A stretch of 64,000 bases of DNA, from positions 65,673 to 129,672 of the forward strand of contig NW_008705583.1 of the NCBI RefSeq assembly GCF_000186865.1, written 5' to 3'. Below the pieces are notes generated by a model. The model saw only the letters and a program-made list of their open reading frames with translations, searched no databases and was not told where the DNA came from. The position numbers were made by a program, and so were the translations under genes. The stretch comes from Aureococcus anophagefferens (lineage: Eukaryota; Sar; Pelagophyceae; Pelagomonadales; Pelagomonadaceae). Shown here one piece after another: positions 1-64,000 of this stretch (position 1 is the first letter of the stretch; each line of letters begins with the position of its first letter).

Positions 1-1615
1 TGGTTCAGCAGGTGCAGCGGCAGGATCGCCATGATGTCGATCATGCCCCACTGGCTCATGTAGCGCCGCGAGATCGCGAGGCCGTCGTAGACCCACATGC
101 TGTAGAACTCGTCGTAGTACGCGATGAAGTGCTGGAGGATGAAGTCGAGGCCGAAGATGACGTCCGCGAGCGTGTTCGCCAGCGTGAGCCCCACGGACCG
201 CGACCCCGAGCCCATGACCCCGACCTCGTAGGGCGTGATGACCGCGCAGTAGACGAGCGCGACGATCGTGACGACGTCCCAGCGCTGCACGTAGAGGTTC
301 GTCGGCATGAGCGTCGCGCGGTGGAGGCCCCGGCCCTCGACGACGCGCTTCGGCGTCATCGCGCAGCAGTAGGACCGCGGGGCGTTGCGCAGGTGCTCGA
401 CCTTGGCGTGGACGAGCGCGACGGACGCCATCTCCTCCCGCAGGTCCATCTCGTTCTCGTGGATCGTCACCAGGAGGTGGGGGCTACTCTTCTTGCCGAC
501 GTTGCGCACGGGCGCGCCCTCCTCGCGCAACGCGCCGTACTGCTTGCGCACGCGGACCTCCGCCTGCGCCTCGCGGTGCTTCGCGGGGTCGAGCTGCGCG
601 CGCCGCTGCACGCCGACGCCCCCGCGCCGCAACGGCCGCACCGTCTTCTGGAGCTGGGAGCTCAGGCGCCCCAACAAGCTCTTGCGCTTCTTCTTGGTCG
701 TGGGGTGGCAGAGGACGCACTCGTTCCGCGACAGGACCTGGGCAGCAAAAGAGAGCGAAATTCCCAACTTCAAAGGCTCATATCTCGGCCGGTTTCCACT
801 CGTTTTGGCTGATTTTTGGACGAGCGATCATCTCTCGGAACGGTCTCGAAGCGTGGATGCTTTTTTCGGAACGCGCGCGCGCGGAACACTCATGTTGAAG
901 CGAAGTTGAATCACCCTTTTGCTGCCCGCGACAGGACGTGCGGCCGCTTGTAGTGCCGCGCGGCCGCGACCTTCCGGCACAAATTCTCGCCGTCGATGGT
1001 GACCTCGCCGATGACGAAGTCCAACACGCGGTCCGTGACCTGGAGCTTGAGGTCCGCGACGGACTCGCCCATCTCGAGGCGGATCTCGAAGTGGCTGTTG
1101 TAGAGGGGATTCGGGCCGTCGCACCGCGCCTCGGACCGGCCGATCTCGCCGCCGTCGTAGACGCAGGAGATGAACGTGTTGTTACTGAGGTAGAGCTGCT
1201 CGGCGCCGCGGATGTGGACCCAGAACGCGCCGTTCTTGAGCATGGTCGACGTGCCCATCTTCTGGAGCATGCGCGGCTTCCCGCCCGGAGAGGAGAACGG
1301 CGCGAACGGCGGCGACGCGGCCGCGGCCGGCTCCGGCGGCGCGCGCCCGGCGAACTGCGCCCGCCGCTCGCCCTCCTTGCGGTCCTCGGCGCCGGTCGTC
1401 TCCGCCTTGGGCAAACCGAGGGGCTCGAGCGTCCGCGGCCGCGCGGGCGACTCGCCGCCGTCGTAGTACGCCGCGCCCCCTTCCGGGGACGACGACCGGC
1501 TCGACCCCTGGACGGCGCCGTTGTCGCCCGCCGCGACGGCGTCGCCGAGCTCCGAGAGCTCGCCGCCGTCCTGGGGCTCCTTGCTGAGCACCGGCAGCAC
1601 GCGCGGGCCGCGCAT
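1..1615 (-). CDS. C2-domain voltage-gated cation (K+) channel, EAG/HCN-like, 3' part off the window
   Basis: The gene reads leftward and runs off the window edge; at least 471 residues are visible. Residues about 120-225 resemble a C2 sandwich (NPLYNSHFEIRLEM, then LQVTDRVLDFVIGEVTI). After an introner intron at 738-937, a basic linker leads to channel segments: S1 around VALVYCAVITPYEV, S2 around DVIFGLDFILQHFIAYYDE, and S3 around SQWGMIDIMAILPLH. This S1-S3 pattern is that of the EAG/cyclic-nucleotide-gated superfamily; the S4, pore and any nucleotide-binding domain lie outside. Splicing as described gives KRPH followed by VLSRNECVLCHP without a frame change. The ATG at 1615 was chosen; an upstream in-frame ATG at 1855 would add 80 mostly Arg/Gly/Ala residues. 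Subunit selectivity cannot be judged without the pore. Confidence 0.72.
738..927 (+). mobile_element. Introner element, family B (intron of the channel gene)
   Basis: A 190 bp element with terminal inverted repeats CTGGGCAGCAAAAG and CTTTTGCTGCCC, flanked by a 10 bp direct duplication GCGACAGGAC (728-737 and 928-937). Read on the minus strand, the strand of the host gene, the duplication begins GT and acts as the 5' splice site, while the element end CTGCCCAG supplies the 3' AG. The resulting 200 bp intron (738-937) contains an in-frame stop, and its removal rebuilds the pre-insertion sequence exactly. The element is antisense relative to the host gene, opposite to the copy at 59397. Confidence 0.9.
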
Positions 1616-1938
1616 GGCCGGGCCGGGGTGTCGCCGCCGCGCGGCCCGCCGCCGCCGGCCGCGGGGACGCGCCCGGAGGCCGAAACGGGCGCGACGCCTG
1701 GCGACCCGGGGTGCGCCCGAGCCGGCGCCTCGAGCTGACGGGGTTCCGGGGGCAGCCGAAGTCGAACCCCAGACCGACTCTAAGCGCTGAGAGTTTTTCT
1801 GAGATGATACTTGAGTATATAGCCGATGCTGCTCGACCTCGGCAAGGGCAAGCATTCGGCGAGTCACCTTCCCCTTGGCTCGAGGTCAGTGCTCTTCAGC
1901 CGCTCGGCACGTCGCCTTGCCGGCACGAGCTCGCGCCG
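1616..1938. promoter_or_regulatory. Shared intergenic region between divergent genes
   Basis: 323 bp separate the channel ATG (1615, minus) from the SET-domain ATG (1939, plus). The middle (about 1780-1860) is clearly less GC-rich than its surroundings and contains ACTTGAGTATATAG, the only TATA-like stretch here. I see no RNA gene. It is likely a bidirectional promoter; this is inferred from position and composition only. Confidence 0.4.
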
Positions 1939-3240
1939 ATGCTGCGGACGCCGCGCCGCTGGCTGCCCGGCAGCAGCGCCGTGGTGACGTCGGAGTTCGT
2001 CGCGTGGCTGCGCGCCGGCGGCGCGTCCTTCGACAAGCTCGCCATCAAGCACACGGCCCTGGGGCGCGGCGTCGTCGCCACGGCGGCCTACGAGCCCGGC
2101 GAGACCCTGCTCAGTGTCCCGGAGGCGCTCCTCCTCACGGTCGACAAAGCGTCGCGGCGCGCCGACGTCGCGGCGTCGCTCGGCGCCGCGCGCGCGCGCG
2201 GCGTCGACGCGAACGGAGGGAACCTCGCGCTCGCGCTCTTCCTCGCGGGCGACCGCTCCGAGGCGTGGCGGCCCTACCGCAACGTCATCTCGCGGTCCGT
2301 GAGCCACCTGCCCTGCTTCTGGCCCACGGCCGACGAGGCGCTCCTCGCCGGGTCGCCGCTCGGCGAGGACGTCGTCCGGCGCCGCGACGAGATCCGCCGC
2401 GACTGCCGGTCGCTCGGCTTGACGGCCGTCGAGGACCGCCAGGCCTTCGCCTTCGCCGAGGCCCAGGTGCTGAGCCGGGCCTTCGCCTTCAACGGCACGC
2501 GCGCGATGGTGCCCTTCGCGGACCTCATGAACACCGCGCGGCACCACGAGCGCCACGTCGACTTCGCCTTCGAGCGCGGCGCGTTCGTCATGCGCGCGGT
2601 GCGCCGCGGCGCGGCGGGCGAGCCCGTCACCGACTCCTACGGCCCCAAGTCCAACGCGCGCTACCTGCTGAACTACGGCTTCGCCATGGCCGACAACCGC
2701 GACGAGGCCGGCCGGCTGCTCGACGACGCCGCGCTCGACGTCGCGCTGCTCGTCGACGCGGGCGCCAAGTCTTCGGCCTGGATGCCGCCGGGCGACGACG
2801 GCGACGCGCCGAAGCTGCGCATCCGCCTGAACGGCGACGACGACGGCGACTTTTCGGCCGCGCTGTCCGCGTACCGCGTGTCCGTCGCGACGCCGTCCGA
2901 GTTCGAGATGTTGGAAACGGGCCACCTGCGGCCGAAGCGCGCGCAGGCGGCCTTCGACGGGTTGCCCCGGCCCCACCTCCAGGCGCGGGCCGTCGCGGCG
3001 GGCCTCGCGACGGCGCCGTTCGTGTCCGAGGGCAACGAGCGCGCGGCGCTCCGCGCGCTGCGGTCCGCGGCGCTCGCGGCGGCGGACGCGCTCGCGCCCC
3101 ACGACCCGGCGCCCGACGACCCGCCGAACCGCGCCCACGCGCGCCTCTACCTCCGGGGGCAGCGCGCCGCGCTCGAGGCCGCGGCGGCGACGGCCGCGGC
3201 GCGCGAGGCGCGCATCCCCGCCGAGGCGGCCTCGGGGTGA
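1939..3240 (+). CDS. SET-domain protein methyltransferase, SETD3/RuBisCO-LSMT type
   Basis: 433 residues. The order of motifs follows the SETD3/LSMT class, whose members methylate lysine or histidine side chains of non-histone proteins: GRGVVATAAYEPGETLLSVP near the start of the SET domain, then LALALFLAGD and WRPYRNV in the iSET insert, then AMVPFADLMNT, and the signature SYGPKSNARYLLNYGF near residue 245. The usual NH after the DLL motif is here NT, so the pseudoknot asparagine is kept but the histidine is not. A C-terminal helical, alanine-rich part corresponds to the substrate-binding domain. No targeting peptide is evident, so the substrate compartment is unknown. The gene converges on the VOC gene with only 32 bp between stops. 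Confidence 0.82.
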   Translation: MLRTPRRWLPGSSAVVTSEFVAWLRAGGASFDKLAIKHTALGRGVVATAAYEPGETLLSVPEALLLTVDKASRRADVAASLGAARARGVDANGGNLALALFLAGDRSEAWRPYRNVISRSVSHLPCFWPTADEALLAGSPLGEDVVRRRDEIRRDCRSLGLTAVEDRQAFAFAEAQVLSRAFAFNGTRAMVPFADLMNTARHHERHVDFAFERGAFVMRAVRRGAAGEPVTDSYGPKSNARYLLNYGFAMADNRDEAGRLLDDAALDVALLVDAGAKSSAWMPPGDDGDAPKLRIRLNGDDDGDFSAALSAYRVSVATPSEFEMLETGHLRPKRAQAAFDGLPRPHLQARAVAAGLATAPFVSEGNERAALRALRSAALAAADALAPHDPAPDDPPNRAHARLYLRGQRAALEAAAATAAAREARIPAEAASG

Positions 3241-3272
3241 CACCTAACACGACCGCGGCCAGTATCACCATG

Positions 3273-3845
3273 TTACCAGTCGGGCTCCATGGGCGCGTCG
3301 AGCGTCGCCTGCCGCCGCAGGAGCTCCACGAGGACGCCGTCCGCGTCCCGGACGAACGCGAGCTCGTAGACCTCCTGGCCGATGATCTGCTGGCGCGGCG
3401 CGAGCGCGAGGCCCAGGGACCGCTCGAAGAGGCGCTCCGAGTCGTCGTTGAGGCGCCGCAGAAAGTCGCCGAGGTCGTCGCAGAGGTGGCCGACGTCGAG
3501 CGCGACGTGGTTGAGGCCGACGTGCGCCGGTGCGAGGCCGTCGGCCGCGCGGCCCGCGTCCACGTAGTCCGGCACCTCGACGAGCTCGAGGCGCGCGGCG
3601 CCCTCGGCGGACCGCAGCCACGCGCAGCGCGCGGCGCCGCTCTTGAAGCGCCGCTCCTCGTCGAGGCCCAGCAGCGAGTAGAACTGGAGCGACCGCTCGA
3701 TGTCCCGCGTGCGCACGGCGCTGTGGTGGAGCCGCGCGCCCGCCGCCGCGAGCGGCGGCGGCGCGAGCGCGCGCGTCGCTCCGAGGACCAGCGCCGCGAT
3801 GAATGGTGCGCGCCGCAACGGCGCGCGAGGGGGGTGCGCGGGCAT
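3273..3845 (-). CDS. VOC (glyoxalase/bleomycin-resistance fold) protein with organelle-type leader
   Basis: 190 residues. One vicinal-oxygen-chelate module begins at ARLHHSAVRTRDIERSLQFY and continues through LNHVALDVGHLCDDLGDFL to VRDADGVLVELL, giving the two beta-alpha-beta-beta-beta halves with metal-ligand candidates His (LHHSAV), Glu (LELVEV), His (LNHVAL) and Glu (VLVELL). The N-terminus (MPAHPPRAPLRRAPFIAALVLGATRALAPPP, described here only in part) has a basic stretch, a hydrophobic core and an ALAP motif, suggesting plastid or secretory targeting. The ATG at 3845 is the first true ATG; upstream codons in the frame are TTG. The substrate cannot be told from the sequence; glyoxalase I-like activity is only one possibility. 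Confidence 0.75.
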   Translation of the reverse strand: MPAHPPRAPLRRAPFIAALVLGATRALAPPPLAAAGARLHHSAVRTRDIERSLQFYSLLGLDEERRFKSGAARCAWLRSAEGAARLELVEVPDYVDAGRAADGLAPAHVGLNHVALDVGHLCDDLGDFLRRLNDDSERLFERSLGLALAPRQQIIGQEVYELAFVRDADGVLVELLRRQATLDAPMEPDW

Positions 3846-4054
3846 CGTCGCGCTATCGACGGGCCTTTGGCGACGCTCACGGCCAACTACCGCTCTCAGT
3901 TCTACTGGATCGAGGTCGTCGAGGTCTTCGGACGCCTCACGCACTACTGGTCTCACCATAAGACTTGTTCGAGTAAACTTCAATCAAGCATTGGTTGATG
4001 TTCAAACTTGGCGGGGCAGCGCCCCCTGTCGTGGCATGGAGCGCGCGCCGGGAG

Positions 4055-4140
4055 AGGCCAGCCCAGCAGGCCGAGTGCTAGGATAGGCCAGCCCAGCACA
4101 CGCCAGACCGAGTGCTTGGGTAGGCCAGCCCAGCGCACGC
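4055..4140. repeat. Short imperfect tandem repeat upstream of the gene at 4145
   Basis: Three units, each starting AGGCCAGCCCAGC, follow one another, the first two with the tail CCGAGTGCT. The unit length drifts (30 and 37 bp, then a partial unit). It ends 5 bp before the downstream ATG and so lies in the 5' leader or core promoter. Confidence 0.75.
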
Positions 4141-4144
4141 GACG

Positions 4145-5119
4145 ATGGGGGCCGCGGCGCTCGTGCGCTGCGCCGACGACGACATGATTCTGTCCAACGA
4201 CCACGTGCTCGCGCGGACCCTGGACCAAGAGGCGAAGAAGCTCCTGCACCAGTCCTTCGTGGGGACGCTCAACGGGACCATGGCCGTCACCTACGCCATC
4301 GGCGAGGTGCTCCCGCAGCCGCCGCCCTTTGTGGCGGAAAAGCGGCGCGAGACGTTCGGCGCCGACGCGCCCGTGCTCTGCTTCCTCCGCGCCGCGTGCG
4401 CGCTGCCGGCGATGGGCCTCGACGGAGAGCCCATGTACTGCGCCGTCGACCTCTGCGGCGGCGCCCTGCGGTGCTTCCTCCTCTCGCCGACGAAGCCCGA
4501 GCTCGGCGTCGTCGTCCTCTACCTCGACGAGGCGACGATGACGCTCGCCGGCGGCGACGAGACGTACGAGCCGGGGCAGCCGCCCGCGATCGTCGCCGTG
4601 CTCGAGTCGCGCTGCCCGCGCGTCGCCGAGCCCGTCGTCGCGGAGCCGGCGCTCGCGGCGGCCGTCGCCGTCGGCGCGGCGCCGGCGCTCGCGGATCGAC
4701 CCGTCGCGCGCCGCGTCGACGCGCCGGCGCGCGCCGCGCCGCCGACCGCGGCCGCGGCCGCGCCGCTGCGCGCGGGCGACGCGTTCGAGGGCGTCGAGAA
4801 GCACCCCATGCTCGGCGACTGCCCGATCAAGGTCACCGTCTGCCCGGTCAGCGGCGGCGGCTGCCCGCGGGACTACCAAAAGGAGATCGTCGCGTATCGA
4901 GCCGCCGTCCGCTTCGAGGCGCTCTTCTCCGCGGACGTGGCGAAGAAGCGGGGGCGGCGCTACTCGCTCGCGCCCTGCGCGCCGGACCCCGAGGGCGACG
5001 ACCCGGCCGGCGGCCTGCTGCTCCTCGCGCACGACCGGCGGGAGTGCATCCGCGCGACCGTCGACGCCGCGGGCATCGTCGCCGCCGGGCGCTTCGAGCT
5101 CGCGCGCGTGGCCGCCTAA
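4145..5119 (+). CDS. Unknown conserved-looking protein
   Basis: 324 residues, not recognised. The N-terminal half (about 1-160) is a mixed alpha/beta segment with a cysteine-rich strand region (PMYCAVDLCGGALRCFLLSP), the middle (160-220) is a proline/alanine linker, and the C-terminal part (225-324) begins EGVEKHPMLGDCPIKVTVCP and ends in a basic strand-rich region. No signal peptide or membrane segment is seen. Coding is supported by a complete ATG-to-TAA frame and by the strong change to linker-like codons in the middle. The stop is close to the stop of the convergent gene at 5125. Confidence 0.6.
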   Translation: MGAAALVRCADDDMILSNDHVLARTLDQEAKKLLHQSFVGTLNGTMAVTYAIGEVLPQPPPFVAEKRRETFGADAPVLCFLRAACALPAMGLDGEPMYCAVDLCGGALRCFLLSPTKPELGVVVLYLDEATMTLAGGDETYEPGQPPAIVAVLESRCPRVAEPVVAEPALAAAVAVGAAPALADRPVARRVDAPARAAPPTAAAAAPLRAGDAFEGVEKHPMLGDCPIKVTVCPVSGGGCPRDYQKEIVAYRAAVRFEALFSADVAKKRGRRYSLAPCAPDPEGDDPAGGLLLLAHDRRECIRATVDAAGIVAAGRFELARVAA

Positions 5120-5124
5120 TAGTG

Positions 5125-5818
5125 TTAGAGCGCCGACGGCACGATGGCGCTCACGTCGCCCGGCGGCGCCGCGCCGTCGCCCTGGAACCCCTTGAGCTCG
5201 CGGTACGCCTTGAGCAGGGGCACGAAGCGTCGGCGGAATTTCAGCACGGTCCGCGGCACCAGATAGATGCCGCAGACGAGGACGAGGCACACGGCGTAGG
5301 ACTCCCAGGACGACCCGTGCTCGAGCGCGGTCTGGGCCCCGCCCGCGGCGAGGATGAGCATGACGGACAGCCACAGCGCGTTGCGCGCCTGCCGCCGCCA
5401 CGGCTCGAACGACAGCAGGAAGTCCCAGACGTGGCGCGCCAGTTCGTCGCGCTGCGCCTCGTCCAGACCGGACCGCGCCGTGTTGTTCCCGTAGTGGGAC
5501 TGGGTGTCCGACGCCGTAAGCATGGAGATGTAGTAGTACTCGAGCACGCTGTACGTCGTCGTGAAGAGGCTGAACACCGCCGAGAGCGACAGGAGCACGA
5601 GCAGGCCCGTGCGCGTCGGCGCCGCGCTGCGCGAGGAGCTCGCCGGTCGCGAAGCCGAAGGAGAGCGTCGACACCACGGGCAGGATCGCCGCCGCCTCGC
5701 CCGTGTTCCGGGCGCTGGAGACGAGCGCGTGGTTCCCTTCGTCCATGTAGCGCCGGCTCTCCACGTCGTCGTCGGCGCCGCGCTTGCCCGTCGCGGACCG
5801 AAGCTGCGCGGGCTGCAT
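5125..5818 (-). CDS. Four-TM membrane protein, unknown, with an apparent one-base frameshift
   Basis: The start (ATG at 5818) encodes a hydrophilic N-terminus and a first hydrophobic helix (AAILPVVSTLSFGFATG). Around 5615-5640 the frame changes by one base: the upstream frame runs into a charged shadow sequence, whereas the next frame continues TGLLVLLSLSAVFSLFTTTY, then two more membrane helices (LWLSVMLILAAGGAQTAL and YAVCLVLVCGIYLV) and a basic tail. There is no room for a normal intron, so an indel in the assembly, or less likely a real frameshift, is the best explanation. Reading through it gives about 230 residues. Four helices with a loop before helix 3 recall Orai-like topology, but no Orai motif is clear. 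Function unknown. Confidence 0.6.
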
Positions 5819-6117
5819 GGCTGTTTGTTGAGGTCGTCTTAGGCTAGTGCGCTGCCGTTTGGCTCGTCAGCACTCTGCTGATGGGCAGCCCAGCGCGCGC
5901 CATACCCCAACGCTTCACCAAAATGGGTGAACCATTCCTGAAGCGCTCTAAAAAAGCGAGGGCGTGACCTCGCGCCTCGAGCTGCTCGCGCGCCGGCCTC
6001 GGCGGCGCGGACCGCGCCGACGGCGTCAAGGACAAGGCGCGCCGCCTCTTCGCGCTGTTTGATCTCAGCAAGGCGCGCGCGTTGAATCCTACCGAGCGCC
6101 GCGCGGTCGCCGCAGGC

Positions 6118-7230
6118 ATGCGGCTCGCGTGGCCGCTCGTCGTCGCGTGGTGCGCGGGCCAGCCCTACCGTCCCGACCAGTACCGGTCGCACCAGGCTCG
6201 CCTCGCGAGCCTGCCGCGGCTCACGTGCGAGAAGGACGCCGTCGTCGACAAGGCGCGGACCGTCGCCGACGAGCCGGTGCTGCTCTTCATCCACGTCTTC
6301 AAGGCCGCCGGGTCGTCGGTGCGCGAGCTCTTCCGGCGCTACGCGGAGCGCTGCGGCCGGCGCTGGGCGTGCCTCGTGCAGTGCGCGAACGGCGGGCAGG
6401 CCACGGACCGGGGCGTCTTGCCGTGCCGGCTCCGCGACACGGTGAACCTCAACCGCGCGTCCGTCGTCCAGCCCAACGGCGCGCAGACCGGCGCGCGGGC
6501 CATGCGGCGGAACCCGGACGCCGCGGGCCTCGGCGTCGGCGCGCACATCATCGGCGGCCACTACCACTACGGCATGCACGCGATCCTCCCGCCCGAGCGG
6601 CCCTACCTCTACTTCACGGTCGTCCGCGAGCCGCTCGCGACGTGGATCTCGGGCCTGCGCTACAACAACAAGCACCTCGACTCCGTCGCGAAGCTCACGA
6701 CGGCGATGACGTCGGAGATGGAGAAGCGGGGCCACTACGCGAACGCGATCACGTACCTCATCGAGGCGAGCCGCACGAAGCGCGCGTCGGCGGCGAACAA
6801 GCTCCACTTCGCGCTGCAGCACCTCGAGAACGTCGCCGTCGTCGGCGCGGTGGAGTCGTGGCAGACGACGCTGGACCTGCTGACGCACGTCCTCGACGGC
6901 GACGAGGCGTCGCCGGCCATGTGGAACCGCTACCGGAACCGGAAGCGCGCGAACAAGGCCAAGACCGACGTCTCGCCCCGCGACGTCGTCGCGAGCCTCA
7001 AGCGCAGCGGCGACTGGCCCAGATGCGCCGCGTACCTCGAGACGGAGAACGCGTTCTACGTCGCCGCGCTCCGGAAGCACGCGACGGCCTGCCGCGTCGT
7101 CCTCGGCGACAGGTGCCGCCTCCGCTGGCACGGCGGCCTCGTCGGCCTGCTCAACGCGTCCCTCCTCGAGCTCCCGCTCCTCGACGCGGCCGCGCTCGAC
7201 GGCGCGCAGCGCCTCAACGCGCCGACGTAA
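6118..7230 (+). CDS. Sulfotransferase-like Golgi/secretory protein
   Basis: 370 residues. A short signal sequence or anchor (MRLAWPLVVAWCAG) is followed by the 5'-phosphosulfate-binding motif FIHVFKAAGSSVRELF near residue 60 and the 3'-phosphate-binding motif TVVREPLATWISGLRYN near residue 165. Both are hallmarks of PAPS-dependent sulfotransferases of the carbohydrate (Sulfotransfer_2-like) type. Cysteines around 78-95 (ERCGRRWACLVQC) may form lumenal disulfides. Such enzymes transfer sulfate from PAPS to polysaccharides in the Golgi. The ATG at 6118 was preferred to a TTG in frame at 6082 because it opens directly on the hydrophobic segment. A second sulfotransferase lies at 28816-30078. Confidence 0.8.
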   Translation: MRLAWPLVVAWCAGQPYRPDQYRSHQARLASLPRLTCEKDAVVDKARTVADEPVLLFIHVFKAAGSSVRELFRRYAERCGRRWACLVQCANGGQATDRGVLPCRLRDTVNLNRASVVQPNGAQTGARAMRRNPDAAGLGVGAHIIGGHYHYGMHAILPPERPYLYFTVVREPLATWISGLRYNNKHLDSVAKLTTAMTSEMEKRGHYANAITYLIEASRTKRASAANKLHFALQHLENVAVVGAVESWQTTLDLLTHVLDGDEASPAMWNRYRNRKRANKAKTDVSPRDVVASLKRSGDWPRCAAYLETENAFYVAALRKHATACRVVLGDRCRLRWHGGLVGLLNASLLELPLLDAAALDGAQRLNAPT

Positions 7231-7243
7231 CCGCCCGCCCCGT

Positions 7244-7939
7244 CTACGTCGCGGGGGCGCCGAGGAGCGGCCGCGCCGGGAGGAGCCGCTCGACGGCGTC
7301 GAGGATCGCCTCGTACGCGTCGCGCCCGTTGAGACTGTGGTCGTCGCGCACCGCGGCGACGTCGACGCCGAGGCGCTCGTAGAGCGCCGTCGTCGCCGGT
7401 GGCGTGAAGGGGTCCCCGCGCGCGAGCACGACGGCCGCGCGGCTCGGGTCGACGCGGCCGGGGACCGCGAGCGCGTACGTGCAGTTCAGGACCGTCGTCG
7501 GCGCGAGGAGCAGCGTCGGCAGCGCGTGGCGCCGCGCGAGCTCGTGCGCGACGCCGCCGCCCCAGGAGAAGCCGACGACGAAGGCGACGCGGCCCGTCCG
7601 GATGTGTCGCTGGGCGTTGAAGATGCCGTGCGCGACGCTGAAGCGGACGAGCGCGGCGACGCAGAGCCGCGCGAGGACCGCGGCGGCGGCGGCGACGGCG
7701 ACGACGAGCGCGGCCGAGACCTCGGCGGCCGCGTCGCACGCAACGAGCGTCGCCCAGGGGAGCAAAACAAAGAGCACGGGCACGAAGGGATTGATCAGCC
7801 AGAAACAACCGCAGGGCGGCATCGGGATCGACACGTGCCGGCAGCGGAGGCCGCGATGGCGCAGCGCCTCCATGAGCACGGGCAGGGGACCGGGAGACCA
7901 GCCGCCGAGTATGATGCACACTTGCTCCTCGGCCGTCAT
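7244..7939 (-). CDS. Membrane-associated alpha/beta-hydrolase-like protein
   Basis: 231 residues. The N-terminus IILGGWSPGPLPVLMEALRH fits the first strand and oxyanion loop of an alpha/beta hydrolase; two hydrophobic stretches follow (PFVPVLFVLLPWATLVAC and SAALVVAVAAAAAVLARLCVAALV), apparently a membrane hairpin inserted before the nucleophile elbow VGFSWGGGVAHELA (GxSxG). A late acidic turn (ARGDPFTPP) and DDHSLN near the C-terminus could supply the Asp and His of the triad. The substrate is unknown. Start at the ATG at 7939; the in-frame codon at 7957 is GTG. The gene is convergent with the sulfotransferase (13 bp between stops). Confidence 0.65.
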   Translation of the reverse strand: MTAEEQVCIILGGWSPGPLPVLMEALRHRGLRCRHVSIPMPPCGCFWLINPFVPVLFVLLPWATLVACDAAAEVSAALVVAVAAAAAVLARLCVAALVRFSVAHGIFNAQRHIRTGRVAFVVGFSWGGGVAHELARRHALPTLLLAPTTVLNCTYALAVPGRVDPSRAAVVLARGDPFTPPATTALYERLGVDVAAVRDDHSLNGRDAYEAILDAVERLLPARPLLGAPAT

Positions 7940-8041
7940 GCTAGCACTAGATTGCACGACTGCAGAGCCTCGGCTCCAGCACCGCTATCTCGCAGCACAC
8001 GAGCAGCACACCACCATTGGAGCTTCCTACAATTCCGCTTC

Positions 8042-8051
8042 ACTTGAAGTC
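8042..8051. promoter_or_regulatory. ACTTGAAGTC motif upstream of the C2/hydrolase gene
   Basis: ACTTGAAGTC is followed by AAGGCTTGATTCAACTTTAC, about 75 bp before the ATG at 8126. The same ten bases occur before the ATG at 34495, and CTTGAA/TTCAAC words recur upstream of several other starts. A regulatory role is inferred only from recurrence. Confidence 0.35.
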
Positions 8052-8125
8052 AAGGCTTGATTCAACTTTACAATTTTCGTGATTTGAGCATGGCGGTGTA
8101 GTGTGGGCTCTGGGCTACCAAAAAG

Positions 8126-11100
8126 ATGGGAAAGAAAGCCGCGGATCAACCGCCGCCGCCGCCGCCGCTCGGCACGGTGCACCACGTCGACGGCGACGGC
8201 GACGGCACGCTCAAGATCCACATCACGCGGGGCCGGCGCCTCGCCGCCATGGACCGCTGGACGAGCGCCTCGGACCCCTACGTCAACGTCTACTACGGCG
8301 AGACGCTCGTGGGCAAGACGGGCGTCGTCAAGCACACGACGAACCCCGTCTGGCGCGACGGTCTGGTCCACTGCGCGACGCACGGCCCGCCGTGCCGGAA
8401 GCCGCACAAGAAGGTCACGCTCGAGCTCTTCGACGAGGACGCGGGCACGCGCGACGACGCCCTGGGCCGCGTCGTCGTCGACGTCGGCCACCTCGGCGGC
8501 GCCCTCGAGCGGCGCCTGGCCATCCCGAAGAAGTGGTACGACGTCGAGGCGCCGTCGCAGTTGGGGAGCCGCCGGGACTGGGGCCAGGTGGAGCTGAGCG
8601 TGGACTACGAGGACGGCGGCGACGTCGGCGGCGGCGGCGGCTTCCTCGACGGCGACGTGCGGTCCCTGCGGCTCCTGGGCACCCTCTTCGACGAGTGCGA
8701 CGCGGATCGCACGGGCCGGCTCGACAGGGACGAGTTCCGGCGTTTGTACGCGAAGCTCAAGGACTACGAGGCCGCGCACGCCCACGGCGGCGAAGCCGTC
8801 GGCGGCGGCGACCCGGCGCACGCGCTCCACCTGTCCATGAAAGCCGTCGACGCCGACGGCGACGGCGCCGTGTCCTTCGAGGAGCTCCGGAAGGCCGCGG
8901 AGGCCGTCGCGCGGAACGCCCTGCCGTCGGGCGTCGACGTCGTCGTCCGCGGCGCGCGCAACCTCGCCAACGTCGCGGAGCCCCGCGGCGCCGGCTGCAC
9001 GTCGGCGTCGCCGGCGTCGTCGAGCCCCTTCGCGGTCGTGTCCGTCGACGGGCGCCACCTCGGCCAGTCGAAGCCCCAGCTCGACAGCTGCGACCCGACC
9101 TGGGACTTCAAGGTCGCGCTGTCGCGGCCGAAGGACGTCTTCCGGGGCGACCACGGCATGCGCGGCGAGGTCGCGTCCGTCGAACTCTTCCACTACCGGA
9201 AGAAGCTCTCGCCCGCCCCGCTGGGGCGCGTCGACGTCGACGTCGCCTCCGAGTACCTCCTGGCCAAGGGCCTCGACGGCGCGCCGCGGACGTCGCGGCG
9301 CTGGCACCGCGTCGCGGCCGCCGCGGGCTGCGGCGACGCGCGCGGCGAGGTCGACGTCGAGGTCGTCTTCCTGCCGCCGGCCGTCGAGAAGAGCGACGCC
9401 GGCACCGCCGGCGGCGCCGAGGACCAGGGCGACGAGTCCTTCGACGACGACTGGGCCTTCTGCCGGGGGCCCGCGAAGCTCCGCTTCGAGCGCGGCGACG
9501 GCGCCGGCGCCGCGGACGCGCCCTTCCCGGCGCTGGGCGCCGCGTTCCCCTGGCTCGCGTTCTGCTGCGTCGACTCGCGGGACCGCGACGTGCCCCTCGG
9601 CGCCGACGACACCGTGGGCCCCGCGACGCGCGGCCCGGGCCGCGACCGGCGTGGAACTCGACCGCCGGTTCGGGGGGTCCCCACCAAACTTCTCGAGCTC
9701 GGTCACGTCGACGTCGATTCGGCTGATGTTTGGACGGATCGACCGTTCTCGTCGAGTTCTCGAAGCACGGTCGAAGAGCTCGCGTCGAAACGTTCGCATA
9801 CGCGCACATTGAAGTCGGGTCGAAGATTTGAGTTCCGCGCAGGCCGCGACCGGTGGCTCGTGCTCGGCCCGCACGCGCGCGTGCCCCACGCGGACCGGTC
9901 GCCCTACCTCCGCTACAGCGTCCGCGCCTGGGGCGGCGCCGACGCCTGCGCGAAGGCCCTCGAAAAACCGTTTCTTCCCGCGTCTTCCTTCGCCTCTTCG
10001 CGGGCGAACCCACGAGCTCCGTAGGGACTGCGCCGTCTCGGCGCACTGGGCCGACACGTTCGTCTGCGGCGACCGCGCGCGCCGCGACCGGGTTCTGGAG
10101 CTGGAGACGAAGCTGCACGGCGTCGTCGAGCTCCAGTTCGCCGACGACGTCGAGCTCTACGCCTGGTGGAAGCACCTGAGCAAGGTCCACGACCGCACGC
10201 TGCTCCTCGACGCGCCCGCGGACCCGAAGGCGCAGAAGTTCCTGCCCGAGCACGCGCGGCCGACCGTCGTCGGCCCCCGCGGCGGTGCCGCCGGCGGCGA
10301 CGACGACTTCGCGTCGACCATGGCGCGGCGCGACGGCGCGACCTGGGTCGTGGCCCAGAAGGCCGCGAAGCGGGTCCTCGAGCGGCTCACGCGGCCGCCG
10401 CGCGTCGTCGTCGAGCCCGACGCGCTCGGGCCCCGCGTCTTCGCCTACCGCGCCTTCGGCGGCGCGGGACCGCAGGGCGACGTCGCGCCCTACTACCGCA
10501 CGGACGCGCGCGTGCCGACGCGGCGCGGCGCGGCCGTCGCCGTCGCGACGTGGGCGCCCGTCGAAAAGGCCGCGCACCGCCCGACGATCGTCTACTGCAG
10601 CGGCACGAACTCGAGCGGCCGTGCCGACGCCATCTCGTCCGGCGCGCTCGCCGTCGCCCTCGAGCTGCGGGCGGCCCTCGTCGCCTTCGACTTCGTCGGG
10701 TCCGGCGGCTCGGACGACGGCGTGACGTCGTTCGGCTGGTGGGAGCGCTACGACGTCGCCGCCGTCGTGGAGCACGCGCGGCGCGAGCACCCGGGCTCGC
10801 GCGTCGTCGTCTGGGGCGGCGCGTCGTCGGGGGCCGTCGCCGCGCTGTTGTGCGCGTCGCGGTTGGACCCGTCCGTCGAGGGCCTCGTGCTCGACTCCGC
10901 GCCCGCGCGGCTCCGGGACCACGTGCTCGAGGTGCTCAAGGACGCGCTCAAGCCCGACGCGCCCTACCGGGAGCAGCTCGTGCAGGAGATCGCGGGCTTC
11001 GTCGACGAGCGGCTCAAGCGGCGCGCGGACTTTCGCCTCGACGACGTCGACCCCGCCAAGGAGTGCGGCAACCGCCTCTTCAAGGACAAGCCCGTGCTCG

Positions 11101-11684
11101 TCATCGGCGAGCACGACGCGCAGGGGTCCGTGGCCGCGTCCCACGCGCAGGAGCTCAACGGGGTCCTCCGCGGCGCCGCCGCGGGCAAAGGGCGGCGCCG
11201 GTCCGTCGACGACGGCAAGGTGACGACGAACCACGAGATCCTCGTCGTCCAGGGCCGCACGGGGCCCCAGCGCGCCGCGGCGGCGCACGTGCCCGCGGCG
11301 CTGGCCGTCATCGCGGGCTTCCTGGAGAAGGTGTTCCCCCGGGCAAACCCCGTCGCGTTCGCGTTTTTTACCCGCCGCGCGCCCCACGGCATCCGCGACC
11401 GGCTCCTCGCGCGGACGCCGCCCTGGGTCACGGACGACCCGGAGCTCGCGAAGATGAGCTCCCACCTCCAGAACGTCGAGCGAGCGCACGCGGCGAAGAA
11501 GGCCGGCGGCGCGGACGCCGCGAGGAAGGCCGGAGACGGCGCGGACGCCGCGCCCGCGGCGAAGCCGCGCCACAAGAAGCACCACAAGCCGGACGACGAC
11601 GGCAAGAAGAAGCACGCCAAGGCCGCGGCCGACGACGGCAAGAAGAAGCACCACCACCACCATCACCAGAAGGAGACGCAGTGA
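8126..11684 (+). CDS. C2-EF hand-C2-PH-alpha/beta hydrolase fusion protein
   Basis: Exons 8126-9638, 9843-9969 and 10025-11684 give 1,099 residues. Visible domains: first C2 at about 26-155 (ASDPYVNVYYGETLVGKT, TTNPVWRDG); two EF hands with loops DADRTGRLDRDE and DADGDGAVSFEE at about 192-253; second C2 at about 268-400 (CDPTWDFKVALS); a PH-like domain spanning the exon junctions (RDRWLVLGP to ELQFADDVELYAWWKHL); then an alpha/beta-hydrolase domain from about 690 with nucleophile elbow WGGASSGAVAAL near 813; and a Lys/His-rich tail ending in a histidine run. The layout suggests a Ca2+- and lipid-recruited hydrolase or acyl-processing enzyme. Intron 1 is an introner with GC-AG ends; intron 2 (9970-10024, 55 bp, GT-AG) is inferred from the frame. 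No signal peptide, so it is probably cytosolic and membrane-recruited. Confidence 0.78.
9650..9842 (+). mobile_element. Introner element, family A (intron 1 of the C2/hydrolase gene)
   Basis: A 193 bp element with inverted ends (GTGGAACTC at the left, GAGTTCC(G) at the right), flanked by an 11 bp duplication GCCGCGACCGG (9639-9649 and 9843-9853). The intron is 9639-9842: the duplication supplies a GC 5' splice site and the element supplies the terminal CAG. At 204 bp with no stop in frame it could also be translated if retained. The left end is shorter than in the two other family A copies, lacking the CTGTGTGG start. Confidence 0.88.
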
Positions 11685-11720
11685 CGGGCGGCGTGGTAAC
11701 TGGACTTTGCAACACTCCTG

Positions 11721-12785
11721 TTACCCGGCCGCGGCGCGGAGCTCGCGGAGGAGCCGGTCGAGCTGGGCCGCGGCCCTGCGGACGGGCCCGTCGCCGGTGA
11801 CGTTTCCCAGGCCATGGCGCAGGCCGACGACGTTCCCGAAGGACGGGGGGAGCTGGTGGCTCTTGCTGCCGAGGACGGCGCCGTCGGAGAGCACGGCCGC
11901 GAAGTGGCAGAAGCCGGAGGAGCGGCACACGGTCACCTCCGCGCCCGCCAGAGCATCCAGGTGCGCGCGCGCGGACGGCCCCGGCGCGGCGCCGGGCGCG
12001 CAGAAGCGCGCGAGCGCCGCCTCGAGCGCCGCGACCTCCGCGTGGTCCGGCGAGTCCGAGACGACGCGGCAGGCCAGGGCCCAGGGCCCCAGGGACGCCG
12101 TCCGCTCCAGGACGGCGACGAGCGGCGCGAGGCGCGCGGGCGTCGACCGCTTCCGGAACTCGTAGGCCGAGGTGCGGTGATGGTCGTGGACGTGCTGCAG
12201 GTCCGCCTCGGTCGCCGAGGCGACGTCGCCGAGGCGGTAGTGCACGACGACGTCGACGACGTCGCGCGGCGGCCGCGGCGGGGCCGCGCGCGCGGCGCGG
12301 TACCGCCGTCGGAAAAAGTCGCGGGACGAAGAGTAGTCGAAGGAGACGAAGCCGCGGCCCGCCTTGTCGTCGACGGCCCACTGCAGCACCGCGTCGCAGC
12401 CCTCGACCGCGGCGCTCGTCCGCCACGCGCGCGCGACGCCGAGGCCCCGGTCGAGCGCGGCGGCGTCCGGGGCGTCGTAGCGCTCGCTCGGCGTCCAGAC
12501 GAGCTCCCTGACCGCCGTCGCGCCGTTCGCATCGCGCGGCGCGTCGCAGCGCCACTCGCGCGCGCCGAAGAGGTCCGCGAACTCGCCCGTCGAGATGTTG
12601 TTGACGCGGCTCGGCGGGTCGATCGCCGTCGCGAGGAATCTCAGGTTTTTCCGGCGCGCGTAGGCGTAGGCGCCGTTGACGTAGGCCATGTAGTTGTTCA
12701 AGCCGCCCTGGCCGCGGCCGCAGAAGGCGAAACACTCCGTGTCGGCGTAAGCTTGCTTGGGCATGAGGAGTGGTAACCACCACAT
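11721..12785 (-). CDS. Fucosyltransferase-like secretory glycosyltransferase
   Basis: 354 residues. A short signal peptide (MWWLPLLMPKQAYADTE) precedes ECFAFCGRGQGGLNNYMAYV, the Gly-rich donor-loop start seen in O-fucosyl and alpha-1,2/1,6-fucosyltransferase relatives, and VVDVVVHYRLGDVAS in the middle corresponds to the HxRxGD signature of that superfamily (here HYRLGD). The C-terminal half (ALACRVVSDSPDHAEV, VTVCRSSGFCHFAAVLSDG) fits the nucleotide-sugar-binding Rossmann half. Likely role: GDP-fucose-type transfer in the secretory pathway; the donor is inferred from family resemblance. The ATG at 12785 was taken because it opens on the signal; the codon at 12800 is GTG. Confidence 0.68.
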   Translation of the reverse strand: MWWLPLLMPKQAYADTECFAFCGRGQGGLNNYMAYVNGAYAYARRKNLRFLATAIDPPSRVNNISTGEFADLFGAREWRCDAPRDANGATAVRELVWTPSERYDAPDAAALDRGLGVARAWRTSAAVEGCDAVLQWAVDDKAGRGFVSFDYSSSRDFFRRRYRAARAAPPRPPRDVVDVVVHYRLGDVASATEADLQHVHDHHRTSAYEFRKRSTPARLAPLVAVLERTASLGPWALACRVVSDSPDHAEVAALEAALARFCAPGAAPGPSARAHLDALAGAEVTVCRSSGFCHFAAVLSDGAVLGSKSHQLPPSFGNVVGLRHGLGNVTGDGPVRRAAAQLDRLLRELRAAAG

Positions 12786-13092
12786 AACCGTCGTAATCAC
12801 TAGGTCTCACGGCGACTCGAGCGCCAAAGCACACGTCTCACGGCGACTTGAGCGCCGCGGCACACGTCTCACGGCGACTTGAGCGCCGCGCCGCGCCGCT
12901 GTGTGTGAGCGGCGCAAATTTGCCGCTCAGCCTACAGCTGTAGGACTTCGGCAGATATGGCAGATCTTCGGCGAGTCCTCTCTCGAGCAACCTCGAGTCG
13001 CAAGCAGGCGTCCGCCCCCGCGTCGCCCCCCTCGCACACGTGACACACCTCCGACCCACACCGCGCCCTGAGCTCGCTTCCCGCCGACGACG
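12786..13092. promoter_or_regulatory. Intergenic region with tandem repeat and palindromes
   Basis: Lies between divergent genes. It holds the 31 bp tandem repeat at 12804-12892, a near-perfect inverted repeat GAGCGGC...GCCGCTC around AAATTT at 12907-12928, and a 12 bp palindrome CTACAGCTGTAG at about 12932-12943, followed by a pyrimidine/CAC-rich leader before the ATG at 13093. Probably a bidirectional promoter; no RNA gene recognised. Confidence 0.4.
12804..12892. repeat. 31 bp tandem repeat, three copies
   Basis: Units at 12804-12834, 12835-12865 and 12866-12892 (last truncated) begin GTCTCACGGCGACT and continue GAGCGCC. Units 2 and 3 are identical over their overlap apart from the end; unit 1 differs at a few bases. 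It sits 19 bp upstream of the minus-strand start at 12785. Confidence 0.9.
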
Positions 13093-14237
13093 ATGACCAA
13101 GGACGCGCCGGGCGGCGCTGTGACCTGGCAGGAGAAACAGCTTGAGTATGAGGTGAAGAAGGCCAGAGCGAAGGCCCTCAAACTCCGCCTGACCTGCACC
13201 ATCTGCGGGGACAAGGCCAAGCTCAACTGTCCCTGTGGGACCACACAGTATTGCAGCGTCGCCTGTCAGAAGATCGACTGGCGCGAACGGGGCCACCGCA
13301 AGGCGTGCAAGAAGATCCGAGACGAGCGCGCGGCGGAGGCGGCGCGGGCGGAGGCGCCGACGCCGCCGTCGCCCCCGAAGCCCGTCGTCTACGGCCCCGC
13401 GCCGCGGTCGCAAGCCGACGAGATTCGCGCGCGCATCGCCGCGGAACACGAAGCCGCCCGCGCGCGGCGCGAGGCGAACCCGGAGCGGCAGCCGCTGTCG
13501 GCGCGGTGGGGGTCGCGGTGCCCGATCTGCCTCGATGAGTGGGACGTGAATGATGAGGAAACTCTTCGGTGCTGTTGCTGCCGCCTGGTCTGCACGTCGT
13601 GCGATAGCAAGATCGCCTTCGGTGCTCCGTGTCCTCTCTGCCGGGCACCGGCTGCGAAAAATGGAAAGGAAGAACTTGCTCAGCTCCTTCGCCACGTGGA
13701 GAATGATGTGCCGGAAGCGATTAAGACGCTGGGTGATGCGTACTGCGCTGGTCGCTACGGCCTCGTGAGATCGGCGAAGAAGGTCGTGAGCCGCGTCCGT
13801 GGAAATCTGAGGCGATCTAACCCTGTCGCTTTTCGTAGGGCGCGAAGCTTTATAAGCGTGCCGTGGAGCTCGGAAACATAGATGCAATGGTGAACCTTGG
13901 CTCTCTGTACGGCATGGGCGAAGGTGTCAAGATGGACATGAGGAAGGCGTTGCAGCTTTCAAAAATGGCATCCGATAGCGGTGACGCGTGCGCGCAGTGC
14001 AACTTCGCCAATGCGATGCGCATGACCGGAAAGAACGAGGAGGCTCTGCGCTACTATAGGCTTTCCGCAGATCAAGGCTTCACTGAGGCCGAGCATAGTC
14101 TTGGACTCGTCTATAGGCGCGCCGACTGCGGCGTGGAAGTTGACAACGACGAGGCCGCGCGTTGGTTCGCGCGCGCGGCCTCCAAGGGCCACAGGGATGC
14201 CGCCCAGTGTCTCAGCGAGCTCCAAAACGCCCCCTAG
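13093..14237 (+). CDS. MYND zinc finger-RING-Sel1 repeat protein
   Basis: Exons 13093-13782 and 13839-14237 give 362 residues. A MYND finger (CTICGDKAKLNCPCGTTQYC, then CQKIDWRERGHRKAC) occupies about 35-75. A RING-like cluster (CPICLDEW, CCCCRLVCTSC, CPLCRAP) lies at about 142-185. Sel1/TPR-like repeats fill the C-terminus (LGDAYCAGRYG, MVNLGSLYGMGEG, CNFANAMRMTGK, HSLGLVYRRADCG). Such proteins may be ubiquitin ligases or scaffolds; Sel1 arrays bind protein partners. The 56 bp GT-AG intron (13783-13838) joins SAKK to GAKLYKRAVELG in phase 0. From about 13550 onward the coding sequence is visibly less GC-rich than neighbouring genes, which may reflect recent duplication from a large family or a different origin. 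Confidence 0.82.
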
Positions 14238-14270
14238 TAAAATGGCTAATTAAAGAGGCATCCTGGGCTC

Positions 14271-17200
14271 CTAGGGGGACTCCTCGAAGTGGTCGTCCCA
14301 GCCCTGCGCGGCGTGGATGAAGCGGCGGCCCTCGGTGGGCGCGACGGTCTCCGCGTCCGCGCGCGTGTAGCCGAGCACGACGAGCTGGACGATCTCGTCG
14401 CCGCTCAGGGGCGGCGCGCTCGAGTCGTCGTAGTGGAGGTCGACCTGGGCCTCGCTGAAGCTCGGCCGCGGCGCGATGACGACGTCGTCGAGGTCCGGCG
14501 GCGGCGGGTCCACGAACAACCCCGGCGTCGCCGACGTGCCCGGCGCGTCGCCGTCCCGGAAGAGGGACGCGTGGGCCGCGACGGCCGCCGCGCGGCCGTG
14601 CGCCGACGCCTCGTTGACGGCCGTCGGCGGCTTCCGCGGCCGCGGCGCGTCGGCCCCGACCGGGGCCGGCGGCGCGGCGTCGCCGCGCGTGGCCTCGTCG
14701 CCCGCGTCGCCGCCCTTGGCCTCGTCGCCCCCCTTGCCGAAGAAGCTCCGGCCCCGCTCCAGGAGGGACACGTGGCTCGCGGCCTCGTCCGCGTCGCTCC
14801 GCGCGAGCGCCGCGCACGCCGCGGCCGACGCGCCGAGCGTGTTCGCGACGATGAGCAGCCCGCCCAGGATGGCGTGGGAGATGCCCGTGCGCATCTTCGC
14901 CTGCTCCGCGCTGTTGTCGCTGTTCATGACGAGGACGACGAACAGATTCAGGAAGAGCACGGCCTGCATGATGTTCGCGAACGTGTCGAGCTCGTCGGAC
15001 GCGAAGGGCTTCAGGTGCGCGTAGAGCAGCGCGAAGACGAGCGCCACCATCGTCGCGAAGGCCGTGTGCGACCTACGGAAGGGTCGGTGGCTACTTTTTC
15101 GTCGTTTTCCCCGTCGACGTCTCTCGAAGATCGCCCCGGCCGCGGGACGCCGCGCGCGACAGCGACTCCGGGTCCACGAGGCTCTGCGGGAGAGGGAGCA
15201 CGCAGGTCAGCGCGAGGCGCCGCGCGCACTCCAAAACCTCGAAGTACCAGCAGGCCGGGTCGTACTCCTGGAAGAGGAAGGCGAGGTGCTTACACTCCGG
15301 GCAGACCTCGCGGTGCCGCGTCACGAGGTTCGCGCCGAGCGCGAACTCCGCCGCCGCGGTCGCGCCGGACTCGAAGCGCGACGCGCGCCGCTTCGCCGGC
15401 CCCGGGGCCGCGCCGGCCTTGTTCCCGCCGATGGCGTGCGTCTGCAGCCGGAGGTATTCCAGCGCGCAGTCGCGGCGCATGACTAGGTTCCTCGCGCGGA
15501 TGAGCTTCACCTTGAGCAGCCGCTTCGCGCGGCGCGACGCGAGGACGTGCACGGCGTGGTCCGCGCCGCCGACGGCCTTCTGCGCGTGCTTCAGGCTCTC
15601 GAACGCGCCGCCGCCCTTCGCCGCCGCAAATTGCGTGTGCTTGTCCAGCTTGCGCTTTACCATTTCCTCGTGGTTCCGCCGGTGCTCGCGCACCGCGTCG
15701 ACGGCGGCGACGAAGCGGAGCTCCTCCGCCGCGAGCGCGTCGTCGACGCCGTCGCTCTCGTCGAGGACGCGCCGCGCTAAGGCCGTCTCGTCCGCCGGCG
15801 CGATGTTCTGCTTCTCGCAGAGCAGGAGGACCACGTAGACCGCGGGGATGCCGAGCGGGTAGACGAAGACCATGAGGAGCGCGTACGCGCGGTACGCGCG
15901 GTAGCGGCCGCTCTCGCAGCTCACCGAGTAGTCGACGAAGAGGAAGGTGTTGCCGTAGTAGGGGCTGTGCGCCTTCTCGCTCCGGTCGTCGAAGTCGCCG
16001 TCGCACTGCAGCGCCCGGATGACGACGCTGCTGCACGTCGTGAACACGAGGAACGTGACGATGAGCGCGACCATGGAGATCTGCTCCTTGCGCTTGCCGC
16101 GCTTCTCCGGGTCCCACAGCGCGCTGACCGCGTAGCCCAGGAAGAGCGCGACGCCGACGACCAGCGGCGCGACCGTGAGGCCCAGCAGTTTGTCTAAAAA
16201 GTCGTAGGAGCCGACGCACGTCGCGCCCGCCCACGCGGCCAAATCGAAGTCGAGGAACTGGAGCCGCGCCGTGAAGCCGCTGAAGATCCGCGGCAGCTCG
16301 AGGCGCGGGAAGCAGCGCGGCACGTTGCCCACGATCTGGTAGAAGACGAGGAGGATCTTGAAGATCGCGCGGATCTCGTCGAAGTAGTAGGACAGCTGGA
16401 CCGCGACCTCGGCGCCGGCCTCGAAGCACGGCGCCGCGAAGCGCTTGCAGAGCGCGACGAGGAGCGCGCAGAGCGCGAGGCCGACGAGGATGCCGTAGAT
16501 GCGCTCGTAGGACGACCCGCCGCCGCCGGAGCACTTGACGCACTCGCCGTCGCCCGAGTCGAGCTTGTAGCCGCGGCGGCACAGCGCGCACAGGGGCCCC
16601 GCGTGGTCGCGGTCGCACTGGGCCGATGGGTCGACGGCGGACCCGTTCCAGAGCTCGACGTCGGCCGCGTTGCAGTACGCCTCGAAGGGGCACTTGCGGA
16701 TGTTCACGGAGTCGTAGGCGCTCCGCCAGTAGCCCCGGTCGAGGACGACGCTCAGCCCGCCCGCGCAGGTCGCGTAGTCCGGGCAGCCCGCGCAGGCCTC
16801 CGCCGGGTCGAAGCCGTAGGAGCCCGCGGGGCACGTCGCGCACGCCGCGCCCCCGTTGACGACGGCCTCGCCGGGCTCGCACGCGCGCAGCGGCAGCACG
16901 GCACTCGCCTCGAAGTCGACGTCGGCGCTGGTCCAGGACGCGACCATGGGCACGGCCGCGTCCGGCGCGCAGGTCACCGTCAGGTCGTCCGCCGCCGCGA
17001 CGCCACGGGCGAACTCGAGCTTGAGCGTGCCCGTCAGCGACGCGTTCGTCCACCGCGAGCTCAGCACGACGCGCTCGGAGAGGAGCCCGTCCCAGGAGTC
17101 CGCGTCGACCGTCGCGACGACCTGGCCCAGCGCGTCGAGCGCCGTGACGACGAGCGGCGCCGCGAGCGGCACGTTCGACGCCTCGGCGACGGCGTCGTCG

Positions 17201-20200
17201 TGCGCGAGCGATATGGCGAAGACCGTCGACGCCGTCGTGTTCCCGTAGAGCGCCGAGTTGTTGGCCAGGGTCGCGCCCGCGGGGACGACGGGCGCCGCGG
17301 TCGTCTGCGCGTCGAACATGAAGACGCCGCCGCCGCCGCGCGCCGCCGCGTTGCCGCGGAACGCGTCCGACGCGGAGACGGCGAAGGACGCGTTCGCGCC
17401 GGCGAGGTAGACGGCGCCGCCGCCCGAGAGCGCCGCGGCGTTGGCCTCGAAGACGTTGCCGCCGAGGGACGCCGCGGCGCCGCTCACGTAGAGGCCGCCG
17501 CCCGCGTACGCCGCGGCGTTGCCCGAGAGCGTCGAGTTCGCGAGCGAGAGCGCGGACGTCGCGTCGGAGACGTGCACCGCGCCGCCGTTGAGGGCCGCGG
17601 CGTTGCCGGTGAACGCGCAGGCGACGCAGGCGAGCGACGAGTAGGGGCCGACGGCCGCGGCGCCGCCGGAGCCGCCGTTCTCGTTGCCGACGAACGCGCA
17701 GCCCTCGAGCGTCCCCGTCGCCTCGTAGCCCAGCGCGAGCGCGCCGCCGCCGGCCGTCGCCGCGTTGTCCTCGAAGGCGACGCCGTCGAGCGCGATGGAC
17801 CCCATGACCACGTAGACGGCCGCCGCCTCCGCGGAAGCGCCGCGGACGACGGAGTCGGAGATCGCGGCGAGCCCGCTCGTCGCCGAGAGGTAGATGGCGC
17901 CGCCCTCGAGGCCGGCGACGCAGCCCTCGAAGGTCGACGCCGACACGGTCAGCGACGCGACCGTGTTGCCGCTGACGCAGCCGCCGCGGAGCGCGGTCGC
18001 GCGGACGCAGCCAAAATTTCGGAACGTCGCGACGACGCCGACGGCGAGGTAGGCCGCCCCCGCGGTCTGCGACGACGCGTCGCCCTCGGAGACGACGTCG
18101 TTTGCGGCGCAGGCCGCGTAGTCGCCGCAGTAGAGCAGGCCCCCGCCGACGGACGCGACGTTGCCCGCGGACGTCACGTTTGCTAAAGACACGCCGCTCT
18201 GGGCGTCGACGAAGACGCCGGCGCCCAGGTCCGCCGCGTTGCCGACGAGCGCGACGTCGGCGATGGTCGCGGCCGCCGACGAGACCCAGACGGCCGCGCC
18301 GCGGTGCGCCGCGTTGCCCCGGAAGACCGTCGCGCCGCGGCCGACGATGGCCGCGACGTCGAGGCCGTAGACCGCGCCGCCGTCGATGCCCGCGTAGTTG
18401 TTTTCGAGGACGCAGGCGTCGAGGTCGACGACGCCCGACGACAGGCCCTGGTCCACGGTGTAGTAGAGCGCGCCGCCGTCGACGCCCGCGGCGTTTGCCG
18501 TGAAATTCGCGCGCGCGAAGCTCGTCTCCGCGTCGAGGCTGTAGATGGCGCCGCCCGAGTCCTCGGCGCCGTTGCCGGTGAAGGCGCAGTTCGACACGGC
18601 CGCGCTCCCGTAGTAGGCCCAGTCGTAGAAGCCGCCAAGGTCCGACGAGAAGAACCGGTAGTGGATCGCGGAGACGTGGAGCGCGCCGCCGTCCGCCGCG
18701 CGGTTCGAAGCGAACGTGGAGTCCGCCAATGCGACGGCGCCGTAGGACCGGATCGCGCCGCCCGGCTGGCCCGCCGCGCGGTTCCCCGCGAAGACGCACG
18801 ACGCCACGGAGAGCGACCCGATCTTCTCGCCCCCGAAGAAGATGGCGCCGCCGCCGGAGTAGTAGGCGCCCGTCGTCGAGCCGCCGTCGACGACGGTCCC
18901 GGGCCTCAGGTTCTCCGCGTCCGGGTCCTCCGCGGCGACGTTGCGCGCGAACGTCGACCCGGACACGGAGTAGGCGGCGCCCATGTAGTCCGCGATGGAG
19001 ATGGCCCCGCCGAAGGCCGCGGCGTTGTCCTCGAACGTGGCGCCGGTCACCGTCGCCGAGTAGTACACGTAGACCATGGTCAGCGTGCCCCGGACCGCGC
19101 CCGTGTTGTTGCGGAAGACGTCGCCGTCGAAGTTGCAGAACCCGACGAGCGTGCAGCCCCAGACGTTCGCCGTGCCGTAGTTGTGCTCGAAGACGTTGTT
19201 CGAGAGCACGCTGTAGACGCCGCCCTGCAGACCGAAGACCGCGGGGCTGTCCGTGCCGCGCGAGTCCGCGAAGTTCGCGTTGCGGCGGAACGTCGACCCC
19301 GCCACGGTGAGCGCGCCGGCCCAGAGGTTCGACGCCTGGAGGCAGCCCGCGGCGCCGTGGCCGATGTTGCGCTCGAAGGTCGACGACGCGACGTAGAGCG
19401 TGTTGTAGGAGTCGACCGCGACCGCCGCGCCGCCGCCGGCCGCGAAGTTGTCGGCGAACGTCGCGCCGACGACGGCGACGGTCATGGACGTCGCGCTCTC
19501 CCGGGCGAATAAAGCGCCGCCGTCGCCGCCCGACGAGCAGTTGCGGAAGGTCGCGTAGTAGACCGCGAGCTCGCCGAAGTAGACGGCGACGCCGCCGCCG
19601 GTGCCGTTCGCGGCGTTGCCCTCGAAGACGCCGCCGTTGACCGTCACGGACCCGTAGAGGCTCGCGACGGCGCCGCCGTCCGTCGCCTCGTTGCCGTAGA
19701 AGTCGACGCTCGAGAGGACGAGCGCGCCGCCGTCGTTGAAGACGGCGCCGCCGTACGTCGCCGAGAAGCCGCCGGCCAGCGTGACGCCGCTGAGCGTCAG
19801 GCTCGCGTTCGCGCCGTCGAGGAAGAAGAGGCGCGTCGTCCCGTTGCCGTCGAAGACGCTCCCGACGCCCGAGTAGAGCGTCACGGCGTCGGCGACGACG
19901 ACTTCGCGCGCGAACGCGTAGAACGCGGCCGTCGCCGCGACGGTCGCGACGCCGGCCTCGCAGGCGTCCGCGAGCGCGTCGAAGGTCGCGGCGTAGGCCG
20001 ACGACGCCACGTCGTCGAGGCGCCGCGGCGCGCGCGCCGCGGGCCGCGCGGGCGCCGCGTCGGGCGCGGGCGCCGCGTCGGGCGCGGGCGCCGCGTCGGG
20101 CGCGGGCGCCGCGTCGGGCGCGTGCGCCGCGTCGGGCGCGTCCGCGGGCAGCCCGGCCTCGGCGCGCGCCCGGGCGCAGACGGGGCCGAAGGCGCCGTCC

Positions 20201-20301
20201 CCGCCGCCGGTGGCCGCGCAGGTCCGCACGAGGTCCACGACGAGATCGTCGGACGCCGCCCGCGCGGCGGAGACGACGCACAGCCAGGCCCGCCACCCCA
20301 T
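14271..20301 (-). CDS. Giant surface protein: Pmp-type beta-helix repeats, Cys-rich stalk, multiple TM helices
   Basis: Exon 1 runs from 20301 to about 15149/15161 and exon 2 from 15072 to 14271, about 1,980 residues. A signal peptide (MGWRAWLCVVSAARAASDD) is followed by a PDAAPA-type minisatellite linker, then about 1,000 residues of polymorphic-outer-membrane-protein repeats (recurring FxxN and GGA, e.g. ATYGGAVFNDGGALVLSSVDF), expected to form a right-handed beta-helix. Around 1,130-1,260 is a cysteine-rich region (CATCPAGSYGFDP, CALCRRGYKLDSGDGECVKC). Several TM helices follow (GILVGLALCALLVALC, VGVALFLGYAVSALW, ISMVALIVTFLVFTT), then a charged cytoplasmic part, further helices in exon 2 (AVLFLNLFVVLVM) and an acidic tail. 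The intron (3' end at 15073) has two frame-compatible donors (15160 or 15148). Likely an extracellular adhesion or sensing protein; function inferred from architecture. Confidence 0.8.
20051..20140. repeat. 18 bp coding minisatellite, five copies
   Basis: Five consecutive copies of GGCGCCGCGTCGGGCGCG (the last with one change), encoding on the minus strand the PDAAPA linker of the giant surface protein. Unit length is a multiple of three, so copy-number change would alter linker length without breaking the frame. Confidence 0.9.
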
Positions 20302-20424
20302 CGCACCGATGGAAACGTATGGAAGGTGGGAGCCTCTGAAAAACCACCGCTTGAAGATCAAGTTGAACAGTTTCGTGAGGCGATGTTGAGGCGGTTGGTG
20401 TTTCACTGGCGGAGTTTCAGAAGC

Positions 20425-21264
20425 ATGGCTGGGTCATCCAAACCGACGGAGGCCAAAGCAAAGGACGCCAGGCCCAAGGCCGAGGCCAAGGCGAAGGACG
20501 CCAAGCCCAGGGCCAAGGCGCCCAGGGCCAAGGCGAGCACGAAGGACGAGGCAGCCCCGGCAAGCGCCGCCGCCGACGCCGCCGACGAGGCCGCCGACGC
20601 CGCCGACGAGGCCAAGGCGAAGGACGCCAAGCCCAGGGCCAAAGCGCCCAGGGCCAAGGCGAGCACGAAGGACGAGGCAGAGAAGGACGAGGCAGCCCCG
20701 GCAAGCGCCGCCGCCGACGCCGCCGACGAAGCCGTCGCCGCGGCCATGGAGGACCCGCTACCAGATTCCGTGCTCGCCGTCGGCGCCGTCAACGAGGACG
20801 CGCTCCTCGACATGCTCCTCGACCCGTCGGGCGCGCGGCCGCCGGCCGCGGCGCCCGGCGGCGCGCGGCCCCGGAAGCGCAAGCTCAGCGTCGCCGCGCG
20901 GCGCGAGATGAACGTGCCGCCGCCGATGATGAAGGCCTCCTACTACCTCAACCCGAAGCCCGCGGCGGACCGGCCGCTCCACACGCCCCTGACGTGCTCC
21001 CTCGTCGTCGCCGCCGCGAAGCAGAGCCTCATGCGGTCCCACGGCGACACCGTCGACGCGGACCTCGGCGACGACCTCCCCCACGCGGACCTCATGCAGG
21101 ACATCCTCCTGTCGCCGCCGGTCATGCCGCCGCCGTCGACGGGCCGCCAGGCGCTCCACGCCTCCGCGGAGGCCAACGAGCCGGCCGCGGCGCCCGCGGC
21201 CGGCGGCCGCGCGAAGCGGCGGCGGGGGCCGATGCACTTCACCTTCGACGAGGTGGCGAACTAG
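20425..21264 (+). CDS. Lys/Ala-rich protein with internal duplication, unknown
   Basis: 279 residues, not recognised. The first 110 residues are histone-H1-like in composition (repeated AKAKDAKPRAKAPRAKAS) and contain a duplicated block. The rest is different: MEDPLPDSVLAVGAVNEDALLDMLLD, a basic patch PRKRKLSVAARREMNVPP that could be a nuclear localisation signal, a SYYLNPKP-like segment, and a second basic patch GRAKRRRGPMHFTFDEVAN at the C-terminus. A nuclear, DNA- or RNA-binding role is plausible from composition only. It starts 123 bp from the divergent surface-protein gene; the shared leader contains ATCAAGTTGAA. Confidence 0.6.
   Translation: MAGSSKPTEAKAKDARPKAEAKAKDAKPRAKAPRAKASTKDEAAPASAAADAADEAADAADEAKAKDAKPRAKAPRAKASTKDEAEKDEAAPASAAADAADEAVAAAMEDPLPDSVLAVGAVNEDALLDMLLDPSGARPPAAAPGGARPRKRKLSVAARREMNVPPPMMKASYYLNPKPAADRPLHTPLTCSLVVAAAKQSLMRSHGDTVDADLGDDLPHADLMQDILLSPPVMPPPSTGRQALHASAEANEPAAAPAAGGRAKRRRGPMHFTFDEVAN
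20482..20731. repeat. Direct duplication within the Lys/Ala-rich gene
   Basis: A block of about 110 bp starting GAGGCCAAGGCGAAGGACGC at 20482 recurs from 20608 with small changes and an 18 bp insertion (coding EKDEA). It encodes the AKAKDAKPRAKAP...AADAADEA segment twice, in frame. Confidence 0.85.
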
Positions 21265-21400
21265 GGTATGGGATACTTCCAAAGTGACTAATATGTTTGA
21301 AATGCTCCAAAGTCAAAAATACTTTGCGCACCCAATGTGCACTACGATATGAACTTCACCACTAGGACACCACGGGCGATCGTCGGTTTAGCGAAGCAAA

Positions 21401-23188
21401 CTAGTGGGCCTTCGGGCGCTTCTTCCCCCGCTCGAGCGCCTTCCACTCGCGCTTGAGCATGGTCTGGGCTTTCTGGGACTCGATGGTCTCCTCGAAGAGG
21501 TCCCGCGTCAGCCGCGCGCCCTCGCTCGCGAGCGCGTTCGCCTGCCAGGCGAGCGCGAGCTTCGCGACCTCGCGCGCGGACAGGCCCTCCGTCCGCGCCG
21601 CCGCGTCGCGGATCGCCGCGTCGTCGATGGCCTCGTCCAGCTTGACCGTCGCCGGCGGCGGTCGCCACCACGACGCCGGCGGCTTCTCGGCGACCATGGC
21701 CTCGACGGCCTCCTTGAGGATCTTGAGGCGCTCCGCCTCGCCCGGCAGGTCGAAGAAGACCGTCTCGTCGACGCGGTCGTGGATCGCGCGGTCGAAGAGC
21801 TCGGGCGCGTTCGTCGCGAAGACGACCATGACGTCGGCGTTCGGCGACCCCGTGCGGTAGAGGAAGGCGTTGAGCGCGTTGCGCGCGTCCTCGGACATGA
21901 ACTTGGACCGCTTCCGGACGAACGCGTCCGCCTCGTCGATGAGCAGCAGGAGCCCCCGCGGCGACGTCTTCGCCCAGTCGAAGAGCTTGTGCATCTCCGT
22001 GACGGCGTCGCGGCCCAGGGGCGCCACGTCGCCGCCGGAGGCCACGGCGTAGTCCATGCCCGCGTTCGCCGCGAGCTTCTTCGCGAAGAGCGTCTTTCCC
22101 GTGCCGGGCGGCCCGTAGAAGAGGCAGTGGCGGAAGACGGCGCCGCGCTTCCGCGTCATCGCCGCCGACTCGGCGATCTGCAGGAGCCGCGCCTCCAGCT
22201 TGGCCTCGAAGTGCGCGCCGGCCATGAGCGCGCCCTTCTCGAGCGCGGGCCGGCCGAGGCCCGAGAGCCGCGACGCCAAATTGCCCGCGCGGCCGCCCCC
22301 AAAGGCCGACGACGCGACGGCGAAGCCCCGCGACGTCTCGCGCACGAGGGCCGGCTTCTGCAGCCGCGCCGCGACGTAGGTGCCCATGACCTTGGTGAAC
22401 TTGCGCGCGGCGAAGACGCCGCCGGCCGCCGCGGTGCCGACGGCCGCGAGCGCCGCGAGCCGCTTCTCGTCGCCGAGGAGCGCCGTCGCGCCGGCGCCCA
22501 GCGACGAGAACGTCGCCTTGACGGCCTCCAGCGTCGTGTCCCGGGCGACCTTGGCCCGCTCCTTGATGCCCTCCAGCCGCAGGTCCTGCAGGTCGCGCTC
22601 GGACCTAGCGTCCGCCTTGGACCGCGCCGCGAGGTACGCGGCGTCGGACTCGCGGCGCAGCTCCTGCTCGAGCTCCGCCGTCTCCTTGCGGATCTTCTCG
22701 AGGGCCGCCTCGTGCGCCGCGCGCCGCTCCTCCTCGCCGTCCTTGAGCGCCTCGTCGAGCCTGCCCGCGAGCGCCTGCGTCTCCTGCGCGAGCGACGCCT
22801 TGTACTGCGCGCGGTGGTCCATGTGCTGGCGCTGCACGCCCCGCGTCTGCTCCGCCTCGACGCGCTGCGCCTGGCGCGCCTCCCGCGTCGCCTGCGCGAG
22901 CGCCGCGCGGTACTCCTTCTGCGTCGTCCGCTCCGCGGCCTGCTTCTTCTGCTCCTCCGCCTTTTTGTACTGGAGGTCGCTCTTGCCCTTGGCCGACCGC
23001 AGCAGCTCGGCGACGGCCTCGACGGGCGCCGGGTCGAAGGCCCCCTTGCTGTAGATGCCCGGCGGCGTCGGCGCCTCGCCCGCGGCGGGCTCGGGCTCCG
23101 GCTCCGCGAAGGCGAGCCGGTGGCCGCAGAGCAGGCCGCTGCCGGCGATGACCGCGTAGGACCCGCGCCGCGCGAGCAGCGACGCCAT
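21401..23188 (-). CDS. ATAD3: ATAD3-type mitochondrial AAA+ ATPase
   Basis: 595 residues. After an N-terminal hydrophobic part (YAVIAGSGLLCGHRLAFAEP) comes a long Glu/Arg/Ala coiled coil (about 70-270), a hydrophobic segment (LAALAAVGTAAAGGVFAARK) and the AAA+ module: Walker A CLFYGPPGTGKTLFAKKLA, Walker B GLLLLIDEADAF, sensor 1 VMVVFATNAPELFD, and DRVDETVFFDLP. This order is that of ATAD3, an inner-mitochondrial-membrane ATPase linked to nucleoid organisation and membrane contacts in animals and plants. The ATG at 23188 is the first ATG of the frame. It is head-to-head with the methyltransferase at 23413 (224 bp apart). Confidence 0.9.
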   Translation of the reverse strand: MASLLARRGSYAVIAGSGLLCGHRLAFAEPEPEPAAGEAPTPPGIYSKGAFDPAPVEAVAELLRSAKGKSDLQYKKAEEQKKQAAERTTQKEYRAALAQATREARQAQRVEAEQTRGVQRQHMDHRAQYKASLAQETQALAGRLDEALKDGEEERRAAHEAALEKIRKETAELEQELRRESDAAYLAARSKADARSERDLQDLRLEGIKERAKVARDTTLEAVKATFSSLGAGATALLGDEKRLAALAAVGTAAAGGVFAARKFTKVMGTYVAARLQKPALVRETSRGFAVASSAFGGGRAGNLASRLSGLGRPALEKGALMAGAHFEAKLEARLLQIAESAAMTRKRGAVFRHCLFYGPPGTGKTLFAKKLAANAGMDYAVASGGDVAPLGRDAVTEMHKLFDWAKTSPRGLLLLIDEADAFVRKRSKFMSEDARNALNAFLYRTGSPNADVMVVFATNAPELFDRAIHDRVDETVFFDLPGEAERLKILKEAVEAMVAEKPPASWWRPPPATVKLDEAIDDAAIRDAAARTEGLSAREVAKLALAWQANALASEGARLTRDLFEETIESQKAQTMLKREWKALERGKKRPKAH

Positions 23189-23412
23189 GGAGACGAGCGG
23201 CGCTGCGCCGGGTCGGCGGCGACGATAGGTGACACGCGCCGGCGGCACTCGACGCTGCCTCGCCGATGCCCCGTCGCCTTGTTTTTTGCGCAGCGACACT
23301 TCTTGAACGTCTGGTGCAGTGATGGTGAAGCCTGTGACATGGAGCGTGCAAACATGACGAACGAGCGAGCTTGAGCAATCGCAAAGACAGCCTCGAAGCA
23401 CTAAAAACACCA

Positions 23413-24288
23413 ATGCTCAAAATCCTGCTGCTCTGCGCCGGCGCCGGCGCCTTCGCGCCGCCGCCGCAGCTTAGACACCATCGATGCGCGGCGCCGCGGC
23501 GCAACAAACACCATCGATGCGCGCCGCGGCGCGCGGCGTCGCAGAACCAGGCGGCGAACCCGGAGACGAAGATCACGTCGGACTACGTCGCGACGCTCTT
23601 CGACAGCTTCGCGGAGAACTTCGAGGAGGTGCTGGAGTCGCTCGACTACTGCGCGCCCAAGTTCGTCGGCGACGCCGTCGCCGCGCTCGCCGCGTCGCGG
23701 GCCGAGCCCTACGGCGCCTGCCTCGACGCGGGCTGCGGCACGGGCCTCGCCGCGCACGGCCTGCGGCCGCACGTCGCCGCGCTCTACGGCGTCGACCTGA
23801 GCCCGGACATGGCCCGGTTGGCCGAGGAGCTCTGCTACGAGGACGGGCCGGAGAACCCGCCGTCGCGGAGCGAGGCCGCGGCGCGGCGGGCCATGGGCTG
23901 GCCCCGGCTCTACGACGGTGTGTCCGTCGGGAATTTATTGGACCTCTCGTCCGTCGACGGCCTCCCGGAGGGCGCCTTCGACCTCGTCGTGGCCGCCGAC
24001 GTGCTCTGCTACTTTGGGGACCTCGAACCCGTCGTCGCGGGCCTCGCGGCGCGCCTCGCGCCGGGCGGCGACCTCGTCTTCTCCGTGGAGACGCTGCCCG
24101 AGGGCGACTACGCCTGGGTGCTCCAGTGCCAGGAGCGGTACGCCCACGACGACGCCTACGTCGCGCGCGTCGCCGCGGCCGCGGGCCTCGGCGTCGTCGA
24201 GCAGACGCGGTTCCAGCCGCGGACGGAGAGCGGCTACCCCGTCCGCGGCACGCTCCACGTGCTCCGCAAGCGGAAGTATGCCATCTAA
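23413..24288 (+). CDS. Class I SAM-dependent methyltransferase with plastid-type leader
   Basis: 291 residues. The leader MLKILLLCAGAGAFAPPPQL matches a signal peptide with an AFAP motif as used for complex plastids of stramenopiles. The enzyme part begins TSDYVATLFDSFAENFEEVL, typical of the TPR-methyltransferase/NodS-like group, followed by motif I ACLDAGCGTGLAAHGL, GVDLSPDMARLAEE, and FDLVVAADVLCYFGDLEPVV (motif IV) then LAPGGDLVFSVETL. The C-terminus GTLHVLRKRK ends the last strand. The methyl acceptor is unknown; quinones, small metabolites or proteins are all possible. Confidence 0.82.
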   Translation: MLKILLLCAGAGAFAPPPQLRHHRCAAPRRNKHHRCAPRRAASQNQAANPETKITSDYVATLFDSFAENFEEVLESLDYCAPKFVGDAVAALAASRAEPYGACLDAGCGTGLAAHGLRPHVAALYGVDLSPDMARLAEELCYEDGPENPPSRSEAAARRAMGWPRLYDGVSVGNLLDLSSVDGLPEGAFDLVVAADVLCYFGDLEPVVAGLAARLAPGGDLVFSVETLPEGDYAWVLQCQERYAHDDAYVARVAAAAGLGVVEQTRFQPRTESGYPVRGTLHVLRKRKYAI

Positions 24289-26835
24289 AGTTCTGGCGGC
24301 TGGCCCGGCGGCGTCGGCCCGAGGTCCATGCGCCGCTTCCGGCCGTCGATGACGCGCTGGAACGTAGACGACGGCCTCGGCGCGTGCCCTCTGTCCCGGC
24401 ACGCCGTGAGCGCGCCGTCGTCGAGGACGCGCTCCTCCGGGAGCTCGGCGCGGAGCTCCGCGGCGAGGTCGCAGATGTCGGACTCGACGCGCTCCTCGAA
24501 GTGCGCCCCCCCGTACGCGACGACGTCGATGACGTCGTAGGTCATCTCGCGGTTGCCGAGGACTACGGGCGCCGCGCGCGAGAAATGCAATCGCGAAAGG
24601 AAGACGAGAAAGAAACGCGATCGCGAAGGGAGGACGCGGCGCCGCGCTCGTGATGTGGTCCGAGTCCTTGTCGTTGGCCAGGCCCGAGATCGTGTCGAGC
24701 GGGCTCCGGAGGGCGTCGTAGGTCGTCGTGTGCTCGTGCGCGTACTCCTTCGTGCGCACGCGGACGCGCGCCGGGTTCCGCGCCTTCGTGCCGTAGCCGG
24801 ACGCGCAGAGGTAGCCCAGGGACAGGATCGGCACCGTGCCGTCGCCGTCGCCGGCGATGACGCCGCTGCCCGGCGCGCCCGCGTCGGAGATCACGAGGTA
24901 GCGCTCGGGGACCTGGCGCGGACTCCGCGTCGCGCGGGGGGCGGAAGCAAGGAGGGAGCGGGGGGCGCGGCGCTCGCGCGTCGTCGAAGGCCGGCGCCGC
25001 GCGCGGCGGCCGCGTCCAGGCGAACTCGAAGGTCTTGGGCGTGCTGCGGCCCGTGCCGTAGAGGCAGTAGATCTCGAGGCTCGGCGCCTTGGGCAGCGGC
25101 GCGAGGAGGCCGTTGCCCCACGCGCGCGCCGGGAGCGGCGGCCGCCGGCGGCGCCGGCCGGCGGCCGGCGGCCCCGTGAGGTCGTACTCGCCGTCGAGGA
25201 GCGCGCCGTAGGCCGGGAGCATGGCGCGGAGCCAGTCGAGGGCCGCGTCGACGGCCATGGTCCGGTTCTTCGCGAGCGCGGCGAGGAGCGCGGCCGCGAC
25301 GGTGCCGTTCGCGGCCGCGTCGCGCTCGAGGGCCGCGCGGACGTCGGCCGGCGGCTCGTCGAGGACGACGAAGTCGTCCGTGCGCCAGAAGGCGTCGCCG
25401 CCCTTGGGCAGGAGCGCCGGCACGGACGCCCAGGACCGCGTGAGGTCCGCGACGGCGCGGCGCTGGATGCCGCCGTGGCTCTCGAAGAGCTGGGCGAGGA
25501 GCGGGCCCATGCCGACGGCGTCGGTCATCTCGCCCGTGACCAGGTACGCCAGCGCCTTGGCCGACCCGAGGAGCGCGCCGCAGATGGGCACGAAGCGCGC
25601 GACGCGGCGCTCGACCCAGCCGGGCTCGCGCGCCTCGACCCAGCGCATGAAGTGGACGAAGTGGTTCGCGCCGAGGGAGTGGGCGAGGACGGCGACCTTG
25701 GCGCCGCTCAGCGCGCCCAGCAGCTCGACCTCGGCCTTGACCTGCGTGAAGAAGCCGTCGCGCGCCTCGAGGCGCTGCGCCGAGAGCCGCCAGTCGAAGC
25801 CCAGGAGCCGCAGCGACGTCTCGTCGTAGCCCAGGATCGCCAGGTTCGCCATGAGCTCGCCCCAGAGGTTCAGCGGGCCGAACGCGTCCGCCGCGCCGAG
25901 GCCGCTGCTCGCGCGGACCTTGATGTCCGCCGGGTCGTCCCACGTCGTCCCGTTGAGCGCGAGGTGCCGCTGGAGGCACGCGGGCCGCAGCACGAACTGG
26001 GACAGCATGCTCGGCGAGCTCCAGAGCCGCCGCCGGTGGCTGCCCGCGAAGCAGCCCACGCCCTGCCAGACCTCGAGCGCCGTGGACCTGCGCGGCGGGC
26101 GCGCCCGTCGCGGCCGCGCGCCGCGCGCGCGGGACGGGCGGCGGTCGCCCGGCGCGCGGCGCCCCGCGGCCGGGGCGGGCGGACGCGGGCCGCGCGCGTC
26201 ATGCCCGGCAGCATGAGCACGGGCAGCTTGCGCGTCGGCGGCCCCCGCCGCCGCAGCACGTCCGTCGCGGGCCGCCGCGCGTCGGCGAACCAGGGGTCCG
26301 CGTGGGGGTCCTCGCCGGGCGCGACGAGCGCGAGCGGCGACACGCCGTAGGCCCAGCGGAACCAGAGGCCGGGCACGACGAGGCACCAGAAGAGCGGGCC
26401 GCCGCAGACGAGGAACCGGGGCCGCGGGATGTGCGCGAGGCGCGCGACGCGCGCGTAGCAGAAGAGCAGGAACCTCTCGAAGGGCGACAGGTAGCGGATG
26501 AGCCGCGACTCCTCCTCGGCGCGCACGCGCCTCTCGTGCTCCGCGGCGAGCTCCCGGCGCACGCTCTCCATCATGACGCCCGGCGCGGACGCGGACCGGC
26601 GCAGCGGCGACGACGGCGTCGTCGGGGGCGGCGGCGGCGTCGACGGCGGCGACGGCGGCGACGCGCCGCGCAGGCCCGGCAGCGGCGGCGGCGGCGTGTT
26701 TTTGGGTCGCGGCGGCGGCGACGCCCGCGGCGGCGACTGGTGCACCGGATCATGGTGCACGCCGAAGCCCTCGTCGTCCGACGAGTTCGACGGCGGCGAC
26801 GGCGGCGACGCGTCGGCCGCGTCGACGCCGGCCAT
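24285..26835 (-). CDS. PDAT: Phospholipid:diacylglycerol acyltransferase
   Basis: Exons 26835-26198, 26087-24980, 24912-24648 and 24562-24285 sum to 762 residues in one frame; all three introns fit GC-AG. The N-terminus is cytosolic and proline-rich, with one hydrophobic anchor (GPLFWCLVVPGLWFRWAYG). The lumenal part carries LPVLMLPGMT joined to STALEVWQGVGCF, IKVRASSGLGAADAFGP, the nucleophile motif VAVLAHSLGANHFVHFMRW, GALLGSAKALAYLVTGEM, IYCLYGTGRSTPKTFEF, GDGTVPILSLGYLC and DSDHITILGN (after splicing). These are the LCAT/PDAT landmarks, including Ser, Asp and His of the triad. PDAT moves an acyl group from phospholipid to diacylglycerol to form triacylglycerol in the ER. The stop at 24285 overlaps the 3' end of the convergent methyltransferase frame by four bases. 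Confidence 0.9.
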
Positions 26836-27139
26836 CCGTCGCAGTTGCTGCGCACCACCCAGACTCGGTCGCTTTGGATGACGGCATCACCAACGAGCTG
26901 CTGAGTTGCCCTCTGGACACGCTGCGCGCTCTTGTGGTCGCGGCGCTTTCGCGCTTTCAGCAGCCGGCCCTCCGCGCCGGTGCCGCTTCATTCGCCGGGC
27001 TTTTTCGCCCCGCGGTAGGTGACCGCACGCCCTCGCCGGGCACGCAGACCCCGCTTTTTTTCGACGGGCGGAAGCTAGTTTTCGACTCGGAGGCGGACTT
27101 TTGCGTTTTTTCCCTTCTTTTTGGCACGTTACTTTTACG
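26836..27139. other. Intergenic region between PDAT and the RS-rich gene
   Basis: 304 bp between divergent starts. One frame stays open (from TTG at 26874) and reads like LDDGITNELLSCPLDTLRAL, but it has no ATG and runs into the next gene out of frame, so I do not call it. The part near 27040-27130 is rich in T runs and may hold the core promoter of the downstream gene. Confidence 0.35.
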
Positions 27140-28804
27140 ATGGGCTCGGACGACTCGGACTCGGAGTACGACCCCGAGGAGGAGGCGGCCGCCCCGGGCG
27201 CGCCGCCGCCGCCGCCGCCCCCCGGCGCGCCGTCGCCGGCCGCCGCCGACGAAATGTACGACCCGTTTGCCGGCGCCGCGGAGGACGACGCGGGCTACTG
27301 TTTCGAGGCAGAGGACGAAGAGGACGAGGCGCAGGTCCAGCTCCGGGAGCAGGCCGCGGCCGCGATGAAGCAGCGGGACCTCAAGCTCTCCCTGCAGGCG
27401 AAAGAGGTTCATTTTCGGAGTAGACTATTTTTCGGGCCTTTTCGGCTTCCTCGCGGTTAGGTCCCCTTGGCTGCGGGTGTGAGAGAGGGGGTGGCTGGAG
27501 ACTGGCACTGGAGAGGGAGACGCACATGGCTGGCTTTCACACTGGACTCCTGGGAGACGCTAGCGCTACCGCTTCAAAGGACGGATTGGACGCTTCTCTG
27601 GGACTCCTAGCCTTTTTCCGGACGCTTGCCAGTCTCTTACCGTTAGATTTCGGAACTTAGCGCTCATGGTCTGTGTTTCAGGCGAAAATTGCGGCCAAGC
27701 TACGCGACGCTCTCACAAAGCCCAAGCCTTCAGAGGCCGGCTCCGACGGCGGGCCGTCGCCGCGGCGCCGGCGGTCGCGGTCCCGGTCCTCGCGGTCCCG
27801 GACGCGGTCGTCGGCGTCGGGCTCGCCCCGCGCCGGGCGGCGCCGGTCCCCGCGGAGCCGGTCGCGGAGCGGCTCCGCCGCGCCGCGGAGGCGCCGCCGC
27901 AAGTCAAAGTCGCCCGAGGGCCGCGGCCGACCGTCCAAGGACCGCCAAAGGTGAATCACGCGCGTCAGAACGAGGAAACCCGCACAATTCAATGGCTTCT
28001 TTGCATCACACTGGAGCGTCTCGCCTTTCCCGCGCGCGCGCGAGATTGCACGGAGTGCCCGTTTCGCGCGCGTCAGTATTCCTATTTTAGCTCGCGTGCG
28101 ACGGACGACTACCAGCGACAGAGCCAGCCGAGACCGCAGAGACCGCCGCAGACCGCGCAACGACCGCCGCCGCAGACCGCGCAACGACCGCCGCCGCAGA
28201 CAGGGCAACGACCGCCGCCGCCGACGTTCCAACGGCCGCCGCCGCCGACGTTCCAGCGGCCGCCGCCGCCGACGTTCCAACGGCCGCCGCCGCCGACGAC
28301 GCAGCGCCGCCCGCCGCCGGCGTCGCCGCCGCGCGCGCGCGCGCCCTACGCCGCGGCCGCGCGGTCGCCGCGCGGCCGCGGCCCGCCGGCCGACGGCGAC
28401 CGCTTCTTCGCGCCGCCGCCGCGCGACTACGACGCGTACGCGCCGCGCGCGGGCGACTTCGGCCCGCCGCCCGGCGCCTACCGCGACGACCGCCCGCCGG
28501 CGCCCTACGACCGCCGGCCGCCCCGCGCGGACGACCGCCGCGGCCCGCCGCCGGCCGGCCGCGCGCCGCCGCCGCGCTACGACGACCGCGCCTACGACGA
28601 CCGCCGCGGCTACGACGACCGCTACCCGCCGCCGCAGCCCCCGCCGCACCACCGCGCGTCGCGCCGCGCCGCGACCCGCGCGCGCCCCCCCCGCGGACGC
28701 CGCCGCGCGCAGGTCTCCCGCCGCCGCCGGGCCCGCCGCGCGGCCACGCGCCGCGGCCCTACGAGCAGCACGGCCACCCGCCGCCCCTGCGCTCCTACTC
28801 CTAA
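27140..28804 (+). CDS. Acidic/RS/proline-rich protein, probably RNA-processing related
   Basis: Four exons (27140-27406, 27682-27950, 28091-28653, 28713-28804) give 396 residues in one frame. The N-terminus is acidic (MGSDDSDSEYDPEEEAAAP, then FEAEDEEDEAQVQLRE). Exon 2 is an SR-like block (RRSRSRSSRSRTRSSASGSP). Exon 3 is a low-complexity PPPQTAQR/PPPTFQR repeat followed by RDY/RDD/YDD-rich sequence, and the end is PRPYEQHGHPPPLRSYS. No folded domain is visible. RS plus RDY-type disorder is typical of splicing or transcription factors and of condensate-forming proteins. The first intron can be spliced at GT (27407) or at GC (27398), because CAGGCGAAA occurs at both ends. Confidence 0.62.
28140..28300. 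repeat. 24 bp coding repeats (PPQTAQRP / PPPTFQRP)
   Basis: Two related tandem arrays: about three copies of CCGCCGCAGACCGCGCAACG-like units, then three copies of a unit containing CCGACGTTCCAACGGCCGCC. Both are in frame within exon 3 of the RS/proline-rich gene. Confidence 0.85.
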
Positions 28805-28815
28805 GTACGGGCGAC

Positions 28816-30078
28816 CTAGGCCGCGGCGTCCCTCTTGCACTCCTCGCGGATCCAGGCCGCGCCGCGCGCGCAGTGGTCCCGCCGCTCGAAGCCGGGCGCG
28901 GTCCGCGTCCACACGCTGCTGCCGCCGCGCGCGCCGGCCGCGTCCCGCTTGAGCCGCTCCCGGGCCTCGGCGCGCGCGCGCTTCGCGGAGCGGCGCTCGA
29001 GGCGCGCGGCGTCGGTCTCGCGCGCCTCCGGCGGCCGCTCGCCCTTCCAGGACTCGTGCGCGTTGCCGTCCACGGGGACGCCGTATTTGGCGCAGCGTGC
29101 CTCGAAGAGCGCGAGGCCCGCGGCGTAGAGCGCCTCGTCGCAGGCGTCGACGTAGCCCGTGAGGTTCGCGACGGCGGCGTCCCGGTCGGCCCGCGTGTAG
29201 CCGTGGCGCGCGGACGTCGTCTCGACCTGCTTCGCGTAGTCCGGCGGCAGGCCCGGCGCGAGCATCGCGTGCGCGAGCGCGACGGACGCGCGGAAGTGGT
29301 CCTGGGAGCCGACGAAGAGGAAGTCCTCGGTGACGCGGCGCACGGCCTCCGCGGCGTCCGCGGCCGTGAGCCGCGCGGCGCCGCCGCAGGGCCGCCCGAG
29401 CACCATCTTGCACGCGCAGGACGGGATGCCCGGCGACTCGGCGTAGTCGCGGATCGTCGGCAGGCTCGCCTTGAACGCCGCGCGCGCCGTCGCGTTCGCG
29501 CGGTGCATCGGGTGGCCGCCCGGCGCCATCGGGCTGCGCCTGGGGAGCGCGCGCGATCGCCCCGCGCGGCGGCTCGCGCGTCGCGCGGGCGAGCGGCGCG
29601 AGCGAGCGCGCGCGACGCGACCGCGCGCTCTAGGAACGACCGCGCGCGGCGCGCGCGCGATGCGTCGACCCCGGCCGCCCGCGGGTCGAAGTACCAGGCG
29701 CTCACGAGCCGCGACGTCGGCGACCGCAGCAGCGTCACGGCCGTGCCCTTTTCGCGGCGCCGCGGGTCGTAGGGCGTGTGCGTGCTCGAGCCGGCGCCGA
29801 GATTCATGTCGCAGGTTTTCGGCCAGTCGCGGAGCTCCGGCTCCGGGCCCGGCGGCGCGCTGCCGTTGCGCAGGGCCTGGTAGTAGGACGGGCAGGCGAC
29901 GCGCCGTATCGTTTGGGCGAAGAAGGACCCCGTTTTGGGGACGTGCCTACCGGAGCCGATCGGACGGAAAAGTGGGTCGCGGGCGCCGGCATGCGCGCAT
30001 CCAGAACAGGGTCGGCTTCTCGCCGTCTTCGACGGCGATGCACGGCACGAGGAGGGCCGCGAGGGCGCATCGCATCAT
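28816..30078 (-). CDS. Sulfotransferase-like secretory protein
   Basis: Exons 30078-29999, 29946-29659 and 29539-28816 give 363 residues. The signal peptide is MMRCALAALLVPCIAVEDGE. Splicing the 52 bp GC-AG intron joins TLFWM to HVPKTGSFFAQTIRRVACPS, a 5'-phosphosulfate-binding motif; the 3'-phosphate motif is VTLLRSPTSRLVSAWYFD. The second intron (29540-29658) also fits GC-AG but lies in highly repetitive GCGC sequence, so its donor is less certain. The last exon contains FLFVGSQDHFRASVALAHAM and a Cys-containing C-terminus. Likely a Golgi carbohydrate sulfotransferase using PAPS. It is head-to-head with the LysM gene (142 bp). Confidence 0.75.
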
Positions 30079-30220
30079 CACGTCGGGGCAGCGTCGACAC
30101 CGACGACTTGTGGGGCAAACTTTGGCCAAACCGCTTCGGCCACTTCGGCCGGCCGGCGCGACGACGCGACAGACGCGACGCACTCTACTCGGCCCGTGCC
30201 GCACGCCCCCGCGCGGCGCG

Positions 30221-31336
30221 ATGATGACGGAGGAGCAGCATCAGTCGTCGAGCTCGCTGGACTCGAGCGGCGCCTTCGACGCCGGCGCGGCCCAGGACTT
30301 CGCCGGCGAGGCCCGGGAGCACGTCGTCGTTCCCGGGGACACGCTCGCGGGCCTCTGCCTCAAGTACGCCGTCTCCGCGCGGGCGCTGCGGACGCTCAAC
30401 AAGCTCGACGGCGACAACGTGCAGGGCGTCGCGGTGCTGGCCATCCCGCCGTCGCCGGCCGGGCGGCCCGCGCCGGTGCAGGCGCAGACGCGCGACGTCG
30501 TCGCGCGGCGGCTGCGCGCGGCGACGCGGCTGCCCCTCGAGGACTGCGTCGCGCGCCTCGAGGCGCGCGACTGGGATTTCGGCGCCTGCGTCGCGGCCCA
30601 CGAGGCCGAGAACGACCCCTTCTCGCCCGCGGCGTTCCGCCCCGCGCCGCCGCCGCCGCCGCGCGCGGCGGCCGCGCGGCCGCCGGCCGTCGCGCTGTCG
30701 CCCGACGGCCGCGCGGCGCGCAAGGTCGTCGTGCACCTCGACCTGGCCCGGGGCCTCTACGACATCGGCGTCCTCGCGTCCATGGACGTCTACGTCGTCG
30801 CGCGCCTCCTCGCGCGGCGCCGCGGCCGCGTCGGCGACGGCGCGCCGCGCGTCGACCGGCTCTGCGCGGCGACGTCGGACCCGGCGCGCCGGAGCGGCGG
30901 CGGCGGTCCGAGCTGGCGCTGGTCGCCCGCGGCGCGCGGGTCGACGCTCGAGCTCGAGATCCCCGCGGCGGCGCTCCGCGGCGCGGACCTCTGCGTCCAG
31001 TTCGAGCTGTTCGCGCCCAACGAGCTCCTGCCGGACTCGCCCCTGGGCGAGACGCAGCCCCTGCCCCTGAGCCGCTTCGCGGACGGCGCGCTGCACACGG
31101 TCATGATCGAGCCCCGCGGCGACCTCACGCTCAGCCTCGCGGCGCCGGACCACGTGCCCCGGGACGTCGTCCGCGCCGTCGCCGTCGGCGCGGGGCACGA
31201 CGCGCCCGGCGCGCCGGGCCTCGCGACGATCCCCCTCGTCGAGGCGCGCGCGGTCAACGTCGCCGGCGAGCGCGTCCCGGGCCCGCCGCCGCGCTACGAG
31301 GCGACGGCCTGCTGCCTCGCGACGCCCCTGCGCTAG
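30221..31336 (+). CDS. Intracellular LysM-domain protein with UBA-like region
   Basis: 371 residues with no signal peptide. A LysM motif (EHVVVPGDTLAGLCLKYAVS, then LRTLNKLDGDNVQGVAVLAI) is at about 28-75. It is followed by a three-helix UBA-like stretch at about 90-130 (RLRAATRLPLEDCVARLEAR, DWDFGACVAAHEAEND). The C-terminal 200 residues (KVVVHLDLARGLYDIGVLAS, LELEIPAAALRGADLCVQFE, MIEPRGDLTLSLA) are strand-rich and may be a C2- or MATH-like sandwich; not identified. Cytosolic LysM proteins of the LYSMD type occur in many eukaryotes. Role unknown. Confidence 0.7.
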   Translation: MMTEEQHQSSSSLDSSGAFDAGAAQDFAGEAREHVVVPGDTLAGLCLKYAVSARALRTLNKLDGDNVQGVAVLAIPPSPAGRPAPVQAQTRDVVARRLRAATRLPLEDCVARLEARDWDFGACVAAHEAENDPFSPAAFRPAPPPPPRAAAARPPAVALSPDGRAARKVVVHLDLARGLYDIGVLASMDVYVVARLLARRRGRVGDGAPRVDRLCAATSDPARRSGGGGPSWRWSPAARGSTLELEIPAAALRGADLCVQFELFAPNELLPDSPLGETQPLPLSRFADGALHTVMIEPRGDLTLSLAAPDHVPRDVVRAVAVGAGHDAPGAPGLATIPLVEARAVNVAGERVPGPPPRYEATACCLATPLR

Positions 31337-31384
31337 GCGCACCGGCGCGCGGTCCCGCGCGGCTTAAGAGCGGCGCCCACGCCC

Positions 31385-32341
31385 CTAGTAGTAGTGCGCG
31401 CGGTAGCGCGGCTGGCCGCCGCCGCCGCGCCGCTGGTCCGCGTAGGCCGCGCGCGCCGCGTCCTGCTGCATGCGGTACCGCGGGTCCTGGCGGCGCTGGC
31501 CCTCGATGCGCGCCTGGGCCGCGGCGGCGGCGCCGACGGCGGCGACGCCCGACGCGGCGCAGAAGTACATGGCGAAGAGGTACGTCGCGACCATGGACGT
31601 CGCCGCGAGCGCGGCGGCCGCGGCGAAGGCGACGGCGGAGAGCGGGTCGGGCTGGTAGGACATGGTGAGGCCCCAGAGCTTGTAGAGGAAGACGGCGAGG
31701 GCGCCGCAGAGGCCCAGGGTGAAGTTGAAGAGGAGCTGGACGAGCCAGCGGAGGACGACGGACGCCGTCGACTCGTCGCGCGACGAGTAGCGGAGCCCCG
31801 TGAAGAGCAGGTCCCACATGGACTGGCGCTTGGCGAAGGACTTGCCGCCGGCGAAGGACGTCCAGAACGTGTCGCGCGTCTCCGCGACGGCGTACTCGCT
31901 CAGCACGCCGACGCCGCGCTTCGCGTCCGAGAGGCCCGCGGCCTCGGTGCGCTGCAGGCCGTCGAGCTCGGCCTGCGCGGCGGCCGCGGCCTGCTTGTAG
32001 TGCTGGCAGCGCGCGTCGCAGGAGAAGAAGCCGCTCGCCTCGTACTGGCGCTGCTGCGCGCCCCGGAGCTTGCTCGCGGCGCGCGCGATGGGCTCGGACA
32101 GGTCCACGGCCTGCATGTCCGCCTCGTAGGATCGCGCGACGTCCGCCGACACCTTGAAGCCCGTCGCGAAGATGACGAGGACGAGGCCCAGGGCCCAGGA
32201 CCCCGTGATCTTCGGGTGGTTCTTCGCCGTCGCCAGCGTCGCCTTGGCGAGCACGCCCACGGCCGTCGCCGCGGCCTCGCCGGGCTCCATCGTCGCGAGC
32301 TGCTGCTGGTTCGGCATGTTCGCGTTCGGCTGCTGGGCCAT
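31385..32341 (-). CDS. Membrane protein with about four TM helices, unknown
   Basis: 318 residues. After a polar N-terminus comes a first helix (ITGSWALGLVLVIFATGFKV), then a roughly 150-residue helical, Cys-containing loop (FFSCDARCQHYKQAAAAAQ), then helices LLFNFTLGLCGALAVFLYKL, AVAFAAAAALAATSMVATYL and FAMYFCAASGVAAVGAAAAA. The C-terminus is basic and disordered (RRQDPRYRMQQDAARAAYAD, GGGGQPRYRAHYY). I recognise no family. The loop with paired cysteines suggests a lumenal or extracellular domain. Confidence 0.65.
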   Translation of the reverse strand: MAQQPNANMPNQQQLATMEPGEAAATAVGVLAKATLATAKNHPKITGSWALGLVLVIFATGFKVSADVARSYEADMQAVDLSEPIARAASKLRGAQQRQYEASGFFSCDARCQHYKQAAAAAQAELDGLQRTEAAGLSDAKRGVGVLSEYAVAETRDTFWTSFAGGKSFAKRQSMWDLLFTGLRYSSRDESTASVVLRWLVQLLFNFTLGLCGALAVFLYKLWGLTMSYQPDPLSAVAFAAAAALAATSMVATYLFAMYFCAASGVAAVGAAAAAQARIEGQRRQDPRYRMQQDAARAAYADQRRGGGGQPRYRAHYY

Positions 32342-32544
32342 GGTTGTGCGTGCGGAGGACGAGGAGGAGGAGGAGGACGCGGAGGTGGACCTCGGCGACG
32401 AGGACGACGACGACGACGACGACGCGCGGCCGATGAGAATCTCGACAGGTGGCCGGCGGCGTCGGAGACGGCTCGGCTTGTGGCTGATCGGCGACGGCAA
32501 GCAAAGCTTCGTTGCACCTTCGACGATCCATGGTCCCGCCAAGA

Positions 32545-34213
32545 ATGGCGCGTTTCTGTCTAGTCATACTCGCTTGCGGCCGTGCCTTCGCGCCCGCGGC
32601 TCGACCGGGAGCGCTGCGTCGCGCTCCCGAGGCGTGTGCGCCGCGCGCGCTCCCCGCCGGCGACGCCGCCGAGTTCGCCACGCTCGTCGCCGAGGCCCTC
32701 GAGCGGAAAGACCAGATCGAGCTCTCCGTGAAGCGCGGCGCGGGCGACGCGCAGATCGCGTCCCTGTCGGGCCGCGCCGTGGACATCAAGAAGAAGCGCG
32801 TGCTCCAGCTCAACTACAAGCGGCGGGGCGCGTGCGACGTCGCGCGGAATTTCGGCGCCGCGGCCGCGCGCGGCGCGCGCGGCGCCGCGGCCGGCGGCGC
32901 CGCGGCCGACGGCCTCGCGCCCAAGGGCGCCTCCGCCCGCCGCGCCGTCGCCCTGGCGCTCGCCGGCGCCTGCGACGAGGCCCGCGCGACGATCCTCGCG
33001 GCGGACGCGACGACGACGCTCCGCCTCGGGCGCGCGGGCCTCGACGCGACGCGCGCGGCGGCGGCGGCGCGGCCGGCGGCGGCGGCGCCCCACGACCGCG
33101 CGAAGCGCCGCGCCATCTCGCCGGCGGCGCCCTTCCTCGCGGCGCTGAACGTGACGAACGCGGCCGGCGGCGCGCGGCCCGGCCGCGAGCGGAAGCTCCG
33201 GCAGATCTTCCGCTTCGCGGAGCTCCTGGACCACGCCGTGCGGCGGGCCGACGTCGGCGCCGCGCCGCGCGTCGTCGACATGGGCTGCGGCAAGGGCTAC
33301 CTCACCTTCGCCGCGCGCGAGCTCCTCGCGGGGAGGTTCGGGAGCGCGAGAGTCGAGGGCGTCGAGGCGCGACGGTCGCTCGTCGACGCGTCGAACCGCG
33401 CGGCGGCGTCCCTCGGCCACGGCGACTCCCTGACGTTTCGCGAGGGCTGGATCGGGCCCCGCGGCGCCTTCGACGTCCTCCTCGCGCTCCACGCGTGCGA
33501 CACGGCGACGGACGACGCGCTCCACGCGGCCGTCGTCGGCGGCGCGGCCGTCGTCCTCGCGGCGCCGTGCTGCCACAAGGAGCTCCGGCCCCAGCTCGAC
33601 GCGCGCGTCGCGAAAATCCGGGCGGGCGGCGGCGGCCCCGGGGACCTCGCGCTCGCGGCCGTCGCGGGGCGCTGTGTGGAATTCAACCACTGGTTTGGGT
33701 GGTCCTGACCAAACTTTGAAATTCTCGAGCTCGGTCACATCGAAGTCGATTCGGCTGATTTTTGGACGGATCGATTGCTCTCGTCGAGTTCTCGAAGCAC
33801 GGCCGAAGAGCTTGCGTCGAAACTGTCGCATATGCGCACATTGAAGTCGGGTTGAAGATTCGAATTCCACGCAGGCGGGGCACGGCGCGCTCGCGGACCG
33901 CCACGCGGAGGCGGTCACGGACGCGCTCCGCTGCCTCGCGCTCCGGCTCCACGGCTTCGACGACGCGCGCATCATCGAGTGGATCTCCCTCGAGCACACG
34001 GCGAAGAACACGATGATCGTCGCGACGCGGGACCGGCGCGCGGCGCGCGACGGCGCCCGCGCGGACGACCTCCGCGCCGAGCTCCGCGCGCTCGCGGCGC
34101 ACCACGGCGTCGCGACGCAGCGGCTCTGCGCGCTCCTCGGCGAGGACCTCGGCGGCGGCGCGCCGCCGGCCCCCGCGCGCGCCAAGGGGCGCATGCCCGC
34201 GCTGGACCCGTAA
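32545..34213 (+). CDS. SAM-dependent methyltransferase (GSTCD/bacterial-type) with plastid-type leader
   Basis: Exons 32545-33663 and 33875-34213 give 485 residues. The leader MARFCLVILACGRAFAPAAR has a signal-like core and an AFAP motif. The catalytic part shows VVDMGCGKGYLTFAARELL (motif I), VEGVEARRSLVDASNRAA, FDVLLALHACDTATDDALHA and VVLAAPCCHKELRPQLDA. Removing the introner gives AVAGHGALADRHAEAVTDAL and FISLEH-like IEWISLEHTAKNTMIVATRD, which is exactly the C-terminal pattern of this methyltransferase family (bacterial proteins and the methyltransferase part of animal GSTCD). This independently confirms the intron ends. Substrate unknown. Start at 32545; an ATG at 32530 in frame would add five residues. 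Confidence 0.85.
33672..33874 (+). mobile_element. Introner element, family A (intron of the GSTCD-type methyltransferase)
   Basis: 203 bp from CTGTGTGGAATTC to GAATTCCACGCAG, inside an imperfect 8 bp duplication (GCGGGGCG at 33664-33671, GCGGGGCA at 33875-33882). The intron is 33664-33874 (211 bp) with GC donor in the duplication and CAG acceptor from the element. A GT at 33674 would put the downstream exon in the wrong frame, so the GC donor is strongly favoured here. Confidence 0.92.
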
Positions 34214-34418
34214 CTTGCGGCGAAGGGGAGCCTGGAGACCGCGGCGGGGCGGAGAAGTTGCTATTGGCGACCACCTGCTGGTTGCTTTTGAGGCACTCTT
34301 CAAGTCCTTGAAGACTAGGTTGAACACGTGTATGTTTACCTAGCAAGGGCGCCCGTTGCCTGGCTTGGTGCCTCGGTCCCGACGCGGCCGCGGACGTCAC
34401 GCAGGACAACATCCGTGC

Positions 34419-34428
34419 ACTTGAAGTC
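34419..34428. promoter_or_regulatory. ACTTGAAGTC motif upstream of the thioredoxin-fold gene
   Basis: Identical ten-base word to that at 8042, 67 bp before the ATG at 34495. About 100 bp further upstream (34300-34330) are TTCAAGTCCTTGAAGACTAG and GGTTGAAC, giving a cluster of the same words. Confidence 0.35.
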
Positions 34429-34494
34429 GACGCGTTGGAGCAGGACTCGCAGATTGGGTGCCTCGCCGCGAGCGTCGCCTCAGCCACCGCAGCC

Positions 34495-35781
34495 ATGCCG
34501 ACGAAGAAGGAGAAGAAGGCGAAGGCGCCCAAGGACGCCGCGGCCGCGGCGCTCGACGACTGGGGCGCGTCGAGCTCGGGCGGTAGCTCGAGCAAGAAGG
34601 GCGGCGGCATGTCGACGGGCGCCAAGGTCGGCGCGGCGTGCGTCGCGGTCTTCGCGGCCCTCGTCTTCGCGACGTCCGGCGGGTCGGGCCCGCTGACGTA
34701 CCTCGACGTCAGCGACGAGGCCATGCTCCGCAAGGTCTTCTTCAGCGGCGAGGTCTGGGCCGTCGCGTGCTCGTCGTCCGACGACTCGCAGCCGCTGCCC
34801 GAGGCCATCGAGGCCGTCGCGCACCGCCTCGGCGGCGAGATGAGCTTCGGCGCCGTCGACTGCAAGACCAAGCTCCCCGGCAAGGCCTACAACATGATGC
34901 AGCGCTGGAAGCTCCGCAAGGAGGACAAGGCGACGCCCGTGCTCTTCATCAGCAACGGCGTCCAGGTGACGCAGATCGAGCCCCAGTACTTCAAGAGCGA
35001 GTACGACCTCGTGCGCGAGCTCCGCCTGCTGAGCATGCGCCGGCCCTACATGGCGAAGAACACGGAGCTCCTCCGCGAGAAGTGCTGGGGCAAGCCGCGG
35101 TGCCTCTTGATCCTGCAGGGCGGGTCGCTCGAGGGCCACGTCGAGAAGGCGCTCCACGCCGTCGCGGGCCACCACAGCCAGGGGGGCAAGGGCCGCAAGG
35201 GCGCCTCCGCCGAGGACAAGAGCGCCGTCGCCTTCGTGGCCATGGACGCGCAGGAGCACAAGCTGCCCTTCGAGGGCTTCGAGCTCGGCGACGACCTCAA
35301 GCTCCGCCGCTTCGAGGCGGGCTCCCACCGGGCCATCTACTTCCGCAACGTCTCCGGCGCGCCGACGCTGCGCGCCCTCGCCCACAAGGGGCCCCTGACG
35401 ACGGACGCGCTCGGCGCGTTCCTATCGACGGTCTCGCTCGACTCCGACGACGCGCCCTACGCCAAGCTCGTGGACGTCGGCAAGCACATGGACAAGTTCG
35501 GCATCTACCGCCGGTCCAAGAAGCTCAAGCCCCCGAAGAAGACGAAGATCTCCGGCGGCAAGGACTTCTCCGCCGACGCCGCGGCGGCCGCCGCCGCCGA
35601 GAAGCTCAAGAAGCCCGAGACGGCCGAGGAGCTCAAGAAGGCCTTCAAGGAGCAGCGCGAGCGCGAGGCGAAGAAGCGCGCGGCCATGGACGAGGCCTCC
35701 GAGGACCTCTTCGAGGCCGTCGACGACGAGGGCGACGACGAGGAGGAGGAGGAAGAGGACGACGAGGAGGAGATGATCTAG
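34495..35781 (+). CDS. Type II membrane protein with thioredoxin-like fold lacking CxxC
   Basis: 428 residues. A basic cytosolic start (MPTKKEKKAKAPKDAAAAAL) leads to a TM helix (GAKVGAACVAVFAALVFATS). The following part has thioredoxin-like strands (EVWAVACSSSDDSQPLPEAI, MSFGAVDCKTKLPGKAYNMM, ATPVLFISNGVQVTQIEP) but only one cysteine at the expected active-site turn. A second related unit may start at CWGKPRCLLILQGGSLEG. The C-terminus is a charged coiled coil ending in an acidic run (EEEEEDDEEEMI). Redox catalysis seems unlikely; an ER chaperone-like or DnaJ-associated role is a guess. The start codon at 34495 is the first ATG of the frame. Confidence 0.65.
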   Translation: MPTKKEKKAKAPKDAAAAALDDWGASSSGGSSSKKGGGMSTGAKVGAACVAVFAALVFATSGGSGPLTYLDVSDEAMLRKVFFSGEVWAVACSSSDDSQPLPEAIEAVAHRLGGEMSFGAVDCKTKLPGKAYNMMQRWKLRKEDKATPVLFISNGVQVTQIEPQYFKSEYDLVRELRLLSMRRPYMAKNTELLREKCWGKPRCLLILQGGSLEGHVEKALHAVAGHHSQGGKGRKGASAEDKSAVAFVAMDAQEHKLPFEGFELGDDLKLRRFEAGSHRAIYFRNVSGAPTLRALAHKGPLTTDALGAFLSTVSLDSDDAPYAKLVDVGKHMDKFGIYRRSKKLKPPKKTKISGGKDFSADAAAAAAAEKLKKPETAEELKKAFKEQREREAKKRAAMDEASEDLFEAVDDEGDDEEEEEEDDEEEMI

Positions 35782-36022
35782 GCGCGGCCGGCGGGCGGCG
35801 GCGCGCGCGGCGAAGGTCGGCCTTAAGGCACGGAGAGACTTGGGCCGAGCTCGGGCGCGGGGAGCGTCCGCGGCGGGAGGACGCCTCACAGCACCCTCAG
35901 AGGTCCGTTTCGCATCACTATCGCATGAATCCGTGTGTTGCCCTCTGCGGCAAGAGTTCGGCTGGCTGCTGGAAGAGTGGCTGCAGCGCAGCGCGCCGTC
36001 CACACACACGCCGCCCGCAACG

Positions 36023-38200
36023 ATGCCGCCGACGCTGAGCGTCACGCAGCTGAGCACGCTGGCGGTCCTGCGGGAGATGGGCTACGACGCGCCGCGGGCG
36101 ACGGCCGTGCTCCTCAAGGTTGGCGGCTCCCTGAACCGCGCCCTGTCGGCGCTGGCCGAGGCGCCGGCCCCGGCGTCCGGCGCCGCGAGCGCCGACGCGC
36201 CGTCGCCGCGGCCGAGCGCGAAGAAGGCGAAGAAGCGGTCGCCGAAGGCGTCGCCCGCGGCCGCGCGCGCGACGCCCGCGAAGGCGCCGCCGGCGGCCGC
36301 GGCGCGCGACGTCGCCGTCGGCGCGGAGCTGCGCGTGGCCAGGGAGCCCGCGACGCGCGGCGTCTGCCGGCGCGTCTTCGAGAAGGGCAACGGCCACGTC
36401 TACGTCGACCTCGCGACGACGGCGGGCGCCGTCGTCTCGCTGCGGCGCGCGCAGGTCGAGCCCGCGACGCTGACCGCCGCGGAGGCCGCGGCCTGCGCCG
36501 CGCCGGCCGCCGCGGGCGAGGCGGTCGCGGCGCCGGCCGGGGCCGCCGCTTCCGCGGACCCCGCCGAGGCCGCCGCCCCCGCGGACCCCGCCGGGGCCGC
36601 CGCCCCCGCGGACCCCGCCGAGGCGGCGCGGGAGTCGCTGCCGCCGAAGAAGCGGCGCCGCAAGGGCCCGCCGTCGCCGCGCGACGGCGGGTCGCCGTCC
36701 GCGCTCCGCGCGTTCGACGCGCTGCGCGAGCTCCACCCGGACTTCGACGGCACGCGCGCCTTCCCGCGGAACCGCACGATCATGCCCACGTTCAAGCTCT
36801 GGAACTGCGACAACCTGGAGATTCCGAACGAGGCGCACGAGGCGTTCGAGCAGTTCGTCATCTGCTGGCTCTTCAACGAGGTCGTGCCCCTCTACTGCCA
36901 CGCGCCGAACCGGCGCGAGGCGACGGACGACGGGCCCGTGCCCGCCGCGCGCCGGCGGTCGCCGCCGCCGGGCCTCGAGAGGCTCCGGGTGTTGGAGCTC
37001 GGCGGCGGCATCGGCGCCGTGAGCACGATGATCCAGCAGATGATCGAGATGCTCGACCCGGGCGCGCCCCACGTCGTCTTCGAGCCCAACGGCGCCCTGG
37101 CCGACGGGCCCCTGGCGCACAACCGCGACCGCTACCGGTCCACGTTCGCCGTGCTCCGAGGCGTGCTCAGCGACAAGGACGCCGTGCCCTTCGGGTCCGG
37201 CGACGTCGACCCGAACCACCCGCGGGCCTGGATGTGGGGCACGGTCAACGGCGGTGGCCGGAGCCGGGGCACGGTGCGGGGTTTTGGGTTAGACACCGTC
37301 GCCGCGCTCCTCGGCGGCGCGCCGACCGTGCTCGTCGCGGACTGCGAGGGCGGCCTCATCCCCGCGTTGCGCGAGTTCCCCCAGCTGCTCGACTCCGTGA
37401 AATGCGTCTACTACGAGCGCGACCCGCCGGGGGACTACGAGCCCATGGAGGAGCTCCTGCGGGCCCGGGGCTTCGCGAACGTGCTCAAGGCGTCGCTGCA
37501 CCGCGTCTGGGTCCACGAGGCGAGTTTGCCGCCGGGCGCGGGCGGCGCGCGCGGCCGCGCGGAGTCGCTCGCGTCCGCGGGCTCCGCGGCGTCGCCGCGG
37601 CCGGCGGCGGCGCCCGCCGACGCGGCGGCGGCGGCGCTCCGCGTCGCCGCGCACCGCGCGGACCTCGCCGTGTCGGCCGCGCGCGCGGCGGACCGCGTCC
37701 GCGACCTCGAGCGGTTGGTCGACGCGGGCGTGGACCTCGCGCGGCGCGCGGAGGCGACGGTGCCCCTGGACGGGCCGGGCCTCGCGGACGCGACGCGGCG
37801 CTACTTCCGCGACGCCTACGCGCCCGCGCTCGCGCGCGCGCGCGAGCTCTGGGACGTCGCGCGGCGCGCGGCGGACGCGGGAGCGCCGCTGCGGCCCCGG
37901 CGGCTCGCCATCAACGCGCGCGTCGTCTGCAGCTGGCACGAGGACGACTGGCCCGACGGCGAGGTCGAGTGGTACCCGGGCCTCGTCTCCGAGGCCAAGG
38001 AGGACGGCACCTACGCGATCCTCTTCGACGACGAGGACGAGCGCTACGGCGTCCCCCGCGACGAGCTCCGGCCCATCTTCGTCGCGGGCTCCTTCGACTG
38101 GACCCACCCCTTCGTCCAGCCCGACGCCGCGGAGACGCAGTCCAGCGTCGACGACCGCGCGAACTCGCCCGCCCCGGAGGCCATCCCCGAAGAGAGCTAG
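36023..38200 (+). CDS. UBA-FkbM methyltransferase-Tudor fusion protein
   Basis: 725 residues. A UBA-like domain (about 8-45: STLAVLREMGYDAPRATAVL, LNRALSALAE) is followed by disordered Lys/Ala segments including three AAPADPAEAA-type repeats, a basic patch PPKKRRRKGPPSP (possible nuclear signal), and a methyltransferase of the FkbM type (about 255-510): LRVLELGGGIGAVSTMIQQM, HVVFEPNGALADGPLAHNRD, LVADCEGGLIPALREFP, and VYYERDPPG. A helical region follows. At about 630-690 a Tudor/Agenet-like module reads WHEDDWPDGEVEWYPGLVSE, DGTYAILFDDEDERYGVPRD. UBA suggests ubiquitin binding and Tudor suggests methyl-lysine/arginine or histone binding, so a chromatin-associated methyltransferase is plausible but unproven. 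Confidence 0.72.
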   Translation: MPPTLSVTQLSTLAVLREMGYDAPRATAVLLKVGGSLNRALSALAEAPAPASGAASADAPSPRPSAKKAKKRSPKASPAAARATPAKAPPAAAARDVAVGAELRVAREPATRGVCRRVFEKGNGHVYVDLATTAGAVVSLRRAQVEPATLTAAEAAACAAPAAAGEAVAAPAGAAASADPAEAAAPADPAGAAAPADPAEAARESLPPKKRRRKGPPSPRDGGSPSALRAFDALRELHPDFDGTRAFPRNRTIMPTFKLWNCDNLEIPNEAHEAFEQFVICWLFNEVVPLYCHAPNRREATDDGPVPAARRRSPPPGLERLRVLELGGGIGAVSTMIQQMIEMLDPGAPHVVFEPNGALADGPLAHNRDRYRSTFAVLRGVLSDKDAVPFGSGDVDPNHPRAWMWGTVNGGGRSRGTVRGFGLDTVAALLGGAPTVLVADCEGGLIPALREFPQLLDSVKCVYYERDPPGDYEPMEELLRARGFANVLKASLHRVWVHEASLPPGAGGARGRAESLASAGSAASPRPAAAPADAAAAALRVAAHRADLAVSAARAADRVRDLERLVDAGVDLARRAEATVPLDGPGLADATRRYFRDAYAPALARARELWDVARRAADAGAPLRPRRLAINARVVCSWHEDDWPDGEVEWYPGLVSEAKEDGTYAILFDDEDERYGVPRDELRPIFVAGSFDWTHPFVQPDAAETQSSVDDRANSPAPEAIPEES

Positions 38201-38235
38201 GAGGCCCCGGTTTTTATGGTAAATACCCTCGATCG

Positions 38236-38766
38236 TCATCGGAACTGGCGCAGGAGGAACGCGTTCCAGGCGAAGGAACACGCGTTCATCGCGAGGACGC
38301 GGTACCGCAGCGGCACCGCGCCGCCGTAGATGGCCGCCGTGATGAAGGGCCAGACGGACCAGCCCGCCGTCAGCGCGGGCCACAGGTTCGTCTCCAGGGC
38401 CGCGGCGACGTCCGCGGCGGCGCCGTCGCGCGAGGCGGCCTGGATCGCGATGCACGCCGAGATGTTCACCGGGAAGGACACGGCCATGTCCGCGGCCGTC
38501 TTGAAGAGCACGGGCCCCGGCGCCGTCGACGGCAGATAGCGCGCCCAGGCCGACGTGACGCCGTGCATGACGGGCGCGAACCAGAGCGCCCCGTATCCGA
38601 CGCCGACGATCGCCGTGCGCGGCGCGTCGTAGGGCGCCGGGCCGATCGCCTGGTTGCAGGCGTCGGACGCGCCGACGATGACGCCTGAGGAGAGTGCCTT
38701 CGTTATTAGCGGCTGGGTTTGCAGCGCGCGGTCGTAGCTCCGAGCGAGTTTTCGCAGGGCGAGCAT
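38236..38766 (-). CDS. Mpv17/PMP22-family membrane protein
   Basis: 176 residues, near the usual family length. It starts MLALRKLARSYDRALQTQPL and continues ITKALSSGVIVGASDACNQA, both characteristic of Mpv17/PMP22. Then come TAIVGVGYGALWFAPVMHGV, FKTAADMAVSFPVNISACI, LWPALTAGWSVWPFITAAIY and VLAMNACSFAWNAFLLRQF, giving four membrane helices with the conserved WP and WN positions. Family members are inner-mitochondrial or peroxisomal channels. The N-terminus does not distinguish between these. ATG at 38766; the codon at 38793 is TTG. Confidence 0.85.
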   Translation of the reverse strand: MLALRKLARSYDRALQTQPLITKALSSGVIVGASDACNQAIGPAPYDAPRTAIVGVGYGALWFAPVMHGVTSAWARYLPSTAPGPVLFKTAADMAVSFPVNISACIAIQAASRDGAAADVAAALETNLWPALTAGWSVWPFITAAIYGGAVPLRYRVLAMNACSFAWNAFLLRQFR

Positions 38767-39185
38767 GGCGGCCCTGCGCTGCCTCGCGTCCAAGCGGTGC
38801 GATGCTGCGCCTGCCGTCGAGCAAGTGGCTAGCGATGCTGCCTCGCGTCCGGCGCGACGAGCAAGCGGTGCGATGCTGCTCCGTCTACCGTCCGGCCTTT
38901 GAACAAGTGCGATATCGCTTATCTAGCGCTTCGAGCACGGCCGAGGGCAGCCATGCGGCGGCGCACCGAGGGCGCATGCACGTCCATGCGCCGGAGCTAG
39001 CCGCGGCGCGGACTTGCAGTCAAACTTGCTGCCACTTTGAACTCAAATGGGTACCGAGCTCAGGTGCTCGCGGCCGGGGCAGCATTTCGAAATCAGTCGC
39101 AGACCGGGCCGTCCGCCGGACACTCGCCGGTGCGCTTTCGGTGCCGAGCAAGACCAAGGGCGTTCCCGCGCGTTGGTCTCCCGCC
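38767..39185. other. Intergenic region between Mpv17 and UNC119 genes
   Basis: 419 bp between divergent starts. The Mpv17-proximal part contains repeated short words (GCGATGCTG, CTCGCGTCC and GAGCAAG occur two or three times between 38780 and 38880). Near 39017-39050 there is GCAGTCAAACTTGCTGCC and TTTGAACTCAAATGG, resembling the CTTGAA-type motifs seen before other starts. The UNC119 frame is open upstream but has no homology, so I treat it as leader. Confidence 0.4.
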
Positions 39186-40065
39186 ATGGCGACGCCAAAG
39201 GAGGTGTTGAGGCACGAGGCCCCCACGAAGAACTTCCTCTGTCCCCTGAGCGCGAACGAGTACGGCATCGAGTTCCTGAGCTTCGTGATCCAGGACTACG
39301 ACAGTAAGCTGACGATCTTCGAGGTGTCGCGGGACCGCCCCCTGCCCATCGACTTCTCCATGCACGACGCCATGGACCCGGACAGCCTGCGGAAAATCAA
39401 CTACGAACTATCGGAAGACTTTTTGCGGCTGCCCAACATCTCGACGACGTTGGTCTTCAGCGTGGGCCAGGAGCCCCTGAGCGACTTCCGCATGATCGAG
39501 CGCCACTACTTTCGGGACCAGCTCATCAAGTCCTACGGCGGAGCGGCGGCGTCCGAAACGGCGCGGCGCGCGCCCGCCGCGGCGCGCGCGGAAGCGCGGC
39601 GCCGGGCCGCGCGCGCGCGCGCGCGGCGCCCCCCCTCCGGGCGCTCACGCCCCCCGCCCCCGCGCAGACTTCTCCTTCGGGTTCTGCATCCCCGGGTCGA
39701 CGAACACGTGGGAGGCCGTCTACGCGCTGCCGCCGATGGACAACGCGCTCGTGTCGGATATGATCGCGCACCCCTACGAGACGAGCTCCGACAGCTTCTA
39801 CTTCGTCGGCGACAAGCTCATCATGCACAACAAGGCCTTCTACAAGTACATCCCCGAGGACAGCAACGCGCAGTGCAAGTCCTACGAGTCGAAGTACGCG
39901 TCCGCCAAGGGCGAGAAGGCGTCCGCCAAGGCCGAGTCCAAGGGCGCGGCCGGCGCCAAGGCCGAGGCCAAGGGCGCCAAGAGCAGCGGGGGCGCCGGGG
40001 CCAAGGCCCAGGCCAAGGGCGGCGGCGACGACGAGCTCTGGTCCAAGGAGAGCGACTACTTCTAG
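39186..40065 (+). CDS. UNC119: UNC119/PDE6-delta family lipid-binding chaperone
   Basis: Exons 39186-39537 and 39668-40065 give 249 residues. [20 protein letters not shown] opens the immunoglobulin-like beta-sandwich; splicing the 130 bp GC-AG intron joins DQLIKSY to [20 protein letters not shown], followed by [20 protein letters not shown] and [12 protein letters not shown], all strong UNC119 signatures. The family binds N-terminal myristoyl groups of cargo such as Galpha and ciliary proteins and carries them to cilia, releasing them through ARL3. The C-terminus here is extended by an [12 protein letters not shown] tail not found in animal UNC119. A ciliary or flagellar trafficking role is inferred from the family. 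Confidence 0.92.
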
Positions 40066-40306
40066 GGCGCGCGCGGGCCGCCGCCGCCGCCGGGGCGGCG
40101 GGGGCCCCCGCGCGCCGCGCGATCCACGCCGCCGAACGGCGCCGCGGCCCGACCCGACCCCGGCGGAGGCCGCACTAACGAGAACGTGACACTTCCCGGG
40201 GAGCATGCGTGAGGAGTTGGGGAGCGCTGCGGCGGCGGCGAGGCGAGCCGAAAAAATCAGCAACATCAATGCACCTGAGGATCTGCTCTCGACGCACTCG
40301 TCGACG

Positions 40307-43300
40307 ATGTTGGGCATGCACCGGTGCTGCCTCGGCCTCTGGGCCCTGGTCGCGACGGTGTCGCCGTTCGTCCTCGCCCCGGCGCGACGACGGCCGCGAC
40401 CCTCGATTGCCCGCCCGGCGCCCTGCGTCGTGAGCGGGCCCGTGCGGGCGCGCCTCGCGCGGCTCCTGGCCGCGCCGGCGGAGGCGCCGCCGCGCGCGCC
40501 CCCCCCGCCGCAGACCAACGGCGCGTCGGCGCCGCCGCCCGACGCGCCCGAGGCGCGGTCGCTGTCCGTCGTCGCGTCGAGCGTCATGGCCCTCGGCGTG
40601 CTGCCCGGCGAGGAGCTCAAGCGCATGCTCGACAACTTCTGCGCGAGCCTGCCGCCGGACGAGTTCAAGGCGCTGCTCCTCTCCATCGGCGCGAACCTCG
40701 CCCCGCGCGTCCACAAGAACCTCGTGCTCCTCCTCGCGCCCGACGCCGTGAGCCGGCTTTTAGATCGGACGGCGCTCGCGGGCTACGGCGACCTGGGGCG
40801 GAACGCGTCGCGCGCCGCGCTCGGCCGCGCGCTGCCGCGGCGCGTCGCCAAGACGCTCGTGAACCGCTGGCTGCGGGACGCCGACGCCGTGGAGCTCAAG
40901 CGCGTCGTGACGTCGGGCCTCGCGAAGCTCGGGCCCGGCCGGCTCGCGGAGCTCGCGCCGGTCTGTTTGGCCGCGATCTTCGGCGAGCGGCCGCGGGTCG
41001 CTCCGCCGCCGCCCGCGGCGCCGCCCGCCGAGGAGCCCGTCGTGCTCCCGGCGACGGTCGCCGCCTGGGCCGCGCCGCGCCTCGCGCTCGCGCTCGGGCG
41101 GGACCGGCGCCGCGCGGCCTTGCTCCGCGCGATCGCGGGCCTGAGCGACGGCGACGCGCGCGCCTTGCTCAACGACCTGAGCCTGTCCTGGGCGGGCGCG
41201 GGCCGCGGCGACCGCGACCGCCAGCTCGCGGACGTCGTCGACATCGCGCTGAGCGACCCGTCGGAGCCGCGCAACGGCGAGCGCGCGCTCGCGCGGCGGT
41301 TGCCGACGGACGTCAAGAACGATCTCGTGAAGTCGCTCGCGCCGTACCTCACGAACGACTTCCTCTTCCGCTCCTTCCCCGAGGCGCGGCGCGCCGCCGA
41401 CGGCGCCCTGCGGCTCCTGGGCGTCGGCACGGCGCCGAACCTCGCGCCGACGACGGAGGGGCGCCTGCTGCAGGCGAGGGACGTCGCGAGGATCGCGCGC
41501 GACCGCGACCTCGAGGCGCGCGTCATGCGCGCGGCCGTCAAGGCGCTGTCGACGCCGCGCGACGTCTCCGTGCCCTTCGCGAATATTCCGATAGTCAGCC
41601 GGCCAAGAGTGGGCGAGCGGAAGCCCGACGGCGACTTCCTCGTGCCCGCGACGGGCCCCGGGCCGACGGTCGAGACGGCCGACGCCGTCAAGACCGTCGC
41701 GGAGACGGCCGTGTCCGACGCCGTGGACACGCTGCCGCCGGCGCTCGTCGCGAAGCAGCTGCGGACGCTCGTGGCGCGGTTGCCCGCGGACTTCGTGCGC
41801 GCGGAGGCCGTGACGCTCCTGGGCACGCTGCCGGCGGACGAGCTCGTCGACGCGACCGTCGGCCTCGTCGACGCGGCGCCCGAGGGCGTGCTGCGGCGCC
41901 TCGCGGGCCGGCTGCTCGACTTGGCCGCGCAGAGTCGGCTCCGGGCGACGGGCGGCGAGCTCACGGGCGGTGTGGTGACGCTGCAGTCGCTCGCCGTCGC
42001 CGTGAACGCGTACGACGTCGGCCTCCTGCGGTCGACGGCGAAGACCCTGTTACGAGGCGCGCCGCCGAAGAACCTCGCGGCCAAGGTGAAGCAGATCCTC
42101 GAGGCGACGCCCGGCGCGACGATCCAGAACGCCGTGCTCCGGGCTTTGGACGCGGCCGCGGCGAAGGGCGCGGAGTACGACACGCTCCGGTCCATGATGG
42201 GCGCCGGGGCGCCGTCGAAGGTCGAGGCGGAGGCCGACGTGGACCAGAAGCCGGACCTCGCGGGGTCGCTGAAGCGCCTCTTCCTCGAGAAGCAGCAGGA
42301 TCTGAACGGGCTCCGCGGCGGGACGCGGGAGGACGAGTCCGAGGGCGAGGTCCCGCTGGAGGCCGTCCTCCTGGACGTCGTCAACGAGCTGAACCCGGAG
42401 CTGCTCATCGCCCTCAGCCTGGACACGCTCGCGGCGCTCCCGCCCGAGGCCTACGAGTCGCTGAGCCGCCTGCTCGTCGTCGGCATCTGGGACCGGCTCG
42501 TGCTCCAGCAGCTGCCCCCCGCGGTGTCCGAGGGCCTCAAGGAGGTCGTCGACACGGTGTCGGACACGGCGAACGCGTCGCTGCTCGTGTCCTACGTCGA
42601 GGCGGGCGCGGGCGGCGTCGTCGGCGGCGCCGCGGCCAAGGGGTCGCTCAACATCCTGCTCGGCGGCAAGGCTGGCGCGGCGCTCGGCGGCACGACGCTC
42701 GGCGCCGCGGCCAAGGCCGGCGTCGCCGGCGCGGCGGCCTTCAAGGGGCTCGCGCTCACGTCCATCTTCTACGCGGGCAAGCTCTTCCTCTTCAGCGACA
42801 GCCAGCCGGAGTCGCTGGACCAGGCCTGGGCGACGGCCGCGGAGGAGGCGTTCCTGTCGTCGTTCCTCCTCGTCGCCGCGACGCTCGGCGTCGCGGCCTA
42901 CGACCGCCGCGACAAGGGCGACGACGCGTCGCGGTTCCGCGAGGCGGGCGACCGGAGCCGCGCGGCCCTGGCGGCGCTCCTGCTGGGGCCGGACTCGGAC
43001 CCCTTCGCGGACCGCGACCTCGAAAAGGCGCTGAAAAAGGCCGCGAGGGACCCGCCGCGGCGCGGCGCCGCGGCCGTCTGCCGGAACCTGTTGTTGGACG
43101 AGTACCTCGACGCCGACGTCGCGGAGACCCTGCGGTGGAAGTTCGCGAACCCGGCGCCCCGCGCGCCGCCGCCGAAGCCGCCGCCGCCGAACGAGACCGA
43201 GGCCGCGTCGCCCTCGTTCCTCGCGAACCTCTTCTCCACCTTCAAGAAGGCGCCGAACGCGACGGCCGACGCGGCGGCGGAAGGCGCGGCGGAAGGCGGC

Positions 43301-43423
43301 GATGCCGACGACGACGCCGACGACGACGCCGACGACGCCAACGACGCCGACGACGACGCGCTGGCGGATTCGCCGGCGGGCGTCGCTACGCTCTACGACG
43401 CCCCGGGCGTCGCTGCGCCCTAA
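40307..43423 (+). CDS. Large plastid-type helical protein, unknown
   Basis: 1,038 residues in a single exon. The N-terminus MLGMHRCCLGLWALVATVSP runs into FVLAPARRRPR, resembling a signal peptide followed by a transit region. The body consists of many short amphipathic helices with recurring phrases such as LPPDEFKALLLSIGANLAP, LPADFVRAEAVTLLGTLPAD and LNPELLIALSLDTLAALPPE, suggesting a degenerate helical repeat. Toward the C-terminus are a glycine/alanine-rich segment, hydrophobic stretches (FKGLALTSIFYAGKLFLF, FLSSFLLVAATLGVAAYD) and an acidic DDDADDDADD tail. I do not recognise a family. A thylakoid or envelope membrane location is possible. An upstream in-frame ATG exists at 40205. Confidence 0.65.
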   Translation: MLGMHRCCLGLWALVATVSPFVLAPARRRPRPSIARPAPCVVSGPVRARLARLLAAPAEAPPRAPPPPQTNGASAPPPDAPEARSLSVVASSVMALGVLPGEELKRMLDNFCASLPPDEFKALLLSIGANLAPRVHKNLVLLLAPDAVSRLLDRTALAGYGDLGRNASRAALGRALPRRVAKTLVNRWLRDADAVELKRVVTSGLAKLGPGRLAELAPVCLAAIFGERPRVAPPPPAAPPAEEPVVLPATVAAWAAPRLALALGRDRRRAALLRAIAGLSDGDARALLNDLSLSWAGAGRGDRDRQLADVVDIALSDPSEPRNGERALARRLPTDVKNDLVKSLAPYLTNDFLFRSFPEARRAADGALRLLGVGTAPNLAPTTEGRLLQARDVARIARDRDLEARVMRAAVKALSTPRDVSVPFANIPIVSRPRVGERKPDGDFLVPATGPGPTVETADAVKTVAETAVSDAVDTLPPALVAKQLRTLVARLPADFVRAEAVTLLGTLPADELVDATVGLVDAAPEGVLRRLAGRLLDLAAQSRLRATGGELTGGVVTLQSLAVAVNAYDVGLLRSTAKTLLRGAPPKNLAAKVKQILEATPGATIQNAVLRALDAAAAKGAEYDTLRSMMGAGAPSKVEAEADVDQKPDLAGSLKRLFLEKQQDLNGLRGGTREDESEGEVPLEAVLLDVVNELNPELLIALSLDTLAALPPEAYESLSRLLVVGIWDRLVLQQLPPAVSEGLKEVVDTVSDTANASLLVSYVEAGAGGVVGGAAAKGSLNILLGGKAGAALGGTTLGAAAKAGVAGAAAFKGLALTSIFYAGKLFLFSDSQPESLDQAWATAAEEAFLSSFLLVAATLGVAAYDRRDKGDDASRFREAGDRSRAALAALLLGPDSDPFADRDLEKALKKAARDPPRRGAAAVCRNLLLDEYLDADVAETLRWKFANPAPRAPPPKPPPPNETEAASPSFLANLFSTFKKAPNATADAAAEGAAEGGDADDDADDDADDANDADDDALADSPAGVATLYDAPGVAAP

Positions 43424-43460
43424 CGTACAAGCTCGGGGCTCATTTATTACGACGCCGACC

Positions 43461-44614
43461 CTACTTCTTCTTCCCGAAGAGGGGCGTGCCGACGCCGACG
43501 GCCTTCTCGGGGTCCGCGAGGGCCTTGAGGTCCGCGAGCTTGGCGGCGCAGTCCGCGACGTCCATGTCCTCGAGGGCGTCGAAGAGGGAGCCCTTGTCGT
43601 CGGCGGAGTAGGCGACGACGGGGTCCAGCGTCCAGGCCTTGAGGTCGACGCCGAGGTCGAGGACCTGGGCGCCGAACGCGTCCTCGGCCGGGTTCGTCTC
43701 GAGCCAGTTCATCTTCTCCGCGAGGCCCTCGAAGGGCGACGCGGACGCGTGGACGCCGTTGTCGCCCGTGTTCGGCTCGCCCGCGAGGCCCAGGCTCTCC
43801 CACTGGGAGAAGATGAGGCCCCGGATGGAGTCCGCGGGCGCCGCGGCCGGGTCCGTCGGTCCGAGCAGCTTGCCGCGGAAGTCGGCCCACTTGAGCGTCG
43901 CCGCGTCCCACTCGACGGCGAAGTAGTGGATGGAGCCGCCGGGCACGGTGAAGCGGTCGCGCATGGACATGTAGAAGGCGTTGAAGGTGTAGGTCGCCGT
44001 GTCGCCCTTCATGAGCTTGCCGCAGTAGAAGCCGCCGCCGAGCTTGATGATGTCGCCCGCGCCCTTGGCCTTCCCCCAGGCCTCGTCCATCTCCGCGCCG
44101 GACAACCCCAAATTCTTGCAGGCGTCGATGGCCGTCATGGCGCGGCCGTCGGCGAGCACGTCGCTCCACTCCTCGCCGAAGAACTCCTTGAACGTCGCCT
44201 CGGGCACCGCGAGCTCCGCGGGCGGCGTGATCGTCGCCTTCGACGCGATGGCGTAGTAGTGCTGGTCCACGAGCTTCTTGCTGTCGATGTCCTCGGACCT
44301 ACCAAGTGCGACGGGGTCGGATTTCTTCACATCTGCAGGCGACATTCACGCGAAAAAACACTCCCGTCGCTCGACGCTGCCTCGGACGCGATGTCGCCCT
44401 CGCTCAGGATCGACAGGCCCGCGCCCTCGAGCTTCTCGCGCACGAGGTCGATGGTCGGCGCCGTCACGGCATGGGGCTTGACGAAGACGAAGGCGCTGTT
44501 CTTCGCGGCCTCGAGCTCGCTGCCGCCGCGGATCTTGGGCGCGCGGAGGCGGTGGGCCGCCGGCGCGAAGGCCGACGCCGACGCGAGGAGGACGAGCGTG
44601 CTGAGAGCGGCCAT
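43461..44614 (-). CDS. Plastid-targeted nucleoside-diphosphate-kinase-like protein
   Basis: Exons 44614-44388 and 44298-43461 give 354 residues. MAALSTLVLLASASAFAPAA is a textbook stramenopile plastid presequence with the ASAFAP motif. The enzyme part starts SAFVFVKPHAVTAPTIDLVR and, after splicing, continues SEDIDSKKLVDQHYYAIASK, matching the first NDK strand/helix and the later HY motif. Near the C-terminus NGVHASASPFEGLAEKMNWL corresponds to the NDK active-site region around the phosphorylated histidine (canonical NxxHGSDS), with Ser-Asp replaced. A long insertion (about 105-230) separates these parts. Whether it still transfers phosphate between nucleotides is uncertain. The 89 bp GT-AG intron is flanked by an exact 8 bp duplication. 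Confidence 0.78.
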
Positions 44615-44789
44615 CGTCGTGGCAGTGCGTCTGACTGGGCGGCTCGGGCTATCAATCGTCGATGTGGGTTGATTTTGAGGGCAAACGAGCAGTCAAACGA
44701 GGGGATGGCGGCGTCCTATGCGTGCAATAGGCGCAGCCACTAGCGGCCGCCAGCTTCCTAGACCTTCTAGCAGTTGGCCCGAAGCATCG

Positions 44790-45653
44790 ATGCGTGCGCT
44801 GGCAGGAGCCAATTTGCTTTTTTTCCTGCCAATTTGCTCCACTTTCTACCCAGCGCCGCTGGCGTCGCCCAGCGCCGGCGCGAGGCACATCGCAGCGCCC
44901 AGCGGAGCAGCGCCCACCGCGTTCGCTCGCACGAATGCTGCGCGCAAGAGTGCAGCGCCGCTCGCGGCGACCGCCGCTCCACCGAAAGCGCCAGCCGCGC
45001 GCCACTTCCTGGTCCTCTGCCACGACGTGGGCGACGCCTTCGCGCGCGGCGAGTTCTCGGTGAACAACCTGCTCGAGGGCCGCGTCGACGTGCTCGCGCG
45101 GTGCCTCACGGCGGCGCTCTGGGTGTCGAACGGCGTCCGCGAGGACGCGACGCTCTGGCTCTGCCTCGGCCGCGACACCGTCGAAATCCGCGGCGCCGAC
45201 GTCCGCGGCCTGAACCCGGACGAGAAGACCGCGGGCCTCTTCCTCCGGCGCGCGCTCGCCGCGGACCAGCCCGACGCGCCGCCGGCGAAGGCGGCGGCGC
45301 CGACGGGCAAGTCGCAGCGGAACCTCGACCGGCTCGTCGCGCGGCGCCGCGTCGCCAAGCTCCCGGCGCCGCCGGGCTTCGTCGTGCGCCGGGGCGAGCG
45401 CTTCGAGGACCGGCTCGACGCGCTCGGCGGCGGCGCCTACGTGCTCCTCCACGAGGCCGGCGGCGCCTGGAGCGCCCGCGCGGAAGCTCGCGACGCCGTC
45501 GTCGTCGTCGCGGACCAGCTCGGCTTCAGCGACGCCGAGGACGCGTTCTTCGCGGCCGACGCCCGCGCGACGCGCGTGTCCTTCGGCGCGGCCAGCCTCC
45601 TCACGAGCCAGTGCATCGTGCTCGCGCACCACTACCTCGATAATGGCGCATGA
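44790..45653 (+). CDS. TrmY-like SPOUT tRNA pseudouridine-54 N1-methyltransferase
   Basis: 287 residues. The first 65 residues (MRALAGANLLFFLPICSTFY, then Ala/Pro/Arg-rich) look like a signal plus transit peptide. The remainder aligns along its whole length with archaeal TrmY: LLEGRVDVLARCLTAALWVS, NGVREDATLWLCLG, RGLNPDEKTAGLFLRRALA, PPGFVVRRGERFEDRLDAL, YVLLHEAGG, and the SPOUT knot region ADQLGFSDAEDAFF with VSFGAASLLTSQCIVLAHHY. TrmY methylates N1 of pseudouridine at tRNA position 54 in archaea. Activity is inferred; the presequence suggests an organelle. An in-frame ATG at 44718 would lengthen the leader by 24 residues. It is head-to-head with the NDK-like gene. Confidence 0.82.
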   Translation: MRALAGANLLFFLPICSTFYPAPLASPSAGARHIAAPSGAAPTAFARTNAARKSAAPLAATAAPPKAPAARHFLVLCHDVGDAFARGEFSVNNLLEGRVDVLARCLTAALWVSNGVREDATLWLCLGRDTVEIRGADVRGLNPDEKTAGLFLRRALAADQPDAPPAKAAAPTGKSQRNLDRLVARRRVAKLPAPPGFVVRRGERFEDRLDALGGGAYVLLHEAGGAWSARAEARDAVVVVADQLGFSDAEDAFFAADARATRVSFGAASLLTSQCIVLAHHYLDNGA

Positions 45654-45670
45654 ACGGCCGCCCCCCTTAG

Positions 45671-46981
45671 TTAGAAGAACTCGGCGCTGTCGTTGGGGAG
45701 GAGGCTCGCGCTCCGGTCGTCGTCCCCCGCCGCCGCCTTGCGGCAGAGCCGGTCCTTGAGCGCGCCGGGCACGCCGAAGCGGTAGAGCGCGAGCCCCCCG
45801 GAGATCAGGACGAGCGCGGCGGCGTCCGTGGGCCGCGGCGGCGCGTGGTCCGGCACGAAGGGCAGGCTGAAGGCCACGGTTGACAGCGGCACGAGCAGCG
45901 TCATCGCGAGCCAGAGGAGGTTCGCGTCGCCGACCTTGAGCGTCAGGATGATGAGCACGTTGTAGGCGACGTTCGCCAGGACGTAGCAGCACACGTAGGC
46001 CGGCGCGCGCGGCCAGCAGTCGTCGACGACGCAGCCGCCGTCGTCGTCGTCGCAGGACCGGACGGCGTCGACGCCGGCGAAGGCGCACGCGAGGCCGTCG
46101 GCGAGGTTCCCCGGGAGCGCCCCCGGGTCGACGGGCGGCGACGACGCGGCGGCGAGCGGCAGCGCCAGCGGCACGGCGAAGAGCAGCTGGAACGCGGCGA
46201 TGCGGCCGTTGAGGAAGACCGCGTCGAGGTCGTGGTCCTTGAGCCGGATCTCCTTGTAGATGGAGCTCAGGCACATGGGCACCGTCGACAGGACCAGCAG
46301 CGACCCCCAGAGGATGGCCTGGCCCTTGGCCGAGTCCGGGTCGCCCTCGGCGCCGCCCGCGAAGAGCGCCGGCCCGATGGCCACGGCGACGCCGAGCGCC
46401 GTCACCGCCGCGCCGACGACCTGGTCCCGCGCGTACTCCGCGCCCAACAGCCGCTTCGACAGGCCCATGCTCACGGGGATCGCGGCCTGGAGCAGCAGCA
46501 CGACGAGCGCGCCGGGCAACGCCGTCGTCGCGAAGACCTGGAGCGTCGCCGCCGCCGCGTCGAGCGCGCCCATCGTCGCGAAGGGCGCGCAGGGGAGCGC
46601 GCGGTGCGCCGCGGTGATGCGCCGCGGCCGGAGCCGCGCGACGGGCACAATGTACGCGTAGGAGAGGGGCACGTAGACGGCCGTCGTCAGCAGGTTCAGC
46701 GCGTTCGGGTAGTTGGCCATGGGCAGCGTCACGAGCTTCGAGAGCACCTTGTTCAGCAGGCCGACGACGACGAGCGCGGCGAGCGTGCCGTACTGCCTCT
46801 TCCGGGCGACGTCCTTGGCCCGCCGCGCCTGCTCGGGCGACGCCACGTCGAGGGGCAGGCTCCGGCTCCGCGGCCCGTGCTGGCCCCAGTCGCGCGTGAT
46901 CTGCGCGTCGACCTGCGCGAGCAGGGCGTCGACGTCGTCGTCGTCCTCCTCCTCGGGCTTCTCGTACTCGCCCTCGAGCAT
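45671..46981 (-). CDS. CRT-like drug/metabolite transporter
   Basis: 436 residues, about ten TM helices. An acidic cytosolic N-terminus (EYEKPEEEDDDDVDALLAQV) precedes helices such as YGTLAALVVVGLLNKVLSKL, NALNLLTTAVYVPLSYAYIV, GALVVLLLQAAIPVSMGLSK, VVGAAVTALGVAVAIGPALF and ANVAYNVLIILTLKVGDANL. The NKVLSK start, the IPVSMGLSKRLLGAEY segment after helix 4 and the Cys-rich lumenal loop before helix 7 (VRSCDDDDGGCVVDDCW) are features of the CRT/CLT branch of the DMT superfamily. Plant CLTs export glutathione precursors from plastids, and apicomplexan CRT moves peptides out of the vacuole. Substrate here unknown. Confidence 0.8.
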   Translation of the reverse strand: MLEGEYEKPEEEDDDDVDALLAQVDAQITRDWGQHGPRSRSLPLDVASPEQARRAKDVARKRQYGTLAALVVVGLLNKVLSKLVTLPMANYPNALNLLTTAVYVPLSYAYIVPVARLRPRRITAAHRALPCAPFATMGALDAAAATLQVFATTALPGALVVLLLQAAIPVSMGLSKRLLGAEYARDQVVGAAVTALGVAVAIGPALFAGGAEGDPDSAKGQAILWGSLLVLSTVPMCLSSIYKEIRLKDHDLDAVFLNGRIAAFQLLFAVPLALPLAAASSPPVDPGALPGNLADGLACAFAGVDAVRSCDDDDGGCVVDDCWPRAPAYVCCYVLANVAYNVLIILTLKVGDANLLWLAMTLLVPLSTVAFSLPFVPDHAPPRPTDAAALVLISGGLALYRFGVPGALKDRLCRKAAAGDDDRSASLLPNDSAEFF

Positions 46982-46993
46982 CGTTTCAGCCAC

Positions 46994-47116
46994 AGCGCGA
47001 CCCGAACACACACCACCGGGGTCGAAGCGAAGGCCGCTCCCGATGCGGACGATGGAGGGGCTGCACGCGCACGCGGCCGGGCTGGGCGCGCCGCGACCCG
47101 AACACACAACACAGGG
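46994..47116. repeat. Direct repeat in the CRT-ClpP intergenic region
   Basis: GCGACCCGAACACACA followed by CCAC or ACAC occurs at about 46997 and again at about 47093, some 96 bp apart, between the divergent start codons at 46981 and 47266. It may be duplicated promoter sequence. Confidence 0.6.
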
Positions 47117-47265
47117 AACCGCCCCCGAAGGCGCCGACGAGATGCGCCGACGGAGCGCCAAGGGCTGCATCGTGAACGGCAACGAGCGCGCGCAGTTTGA
47201 GGTCGAAGCTCGCGCTCTTGTGGCAGCACCACGCCGTGCGAACGCGCGCCTTCCGACGCGACGAG

Positions 47266-47928
47266 ATGCAGCGGTTCGGCGCCATGGCGCGCGTCGCGGC
47301 CGCGCGGCCGCCGTCGGTGACGCTCGCGCGGCGCTCCCTGCCCATGGTGCCCATGGTCATCGAGCGGAGCAGCCGCGGCGAGCGCGCCTTCGACATCTAC
47401 TCGCGCCTGCTCAAGGAGCGCATCATCATCCTCAACGGCCCCGTCCACGACGAGCTCGCGAGCGTCGTCACGGCCCAGCTCCTCTTCCTCGAGTCCGAGG
47501 ACCCGACGAGCCCCATCTCCATGTACATCAACTCGCCCGGCGGCGTCGTCACCGCCGGGCTCGCCATCTACGACACGATGCAGTACATCCAGCCCGCCGT
47601 CGCGACGCTCTGCATGGGCCAGGCCGCGTCCATGGGCTCCCTCCTCCTCGCCGCGGGCGCGGACGGCATGCGCAGGGCGCTGCCGAACGCGCAGATCATG
47701 CTCCACCAGCCGTCCGGCGGCGCGCAGGGCCAGGCGAGCGACATCGCCATCGTCGCCAAGGAGATCCTCAAGACCCGCGCCAAGCTCAACGACATCTACG
47801 TCCACCACACGAAGAAGCCCCTCGCCGACGTCGAGAAGGTCATGGACCGCGACAGCTACTTCACCGCGCAGGAGGCCATGGACTTCGGCGTCGTCGACGA
47901 GGTCGTCCACCCGCGGACGAAGGACTGA
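47266..47928 (+). CDS. clpP: ClpP serine protease subunit, organellar
   Basis: 220 residues. A short basic leader ([20 protein letters not shown]) precedes [20 protein letters not shown] and the complete ClpP core: [20 protein letters not shown], the nucleophile region [19 protein letters not shown], the His region [20 protein letters not shown], and the catalytic Asp in [20 protein letters not shown]. ClpP forms a tetradecameric chamber with ClpX/ClpC unfoldases. Nuclear location with a presequence fits a mitochondrial or plastid subunit. First ATG at 47266 (alternative at 47284); the codon at 47197 is TTG. Confidence 0.92.
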
Positions 47929-48007
47929 CCGTGTGTGCGGGGGGGCGACGGCGCGCGCGCGCCGCTTTAGAGAAGGCGAGTTTCGATTTGTGTATGGAGC
48001 GCGAAAT

Positions 48008-48598
48008 CTAGGCGTCCCGGACGCACGCGACGTCGCGGTCGGGGAGGCCCGCCTCCGGGCAGGTCCAGTTCGCCGGGCAGGCGTGCTCGACCCGCGTTGG
48101 GTCCGTGCTGCAGAGGCACGCCGTGCCGTCGTCGTTCGCCCTGACGCTGGGGCACGTCGCGCAGTCGAGGAGCGTGCCGCCGGTCCCGGGCTTGAAGGTG
48201 CCCGCGGGGCACGCCGCGCAGGTCGCCGACGCGTTCCAGTAGGTGCCCGCTTCGCAGGGCGCGCACGCCGTCCGATTGGCGTTGGGCACGCCGCCGACCT
48301 CGCACTCCAGGCACTCCTCGCCCCAGCCGGGCTCCGGCGCGTACGTGCCGCGCGGGCACTCCTCGCACACCGCGCTGCCCTCGGCCATGGCGTGGCGGCC
48401 GGCCTCGCAGACGAGGCAGGCCGTGAACATGCCCTCGAGACTCCAGGGCGCCTCGCCGGGCTGGTGGGTGCCCCGCAGGCACGGCAGGCATCCACAGGGC
48501 CTGGACGGGTAGTTGCTGTAGTTGCCAGCGCCGCAGGTGCACGACCGCGCCTCGCCGGTCGCGGCGAGCAGGGCGGCGACGAGCAAGACGGCGTGCAT
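48008..48598 (-). CDS. Secreted cysteine-rich protein (ephrin-receptor/GCC-type repeats)
   Basis: 196 residues. The signal peptide MHAVLLVAALLAATGEA is followed by repeated Cys modules: CGAGNYSNYPSRPCGCLPC, CLVCEAGRHAMAEGSAVCEE, CPRGTYAPEPGWGEECLECE, CAPCEAGTYWNASATCAACP, AGTFKPGTGGTLLDCATCP. The pattern CxxCxxGTY/F matches the GCC2_GCC3/ephrin-receptor-like disulfide repeat, the same type that forms the stalk of the giant protein at 14271-20301. No TM helix is seen, so the protein is probably secreted or part of the cell cover. Confidence 0.78.
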   Translation of the reverse strand: MHAVLLVAALLAATGEARSCTCGAGNYSNYPSRPCGCLPCLRGTHQPGEAPWSLEGMFTACLVCEAGRHAMAEGSAVCEECPRGTYAPEPGWGEECLECEVGGVPNANRTACAPCEAGTYWNASATCAACPAGTFKPGTGGTLLDCATCPSVRANDDGTACLCSTDPTRVEHACPANWTCPEAGLPDRDVACVRDA

Positions 48599-48768
48599 GG
48601 CGCCGAGCTCAGGAGCGAGTAGGCGACACACCACGCAGAGCTTAAAAATCTGAGTGATGGGCGACGCGCTTTTGCTTTCGGACACAACGTTTTCGGACAC
48701 GTCAACTTGCATTTTTCAAGATAAAGTTCAAGTCTGGGGCAGCCCCGACGCATCTCCCCGACGCGACG

Positions 48769-49932
48769 ATGGTCGCCGCCGCGGCCCTGCTGGCCCTGGC
48801 GTCGCTCGCCGGGGCCGCGCCGACCTACGTGACCATCCCGCCGCAGCGCTGCGGCCTGCAGAACGTGCCGCACGATCCGGGCCGGTCGACGCGCATCGCC
48901 GTGGCCCTCTTCGGCCTCGTGCGCCACAACTGCACCATGGCCAACTTCGAGCGGTTCCTCGTCGCGCCGCTCCTCGCGCACCGGGGCCACCAGTACACGA
49001 TGGACGTCTTCCTCCACGCCAACGTCGTCGCGAAGATCACGAACGCGCGGACGAACGAGGACCACGAGGTCCTGCCGGGCTACGTCGACTGGGCGCGCTT
49101 CGCGCCGTGCCGCTACACGCTCGAGGACCAGGACGTGCTCGACATCAAGCTCGCGCGGCTGCGGCGGCGCGTCGTCGAGCACGGCAAGGACTTTTACGGC
49201 GACAACGGCGACTCGATCAAGAACCTGCTCCGCGCGCTCTACTCGCTCAAGCAGTCCGCGCACCTCGTCGAGGCGCGCGAGCTCGAGCTCCAGCGGCGCT
49301 ACCACACGGTCGTGTCCGTGCGCGTCGACACGATCTTCACGCGCGAGGTGCCCGGCGCCATCTACGAGTACGTGCGCCGGAGCCCCGTCGCGAAGCTCTT
49401 CATCCCGCACTTCGGGTGCTCGATCAACGGCGACCTGCTCATGAACGACCGCTTCGCCATGGGCCAGCGCGACGCCATGGTCGACGCCTACCTCACGCGC
49501 GTCGACACCATCGCCAACTACTCCGGCGCGACGGACGGCAGCCGCCACGGCGGCCTCACGGGCGAGCGGCACCTCCTCAACACGCTCCAGATCCACAACG
49601 TCGCCGTCGCGCGCATGTACGAGTTCTGCCTGCGGCGCGTCCGCGCGGGCGGCCGCATCTGGCTCAAGCTCTTCCAGCCCCTCGACGACCACCAGTGCCC
49701 CCTCGAGCTCGTCGACCACTGCGGCCAGGAGTGCATGCGCGACCAGCCGCGCTGCGACGTCGGCGTCGGCTGCTACCAGCGCGGCGTCCACCGCCAGTCG
49801 CGCCTCTTCGACGGCACGGACTGGTGCAACAACCCGCGCAAGGACTACGCCTGCAAGTACGACTTCAAGAAGCTCGGCTTCCTCTCCTTCTCCAAGGAGT
49901 ACCGGCCCTACACGGACTTCATGTACGAGTAA
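48769..49932 (+). CDS. Lumenal glycosyltransferase-like protein
   Basis: 387 residues. The signal peptide is MVAAAALLALASLAGAAPTY. The body begins RIAVALFGLVRHNCTMANFE, then QYTMDVFLHANVVAKITNAR and, in the middle, HTVVSVRVDTIFTREVPGAI followed by NGDLLMNDRFAMGQRDAMVD, a layout seen in uncharacterised algal and plant glycosyltransferase-like proteins with a DxD-like acceptor/donor site (here VRVDT). Six cysteines near the C-terminus (HCGQECMRDQPRCDVGVGC) suggest disulfides. Donor and acceptor are unknown. The leader contains CAACTTGCATTTTTCAAG about 65 bp upstream of the ATG. Confidence 0.65.
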   Translation: MVAAAALLALASLAGAAPTYVTIPPQRCGLQNVPHDPGRSTRIAVALFGLVRHNCTMANFERFLVAPLLAHRGHQYTMDVFLHANVVAKITNARTNEDHEVLPGYVDWARFAPCRYTLEDQDVLDIKLARLRRRVVEHGKDFYGDNGDSIKNLLRALYSLKQSAHLVEARELELQRRYHTVVSVRVDTIFTREVPGAIYEYVRRSPVAKLFIPHFGCSINGDLLMNDRFAMGQRDAMVDAYLTRVDTIANYSGATDGSRHGGLTGERHLLNTLQIHNVAVARMYEFCLRRVRAGGRIWLKLFQPLDDHQCPLELVDHCGQECMRDQPRCDVGVGCYQRGVHRQSRLFDGTDWCNNPRKDYACKYDFKKLGFLSFSKEYRPYTDFMYE

Positions 49933-50031
49933 CGATAAGGGTTAACTATTTGGGTTGCAGCTGCACCATGCAGCCGTAAAAACCGACGATCTAGCGCGCC
50001 GCGACGTTTAGAGCTGCCCCGCCAGCCAATT

Positions 50032-52541
50032 ATGGTCAACACGCCGCGCCAGAAGGCCTACGCCATGGGGGGCAAGCGGCATTCGCACGACCACGAGGGC
50101 ATCGGCGTGCAGCAGTCGAGCGTCGGCGCCCTCATCGGCAAGAGCGACGCGGCGATGAAGAAGCGCCTGGGCATCAGCGACGCCGACGAGGCGCGCCGGA
50201 CCGTCGAGACTTTGGCGGCCTGCGGCGGCGTGAGCGCGCTCGCGGCGGCCTGCGGGTCGAGCGTCGGCGACTTTGGGTCCGGCCTCTGGACGGGCGACGA
50301 CGTCGCGCGCGCGTGCGGCGCCGTGCTGGAAGCGAACGGCAGGGCCGCGCCGAGCCGCGGCGCGCTCGAGTTCCTCTTCCGGGCCGCGCGCACGGGCGGC
50401 GCCCACGCCGGGTCCCGCGCCGCGGCGACGCCCCTCGACGGCCTCGTGCTGGCCCGGGCCTTCCGGGCCGCGGCCGCGCCGGCCGTCGTCCGCGCGCTCG
50501 AAAACGCGTTCGACGCGAAGTTCCCGGGCGGCGCCGCGCCGGCGCCGGCGCTCGGCGCCCTCGTCAACGGCGCCATGCCGCCGGCGTTCCTCGACTGCTT
50601 CCGCGTCGAGGGCGGCGCCGTGTCGCGCGAGGCCTGGGTCGACGGCCACGTGGACCACTGCCGGGGCGTCCGCGGCTTCCCGGACGCGCCCGGCGACTAC
50701 GACGAGCTGCTCGCGGCCGCGTGGCACGCGGCGCCGCCGCCGCCGCCGCGCGCCGTAGTCAAGGGCCCGGCGGGCACGTCCCTCGCCGCGGCGCTCGGCG
50801 CCGCGCGGCCCGCCGCGGCCGGGGGCCCGAAGCCGCTCTCGGCCGCGGTCCGCGACGCCAAAGCCGCCAGGGACGGCCTCGAGCCCCGCGGCGCCGCGGC
50901 CCACGTCGCCGCCGGCGCGCCGCCCCACACGTCCCTCAAGCGGAACGTCGTCCTCTTCTCCGCCGTACCAGGCGCGAGCGTCAAAGACGCGCTCGCGCCG
51001 CCCGACGACGCGTCTGGGAGGGCGCCGCCGCGGCCGCGCGCGCGCGCGCTCGCCGTCGACGTCGAGGTGACTTTGGACGCCATGCGCCTGGCGCTGACGC
51101 AGGGCACCGTCGAGTCGGGCCTGGCGGTCTTGGCGGCCCTCAAGCGCCGCTGCGCGGCGCATGCCCGGGGGCTCGCGCTCGGCGACTTCCGCGCGGCCGT
51201 CGCGGCCGTCTTCGCGGGCCGGAGCCGGCCGCCGGACGCGTCGCTCCGCGTCCTCTTCGACGCGCTCTCCGCGGCGCCGCCGGGCGCCCACCTCAGCGAC
51301 GCGCGCGTCGTCGCGCCGGCGGCCCTCGCGGACGCGCTCCGCGCGGACAAGCGGCCCGCGCGGCCGCGCGCGGCGCTCGCGGACGCCGCGCTCGCGGCCC
51401 TCGGCGGGCCGGCGAGCGTCGGCGCGCTCCTGGCGAACTACGCGGCGTCGAAGCACCCCCTGGTCCTCGCGCGGGCGCTGCCCGCGCCAAAAGCCGCGGA
51501 CCTCTTCCGCGAGTCGCTCGCGGCCGCGGCGGCGCTCGACGCGCGCGCGGACGTGTCGCGGCGCGCGTTCCTCGACGCCTGCGCGGACCTGTCCTACTGC
51601 TGCGGCGACGGGCCCGACGGCGACGCCAAGTATGCGTTGCGCCTCGGACCGCCCTGCGGCGCGGCGACGGCGGCCCCGGCGCCGCGACGGCGGCTCGCGG
51701 TGTGCGTCACGGGCCGCGACGGCGAACGGTCGATCGCCTACGTCGACGACGACGGCGACGCGGATTTCCCGGACGAGCCCTGGACGGAGGCGCGCCTCTT
51801 CCAGGCGCTGGGCGCGCGGCTGTGTGGATTCCAACCACTGGTTTGGGTGGTCCTGACCAAACTTGAGAATTCTCTAGCTCGGTCACATCGAAGTCGATTC
51901 GGCTGATTTTTGGACGAATCGATTGCTCTTGTCAAGTTCTCGAAGCACAGTGAAAGAGTCTGGTCCAAATAGTTCAATTACGCGCACATTGAAGTTGGGT
52001 TGAAGATTTGGAATCCACACAGGCGCGCGGGGCGTCTTCGCGGCGTCCGCGCGGCTCGCGGGGCCGGGCGAGGCGGACGCGTGGGCCGCGGCCGCGGCGC
52101 GCGCCGCGGGCGCCGCGGGCGCGTCCAAGGCCGAGGGCAAGCTCGCGCGCCACCCGGAGCTCTACCACAGCGGCGCGCCTTCGAGCGTCCTTTCTTACGA
52201 CGGACGCGTCCCTTCTTTTTCCGCGACGGACGCGTCCTTTTTTTTACGACGGACTCACATCCCTTGGTTCCTGCGCAGGCACGCAGGTCCACATCGGCGA
52301 CGACGGCGGGCCCGCGGCCGAGGGCGTCGCGACGCGCGAGAAGCGCAAGGTCTGGCGCAAGCCCGCGCCGGCGGCCGCGCGGACCCGCGACTTCAGCGGC
52401 GTGTCCCTGCGCCACGGGCCGGACCTGTCCCTGTCGTCGCTGACGCACGACCCCGTGTCGCCGCGGCTCCGCCCCGCGGCGCAGACGGCCCACACGGGCC
52501 TCCACACGAGCTCCTGGTCCATCGGCGACGGCGGCTGCTGA
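50032..52541 (+). CDS. Calcyphosin/EF-hand-like repeat protein, possibly axonemal
   Basis: Exons 50032-51811, 52023-52172 and 52279-52541 give 730 residues. Both introns have GC-AG ends; the first is an introner. At least two repeats resemble degenerate EF-hand modules of calcyphosin-type proteins: AFLDCFRVEGGAVSREAWVD with YDELLAAAWHAAP, and ADVSRRAFLDACADLSYCCG with DGDAKYALRLG. Calcium ligands are mostly lost. The N-terminus (GGKRHSHDHEGIGVQQSSVG) and the C-terminus (RTRDFSGVSLRHGPDLSLSS, THTGLH-like end) look disordered. Similar proteins occur in flagellar proteomes, so an axonemal role is conceivable, but this is inference. Confidence 0.62.
51820..52022 (+). mobile_element. Introner element, family A (intron 1 of the calcyphosin-like gene)
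   Basis: 203 bp from CTGTGTGGATTCCAA to TTGGAATCCACACAG, the best-preserved inverted ends of the family (15 bp each, perfect). It is flanked by an exact 8 bp duplication GCGCGCGG (51812-51819 and 52023-52030). The intron is 51812-52022 (211 bp), GC-AG, and its removal joins LGARG in frame. Confidence 0.93.
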
Positions 52542-52558
52542 CTGACACCCCCCCCCAC

Positions 52559-53617
52559 CTAGTTGAGCAGCCTAAAGCGGAAGTCGGACAGGCCGAGCTG
52601 GCCCGGGAGGCCCCGGGGCCCGCGCGCGTACGCGGGCCGCGGGTCCGCGCAGCACTCCGACGCCGCGCGGGACCAGGACCGCCTCTCGGCGTCGGCGACG
52701 CAGGCGCAGGCGAGGCCGAAGCAGGCCGCGAGGGGGTTGTAGTGCTCCTGCTTCGCCTGGTGGACGGCGTAGGCCTTGAGGGGCGCGTAGAGGAGCTCGC
52801 CCTCGTTCAACACGGCCGCGGCGGCGGAGAAGGTCGACTTGGCCGCGACGAAGAGCGTCGGCGCCGTGACGAGCTCGTGGAAGGTGTGCAACGGGTCGCC
52901 GCCGAGGCGCCAGTGGACGCGCGGGTGCGTCGCGAGCGCGGGCCCGAAGTCCTCCGGCCGGCCCTCGCTGTAGACGCAGACCGTCGCGCCCGGCGCGCGC
53001 CGCAGCGCCGCGTCGACGACGCAGAGCAGCGTCGCGTTCGTCTCCTTGTGGCCCGCGGCGCCGCCGGCGACGACGTGGTCCCCGCGGCGCGCGTGGATGC
53101 GCACGGCGCAGTCCGGCGGCGCGGGGAAGCCGACTTTCGGCGCGGCGTCGTAGAGCCGGCGGAGCGCCCCGCGCGTCGTCGCGTTGTGCAGGAAGGTCCA
53201 GAGGCTGTACTTGGGCGCCGGCCGCGGCCACTCGATGGTCGACAACCGCCAGCCCGCCGTCGCGCCCTCGCGCCGCAGCCGCCCGTTGCTGCAGCCGATG
53301 GACGCGCCCTCGGGGTCCGGCGGCAGGGTCTCGTCGCGCCGCGGCGACGACAGCAGGTGGCGGCAGGCGTCGCCGGACCGCAGGCCCGTGAACGCCTCGG
53401 CGCGGCGCGGGTCCGCGCCGTGGGCCAGCGTCTGGAACGACGAGTGCACGTAGCAGCAGTCGCCGTGGGCGGCGCAGGCGCCGAAGACGGCCATGTGGTG
53501 GAAGTACTGGGACCCGAAGCCGTCGCGCCCGCCGGGGCTGCACAGCAGGAGCGGCTGCTCCACCGCGGACGCCGCGGCGGCGACGAGGAACGCGAGCCGG
53601 CGCTGCGCGACGACCAT
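52559..53617 (-). CDS. Fucosyltransferase-like secretory protein
   Basis: 352 residues. Signal MVVAQRRLAFLVAAAASAVE; then GRDGFGSQYFHHMAVFGACA, the glycine-rich donor-site opening, and CAVRIHARRGDHVVAGGAAG, the HxRxGD signature of the fucosyltransferase superfamily (alpha-1,2/1,6 and O-fucosyl). The C-terminal half has RVHWRLGGDPLHTFHELVTA and TLFVAAKSTFSAAAAVLNEG, matching the late S-x-F-S motif of these enzymes. Several cysteines (CFGLACACVADAERR) fit lumenal disulfides. GDP-fucose as donor is inferred. Head-to-head with DIM1 (185 bp). Confidence 0.72.
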   Translation of the reverse strand: MVVAQRRLAFLVAAAASAVEQPLLLCSPGGRDGFGSQYFHHMAVFGACAAHGDCCYVHSSFQTLAHGADPRRAEAFTGLRSGDACRHLLSSPRRDETLPPDPEGASIGCSNGRLRREGATAGWRLSTIEWPRPAPKYSLWTFLHNATTRGALRRLYDAAPKVGFPAPPDCAVRIHARRGDHVVAGGAAGHKETNATLLCVVDAALRRAPGATVCVYSEGRPEDFGPALATHPRVHWRLGGDPLHTFHELVTAPTLFVAAKSTFSAAAAVLNEGELLYAPLKAYAVHQAKQEHYNPLAACFGLACACVADAERRSWSRAASECCADPRPAYARGPRGLPGQLGLSDFRFRLLN

Positions 53618-53802
53618 CGTGTGCGCTGCCCCGCTCCGAGCACTGCAACTTGCCGATCAACATCCAAAATCGTCGATAGGACCAGGTCTGGTGCTGTCCG
53701 AAGTGTGCCATCGTCGGCCCAGGAGCCAGCGTCGTCGCACCGCCAGCCACACGACATCCCTCGCACGCTCGTCGCCGCGCCGCAGTATATTAAAAAGACG
53801 CC

Positions 53803-54741
53803 ATGCCCAAGCGCAAGCGCGACGAGGCGCGGGGCGGCGGCGAGGAGCGGGGCGCGTCGAGCCACCTGCTCGCGGCGAACAAGGACCTCGGGCAGAACTT
53901 TTTGAAGAACCCGGCCATCGTCGACGCCATCGTCGAGCGCGCGAAGCTCCAGCCGACGGACAGCGTGCTCGAGATCGGCCCCGGCACGGGCAACCTCACG
54001 GTGAAGCTCCTCGCGCAGGCGAAGAAGCTCACGTGCGTCGAGTTCGACCGGCGCATGGTCCGCGAGGTCGCCAAGCGCGTGGAGAACGACCCGCGCAAGC
54101 ACCGCCTCGAGATGGTCCACGGCGACGTGCTCAAGGTCGCGCTGCCCTACTTCGACGTCTGCGTCGCGAACCTGCCGTACAACATCTCGTCGCCGTTCCT
54201 CTTCAAGCTCCTCGCGCACCGGCCCCACTTCCGGTCCGCGGTCATCATGTTCCAGGAGGAGTTCGCCCAGCGGCTGTCGGCGAAGCCCGGCGACGCGCTC
54301 TACTGCCGCCTCAGCGTGAACACGCAGCTCCTCGCCAAGGTCACGCAGCTCATCAAGGTCGGCCGCAACAACTTCCGGCCGCCGCCCAAGGTCGACTCGC
54401 GCGTCGTCAAGATCGAGGTGCGCAACCCGCCGCCGCCCGTCAACTTCGTCGAGTGGGACGGCCTCGTGAAGCTCTGCTTCAACCGCAAGAACAAGACGCT
54501 CCGGTCCACGTTCACGAACAAGAAGACGCTCGCGGATCTCGAGACGTCCTGGAAGACGTTCCGGGCGCTGTCCATGACCGACGCCGACGAGGCCGCGGAC
54601 GCGCCGGACGTCAAGGCCCTCGTCGAGGCCATCATGGAGGACCCGCGCTTCAAGGACAAGCGCGCGGCGAAGATGGACCTCGACGACTTCCTCGCGCTCC
54701 TCGTCGCCTTCAACGAGAAGGGCCTGCATTTTAGCTCGTAA
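53803..54741 (+). CDS. DIM1: 18S rRNA adenine dimethyltransferase DIM1
   Basis: 312 residues. LLAANKDLGQNFLKNPAIVD opens the KsgA/Dim1 fold; SVLEIGPGTGNLTVKLL is motif I, LTCVEFDRRMVREVAKRV follows, then EMVHGDVLKVALPYFDVCVA and NLPYNISSPFLFKLLAHRP, the catalytic NLPY. The C-terminal part (FRPPPKVDSRVVKIEVRNPP, WDGLVKLCFNRKNKTLRSTF) is the eukaryotic DIM1 version rather than mitochondrial TFB1M. The enzyme dimethylates two adjacent adenines near the 3' end of 18S rRNA and is needed for pre-rRNA processing. A TATA-like TATATTAAAAA lies about 20 bp upstream of the ATG. Confidence 0.93.
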   Translation: MPKRKRDEARGGGEERGASSHLLAANKDLGQNFLKNPAIVDAIVERAKLQPTDSVLEIGPGTGNLTVKLLAQAKKLTCVEFDRRMVREVAKRVENDPRKHRLEMVHGDVLKVALPYFDVCVANLPYNISSPFLFKLLAHRPHFRSAVIMFQEEFAQRLSAKPGDALYCRLSVNTQLLAKVTQLIKVGRNNFRPPPKVDSRVVKIEVRNPPPPVNFVEWDGLVKLCFNRKNKTLRSTFTNKKTLADLETSWKTFRALSMTDADEAADAPDVKALVEAIMEDPRFKDKRAAKMDLDDFLALLVAFNEKGLHFSS

Positions 54742-55199
54742 CAGCGGGGTCCGGGCACGATCGCGCGCGGGACTCCGAGGCTCGCGTCCTCGTGCGTTCG
54801 AGCGTGTCTTCGTGCTTACTTTTGGGGCGGACCGGAGCGCGGCGCGTCGTGGTCGGAGCCCGCGGTCGAATGCGAGTCCGCGGGCTCGTCACGTCTCACA
54901 ACCGCGCCACGTTGACTGCCAGCACGCATTTGCCCTTGTGGGTGGCAAAGTCCACGGCCTCGCCGGCGTTGGTGCGGCCTTTCAAATCGAAGAACGACAT
55001 GCTTGTCGCGTCGGCGTGGCAGCGCGGCTCGACGGCAGCGCGGCCGCTTAGACTCTCGTATTGCTCCTGGGGCAAAGATGCCGCTCAAACTGAACTTCAA
55101 CCAATTCCGAGGCGCTCATAGGCTATTCATAGGCTGGCTGCCTCGCTGGGCAGCCTCGCATCGAGCTGCCTGGCGGCCTCGTGCTCGCTGGCCAAAGCG
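54742..55199. other. Intergenic region between DIM1 and PhzF genes
   Basis: 458 bp. It contains the glutathione-peroxidase-like exon remnant at 54896-55000 (minus) and an inverted repeat GGAGCCCGCGGTCGAATGCG / TCCGCGGGCTC at about 54856-54887. Before the PhzF start lies AACTGAACTTCAACCAATTCC (55088-55108), which resembles the TTCAAC motif upstream of other genes, and a CATAGGCTATTCATAGGCTGG short repeat. Confidence 0.45.
54896..55000 (-). pseudogene. Glutathione peroxidase N-terminal remnant (orphan first exon)
   Basis: A 34-codon frame starting with ATG at 55000 reads SFFDLKGRTNAGEAVDFAT, then HKGKCVLAVNVA and a stop three codons later. This matches the conserved start of glutathione peroxidases (phenylalanine-Asp-Leu start, xDGxxVDFxxxKGK, VLxVNVA) up to just before the catalytic Cys/Sec. 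A GT follows directly after the last conserved codon, so it may once have been exon 1. The remainder (CGLT, WNF, catalytic Gln and Trp) is absent: the minus strand beyond is antisense to DIM1. I take it as a truncated relic. Confidence 0.6.
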
Positions 55200-56195
55200 A
55201 TGGAGGCGCTCATGTGCGTGTCCAGCGAGCATTCGCTCTCCGATTTCATGAGCAGCGGCTTGTTCTGCGAGGTCGATCCCGCGCGTAAATTGACCTTCGA
55301 GACCGTCGACGTCTTCACGGACGAGAGGTTCAAGGGCGGCAACCCGCTGGCCGTCGTCTTCGGCGCCGAGGGCTGCAGCACGGAGACGCTGCAGCGCATC
55401 GCGCGCGAGTTCAACTACGCCGAGATCGCGTTCGTGCTGCCGCCGGAGGATCCGACGAAGACCGCGCGCGTGCGCATCTTCACGCCGCTGGAGGAGTACC
55501 CCTTCGCCGGCCACCCGAACGTCGGCACGGCCTGCGTGCTCGCGCGGCGCGGCGTCGCGTTCGGCCGCCCCGTCGGCGACGCGCTCGTCTTCGAGGAGGC
55601 CGCGGGCGACGTCTCCGTCGAGATCGCGCGCAACGGCAACGGCCAGGTCGCCGGGTCGACGATCGCCGCGCCGGAGCCCTTCGCCGCGGGCCGGACCTTC
55701 GAGCCCGCGGACGTCGCGGCCTGCCTGGGGCTGCCCGCGGACGCCGTCGACGCGTCGCTCCACGCGCCCCTGGTCGCGAGCGTCGGGCTGCCCTTTGTGT
55801 TCGTGCGGCTCTCGACGCTCTACGCGCTCAGGTCCGCGACGCCGGACGTCGCCGCGTGGCGGGCGGCCCTCGCGGGCACGAACGGCATGGTCCACGCCTA
55901 CGCCAAGGTCGGCGACAACTCGTACCGCGCGCGCAACTTCTGCCCGCTCGAGGACGCGGCCGAGGACGCGGCGACGGGCTCCGCGAACGCGGCGCTCCTG
56001 GGGCTGCTCGCGACGTGCGAGCCGGGCTTCCCCGACGAGGGCACCGTGTCCATCCTCGTCGTGCAGGGCGTCGAGATGGGCCGGCCGTCGTCCGTCTTCG
56101 CGCACTGCGACCGGTCCAAGGGCGAGACCACGGCCATCCGCGTCGGCGGCGACGTCGTCGGGCCCGTCTTCTCCGGCGAGATCAACCTAGGCTAG
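55200..56195 (+). CDS. PhzF-family isomerase/epimerase-like protein
   Basis: 331 residues. FETVDVFTDERFKGGNPLAV is the classic PhzF opening; FNYAEIAFVLPP carries the catalytic glutamate, RIFTPLEEYPFAGHPNVGTA the GHP motif, and the second half repeats the fold with ARNFCPLEDAAEDAATGSAN and ALLGLL. PhzF proteins have a diaminopimelate-epimerase-like fold; most eukaryotic members have unknown small-molecule substrates. The first 28 residues before KLTFET are extra and not clearly a targeting signal. The gene is convergent with the acyltransferase (11 bp between stops). Confidence 0.88.
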   Translation: MEALMCVSSEHSLSDFMSSGLFCEVDPARKLTFETVDVFTDERFKGGNPLAVVFGAEGCSTETLQRIAREFNYAEIAFVLPPEDPTKTARVRIFTPLEEYPFAGHPNVGTACVLARRGVAFGRPVGDALVFEEAAGDVSVEIARNGNGQVAGSTIAAPEPFAAGRTFEPADVAACLGLPADAVDASLHAPLVASVGLPFVFVRLSTLYALRSATPDVAAWRAALAGTNGMVHAYAKVGDNSYRARNFCPLEDAAEDAATGSANAALLGLLATCEPGFPDEGTVSILVVQGVEMGRPSSVFAHCDRSKGETTAIRVGGDVVGPVFSGEINLG

Positions 56196-56206
56196 CGCGC
56201 GGGCGT

Positions 56207-58126
56207 TTACGCGAGGTCCGCGCCGCGCCGCGCGAAGCGCGCGGAGTTCGCGCGGACGTAGTCGCAGAACGCGGCGCAGTCCAGGAGCGGGTCGCCGGCG
56301 CCCGAGCTCGTCGCGGCGATGAAGGCGTCGCGCTCCTCGTCGGCGGGGACGCGCGCGTTCGCCTCCGGGTCGAGCGCGAGGTCCGCGCGCGACCGCGGGA
56401 CGAGGCCCGTGCCGTCCGCGTCGAGAAGCCCGAAGACGAGCTCGAGCGCGCCCGACGCGCCGGACCCGACGCCGCCGGCCTCGAGGAGCGCGACGCCGAC
56501 GAGGAACGCGAAGAAGTCGACGGAATCCGCGTCCTTGCGCAGCAGGTTGAACAACGCGCGCGCGTCGTCCGCGCCGCCGCCGTCGGCGTCGTCGATCTCC
56601 GCGGAGTCGCCCCGCAGGGCCGCGCGGAACTGGGCCAGCGTCAGCGACCCGTCCTTCTCGTCGTCGGCCGACGCGAAGCGCTTCAGCGCGTCCGCGGCCG
56701 CGTGGCGCTCCGCCGCGGGCCCCAGCAGCCGCCGGAGCGCCGTGAGCTGGACGAGCGTCTTGTGCGGCGGCTCGCCCAGGTCCCGCGCGGTCATGTTGAG
56801 CCACATGTCGGCCCAGGAGTGGTCCGTCACGGGGCACCGCAGCGCCCGCGCCATGTCGTCGCGCGTGTTCCGCGCGAAGAGCGCCGGGTCCGCGCGCTCC
56901 GCCGCGTCCGGGACGCGCGTGGGCAGGAACTCGAGCCGCAGCCGGTTCCAGGGCTGGAGCATCATGCGCAGGCTCAGCTCGCCGAACTGGGGCCCCGCCG
57001 TCGTCCACGACGGGTCCAGCCCCAGGCCGCAGCGCACCGCGAAGGGGAACCGCGCGACGCACGGCTGCACGGCCGCGCCCGGCCCAAAGGCCCCGGGCTT
57101 GAACGCGATGAGCGCGCGGCCGTTCAACGTCGTCCCCTCGGGGAAGACGAGCACGGGCGGCCAGGCGCCGGGGGACGTGCGCGTGGTCCGGTGCGCGATC
57201 GCGTCGACGACGACCGCTCGGCTCGTCGCGTCCGACCGGTCGAGCCACAGAAGCTGGTAGAGCTTGCCCACGGGCCCGAGCGCCGGCAGGGCGGCGAAGT
57301 CGGACGCCGTCACGGGCGTCGCGCCGCCCGTGGCGATGAGGAGCGCGAGCGGCTCGATCATCGACAGGTGGTTGCAGACGACGACGCGCGCCGCGGGATC
57401 GACGGCGCCCGCCACCTCCACGCGCCAGAAGCCCATGCCCGCGAGCACGGCGCGCACGCACCACATGACCGGCGCGCCGACGGCGCGCCGCCAGCGCGGC
57501 ATGCGCTCCGTGTCCGGCAGCACGCGCGAGCGGTCCTCCGCGGCCGCGCGGAGCGGCAAAGCCTCGGGGCTCCGCGCCGCGCCGGCGAAGCGGAGCCGCC
57601 GCCGCTCCGCGACACGCGCGAGCAGGCTCTCGGGCCGCGTGCCGTCCCAGCCCGCCGTCGCGAGGTTCGCGAAGACGCACGCGCCGGCGACGGCCGCGAC
57701 GAGTATCGACAGCCGCGCGGGCAGGACCCAGGGCGCGAGGACCGCCATCTTCAGCCGCTCCGCCGCCGTCACGCGCCACGTCGCGTTGACCCAGGGGTTC
57801 GCGACGGACGAGTGGGCGTCGCGCACCTCCGAGAAGACCTCGAGCGACGCGCCGGACTTGGACCGGCGGACGCCGGGCGTCGCCGGCGTCGCGGCCGCCG
57901 CGAGGTCGACGCCGGCGGCGCCGGCGCAGCCGTCGCCGAGGCAGCCGGGCACGGTCGCGGCCTCCGTCGACGACACGAGCAGCGCCTCGAGGTCCTCGTT
58001 GCGGCCCCGCGTGAAGAGGCCGCAGAGCAGCCAGGAGAGGAAGGACGCGACCACCCAGTAGCACAGCGTGCCGGAGACGCCAAAGGAGGCGACGCTCGCG
58101 TAGCAGAGCGCGATCGCCTCGATCAT
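56207..58126 (-). CDS. LPCAT-like lysophospholipid acyltransferase with EF-hand region
   Basis: 639 residues. TM helices near the start (GVSGTLCYWVVASFLSWLLC) and at about 130-160 (LPARLSILVAAVAGACVFAN) precede a PlsC-type domain: RVVVCNHLSMIEPLALLIAT, PVGKLYQLLWLDRSDATSR, LVFPEGTTLNGRALIAFKPG. The catalytic box reads HLSMIE (His253, Glu258), so the usual HxxxxD aspartate is glutamate. The EGTT motif and FKPGAF are as in LPCAT1/2 and plant LPEAT. The C-terminal third is EF-hand-like (FASADDEKDGSLTLAQFRAA, ALELVFGLLDADGTGLV), as in animal LPCAT1/2. It probably re-acylates lysophospholipids in the ER; the effect of the Asp-to-Glu change is unknown. ATG at 58126; the codon at 58171 is GTG. Confidence 0.82.
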   Translation of the reverse strand: MIEAIALCYASVASFGVSGTLCYWVVASFLSWLLCGLFTRGRNEDLEALLVSSTEAATVPGCLGDGCAGAAGVDLAAAATPATPGVRRSKSGASLEVFSEVRDAHSSVANPWVNATWRVTAAERLKMAVLAPWVLPARLSILVAAVAGACVFANLATAGWDGTRPESLLARVAERRRLRFAGAARSPEALPLRAAAEDRSRVLPDTERMPRWRRAVGAPVMWCVRAVLAGMGFWRVEVAGAVDPAARVVVCNHLSMIEPLALLIATGGATPVTASDFAALPALGPVGKLYQLLWLDRSDATSRAVVVDAIAHRTTRTSPGAWPPVLVFPEGTTLNGRALIAFKPGAFGPGAAVQPCVARFPFAVRCGLGLDPSWTTAGPQFGELSLRMMLQPWNRLRLEFLPTRVPDAAERADPALFARNTRDDMARALRCPVTDHSWADMWLNMTARDLGEPPHKTLVQLTALRRLLGPAAERHAAADALKRFASADDEKDGSLTLAQFRAALRGDSAEIDDADGGGADDARALFNLLRKDADSVDFFAFLVGVALLEAGGVGSGASGALELVFGLLDADGTGLVPRSRADLALDPEANARVPADEERDAFIAATSSGAGDPLLDCAAFCDYVRANSARFARRGADLA

Positions 58127-58273
58127 CGTTGACGGCGCGGCGGCGCGGCGGCGTGCGAGGGCGGGGAACACTCAAACTGTGCTCGAGGCCATGTCCACCT
58201 CGCGCCTAAATGACGTCAACTAAGACGTCAACTACATCGATGGTGCCGAACACGCTGCCCCTCAGCTCTCACG

Positions 58274-59841
58274 ATGGAAGCCCGCCGCGCCGCCGAGGGC
58301 CTCCTCGGCGTGTCGCACCTCTGCACGAAGAAGGAGATCGCCAAGGCCTACCGAAAAAAGGCGCTGCTCGCGCACCCCGACAAGGGCGGCAGCGAGGCCC
58401 ATTTCACGGCGCTCACCGACGCCTACGCGCTGCTCGTCGCCGCGCGCGACGACGCGGCGGCGTCGCGCGAGGAGGAGGAGGCGCCCGACGCGCTCCTGCG
58501 GTACCGCGTCTCGGGCAAGAACGGCGCCCTCGTCCGCGCGGGCGTCGCGCTCGACACGGCGGTCGTCGGGACGCTCGCGCGCGGCTCGCTCGCGACGGTC
58601 TTCGCCGCCGACGGCCGCGCGGCGACGGCGACGGCGCCCGGCGGCAAGGTGCGCGTGCGGCTCGCCTTCCCGCTCGCGGGCTGGGTCACGGCGACGGCCG
58701 TCCAGGAGGAGGGCGACTTCCTGCGGAACGAGCCCGCGACCCTAAAAGCCGCGATCCGCCGCGCGGGCCGCCGGGCGCCGCGGCAGTTCGACTCCTTCAA
58801 GAGTTACGTGGCGGCGGGCAGGCCCGCGGCGCCGCGGCCGCCGCCGCCGCCCGCCGAGGCGCCGCGCGCCGCGGCGGCGGAAACGCGGGGCGACGGCAGC
58901 TTCTCGTCGTTCGTCGCCGCGCGGCAGTCCGGGAAAGGGGCGGCGCCGAGTGCGGGCTCCCGGGCCGGCGCGGCGGCGACGCCGAGCTGGGGTTCTGCCT
59001 CGAGTTCCGGCTCTCCCGCCGCCGCCGCCGCGAGCGAGGCGAGGCGGATCGCCGATGGCGTCTCGTACCACCCGGACGTCCTCTCGGCCGCGGCCGCCGC
59101 GGCGCTCTTCGCCGAGCTCGACGCGGGCGTCCCCTGGGCCGTGCACGCCGACGACTTTGGCGCCCAGGGCCGGCCGACCTACTACTGCGGCGACGACGAC
59201 TGCGTCTTCAGCTTCGTCGGCTGCCGCCACGAGCCGCGGCCCTGGCCGGCGGCCCTCGACGCGCTCCGCCCGTCGCTCGAAGCGGCCCTCGGCCTGCCGC
59301 CGCGGTCGCTGACGGCCTGCCTCCTCAACAGGTACGCCGCGGGCGCGGGCCACATCCCCTTCCACAGCGACGAGGTCCGCGCGCACGGCTTCAAGCAGGG
59401 CAGGAAAAGAGAGCGAAATTCCCAACTTCAAAGGCTCCCATCTCGGCCGTTTTCCACTCGTTTCGGCTGACTTTTGGACGAGCGATCATCTCTTGGAACG
59501 GCCTCGAAGCGTGGATGCTTTTTCCGGAACGCGCGCGCGCGGAACACTCACGTTGAAGCGACGTTGAATCACCCTTTTCCTGCCCAGGCTTCAAGCGCAT
59601 CGTCGCGTCGCTCTCGCTCGGCGGGCCGCGGACCTTCCGGCTCCGGCGCAAGGCGACGGGGGACGCCGTCGCCGACGTCGCGCTCGCGTCCGGCAGCGCG
59701 CTCGTCATGACGGGCGACGCCCAGGACGACTACGAGCACGAGCTCCCGCTCCGCGGCGGCGACGCGGCGCGGATCAGCTGCACGTTCCGCTCCATCGTGC
59801 CGGGCTTCGAGCGCGCCTGGGAGCACATCCACGATAATTAG
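58274..59841 (+). CDS. J-domain/AlkB (ALKBH2/3-like) dioxygenase fusion
   Basis: Exons 58274-59387 and 59588-59841 give 455 residues. The J domain (1-60) has CTKKEIAKAYRKKALLAHPD with the HPD motif. A strand-rich region (about 75-160) and a Pro/Ala/Ser linker follow. The AlkB domain starts VSYHPDVLSAAAAAALFAEL and carries LNRYAAGAGHIPFHSDEVRA (HxD iron ligands), then after splicing GFKRIVASLSLGGPRTFRLR, VMTGDAQDDYEHELPL (distal His) and ARISCTFRSI (2-oxoglutarate-binding Arg). These are the Fe(II)/2-oxoglutarate residues of ALKBH2/3, which reverse alkylation of bases in DNA or RNA. The J domain would recruit Hsp70; why the two are joined is unknown. Confidence 0.85.
59397..59587 (+). mobile_element. 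Introner element, family B (intron of the J/AlkB gene)
   Basis: 191 bp element with ends GGGCAGGAAAAG and CTTTTCCTGCCCAG, flanked by a 9 bp duplication GCTTCAAGC (59388-59396 and 59588-59596). The intron is 59388-59587 (200 bp, GC-AG). It interrupts the conserved AlkB motif between HG and FKRIVASLSL. Without splicing the frame stops inside the element. It is in sense orientation relative to the host gene. Confidence 0.92.
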
Positions 59842-59858
59842 GTGTTGGGGCCTGATAC

Positions 59859-60815
59859 TTAGGTGACCTCCGCGTAGCAGAGCCGCGCGCGCTCGAGGAG
59901 CGACGCGCCCGGGGCGTCGACGCCGAGGTCCGCGCACGCGGCGTCGACGACCTCCTTCGTCGTCCCGTCCGGGGGCAGCCCCGGCAACTGGCGCCGCAGG
60001 GCCGCGATCATGGCCGGCAGGGCGGGCTCGGCGACCGGCGGCGCCTCGACCGTGACGTGCTCCGGTCGGACCATCACGACGGCCGGCGGCGCCTCGTCGG
60101 GCGCGTCGAGCAAGTTCGGGTCCAATCCCGCCAAGACCATGCGCTGCCGCACGGCGCCCTCCGGCATCACGTCGAGCAGCCTGCGAAACTCGGCGACGTC
60201 CGGCGGGGATTCCTCGTCGCGCGGCGGCGCCTCTTCGTCGGCCGGCGGCGGCGGCGCGGCGGCGCCCGGCGTCGGCCATTTCTTGCCCGCGTAGCCCCGC
60301 TTCTCGTCCACCTCCTCCGCCCGCGTCTCGTCCGCCTCCTCCGCCGGCGCCGCGAGGCGGCGGTACACGGCCTCGCGCTCCGGCTCCGGCGCGGCCATGA
60401 CCATCTCGAACGCGTCCTGGCTCGACCGGCCGGGCCGCTCCGGCAGCTGGTACGCCTCGTCGGCCCAGTAGTGTCCCGGCGAGCCGCCGTGGCTCGGCTC
60501 GCAGTGGGGCATGCCGCTGTAGTCTTTCTTCGTCGTGGCGTCGCCGAAGACGACGGACTGCGGGCAGCCGCACCACTCGTGCACCGTGGGACAATCGGCG
60601 TCGCAGGATCGCCTCAGAATTTTTTCCCAAAAGATTGTGCCGAAGAAATTCAGGATCAAACACGGAATACAGCCAAAAAAGAAGTAGATGCGACAGGCCC
60701 AGGCGTCGACCTCGCGCTGGTCGACGCCGTGGTCCTCTTTGAACTGCTTCACCGCCTTGTCGCGCTTGCGCCGCGCGTTGATGCGGTTTTGCTGCCGCCT
60801 GTTGTTGGCCGGCAT
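59859..60815 (-). CDS. Single-pass membrane protein with coiled linker, unknown
   Basis: 318 residues. A basic start (MPANNRRQQNRINARRKRDK) leads to one hydrophobic helix (IYFFFGCIPCLILNFFGTIF) and a Cys-containing segment (CDADCPTVHEWCGCPQSVVF). The C-terminal half is Glu/Pro-rich with FRRLLDVMPEGAVRQRMVLA followed by GLDPNLLD. That phrase resembles the short GxPxxAVxxKMxxxGxDPxxL motif found in WASH-complex (CCDC53) and formin-related actin regulators. The very end (LPGLPPDGTTKEVVDAACAD) is a small helical unit. An actin link at an endomembrane is a speculation from that motif. Confidence 0.6.
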   Translation of the reverse strand: MPANNRRQQNRINARRKRDKAVKQFKEDHGVDQREVDAWACRIYFFFGCIPCLILNFFGTIFWEKILRRSCDADCPTVHEWCGCPQSVVFGDATTKKDYSGMPHCEPSHGGSPGHYWADEAYQLPERPGRSSQDAFEMVMAAPEPEREAVYRRLAAPAEEADETRAEEVDEKRGYAGKKWPTPGAAAPPPPADEEAPPRDEESPPDVAEFRRLLDVMPEGAVRQRMVLAGLDPNLLDAPDEAPPAVVMVRPEHVTVEAPPVAEPALPAMIAALRRQLPGLPPDGTTKEVVDAACADLGVDAPGASLLERARLCYAEVT

Positions 60816-60973
60816 TTGTTCCTCTGGCGGCGCGTCGCTGCCGGGCAGCCCAGAACGCAGCTCCGCGCTCGCGGTCTCGCAGGGTTACAGGGCAGCCGTG
60901 GTTCACAACGTCAACGATGCAGCAACGATGCACTACGTGGCACCCGCCTCGGCTTCGGCGGCTGGCGCCATCG

Positions 60974-61717
60974 ATGGCTGCATCGATGGCGCACCTGCCG
61001 GCGGACGTGCAGAGTCTGGTGCTCAGCTACCTGCGCGCGGCGGAGATCCTCAACGCCGCGCCGACCGCGAAAGCCTTCGCGCTCGCGAGAGACGACGCCA
61101 TGCTCTGGGAGAGCGTCGTCTCCGCCGCCGTGCGCGCCGCCGTCGCGGCCTGCAGCGGCGCGGGCCGCGTCGACGCGGACGTCGCGGCCGTCGAGCGCGC
61201 GCTCGTCGAGCGCGCGGACGGCGCGGCGTGCTGCCCGCGCGCGACGACGCTGCGGGCCTGGGTGAAGCTCAAGCACCTGGCGCCGGCGGCCTGCGCCGTC
61301 GCGGCGAGGCGATCGCAGCACAGGTGCATCCTCTCGCTGCACGGCCGCGTCTTCGACGTCACGCGGTTCCTGGACGGCTGGCCCTACGAGCATCCGGGGG
61401 GCCGCGAGACGCTCGCGACGCACCACGGACGGGACGCGGCCAAGGCCTTCGAGGCCTTTGGGCACAGCCACACGGCCCACGCGCTCATGCGCCGCGAGTT
61501 CATGCTCTTCGACGGCCCCGCGCATTTAGGCACCTACTTCTTCCCCGCGCTCATGGGCAAGCGCGCGCGCATCGCGCGCGGCTCGCTCCACACGTTCGGC
61601 GGGCCCGGCGCGACGTACCGGCCGTCGTCGTCGTCGCGCCTCGTCCTCTTCGCCGTCCTCGCCGCGGCCGGCGCGGTCGCGAGCCGGCTCGCGCCCGCGC
61701 CGCTGAGCTTCGGATAA
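60974..61717 (+). CDS. F-box/cytochrome b5 tail-anchored protein
   Basis: 247 residues. AHLPADVQSLVLSYLRAAEI is an F-box-like start (about 5-40). A cytochrome b5 domain (about 115-180) reads CILSLHGRVFDVTRFLDGWP, YEHPGGRETLATHHGRDAAK and AFEAFGHSHTAHALM, with both heme-ligand histidines (HPGG and GHSH). A C-terminal hydrophobic helix (LVLFAVLAAAGAVASRLAPA) suggests a tail anchor. F-box proteins join SCF ubiquitin ligases and cytochrome b5 carries electrons at ER membranes; the combination is unusual. Start uncertain: ATGs at 60917, 60974 and 60986 are in frame. Confidence 0.75.
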   Translation: MAASMAHLPADVQSLVLSYLRAAEILNAAPTAKAFALARDDAMLWESVVSAAVRAAVAACSGAGRVDADVAAVERALVERADGAACCPRATTLRAWVKLKHLAPAACAVAARRSQHRCILSLHGRVFDVTRFLDGWPYEHPGGRETLATHHGRDAAKAFEAFGHSHTAHALMRREFMLFDGPAHLGTYFFPALMGKRARIARGSLHTFGGPGATYRPSSSSRLVLFAVLAAAGAVASRLAPAPLSFG

Positions 61718-61726
61718 AACAGCGAA

Positions 61727-63751
61727 TTAGGCCTTCCCGAGCTTCGCCAGGAGCTGGCGCTCGAGGTCGCTGGCGTGGGCGTCGCGGAGCTTGCCGCCGT
61801 AGATCTCGGGGATCTGGTCGTCGTCGGCGACCTCGCGGAGCGCGGCGAGCGTCTCGAGGCCCGGCCGCGTGATGCGGATCTTCTTCTTCGTGTTCGGGTC
61901 CACGAGGGGGCTCACCATCTTCCAGACGACGGAGAACCACTGGGGCGCGTTCGCGATGACCATGCGGGAGCAGCGCTCCGGGTAGTGCTCCTTGGCTATG
62001 GCCGCGCAGCGGCGCACGTAGTCGAAGCGGATGCCGCGGCACTGGCTGAGCTGGACGCCGTCGACGTCGAGGACGACGCACTGGTAGGACGTCGGCCCGT
62101 CGGGCGCCGGCGCGAGGACGGACCAGGTGAACTCGTGGAGCAGGATGTAGTGGCGCACGAGGTGGTCGATGGTCACGCCGTCGCGCTTCAAGCCCGCGGC
62201 GTCGACGTGGCCGACGCGCTCGACGTAGATGAGCTCGCCCCGGCGGCCCCGGCCGCACCAGTAGTGGGGGTAGTGGCGCTTGATGGCGGCGAACTTGGGG
62301 TGGGCCTCGCCCATGACCGCGTCGACGTCGCGCTCCCTCCGCCACCGCGACGTCTCCGCCCAGCGCCGCGACGCCTCGCGGACGTCGCCGCCCGTGCCGA
62401 CGATGAACTTGCCCGGCGCGCCCGTGCGCGCCGACGCGTCGCGCACGGCCCGGGCGTCGCCCGGGTCGACCTTGCGCGGCGCCGCGCGGGGCTTGGGCTT
62501 GGCGGGGCCGGGCTTGCCGGCGTCGTCCGAGACGAGCGTCACGGAGAGGCGCCGCGCGCGCGGCGTGTCGTGGCGCGCCAGGGTCCCGTCGCCGTCGTCG
62601 CCGAGGGCGCGCGCCGCGGCCCGCAGGCGCCGGGCCTGGGCGCGGACCGCGGGCGCGACGGCGACCAACAACACGGCGAACGCGAAGACGTCGCGCGCGT
62701 CGCGCGCGGCCGCGGGGCCCGCCGCGGCGCCGGCGAGGGCCGCCGCGCAGCGCGCCAGGGCATCGGGGCCCCGGCGCCGCGTGCCGTCGACGTCGAAGCG
62801 CACGAGGGCGTCGAAGGCGGCCCAGAGCGCCCCGAGTAAGGCGACCACAACCGCGAGCGCGGCCGCGAAGTCGCGCCGCGGCGGCGGCGGCGCGGGTGCC
62901 GTCGGGGACGCCGCCGACGCCACGACCGCGTCGTCGTCGTCGTCCTCGTCGGCGCGCACCTTGACGCGCACGGGCTTGGCCGCGGGGCCCAGCAGCGCCT
63001 CGACGAACGCCTCGCCGACGTCGAGCGCCTCCGCGAGCACGGCCGGGTCGATGTCGAGGTCGCCGTCGCCGCAGACGAGCGTCAGCGTCTCGTCCGTTTT
63101 CACCTCGCCGACGCGGATCTCCTCGTTTTCCTGGACGCGGCGGCTGATGAGGTTCGCATCGCCGCCGGCGACGGACTTCACAAGCGAGACGACGGTCGGC
63201 GACGCCGCGCGGTGCGACGGCGACGGCGCGGGCCCGCGGAAGTCCACGGCGCCCTCGACGGCGTCGCGCCGCGCGGCCTCGATGGCACCGCGCCAGGCCT
63301 CGGACGTGTCGTCGCCGGCCTTGCATAAGAACCAGCGCCGGAGCTCGCCCCGGTGGCCGTAGAGCTCGACGCGCCGCGGGTCCGCGTCGCCCGCGGCGAC
63401 GCGCGCGATCTCGCCCAGGGGCAGCGTCCCGCGCTCGTCGCCGAAGAGCACGTCCGTCGCCGACCGCTTGAACCACGTCACGGCCTGGCGCGTGAGCACG
63501 ACGAACCGCAGCTTCTGCGAGCCGCCGAGCGCCGCGTCCGTGCGCTCCCAGCGGCTCGCGCCCGTGTGGAGGTAGCCCGCGCGCAGCACGCCGAACTGGC
63601 CCAGGGTGTGGGCGTCGAGGCTCGCGTCGCCGTCCATGGACTGCGAGTTGACGCGGCGCAGCGGGGACGGGAGCGTGGGCGTCGAGTCGCTCCAGCGCTC
63701 GCTCGAGTTCGGCTCCCACGTCTTGCTCTCGCGTAAAGGCGAGTCAGTCAT
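61727..63751 (-). CDS. PH-TM-SEC14 (CRAL-TRIO) lipid-transfer-like protein
   Basis: 674 residues. A PH domain (about 50-175) reads GVLRAGYLHTGASRWERTDA, LRFVVLTRQAVTWFKRS and RRWFLCKAGDDTSEAWRGAI. A middle region has two hydrophobic stretches (FAAALAVVVALLGALWAAFD, FAFAVLLVAVAPAVRA). The C-terminal SEC14 domain (about 455-650) has WRRERDVDAVMGEAHPKFAA, ELIYVERVGHVDAAGLKRDG, YILLHEFTWSVLA, VVLDVDGVQLSQCRG, YPERCSRMVIANAPQWFSVV and KKKIRITRPG. SEC14 domains exchange phosphatidylinositol and phosphatidylcholine; PH would add phosphoinositide binding. The internal hydrophobic hairpin could anchor it to a membrane, placing PH and SEC14 on the same side. Confidence 0.82.
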   Translation of the reverse strand: MTDSPLRESKTWEPNSSERWSDSTPTLPSPLRRVNSQSMDGDASLDAHTLGQFGVLRAGYLHTGASRWERTDAALGGSQKLRFVVLTRQAVTWFKRSATDVLFGDERGTLPLGEIARVAAGDADPRRVELYGHRGELRRWFLCKAGDDTSEAWRGAIEAARRDAVEGAVDFRGPAPSPSHRAASPTVVSLVKSVAGGDANLISRRVQENEEIRVGEVKTDETLTLVCGDGDLDIDPAVLAEALDVGEAFVEALLGPAAKPVRVKVRADEDDDDDAVVASAASPTAPAPPPPRRDFAAALAVVVALLGALWAAFDALVRFDVDGTRRRGPDALARCAAALAGAAAGPAAARDARDVFAFAVLLVAVAPAVRAQARRLRAAARALGDDGDGTLARHDTPRARRLSVTLVSDDAGKPGPAKPKPRAAPRKVDPGDARAVRDASARTGAPGKFIVGTGGDVREASRRWAETSRWRRERDVDAVMGEAHPKFAAIKRHYPHYWCGRGRRGELIYVERVGHVDAAGLKRDGVTIDHLVRHYILLHEFTWSVLAPAPDGPTSYQCVVLDVDGVQLSQCRGIRFDYVRRCAAIAKEHYPERCSRMVIANAPQWFSVVWKMVSPLVDPNTKKKIRITRPGLETLAALREVADDDQIPEIYGGKLRDAHASDLERQLLAKLGKA

Positions 63752-64000
63752 GGTGCGCAGCGCGTATCGACGCCGCGACCTAGCTGCGACGCGGCGTTTT
63801 CGGCCCTGCCATCGGGTGGTGACAGGGGCCGCTGTGCTGCAACATGAGTCCTAACATGGTCAACATCGACCGCATGTTAACTTCCCAGAAGGGGGCCCTG
63901 CACAACGGTGCGTGCCGCGGTCCCCGGCCACGTCCCCGGCCCGTGCCCGGGCCGTGCCCGGGGCCCCGTGCCGGGCCCGTGCCGGGCCTCCCCGGCCCGT
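63752..64000. other. Right-edge region ending in GC-rich low-complexity repeat
   Basis: 249 bp after the SEC14 start. It contains CATGAGTCCTAACATGGTCA and ACCGCATGTTAACTTCCC, less GC-rich and promoter-like. From about 63915 to the window end it is an array of overlapping words such as CCCCGGCCCGTGCCCGGGCC. No coding frame is supported. The array is cut by the window edge. Confidence 0.5.
63915..64000. repeat. Low-complexity (GTGCCCGGGCC)n-like array
   Basis: Short units of 10-12 bp (variants of CCCCGGCCCGTG, GTGCCCGGGCC and GTGCCGGGCC) run to the end of the window. The array consists only of G, C and T, with one A near its start. Its true length cannot be seen. Confidence 0.8.

Follow-up and report, generated by a model that had tools for sequence, protein, structure and literature searches.

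Introners are a leading explanation for mass intron gain, and their families are sorted by sequence grouping together with end repeats. In a 64,000-nucleotide stretch of Aureococcus anophagefferens DNA (contig NW_008705583.1; hereafter the window), two sets of end repeats appear to sit on a single lineage, which raises the question whether the ends were exchanged between elements or diverged along with the bodies that carry them. Introner elements of this species and of Micromonas pusilla were reportedly described by Huff, Zilberman and Roy in 2016, and our two families, A and B, may be the same elements, going by description only. Elements of this kind are already known; on the behaviour of their paired ends, no report was found in the literature searched.

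By their sequence, the five copies in the window are introners of a MITE-like type, with inverted ends, fixed 8-bp target duplications, by which their limits were set, and lengths of about 203 bp for A and 192 bp for B (Table 1). A sequence-only reading of this DNA had located a shared core in all five, and all five cores were found where it had put them. The ends proved less uniform than it had proposed. The exact A pair CTGTGTGG/CCACACAG is present in only one of the three window A copies, that at 51820, and the pair given for B, CTGGGCAG/CTGCCCAG, mixes the ends of two different copies: the 738 copy has CTGGGCAG..CTGCCCGC and the 59396 copy CAGGGCAG..CTGCCCAG, and the mixed pair occurs in 0 of 94 sampled B copies. 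An Rfam search of the window gave no matches. Excising 59388-59587 produces an unbroken 2OG-Fe(II) oxygenase match (PF13532, E 7.6e-20), and at the 738 copy a minus-strand frame is open over the joined flanks while the unspliced stretch has stops in every frame. The splicing case for the 9647 copy is weak: the length of the stretch is divisible by three, and unspliced it can be read through in one frame without a stop, which counts against the explanation we prefer below. Open frames are weak evidence here because GC-rich DNA is often open in several frames on both strands.

Table 1. Introner copies in the window, with their predicted introns and conserved cores.
Feature	Position	Strand	Details
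B-family introner	738..929	minus	8-bp duplication GACAGGAC at 730-737 and 930-937
Predicted intron of 738 copy	738-937	minus	one 8-bp duplication plus element
Conserved core, B copy at 738	804..822	plus	1 mismatch
A-family introner, diverged ends	9647..9842	plus	exact duplication GCCGCGAC
Predicted intron of 9647 copy	9639-9842	plus	204 bases
Conserved core, A copy at 9647	9718..9736	plus	1 mismatch
A-family introner	33672..33874	plus	duplication GCGGGGC(G/A), 7/8
Predicted intron of 33672 copy	33664-33874	plus	joined flanks open in a frame; stops in unspliced frames
Conserved core, A copy at 33672	33750..33768	plus	exact
A-family introner	51820..52022	plus	exact duplication GCGCGCGG
Predicted intron of 51820 copy	51812-52022	plus	joined flanks open in frames; stops in unspliced frames
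Conserved core, A copy at 51820	51898..51916	plus	exact
B-family introner	59396..59587	plus	exact duplication GCTTCAAG
Predicted intron of 59396 copy, in AlkB-like gene	59388-59587	plus	excision gives continuous PF13532 match
Conserved core, B copy at 59396	59462..59480	plus	1 mismatch

The core 19-mer, with up to 2 mismatches allowed, gave 3,790 matches in the 49.05-Mb genome compared with 0 for the reversed pattern, which rules out chance likeness. This count corresponds to about one element per 13 kb. Our sample consisted of 167 core matches picked via the core (up to 4 mismatches), mainly on contigs 1 and 2, and included 20 fetched stretches that were the best matches to the window copies. 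Duplicate fetches were merged, L006 was excluded for overlap and L112 and L113 as chance hits, and L178, fetched later, is absent from all sample counts. Thirty-six of the 167 did not qualify as bounded A or B elements under our rules, and alignment-based counts refer to 166 copies (A 72, B 94), one poor match having been dropped. When the repeats of 285 kb, 34 kb of which was masked, were judged by eye, those resembling introners were A, B and a single 81-bp family. Horizontal spread was considered and rejected: IMG/VR and GTDB contigs, collections from which records near the A. anophagefferens genome may be left out, each contained the exact core once, and in both cases the surroundings were unrelated, so the hits were read as chance.

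With ends set by alignment alone, the flanks were alike at 7 or 8 of 8 bases in 139 of 166 copies (A 62/72, B 77/94). Moving the right flank by 1-8 bases reduced this to 0-3 per family, and combining flanks from different copies gave means of 1.5 and 2.0 per family. On the gene strand, the duplication opens with GC or GT in 113 of the 116 copies whose orientation is fixed by their ends (70 GC, 43 GT), whereas at other offsets this holds for 0-11 of 27 copies in A and 1-23 of 89 in B; in the bounded set, 58 of 90 donors are GC. The pre-formed intron would consist of one copy of the duplication plus the element, the donor GC or GT being the first two duplication bases and hence derived from the target, and the acceptor AG being the element's own end. 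A donor from the target duplication combined with an acceptor from the element is among the architectures given in the portions consulted of Gozashti et al. 2022 (PMC9860276), where GC donors make up 0 to 50% per family, as against 70 of 116 predicted here. Many similar predicted introns at unrelated sites place A and B in the introner class, intron status being read from the DNA. In family A the acceptor-ready base is usually present at both ends and copies lie in both gene orientations, whereas in B it is present at one end only. Since the two end types of B largely track body lineages, gene orientation in B follows end type. The two families thereby offer a natural experiment on splicing constraint acting on a transposon end.

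In the excerpts of PMC9860276, PMC7789003 and PMC9481584 that describe them, Aureococcus and Micromonas introners are likewise DNA elements that create introns and have inverted ends and target duplications. The typical introns here, of 200 and 211 bp, can be compared with a length peak near 210 bp that an account of Pelagomonas, as far as excerpted, calls characteristic of A. anophagefferens elements. Unlike in those introner descriptions, we find two families on one body, matched B ends that vary apart from the body, and one-ended acceptor lineages; the main text of PMC9860276 has no mention of recombination or subfamilies.

The A and B consensus sequences are identical at 123 of 179 aligned bases, and the likeness extends beyond the core over much of the element length. 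With the core removed, none of 2000 mononucleotide shuffles scored as high, and among 2000 dinucleotide-model sequences the fraction that did was 0.0005, which backs the earlier proposal of one lineage. A against B scores 18.5, A against reverse-complemented B -6.5 and the shuffled mean is -30.5; the inverted repeats in the elements explain why the reverse-complement score is so far above the shuffled mean. This control tempers the likeness of the two consensus sequences. Of the alternatives left by the sequence-only reading, exchange or divergence, it is divergence that fits best: the end repeats of A and B would have drifted apart rather than been swapped, as ends, flanks and core travel together in 160 of the 167 sampled matches (93 B, 67 A). 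A swap of terminal repeats between A and B on a common body, each end type having its own transposase, is disfavoured and in our view highly improbable. One copy among the 167 does look hybrid (L087, A-like in its left end and body but B-like at the right end), which also weighs against our preferred explanation, and one candidate recombinant core (C20:304818) appears B on its left and A on its right. Set against these are the 160 uniform matches, the divergence of the core-adjoining flanks as well, the weak alignability of the end repeats (p 0.0145 and 0.0335) and the finding of no other body with an A or B end in 271 kb of unmasked sequence. In the genome, parental cores number 3,057 (1,364 A-type, 1,693 B-type); the recombinant patterns gave 2 and 4 matches, five of these six being one base off a parent. 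A and B most likely stem from one ancestor, body and ends having diverged jointly, and exchange between them would not be detectably ongoing.

Inside each family, the two end repeats match. B position 9 pairs with its partner in 77 of 93 copies (46.1 expected) and position 11 in 73 of 93 (48.3 expected); in A, seven positions between 4 and 12 pair in 57-64 of 70-72 copies (37.4-52.3 expected). At position 2, a match is seen in 0 of 94 aligned B copies (24.0 expected) and, not above chance, in 46 of 72 A copies (47.7 expected). Linkage in B is strong between partners (r2 0.49 for position 9, 0.46 for position 11) and nearly nil between positions 9 and 11 (0.014), which are two bases apart, and neither position has a significant link to body lineage. 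On the B body tree, the pairs 9/184 and 11/182 changed 24/24 and 19/20 times, as against a mean of 1.71 and a maximum of 13 for 156 body sites, counts kept low in part by the use of the body itself to build the tree. The A end haplotype changes 12 times along its body tree, a number as low being reached in 0 of 300 shuffles, so that in A matched ends follow the body and the decoupling is a result for B. This suggests that paired ends vary independently of the body in B, the less diverged family, and not in A. Relative to the body, ends inside B do appear exchanged, yet in matched pairs.

The explanation we consider probable is that A and B are sister families of introners, MITE-like and non-autonomous, that diverged from one ancestor, that DNA-level correction from arm to arm keeps both arms of the end repeat complementary, and that an 8-bp-duplicating transposase moves them. 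Correction could proceed by template switching or by mismatch repair of a folded-back copy, and in B it would let paired ends change faster than the body and independently of it. Similar paired DNA-level arm changes, which need no RNA selection, are known from template-switch homogenisation of inverted repeat arms, described in the extracts available for yeast coding DNA and RNA genes (PMC8604942, PMC8794818); these accounts, as far as extracted, do not treat transposon ends, PMC8794818 having no mention of transposons (stem transpos). With position 2 unmatched in B and at chance in A, correction, if real, spares the outermost bases. Several observations sit less well with arm-to-arm correction. 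The base pairs are partly non-independent, with linkage inside single arms for A 6-7 (r2 0.61, 0.31), A 10 with 11 and 12 (0.44-0.50) and B 15-17 (0.56, 0.36). At the inner arm edge, B 15 and B 17 barely match their partners (r2 0.06, 0.02). Just two alleles are frequent at the fast B sites, contrary to expectation from random mutation plus correction, and a body-built tree by itself depresses body-site change counts.

B is also poor in informative body sites, and several sources with matched ends could therefore mimic the pattern. At least four to eight sources with near-identical bodies and internally matched ends would then have given rise to B, the ends being matched since a transposase needs matching ends, and no fast rewriting would be involved; we regard this as a real contender, if a doubtful one. 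All four B end haplotypes are indeed common (CA 19, GA 18, GC 12 and CC 6 of 55 matched), and the body tree has low resolution, with good support for 2 of its 40 inner branches. However, the position-2 end type changes only 8 times along it (shuffled mean 16.3, minimum 13, 100 shuffles), so that the tree carries signal. Moreover, a group of 15 copies with linked body alleles in common contains all four haplotypes, the two ends fail to match in 19 of 74 copies, and two-arm changes would still need to have originated repeatedly.

Covariation could also arise at the RNA level, if pairing of intron ends in the pre-mRNA were selected as a splicing aid. Such an RNA-stem cause is disfavoured, and we judge it unlikely. 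The ends do pair over about 14 bases with covarying sites, and hairpin introns occur in Amoebophrya according to the part of PMC7789003 drawn on. Yet G-U pairs on the transcript strand are not more frequent than A-C mismatches, at 11 vs 16 (A) and 10 vs 10 (B), small numbers of low power; B has no matched pair at position 2, adjoining the acceptor AG; and a double mutation per locus would fit poorly with the difference of about 7% between the bodies of copies. RNA consensus folds gave small covariation terms.

A bolder form of arm-to-arm correction, which we put forward as rather unlikely, is that each copying round rewrites the ends: the arms would anneal and be corrected, yielding matched ends from a small combinatorial set that does not record parentage, while the outermost base, which makes the acceptor, would escape correction and be inherited. 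Body and ends would then have separate genealogies, and family history could not be read from the end repeats. If the B pattern is true genome-wide, end repeats alone would mislead both family assignment and the hunt for a transposase, and with thousands of copies, arm-to-arm correction in a transposon could be tested directly.

As to the mobiliser, the sequence-only reading had supposed different transposases acting on a common cargo. A search by ends in 271 kb of unmasked sequence revealed no autonomous element with either end: A-end matches all lay inside elements, and the four B-end matches outside called elements were the two ends of one B copy and two isolated ones. Since 8-bp duplications and C-N-G termini are common to A and B, one transposase, or related ones, is equally likely. 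The mobiliser would be a cut-and-paste enzyme, P-element-like or hAT-like; 8-bp duplications fit both superfamilies and are thus not decisive for the former. That a P-element-like transposase is the mobiliser, the shared core descending from its transposon, is a possibility that we hold tentatively. A single PF21787 match was found genome-wide (E 1.4e-9), and downstream of it, on the opposite strand, lies a unique core-like sequence that aligns with B over 68 bp (84% identity) and with A over 54 bp (80%); in the part consulted of PMC10983969, P-element/THAP9 elements have 8-bp duplications with short terminal and subterminal inverted repeats. On the other hand, their quoted zebrafish end letters, in that same part, differ from ours, and the surroundings of the PF21787 gene revealed neither an A or B end nor a flanking duplication accompanied by a convincing inverted repeat, the sequence that precedes the gene being N. 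The sequence is single-copy with three in-frame TAG codons, and at the density of elements in this genome the core-like sequence may lie there by chance. A PDB search with a transposase piece gave no matches. A MULE mobiliser was rejected, a six-frame genome search for PF10551 giving 0 matches at E <= 0.01. The hAT domain PF05699 gave four weak matches; three of the four loci were read and have no A or B ends of their own. Two of the four form a 5.4-kb, 99% identical duplication, and this two-copy gene was rejected as mobiliser, neither copy having its own A or B ends; a search around the C1 copy (C13 being partly masked) for an 8-bp duplication combined with a convincing inverted repeat found none. 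Elsewhere, the flanks of the hAT duplication do contain ordinary A and B copies.

The 19-base core lies in all five introner copies of the window where the sequence-only reading had placed it, as a position check confirmed. A search of the genome (49.05 Mb in 86 contigs; the window comes from contig C23 and has a GC content of 73%) with up to two mismatches gave 3,790 core matches (1,865 + 1,925), and the reversed core pattern, used as control under the same threshold, gave 0 genome-wide. Among ten relatives listed for a host protein encoded in the window, the one with a species name belongs to Aureoumbra lagunensis (49% identity), which makes a pelagophyte alga the probable host. Copies were sampled from a systematic 200 kb of contig C1, from the core list (60 copies) and from the 20 best matches to the window copies; 60 further stretches, drawn from two context lists, were added later. 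Among the 105 core matches examined in the first set, 87 were bounded elements, i.e. copies following our rules for a family A or B element (43 A and 44 B), and the consensus lengths from this set were 203 bp for A and 192 bp for B.

The two consensus sequences aligned by BLAST over 54 bp at 80% (E 3e-8), and 123/179 positions agreed in a global alignment. Without the core, the A-B score was equalled in 0/2,000 mononucleotide shuffles and in a 0.0005 fraction of dinucleotide-model sequences. The segments before the core, after the core and near the right end were each above chance, the middle and the region bordering the left end on its inner side were not, and the end repeats were weakly alike (p 0.0145 and 0.0335). 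When B was reverse-complemented, its score against A was likewise better than that of shuffles (-6.5 versus a shuffle mean of -30.5; direct comparison 18.5), and part of the A-B similarity therefore sits in the inverted repeats. The simplest reading is that A and B diverged from one ancestor. The proposal that one lineage had its ends either exchanged or diverged stands as to common lineage, given an alignment above shuffles, and as to divergence, but not as to exchange between A and B. When four segments were tested per copy, 93/167 core matches were B throughout and 67/167 A throughout, with 7 others, leaving 160/167 uniform. Genome-wide, with up to one mismatch, core contexts of A type numbered 1,364 and those of B type 1,693, and the two recombinant contexts gave 2 and 4 matches, five of the six differing from a parent by a single base and the sixth being a candidate recombinant core. 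Uniform segments and scarce recombinant contexts suggest that ends are exchanged rarely if at all today. One copy looks like a hybrid, with left end and body A-like and right end B-like, the only such copy of the 167. As read from the A consensus, TCGATTCG and CGAATCGA border the core as an 8-base inverted repeat around conserved GCTGATTTTTGGA; B retains the inner part only.

In a check free of the element rules, the ends of 166 copies were placed by alignment to the consensus. With ends so set, the flanks agreed at no fewer than 7 of the 8 bases in 139/166 copies (A 62/72, B 77/94), whereas such matches occurred in only 0-3 copies per family when the right flank was shifted by 1, 2, 3, 5 or 8 bases, and pairing flanks across different copies gave 1.5 and 2.0 such matches on average in the two families. 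Hence both A and B make 8-bp target duplications. The predicted intron would comprise the element and one duplication copy (typical length 211 or 200 bp), with the dinucleotide that opens the duplication as putative donor and the AG at the element end as putative acceptor. On the gene strand, GC or GT opened the duplication in 113/116 copies whose orientation was fixed by the ends alone (43 of them GT), and at other offsets, taken as control, GY was found in 0-11/27 A and 1-23/89 B copies. Predicted donors in this sample are mainly GC (70/116), exceeding the 0-50% per introner family quoted in PMC9860276.

At least one frame was open over the joined flanks at 5/5 window sites. This is weak evidence for splicing: in window DNA open frames are common, often more than one at a site and on both strands, and the copy at 9647 (204 bases) has an open frame without splicing as well. 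The spliced peptide at the B copy at 59396 contained a continuous 2OG-Fe(II) oxygenase match (PF13532, E 7.6e-20); of two other peptides tested, one had no match and the other scored below the Pfam cut-off, its match ending before the junction. We infer that the window copies are spliced.

Huff et al. 2016 reportedly described introners that have inverted ends and are flanked by target duplications, Aureococcus included. PMC9860276, PMC9481584 and PMC7789003 report such elements, in Aureococcus too, and PMC12768974 also treats introners. Searches on introners and on paired-end covariation or arm homogenisation showed, at the level of titles and abstracts and with few subscription papers covered, no work on paired ends like those described next.

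Such covariation was observed between the two inverted end repeats (arms). In B, the arms matched at position 9 in 77/93 copies (46.1 expected) and at position 11 in 73/93 (48.3 expected); in A, they matched at positions 4, 6, 7, 8, 10, 11 and 12 in 57-64 of 70-72 copies (37.4-52.3 expected). The pairing, first noted in the 87 copies, was repeated in 44 newly fetched bounded copies: among 30 B it was significant at position 9 (p 0.0016) and position 11 (p 0.0006) and not at 15 and 17, and among 14 A it was significant at positions 6-8 (p 0.012-0.043) and not at 12 (p 0.087). B position 9 had an r2 of 0.49 with its partner 175 bp off and of 0.014 with position 11, two bases off. Some neighbours in the same arm were linked at r2 0.31-0.61 (A 6-7; A 10 with both 11 and 12; B 15-17), and others, for example A 7-8 and 8-10, were unlinked (r2 up to 0.04). 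The matching might also stem from several source elements with matched ends and no arm correction, which we prefer less.

On the body tree, matched B end haplotypes were placed near randomly (26 changes; 30/300 shuffles as low or lower). A haplotypes were non-random (12 changes; 0/300 shuffles as low), which makes the decoupling of ends and body a B result. B sites 9, 11, 182 and 184 showed 19-24 changes on this tree and sites 2, 17 and 178 showed 17-19, above the maximum of 13 at 156 body sites, a comparison biased to low counts at body sites since the tree was made from the body. In 48 tests no body site was significantly tied to the B haplotype, the smallest p being 0.014, and B body sites were mutually linked (p down to 2e-12). 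RNA pairing is disfavoured as a cause of the paired ends: on the transcript strand, G-U versus A-C counts were 11 versus 16 in A and 10 versus 10 in B, all small numbers. Our preferred cause would be correction of the arms against each other at the DNA level, as by template switching between inverted arms. Template switching homogenises inverted arms in yeast (PMC8604942), and a role for it in the upkeep of RNA stems has been put forward (PMC8794818).

At position 2, B arms matched in 0/94 copies (24.0 expected); in A, 45/72 copies had a T,T pair, without excess matching (46 versus 47.7 expected). A thus usually carries the acceptor-ready letter at both ends, and B at one. Bounded A copies occurred in both orientations (n=57; 26 sense, 20 antisense, 11 undecided), and bounded B copies (n=74) divided into 54 sense, 18 antisense and 2 undecided. 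B end type tracked the body tree (8 changes; mean 16.3 and minimum 13 in 100 shuffles) and 12/18 antisense-type copies fell in a 15-copy group with linked body alleles, so that B orientation mostly reflects the source lineage, subject to a filter set by the need for an acceptor.

For a mobiliser, the hAT transposase PF05699 gave four weak genome matches, of which three loci were read; two proved to be a 5.4-kb duplication without suitable ends within the sequence examined. This stretch with its hAT-like gene, on C1 and C13 around L110 and L111, is duplicated at 99% identity and ends in repeats. No MULE transposase was found in the genome. The sole P-element-like match found in the genome (PF21787) has three in-frame TAG codons, and next to it, on the opposite strand, lies a unique core-like sequence, 84% to B over 68 bp and 80% to A over 54 bp, similarly distant from both. 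P-like elements have 8-bp duplications and subterminal inverted repeats (PMC10983969). A link to the A and B introners is suggestive only, because introners are dense, several transposase loci were inspected and the sequence preceding the P-like gene is masked.

Coordinates of features in the window and elsewhere in the genome (L, fetched stretches; C, contigs)
Feature	Location	Ends	Duplication
Hybrid-looking element	L087 85-278	left A-like, right B-like	7/8
Candidate recombinant core	C20:304818
Inverted repeat around A core	A consensus 75-103
P-element-like match	L178 1501-2437 (C25 about 178372-179308)
81-bp family copy	window 44299-44379	minus strand, CAG..TAG	8 bp, CCTCGGAC, 44291-44298 and 44380-44387 (read by eye)
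81-bp family copy	L028 8947-9028

A third introner-like family, of 81 bp, was seen in two copies with 96% identity over 82 bp.
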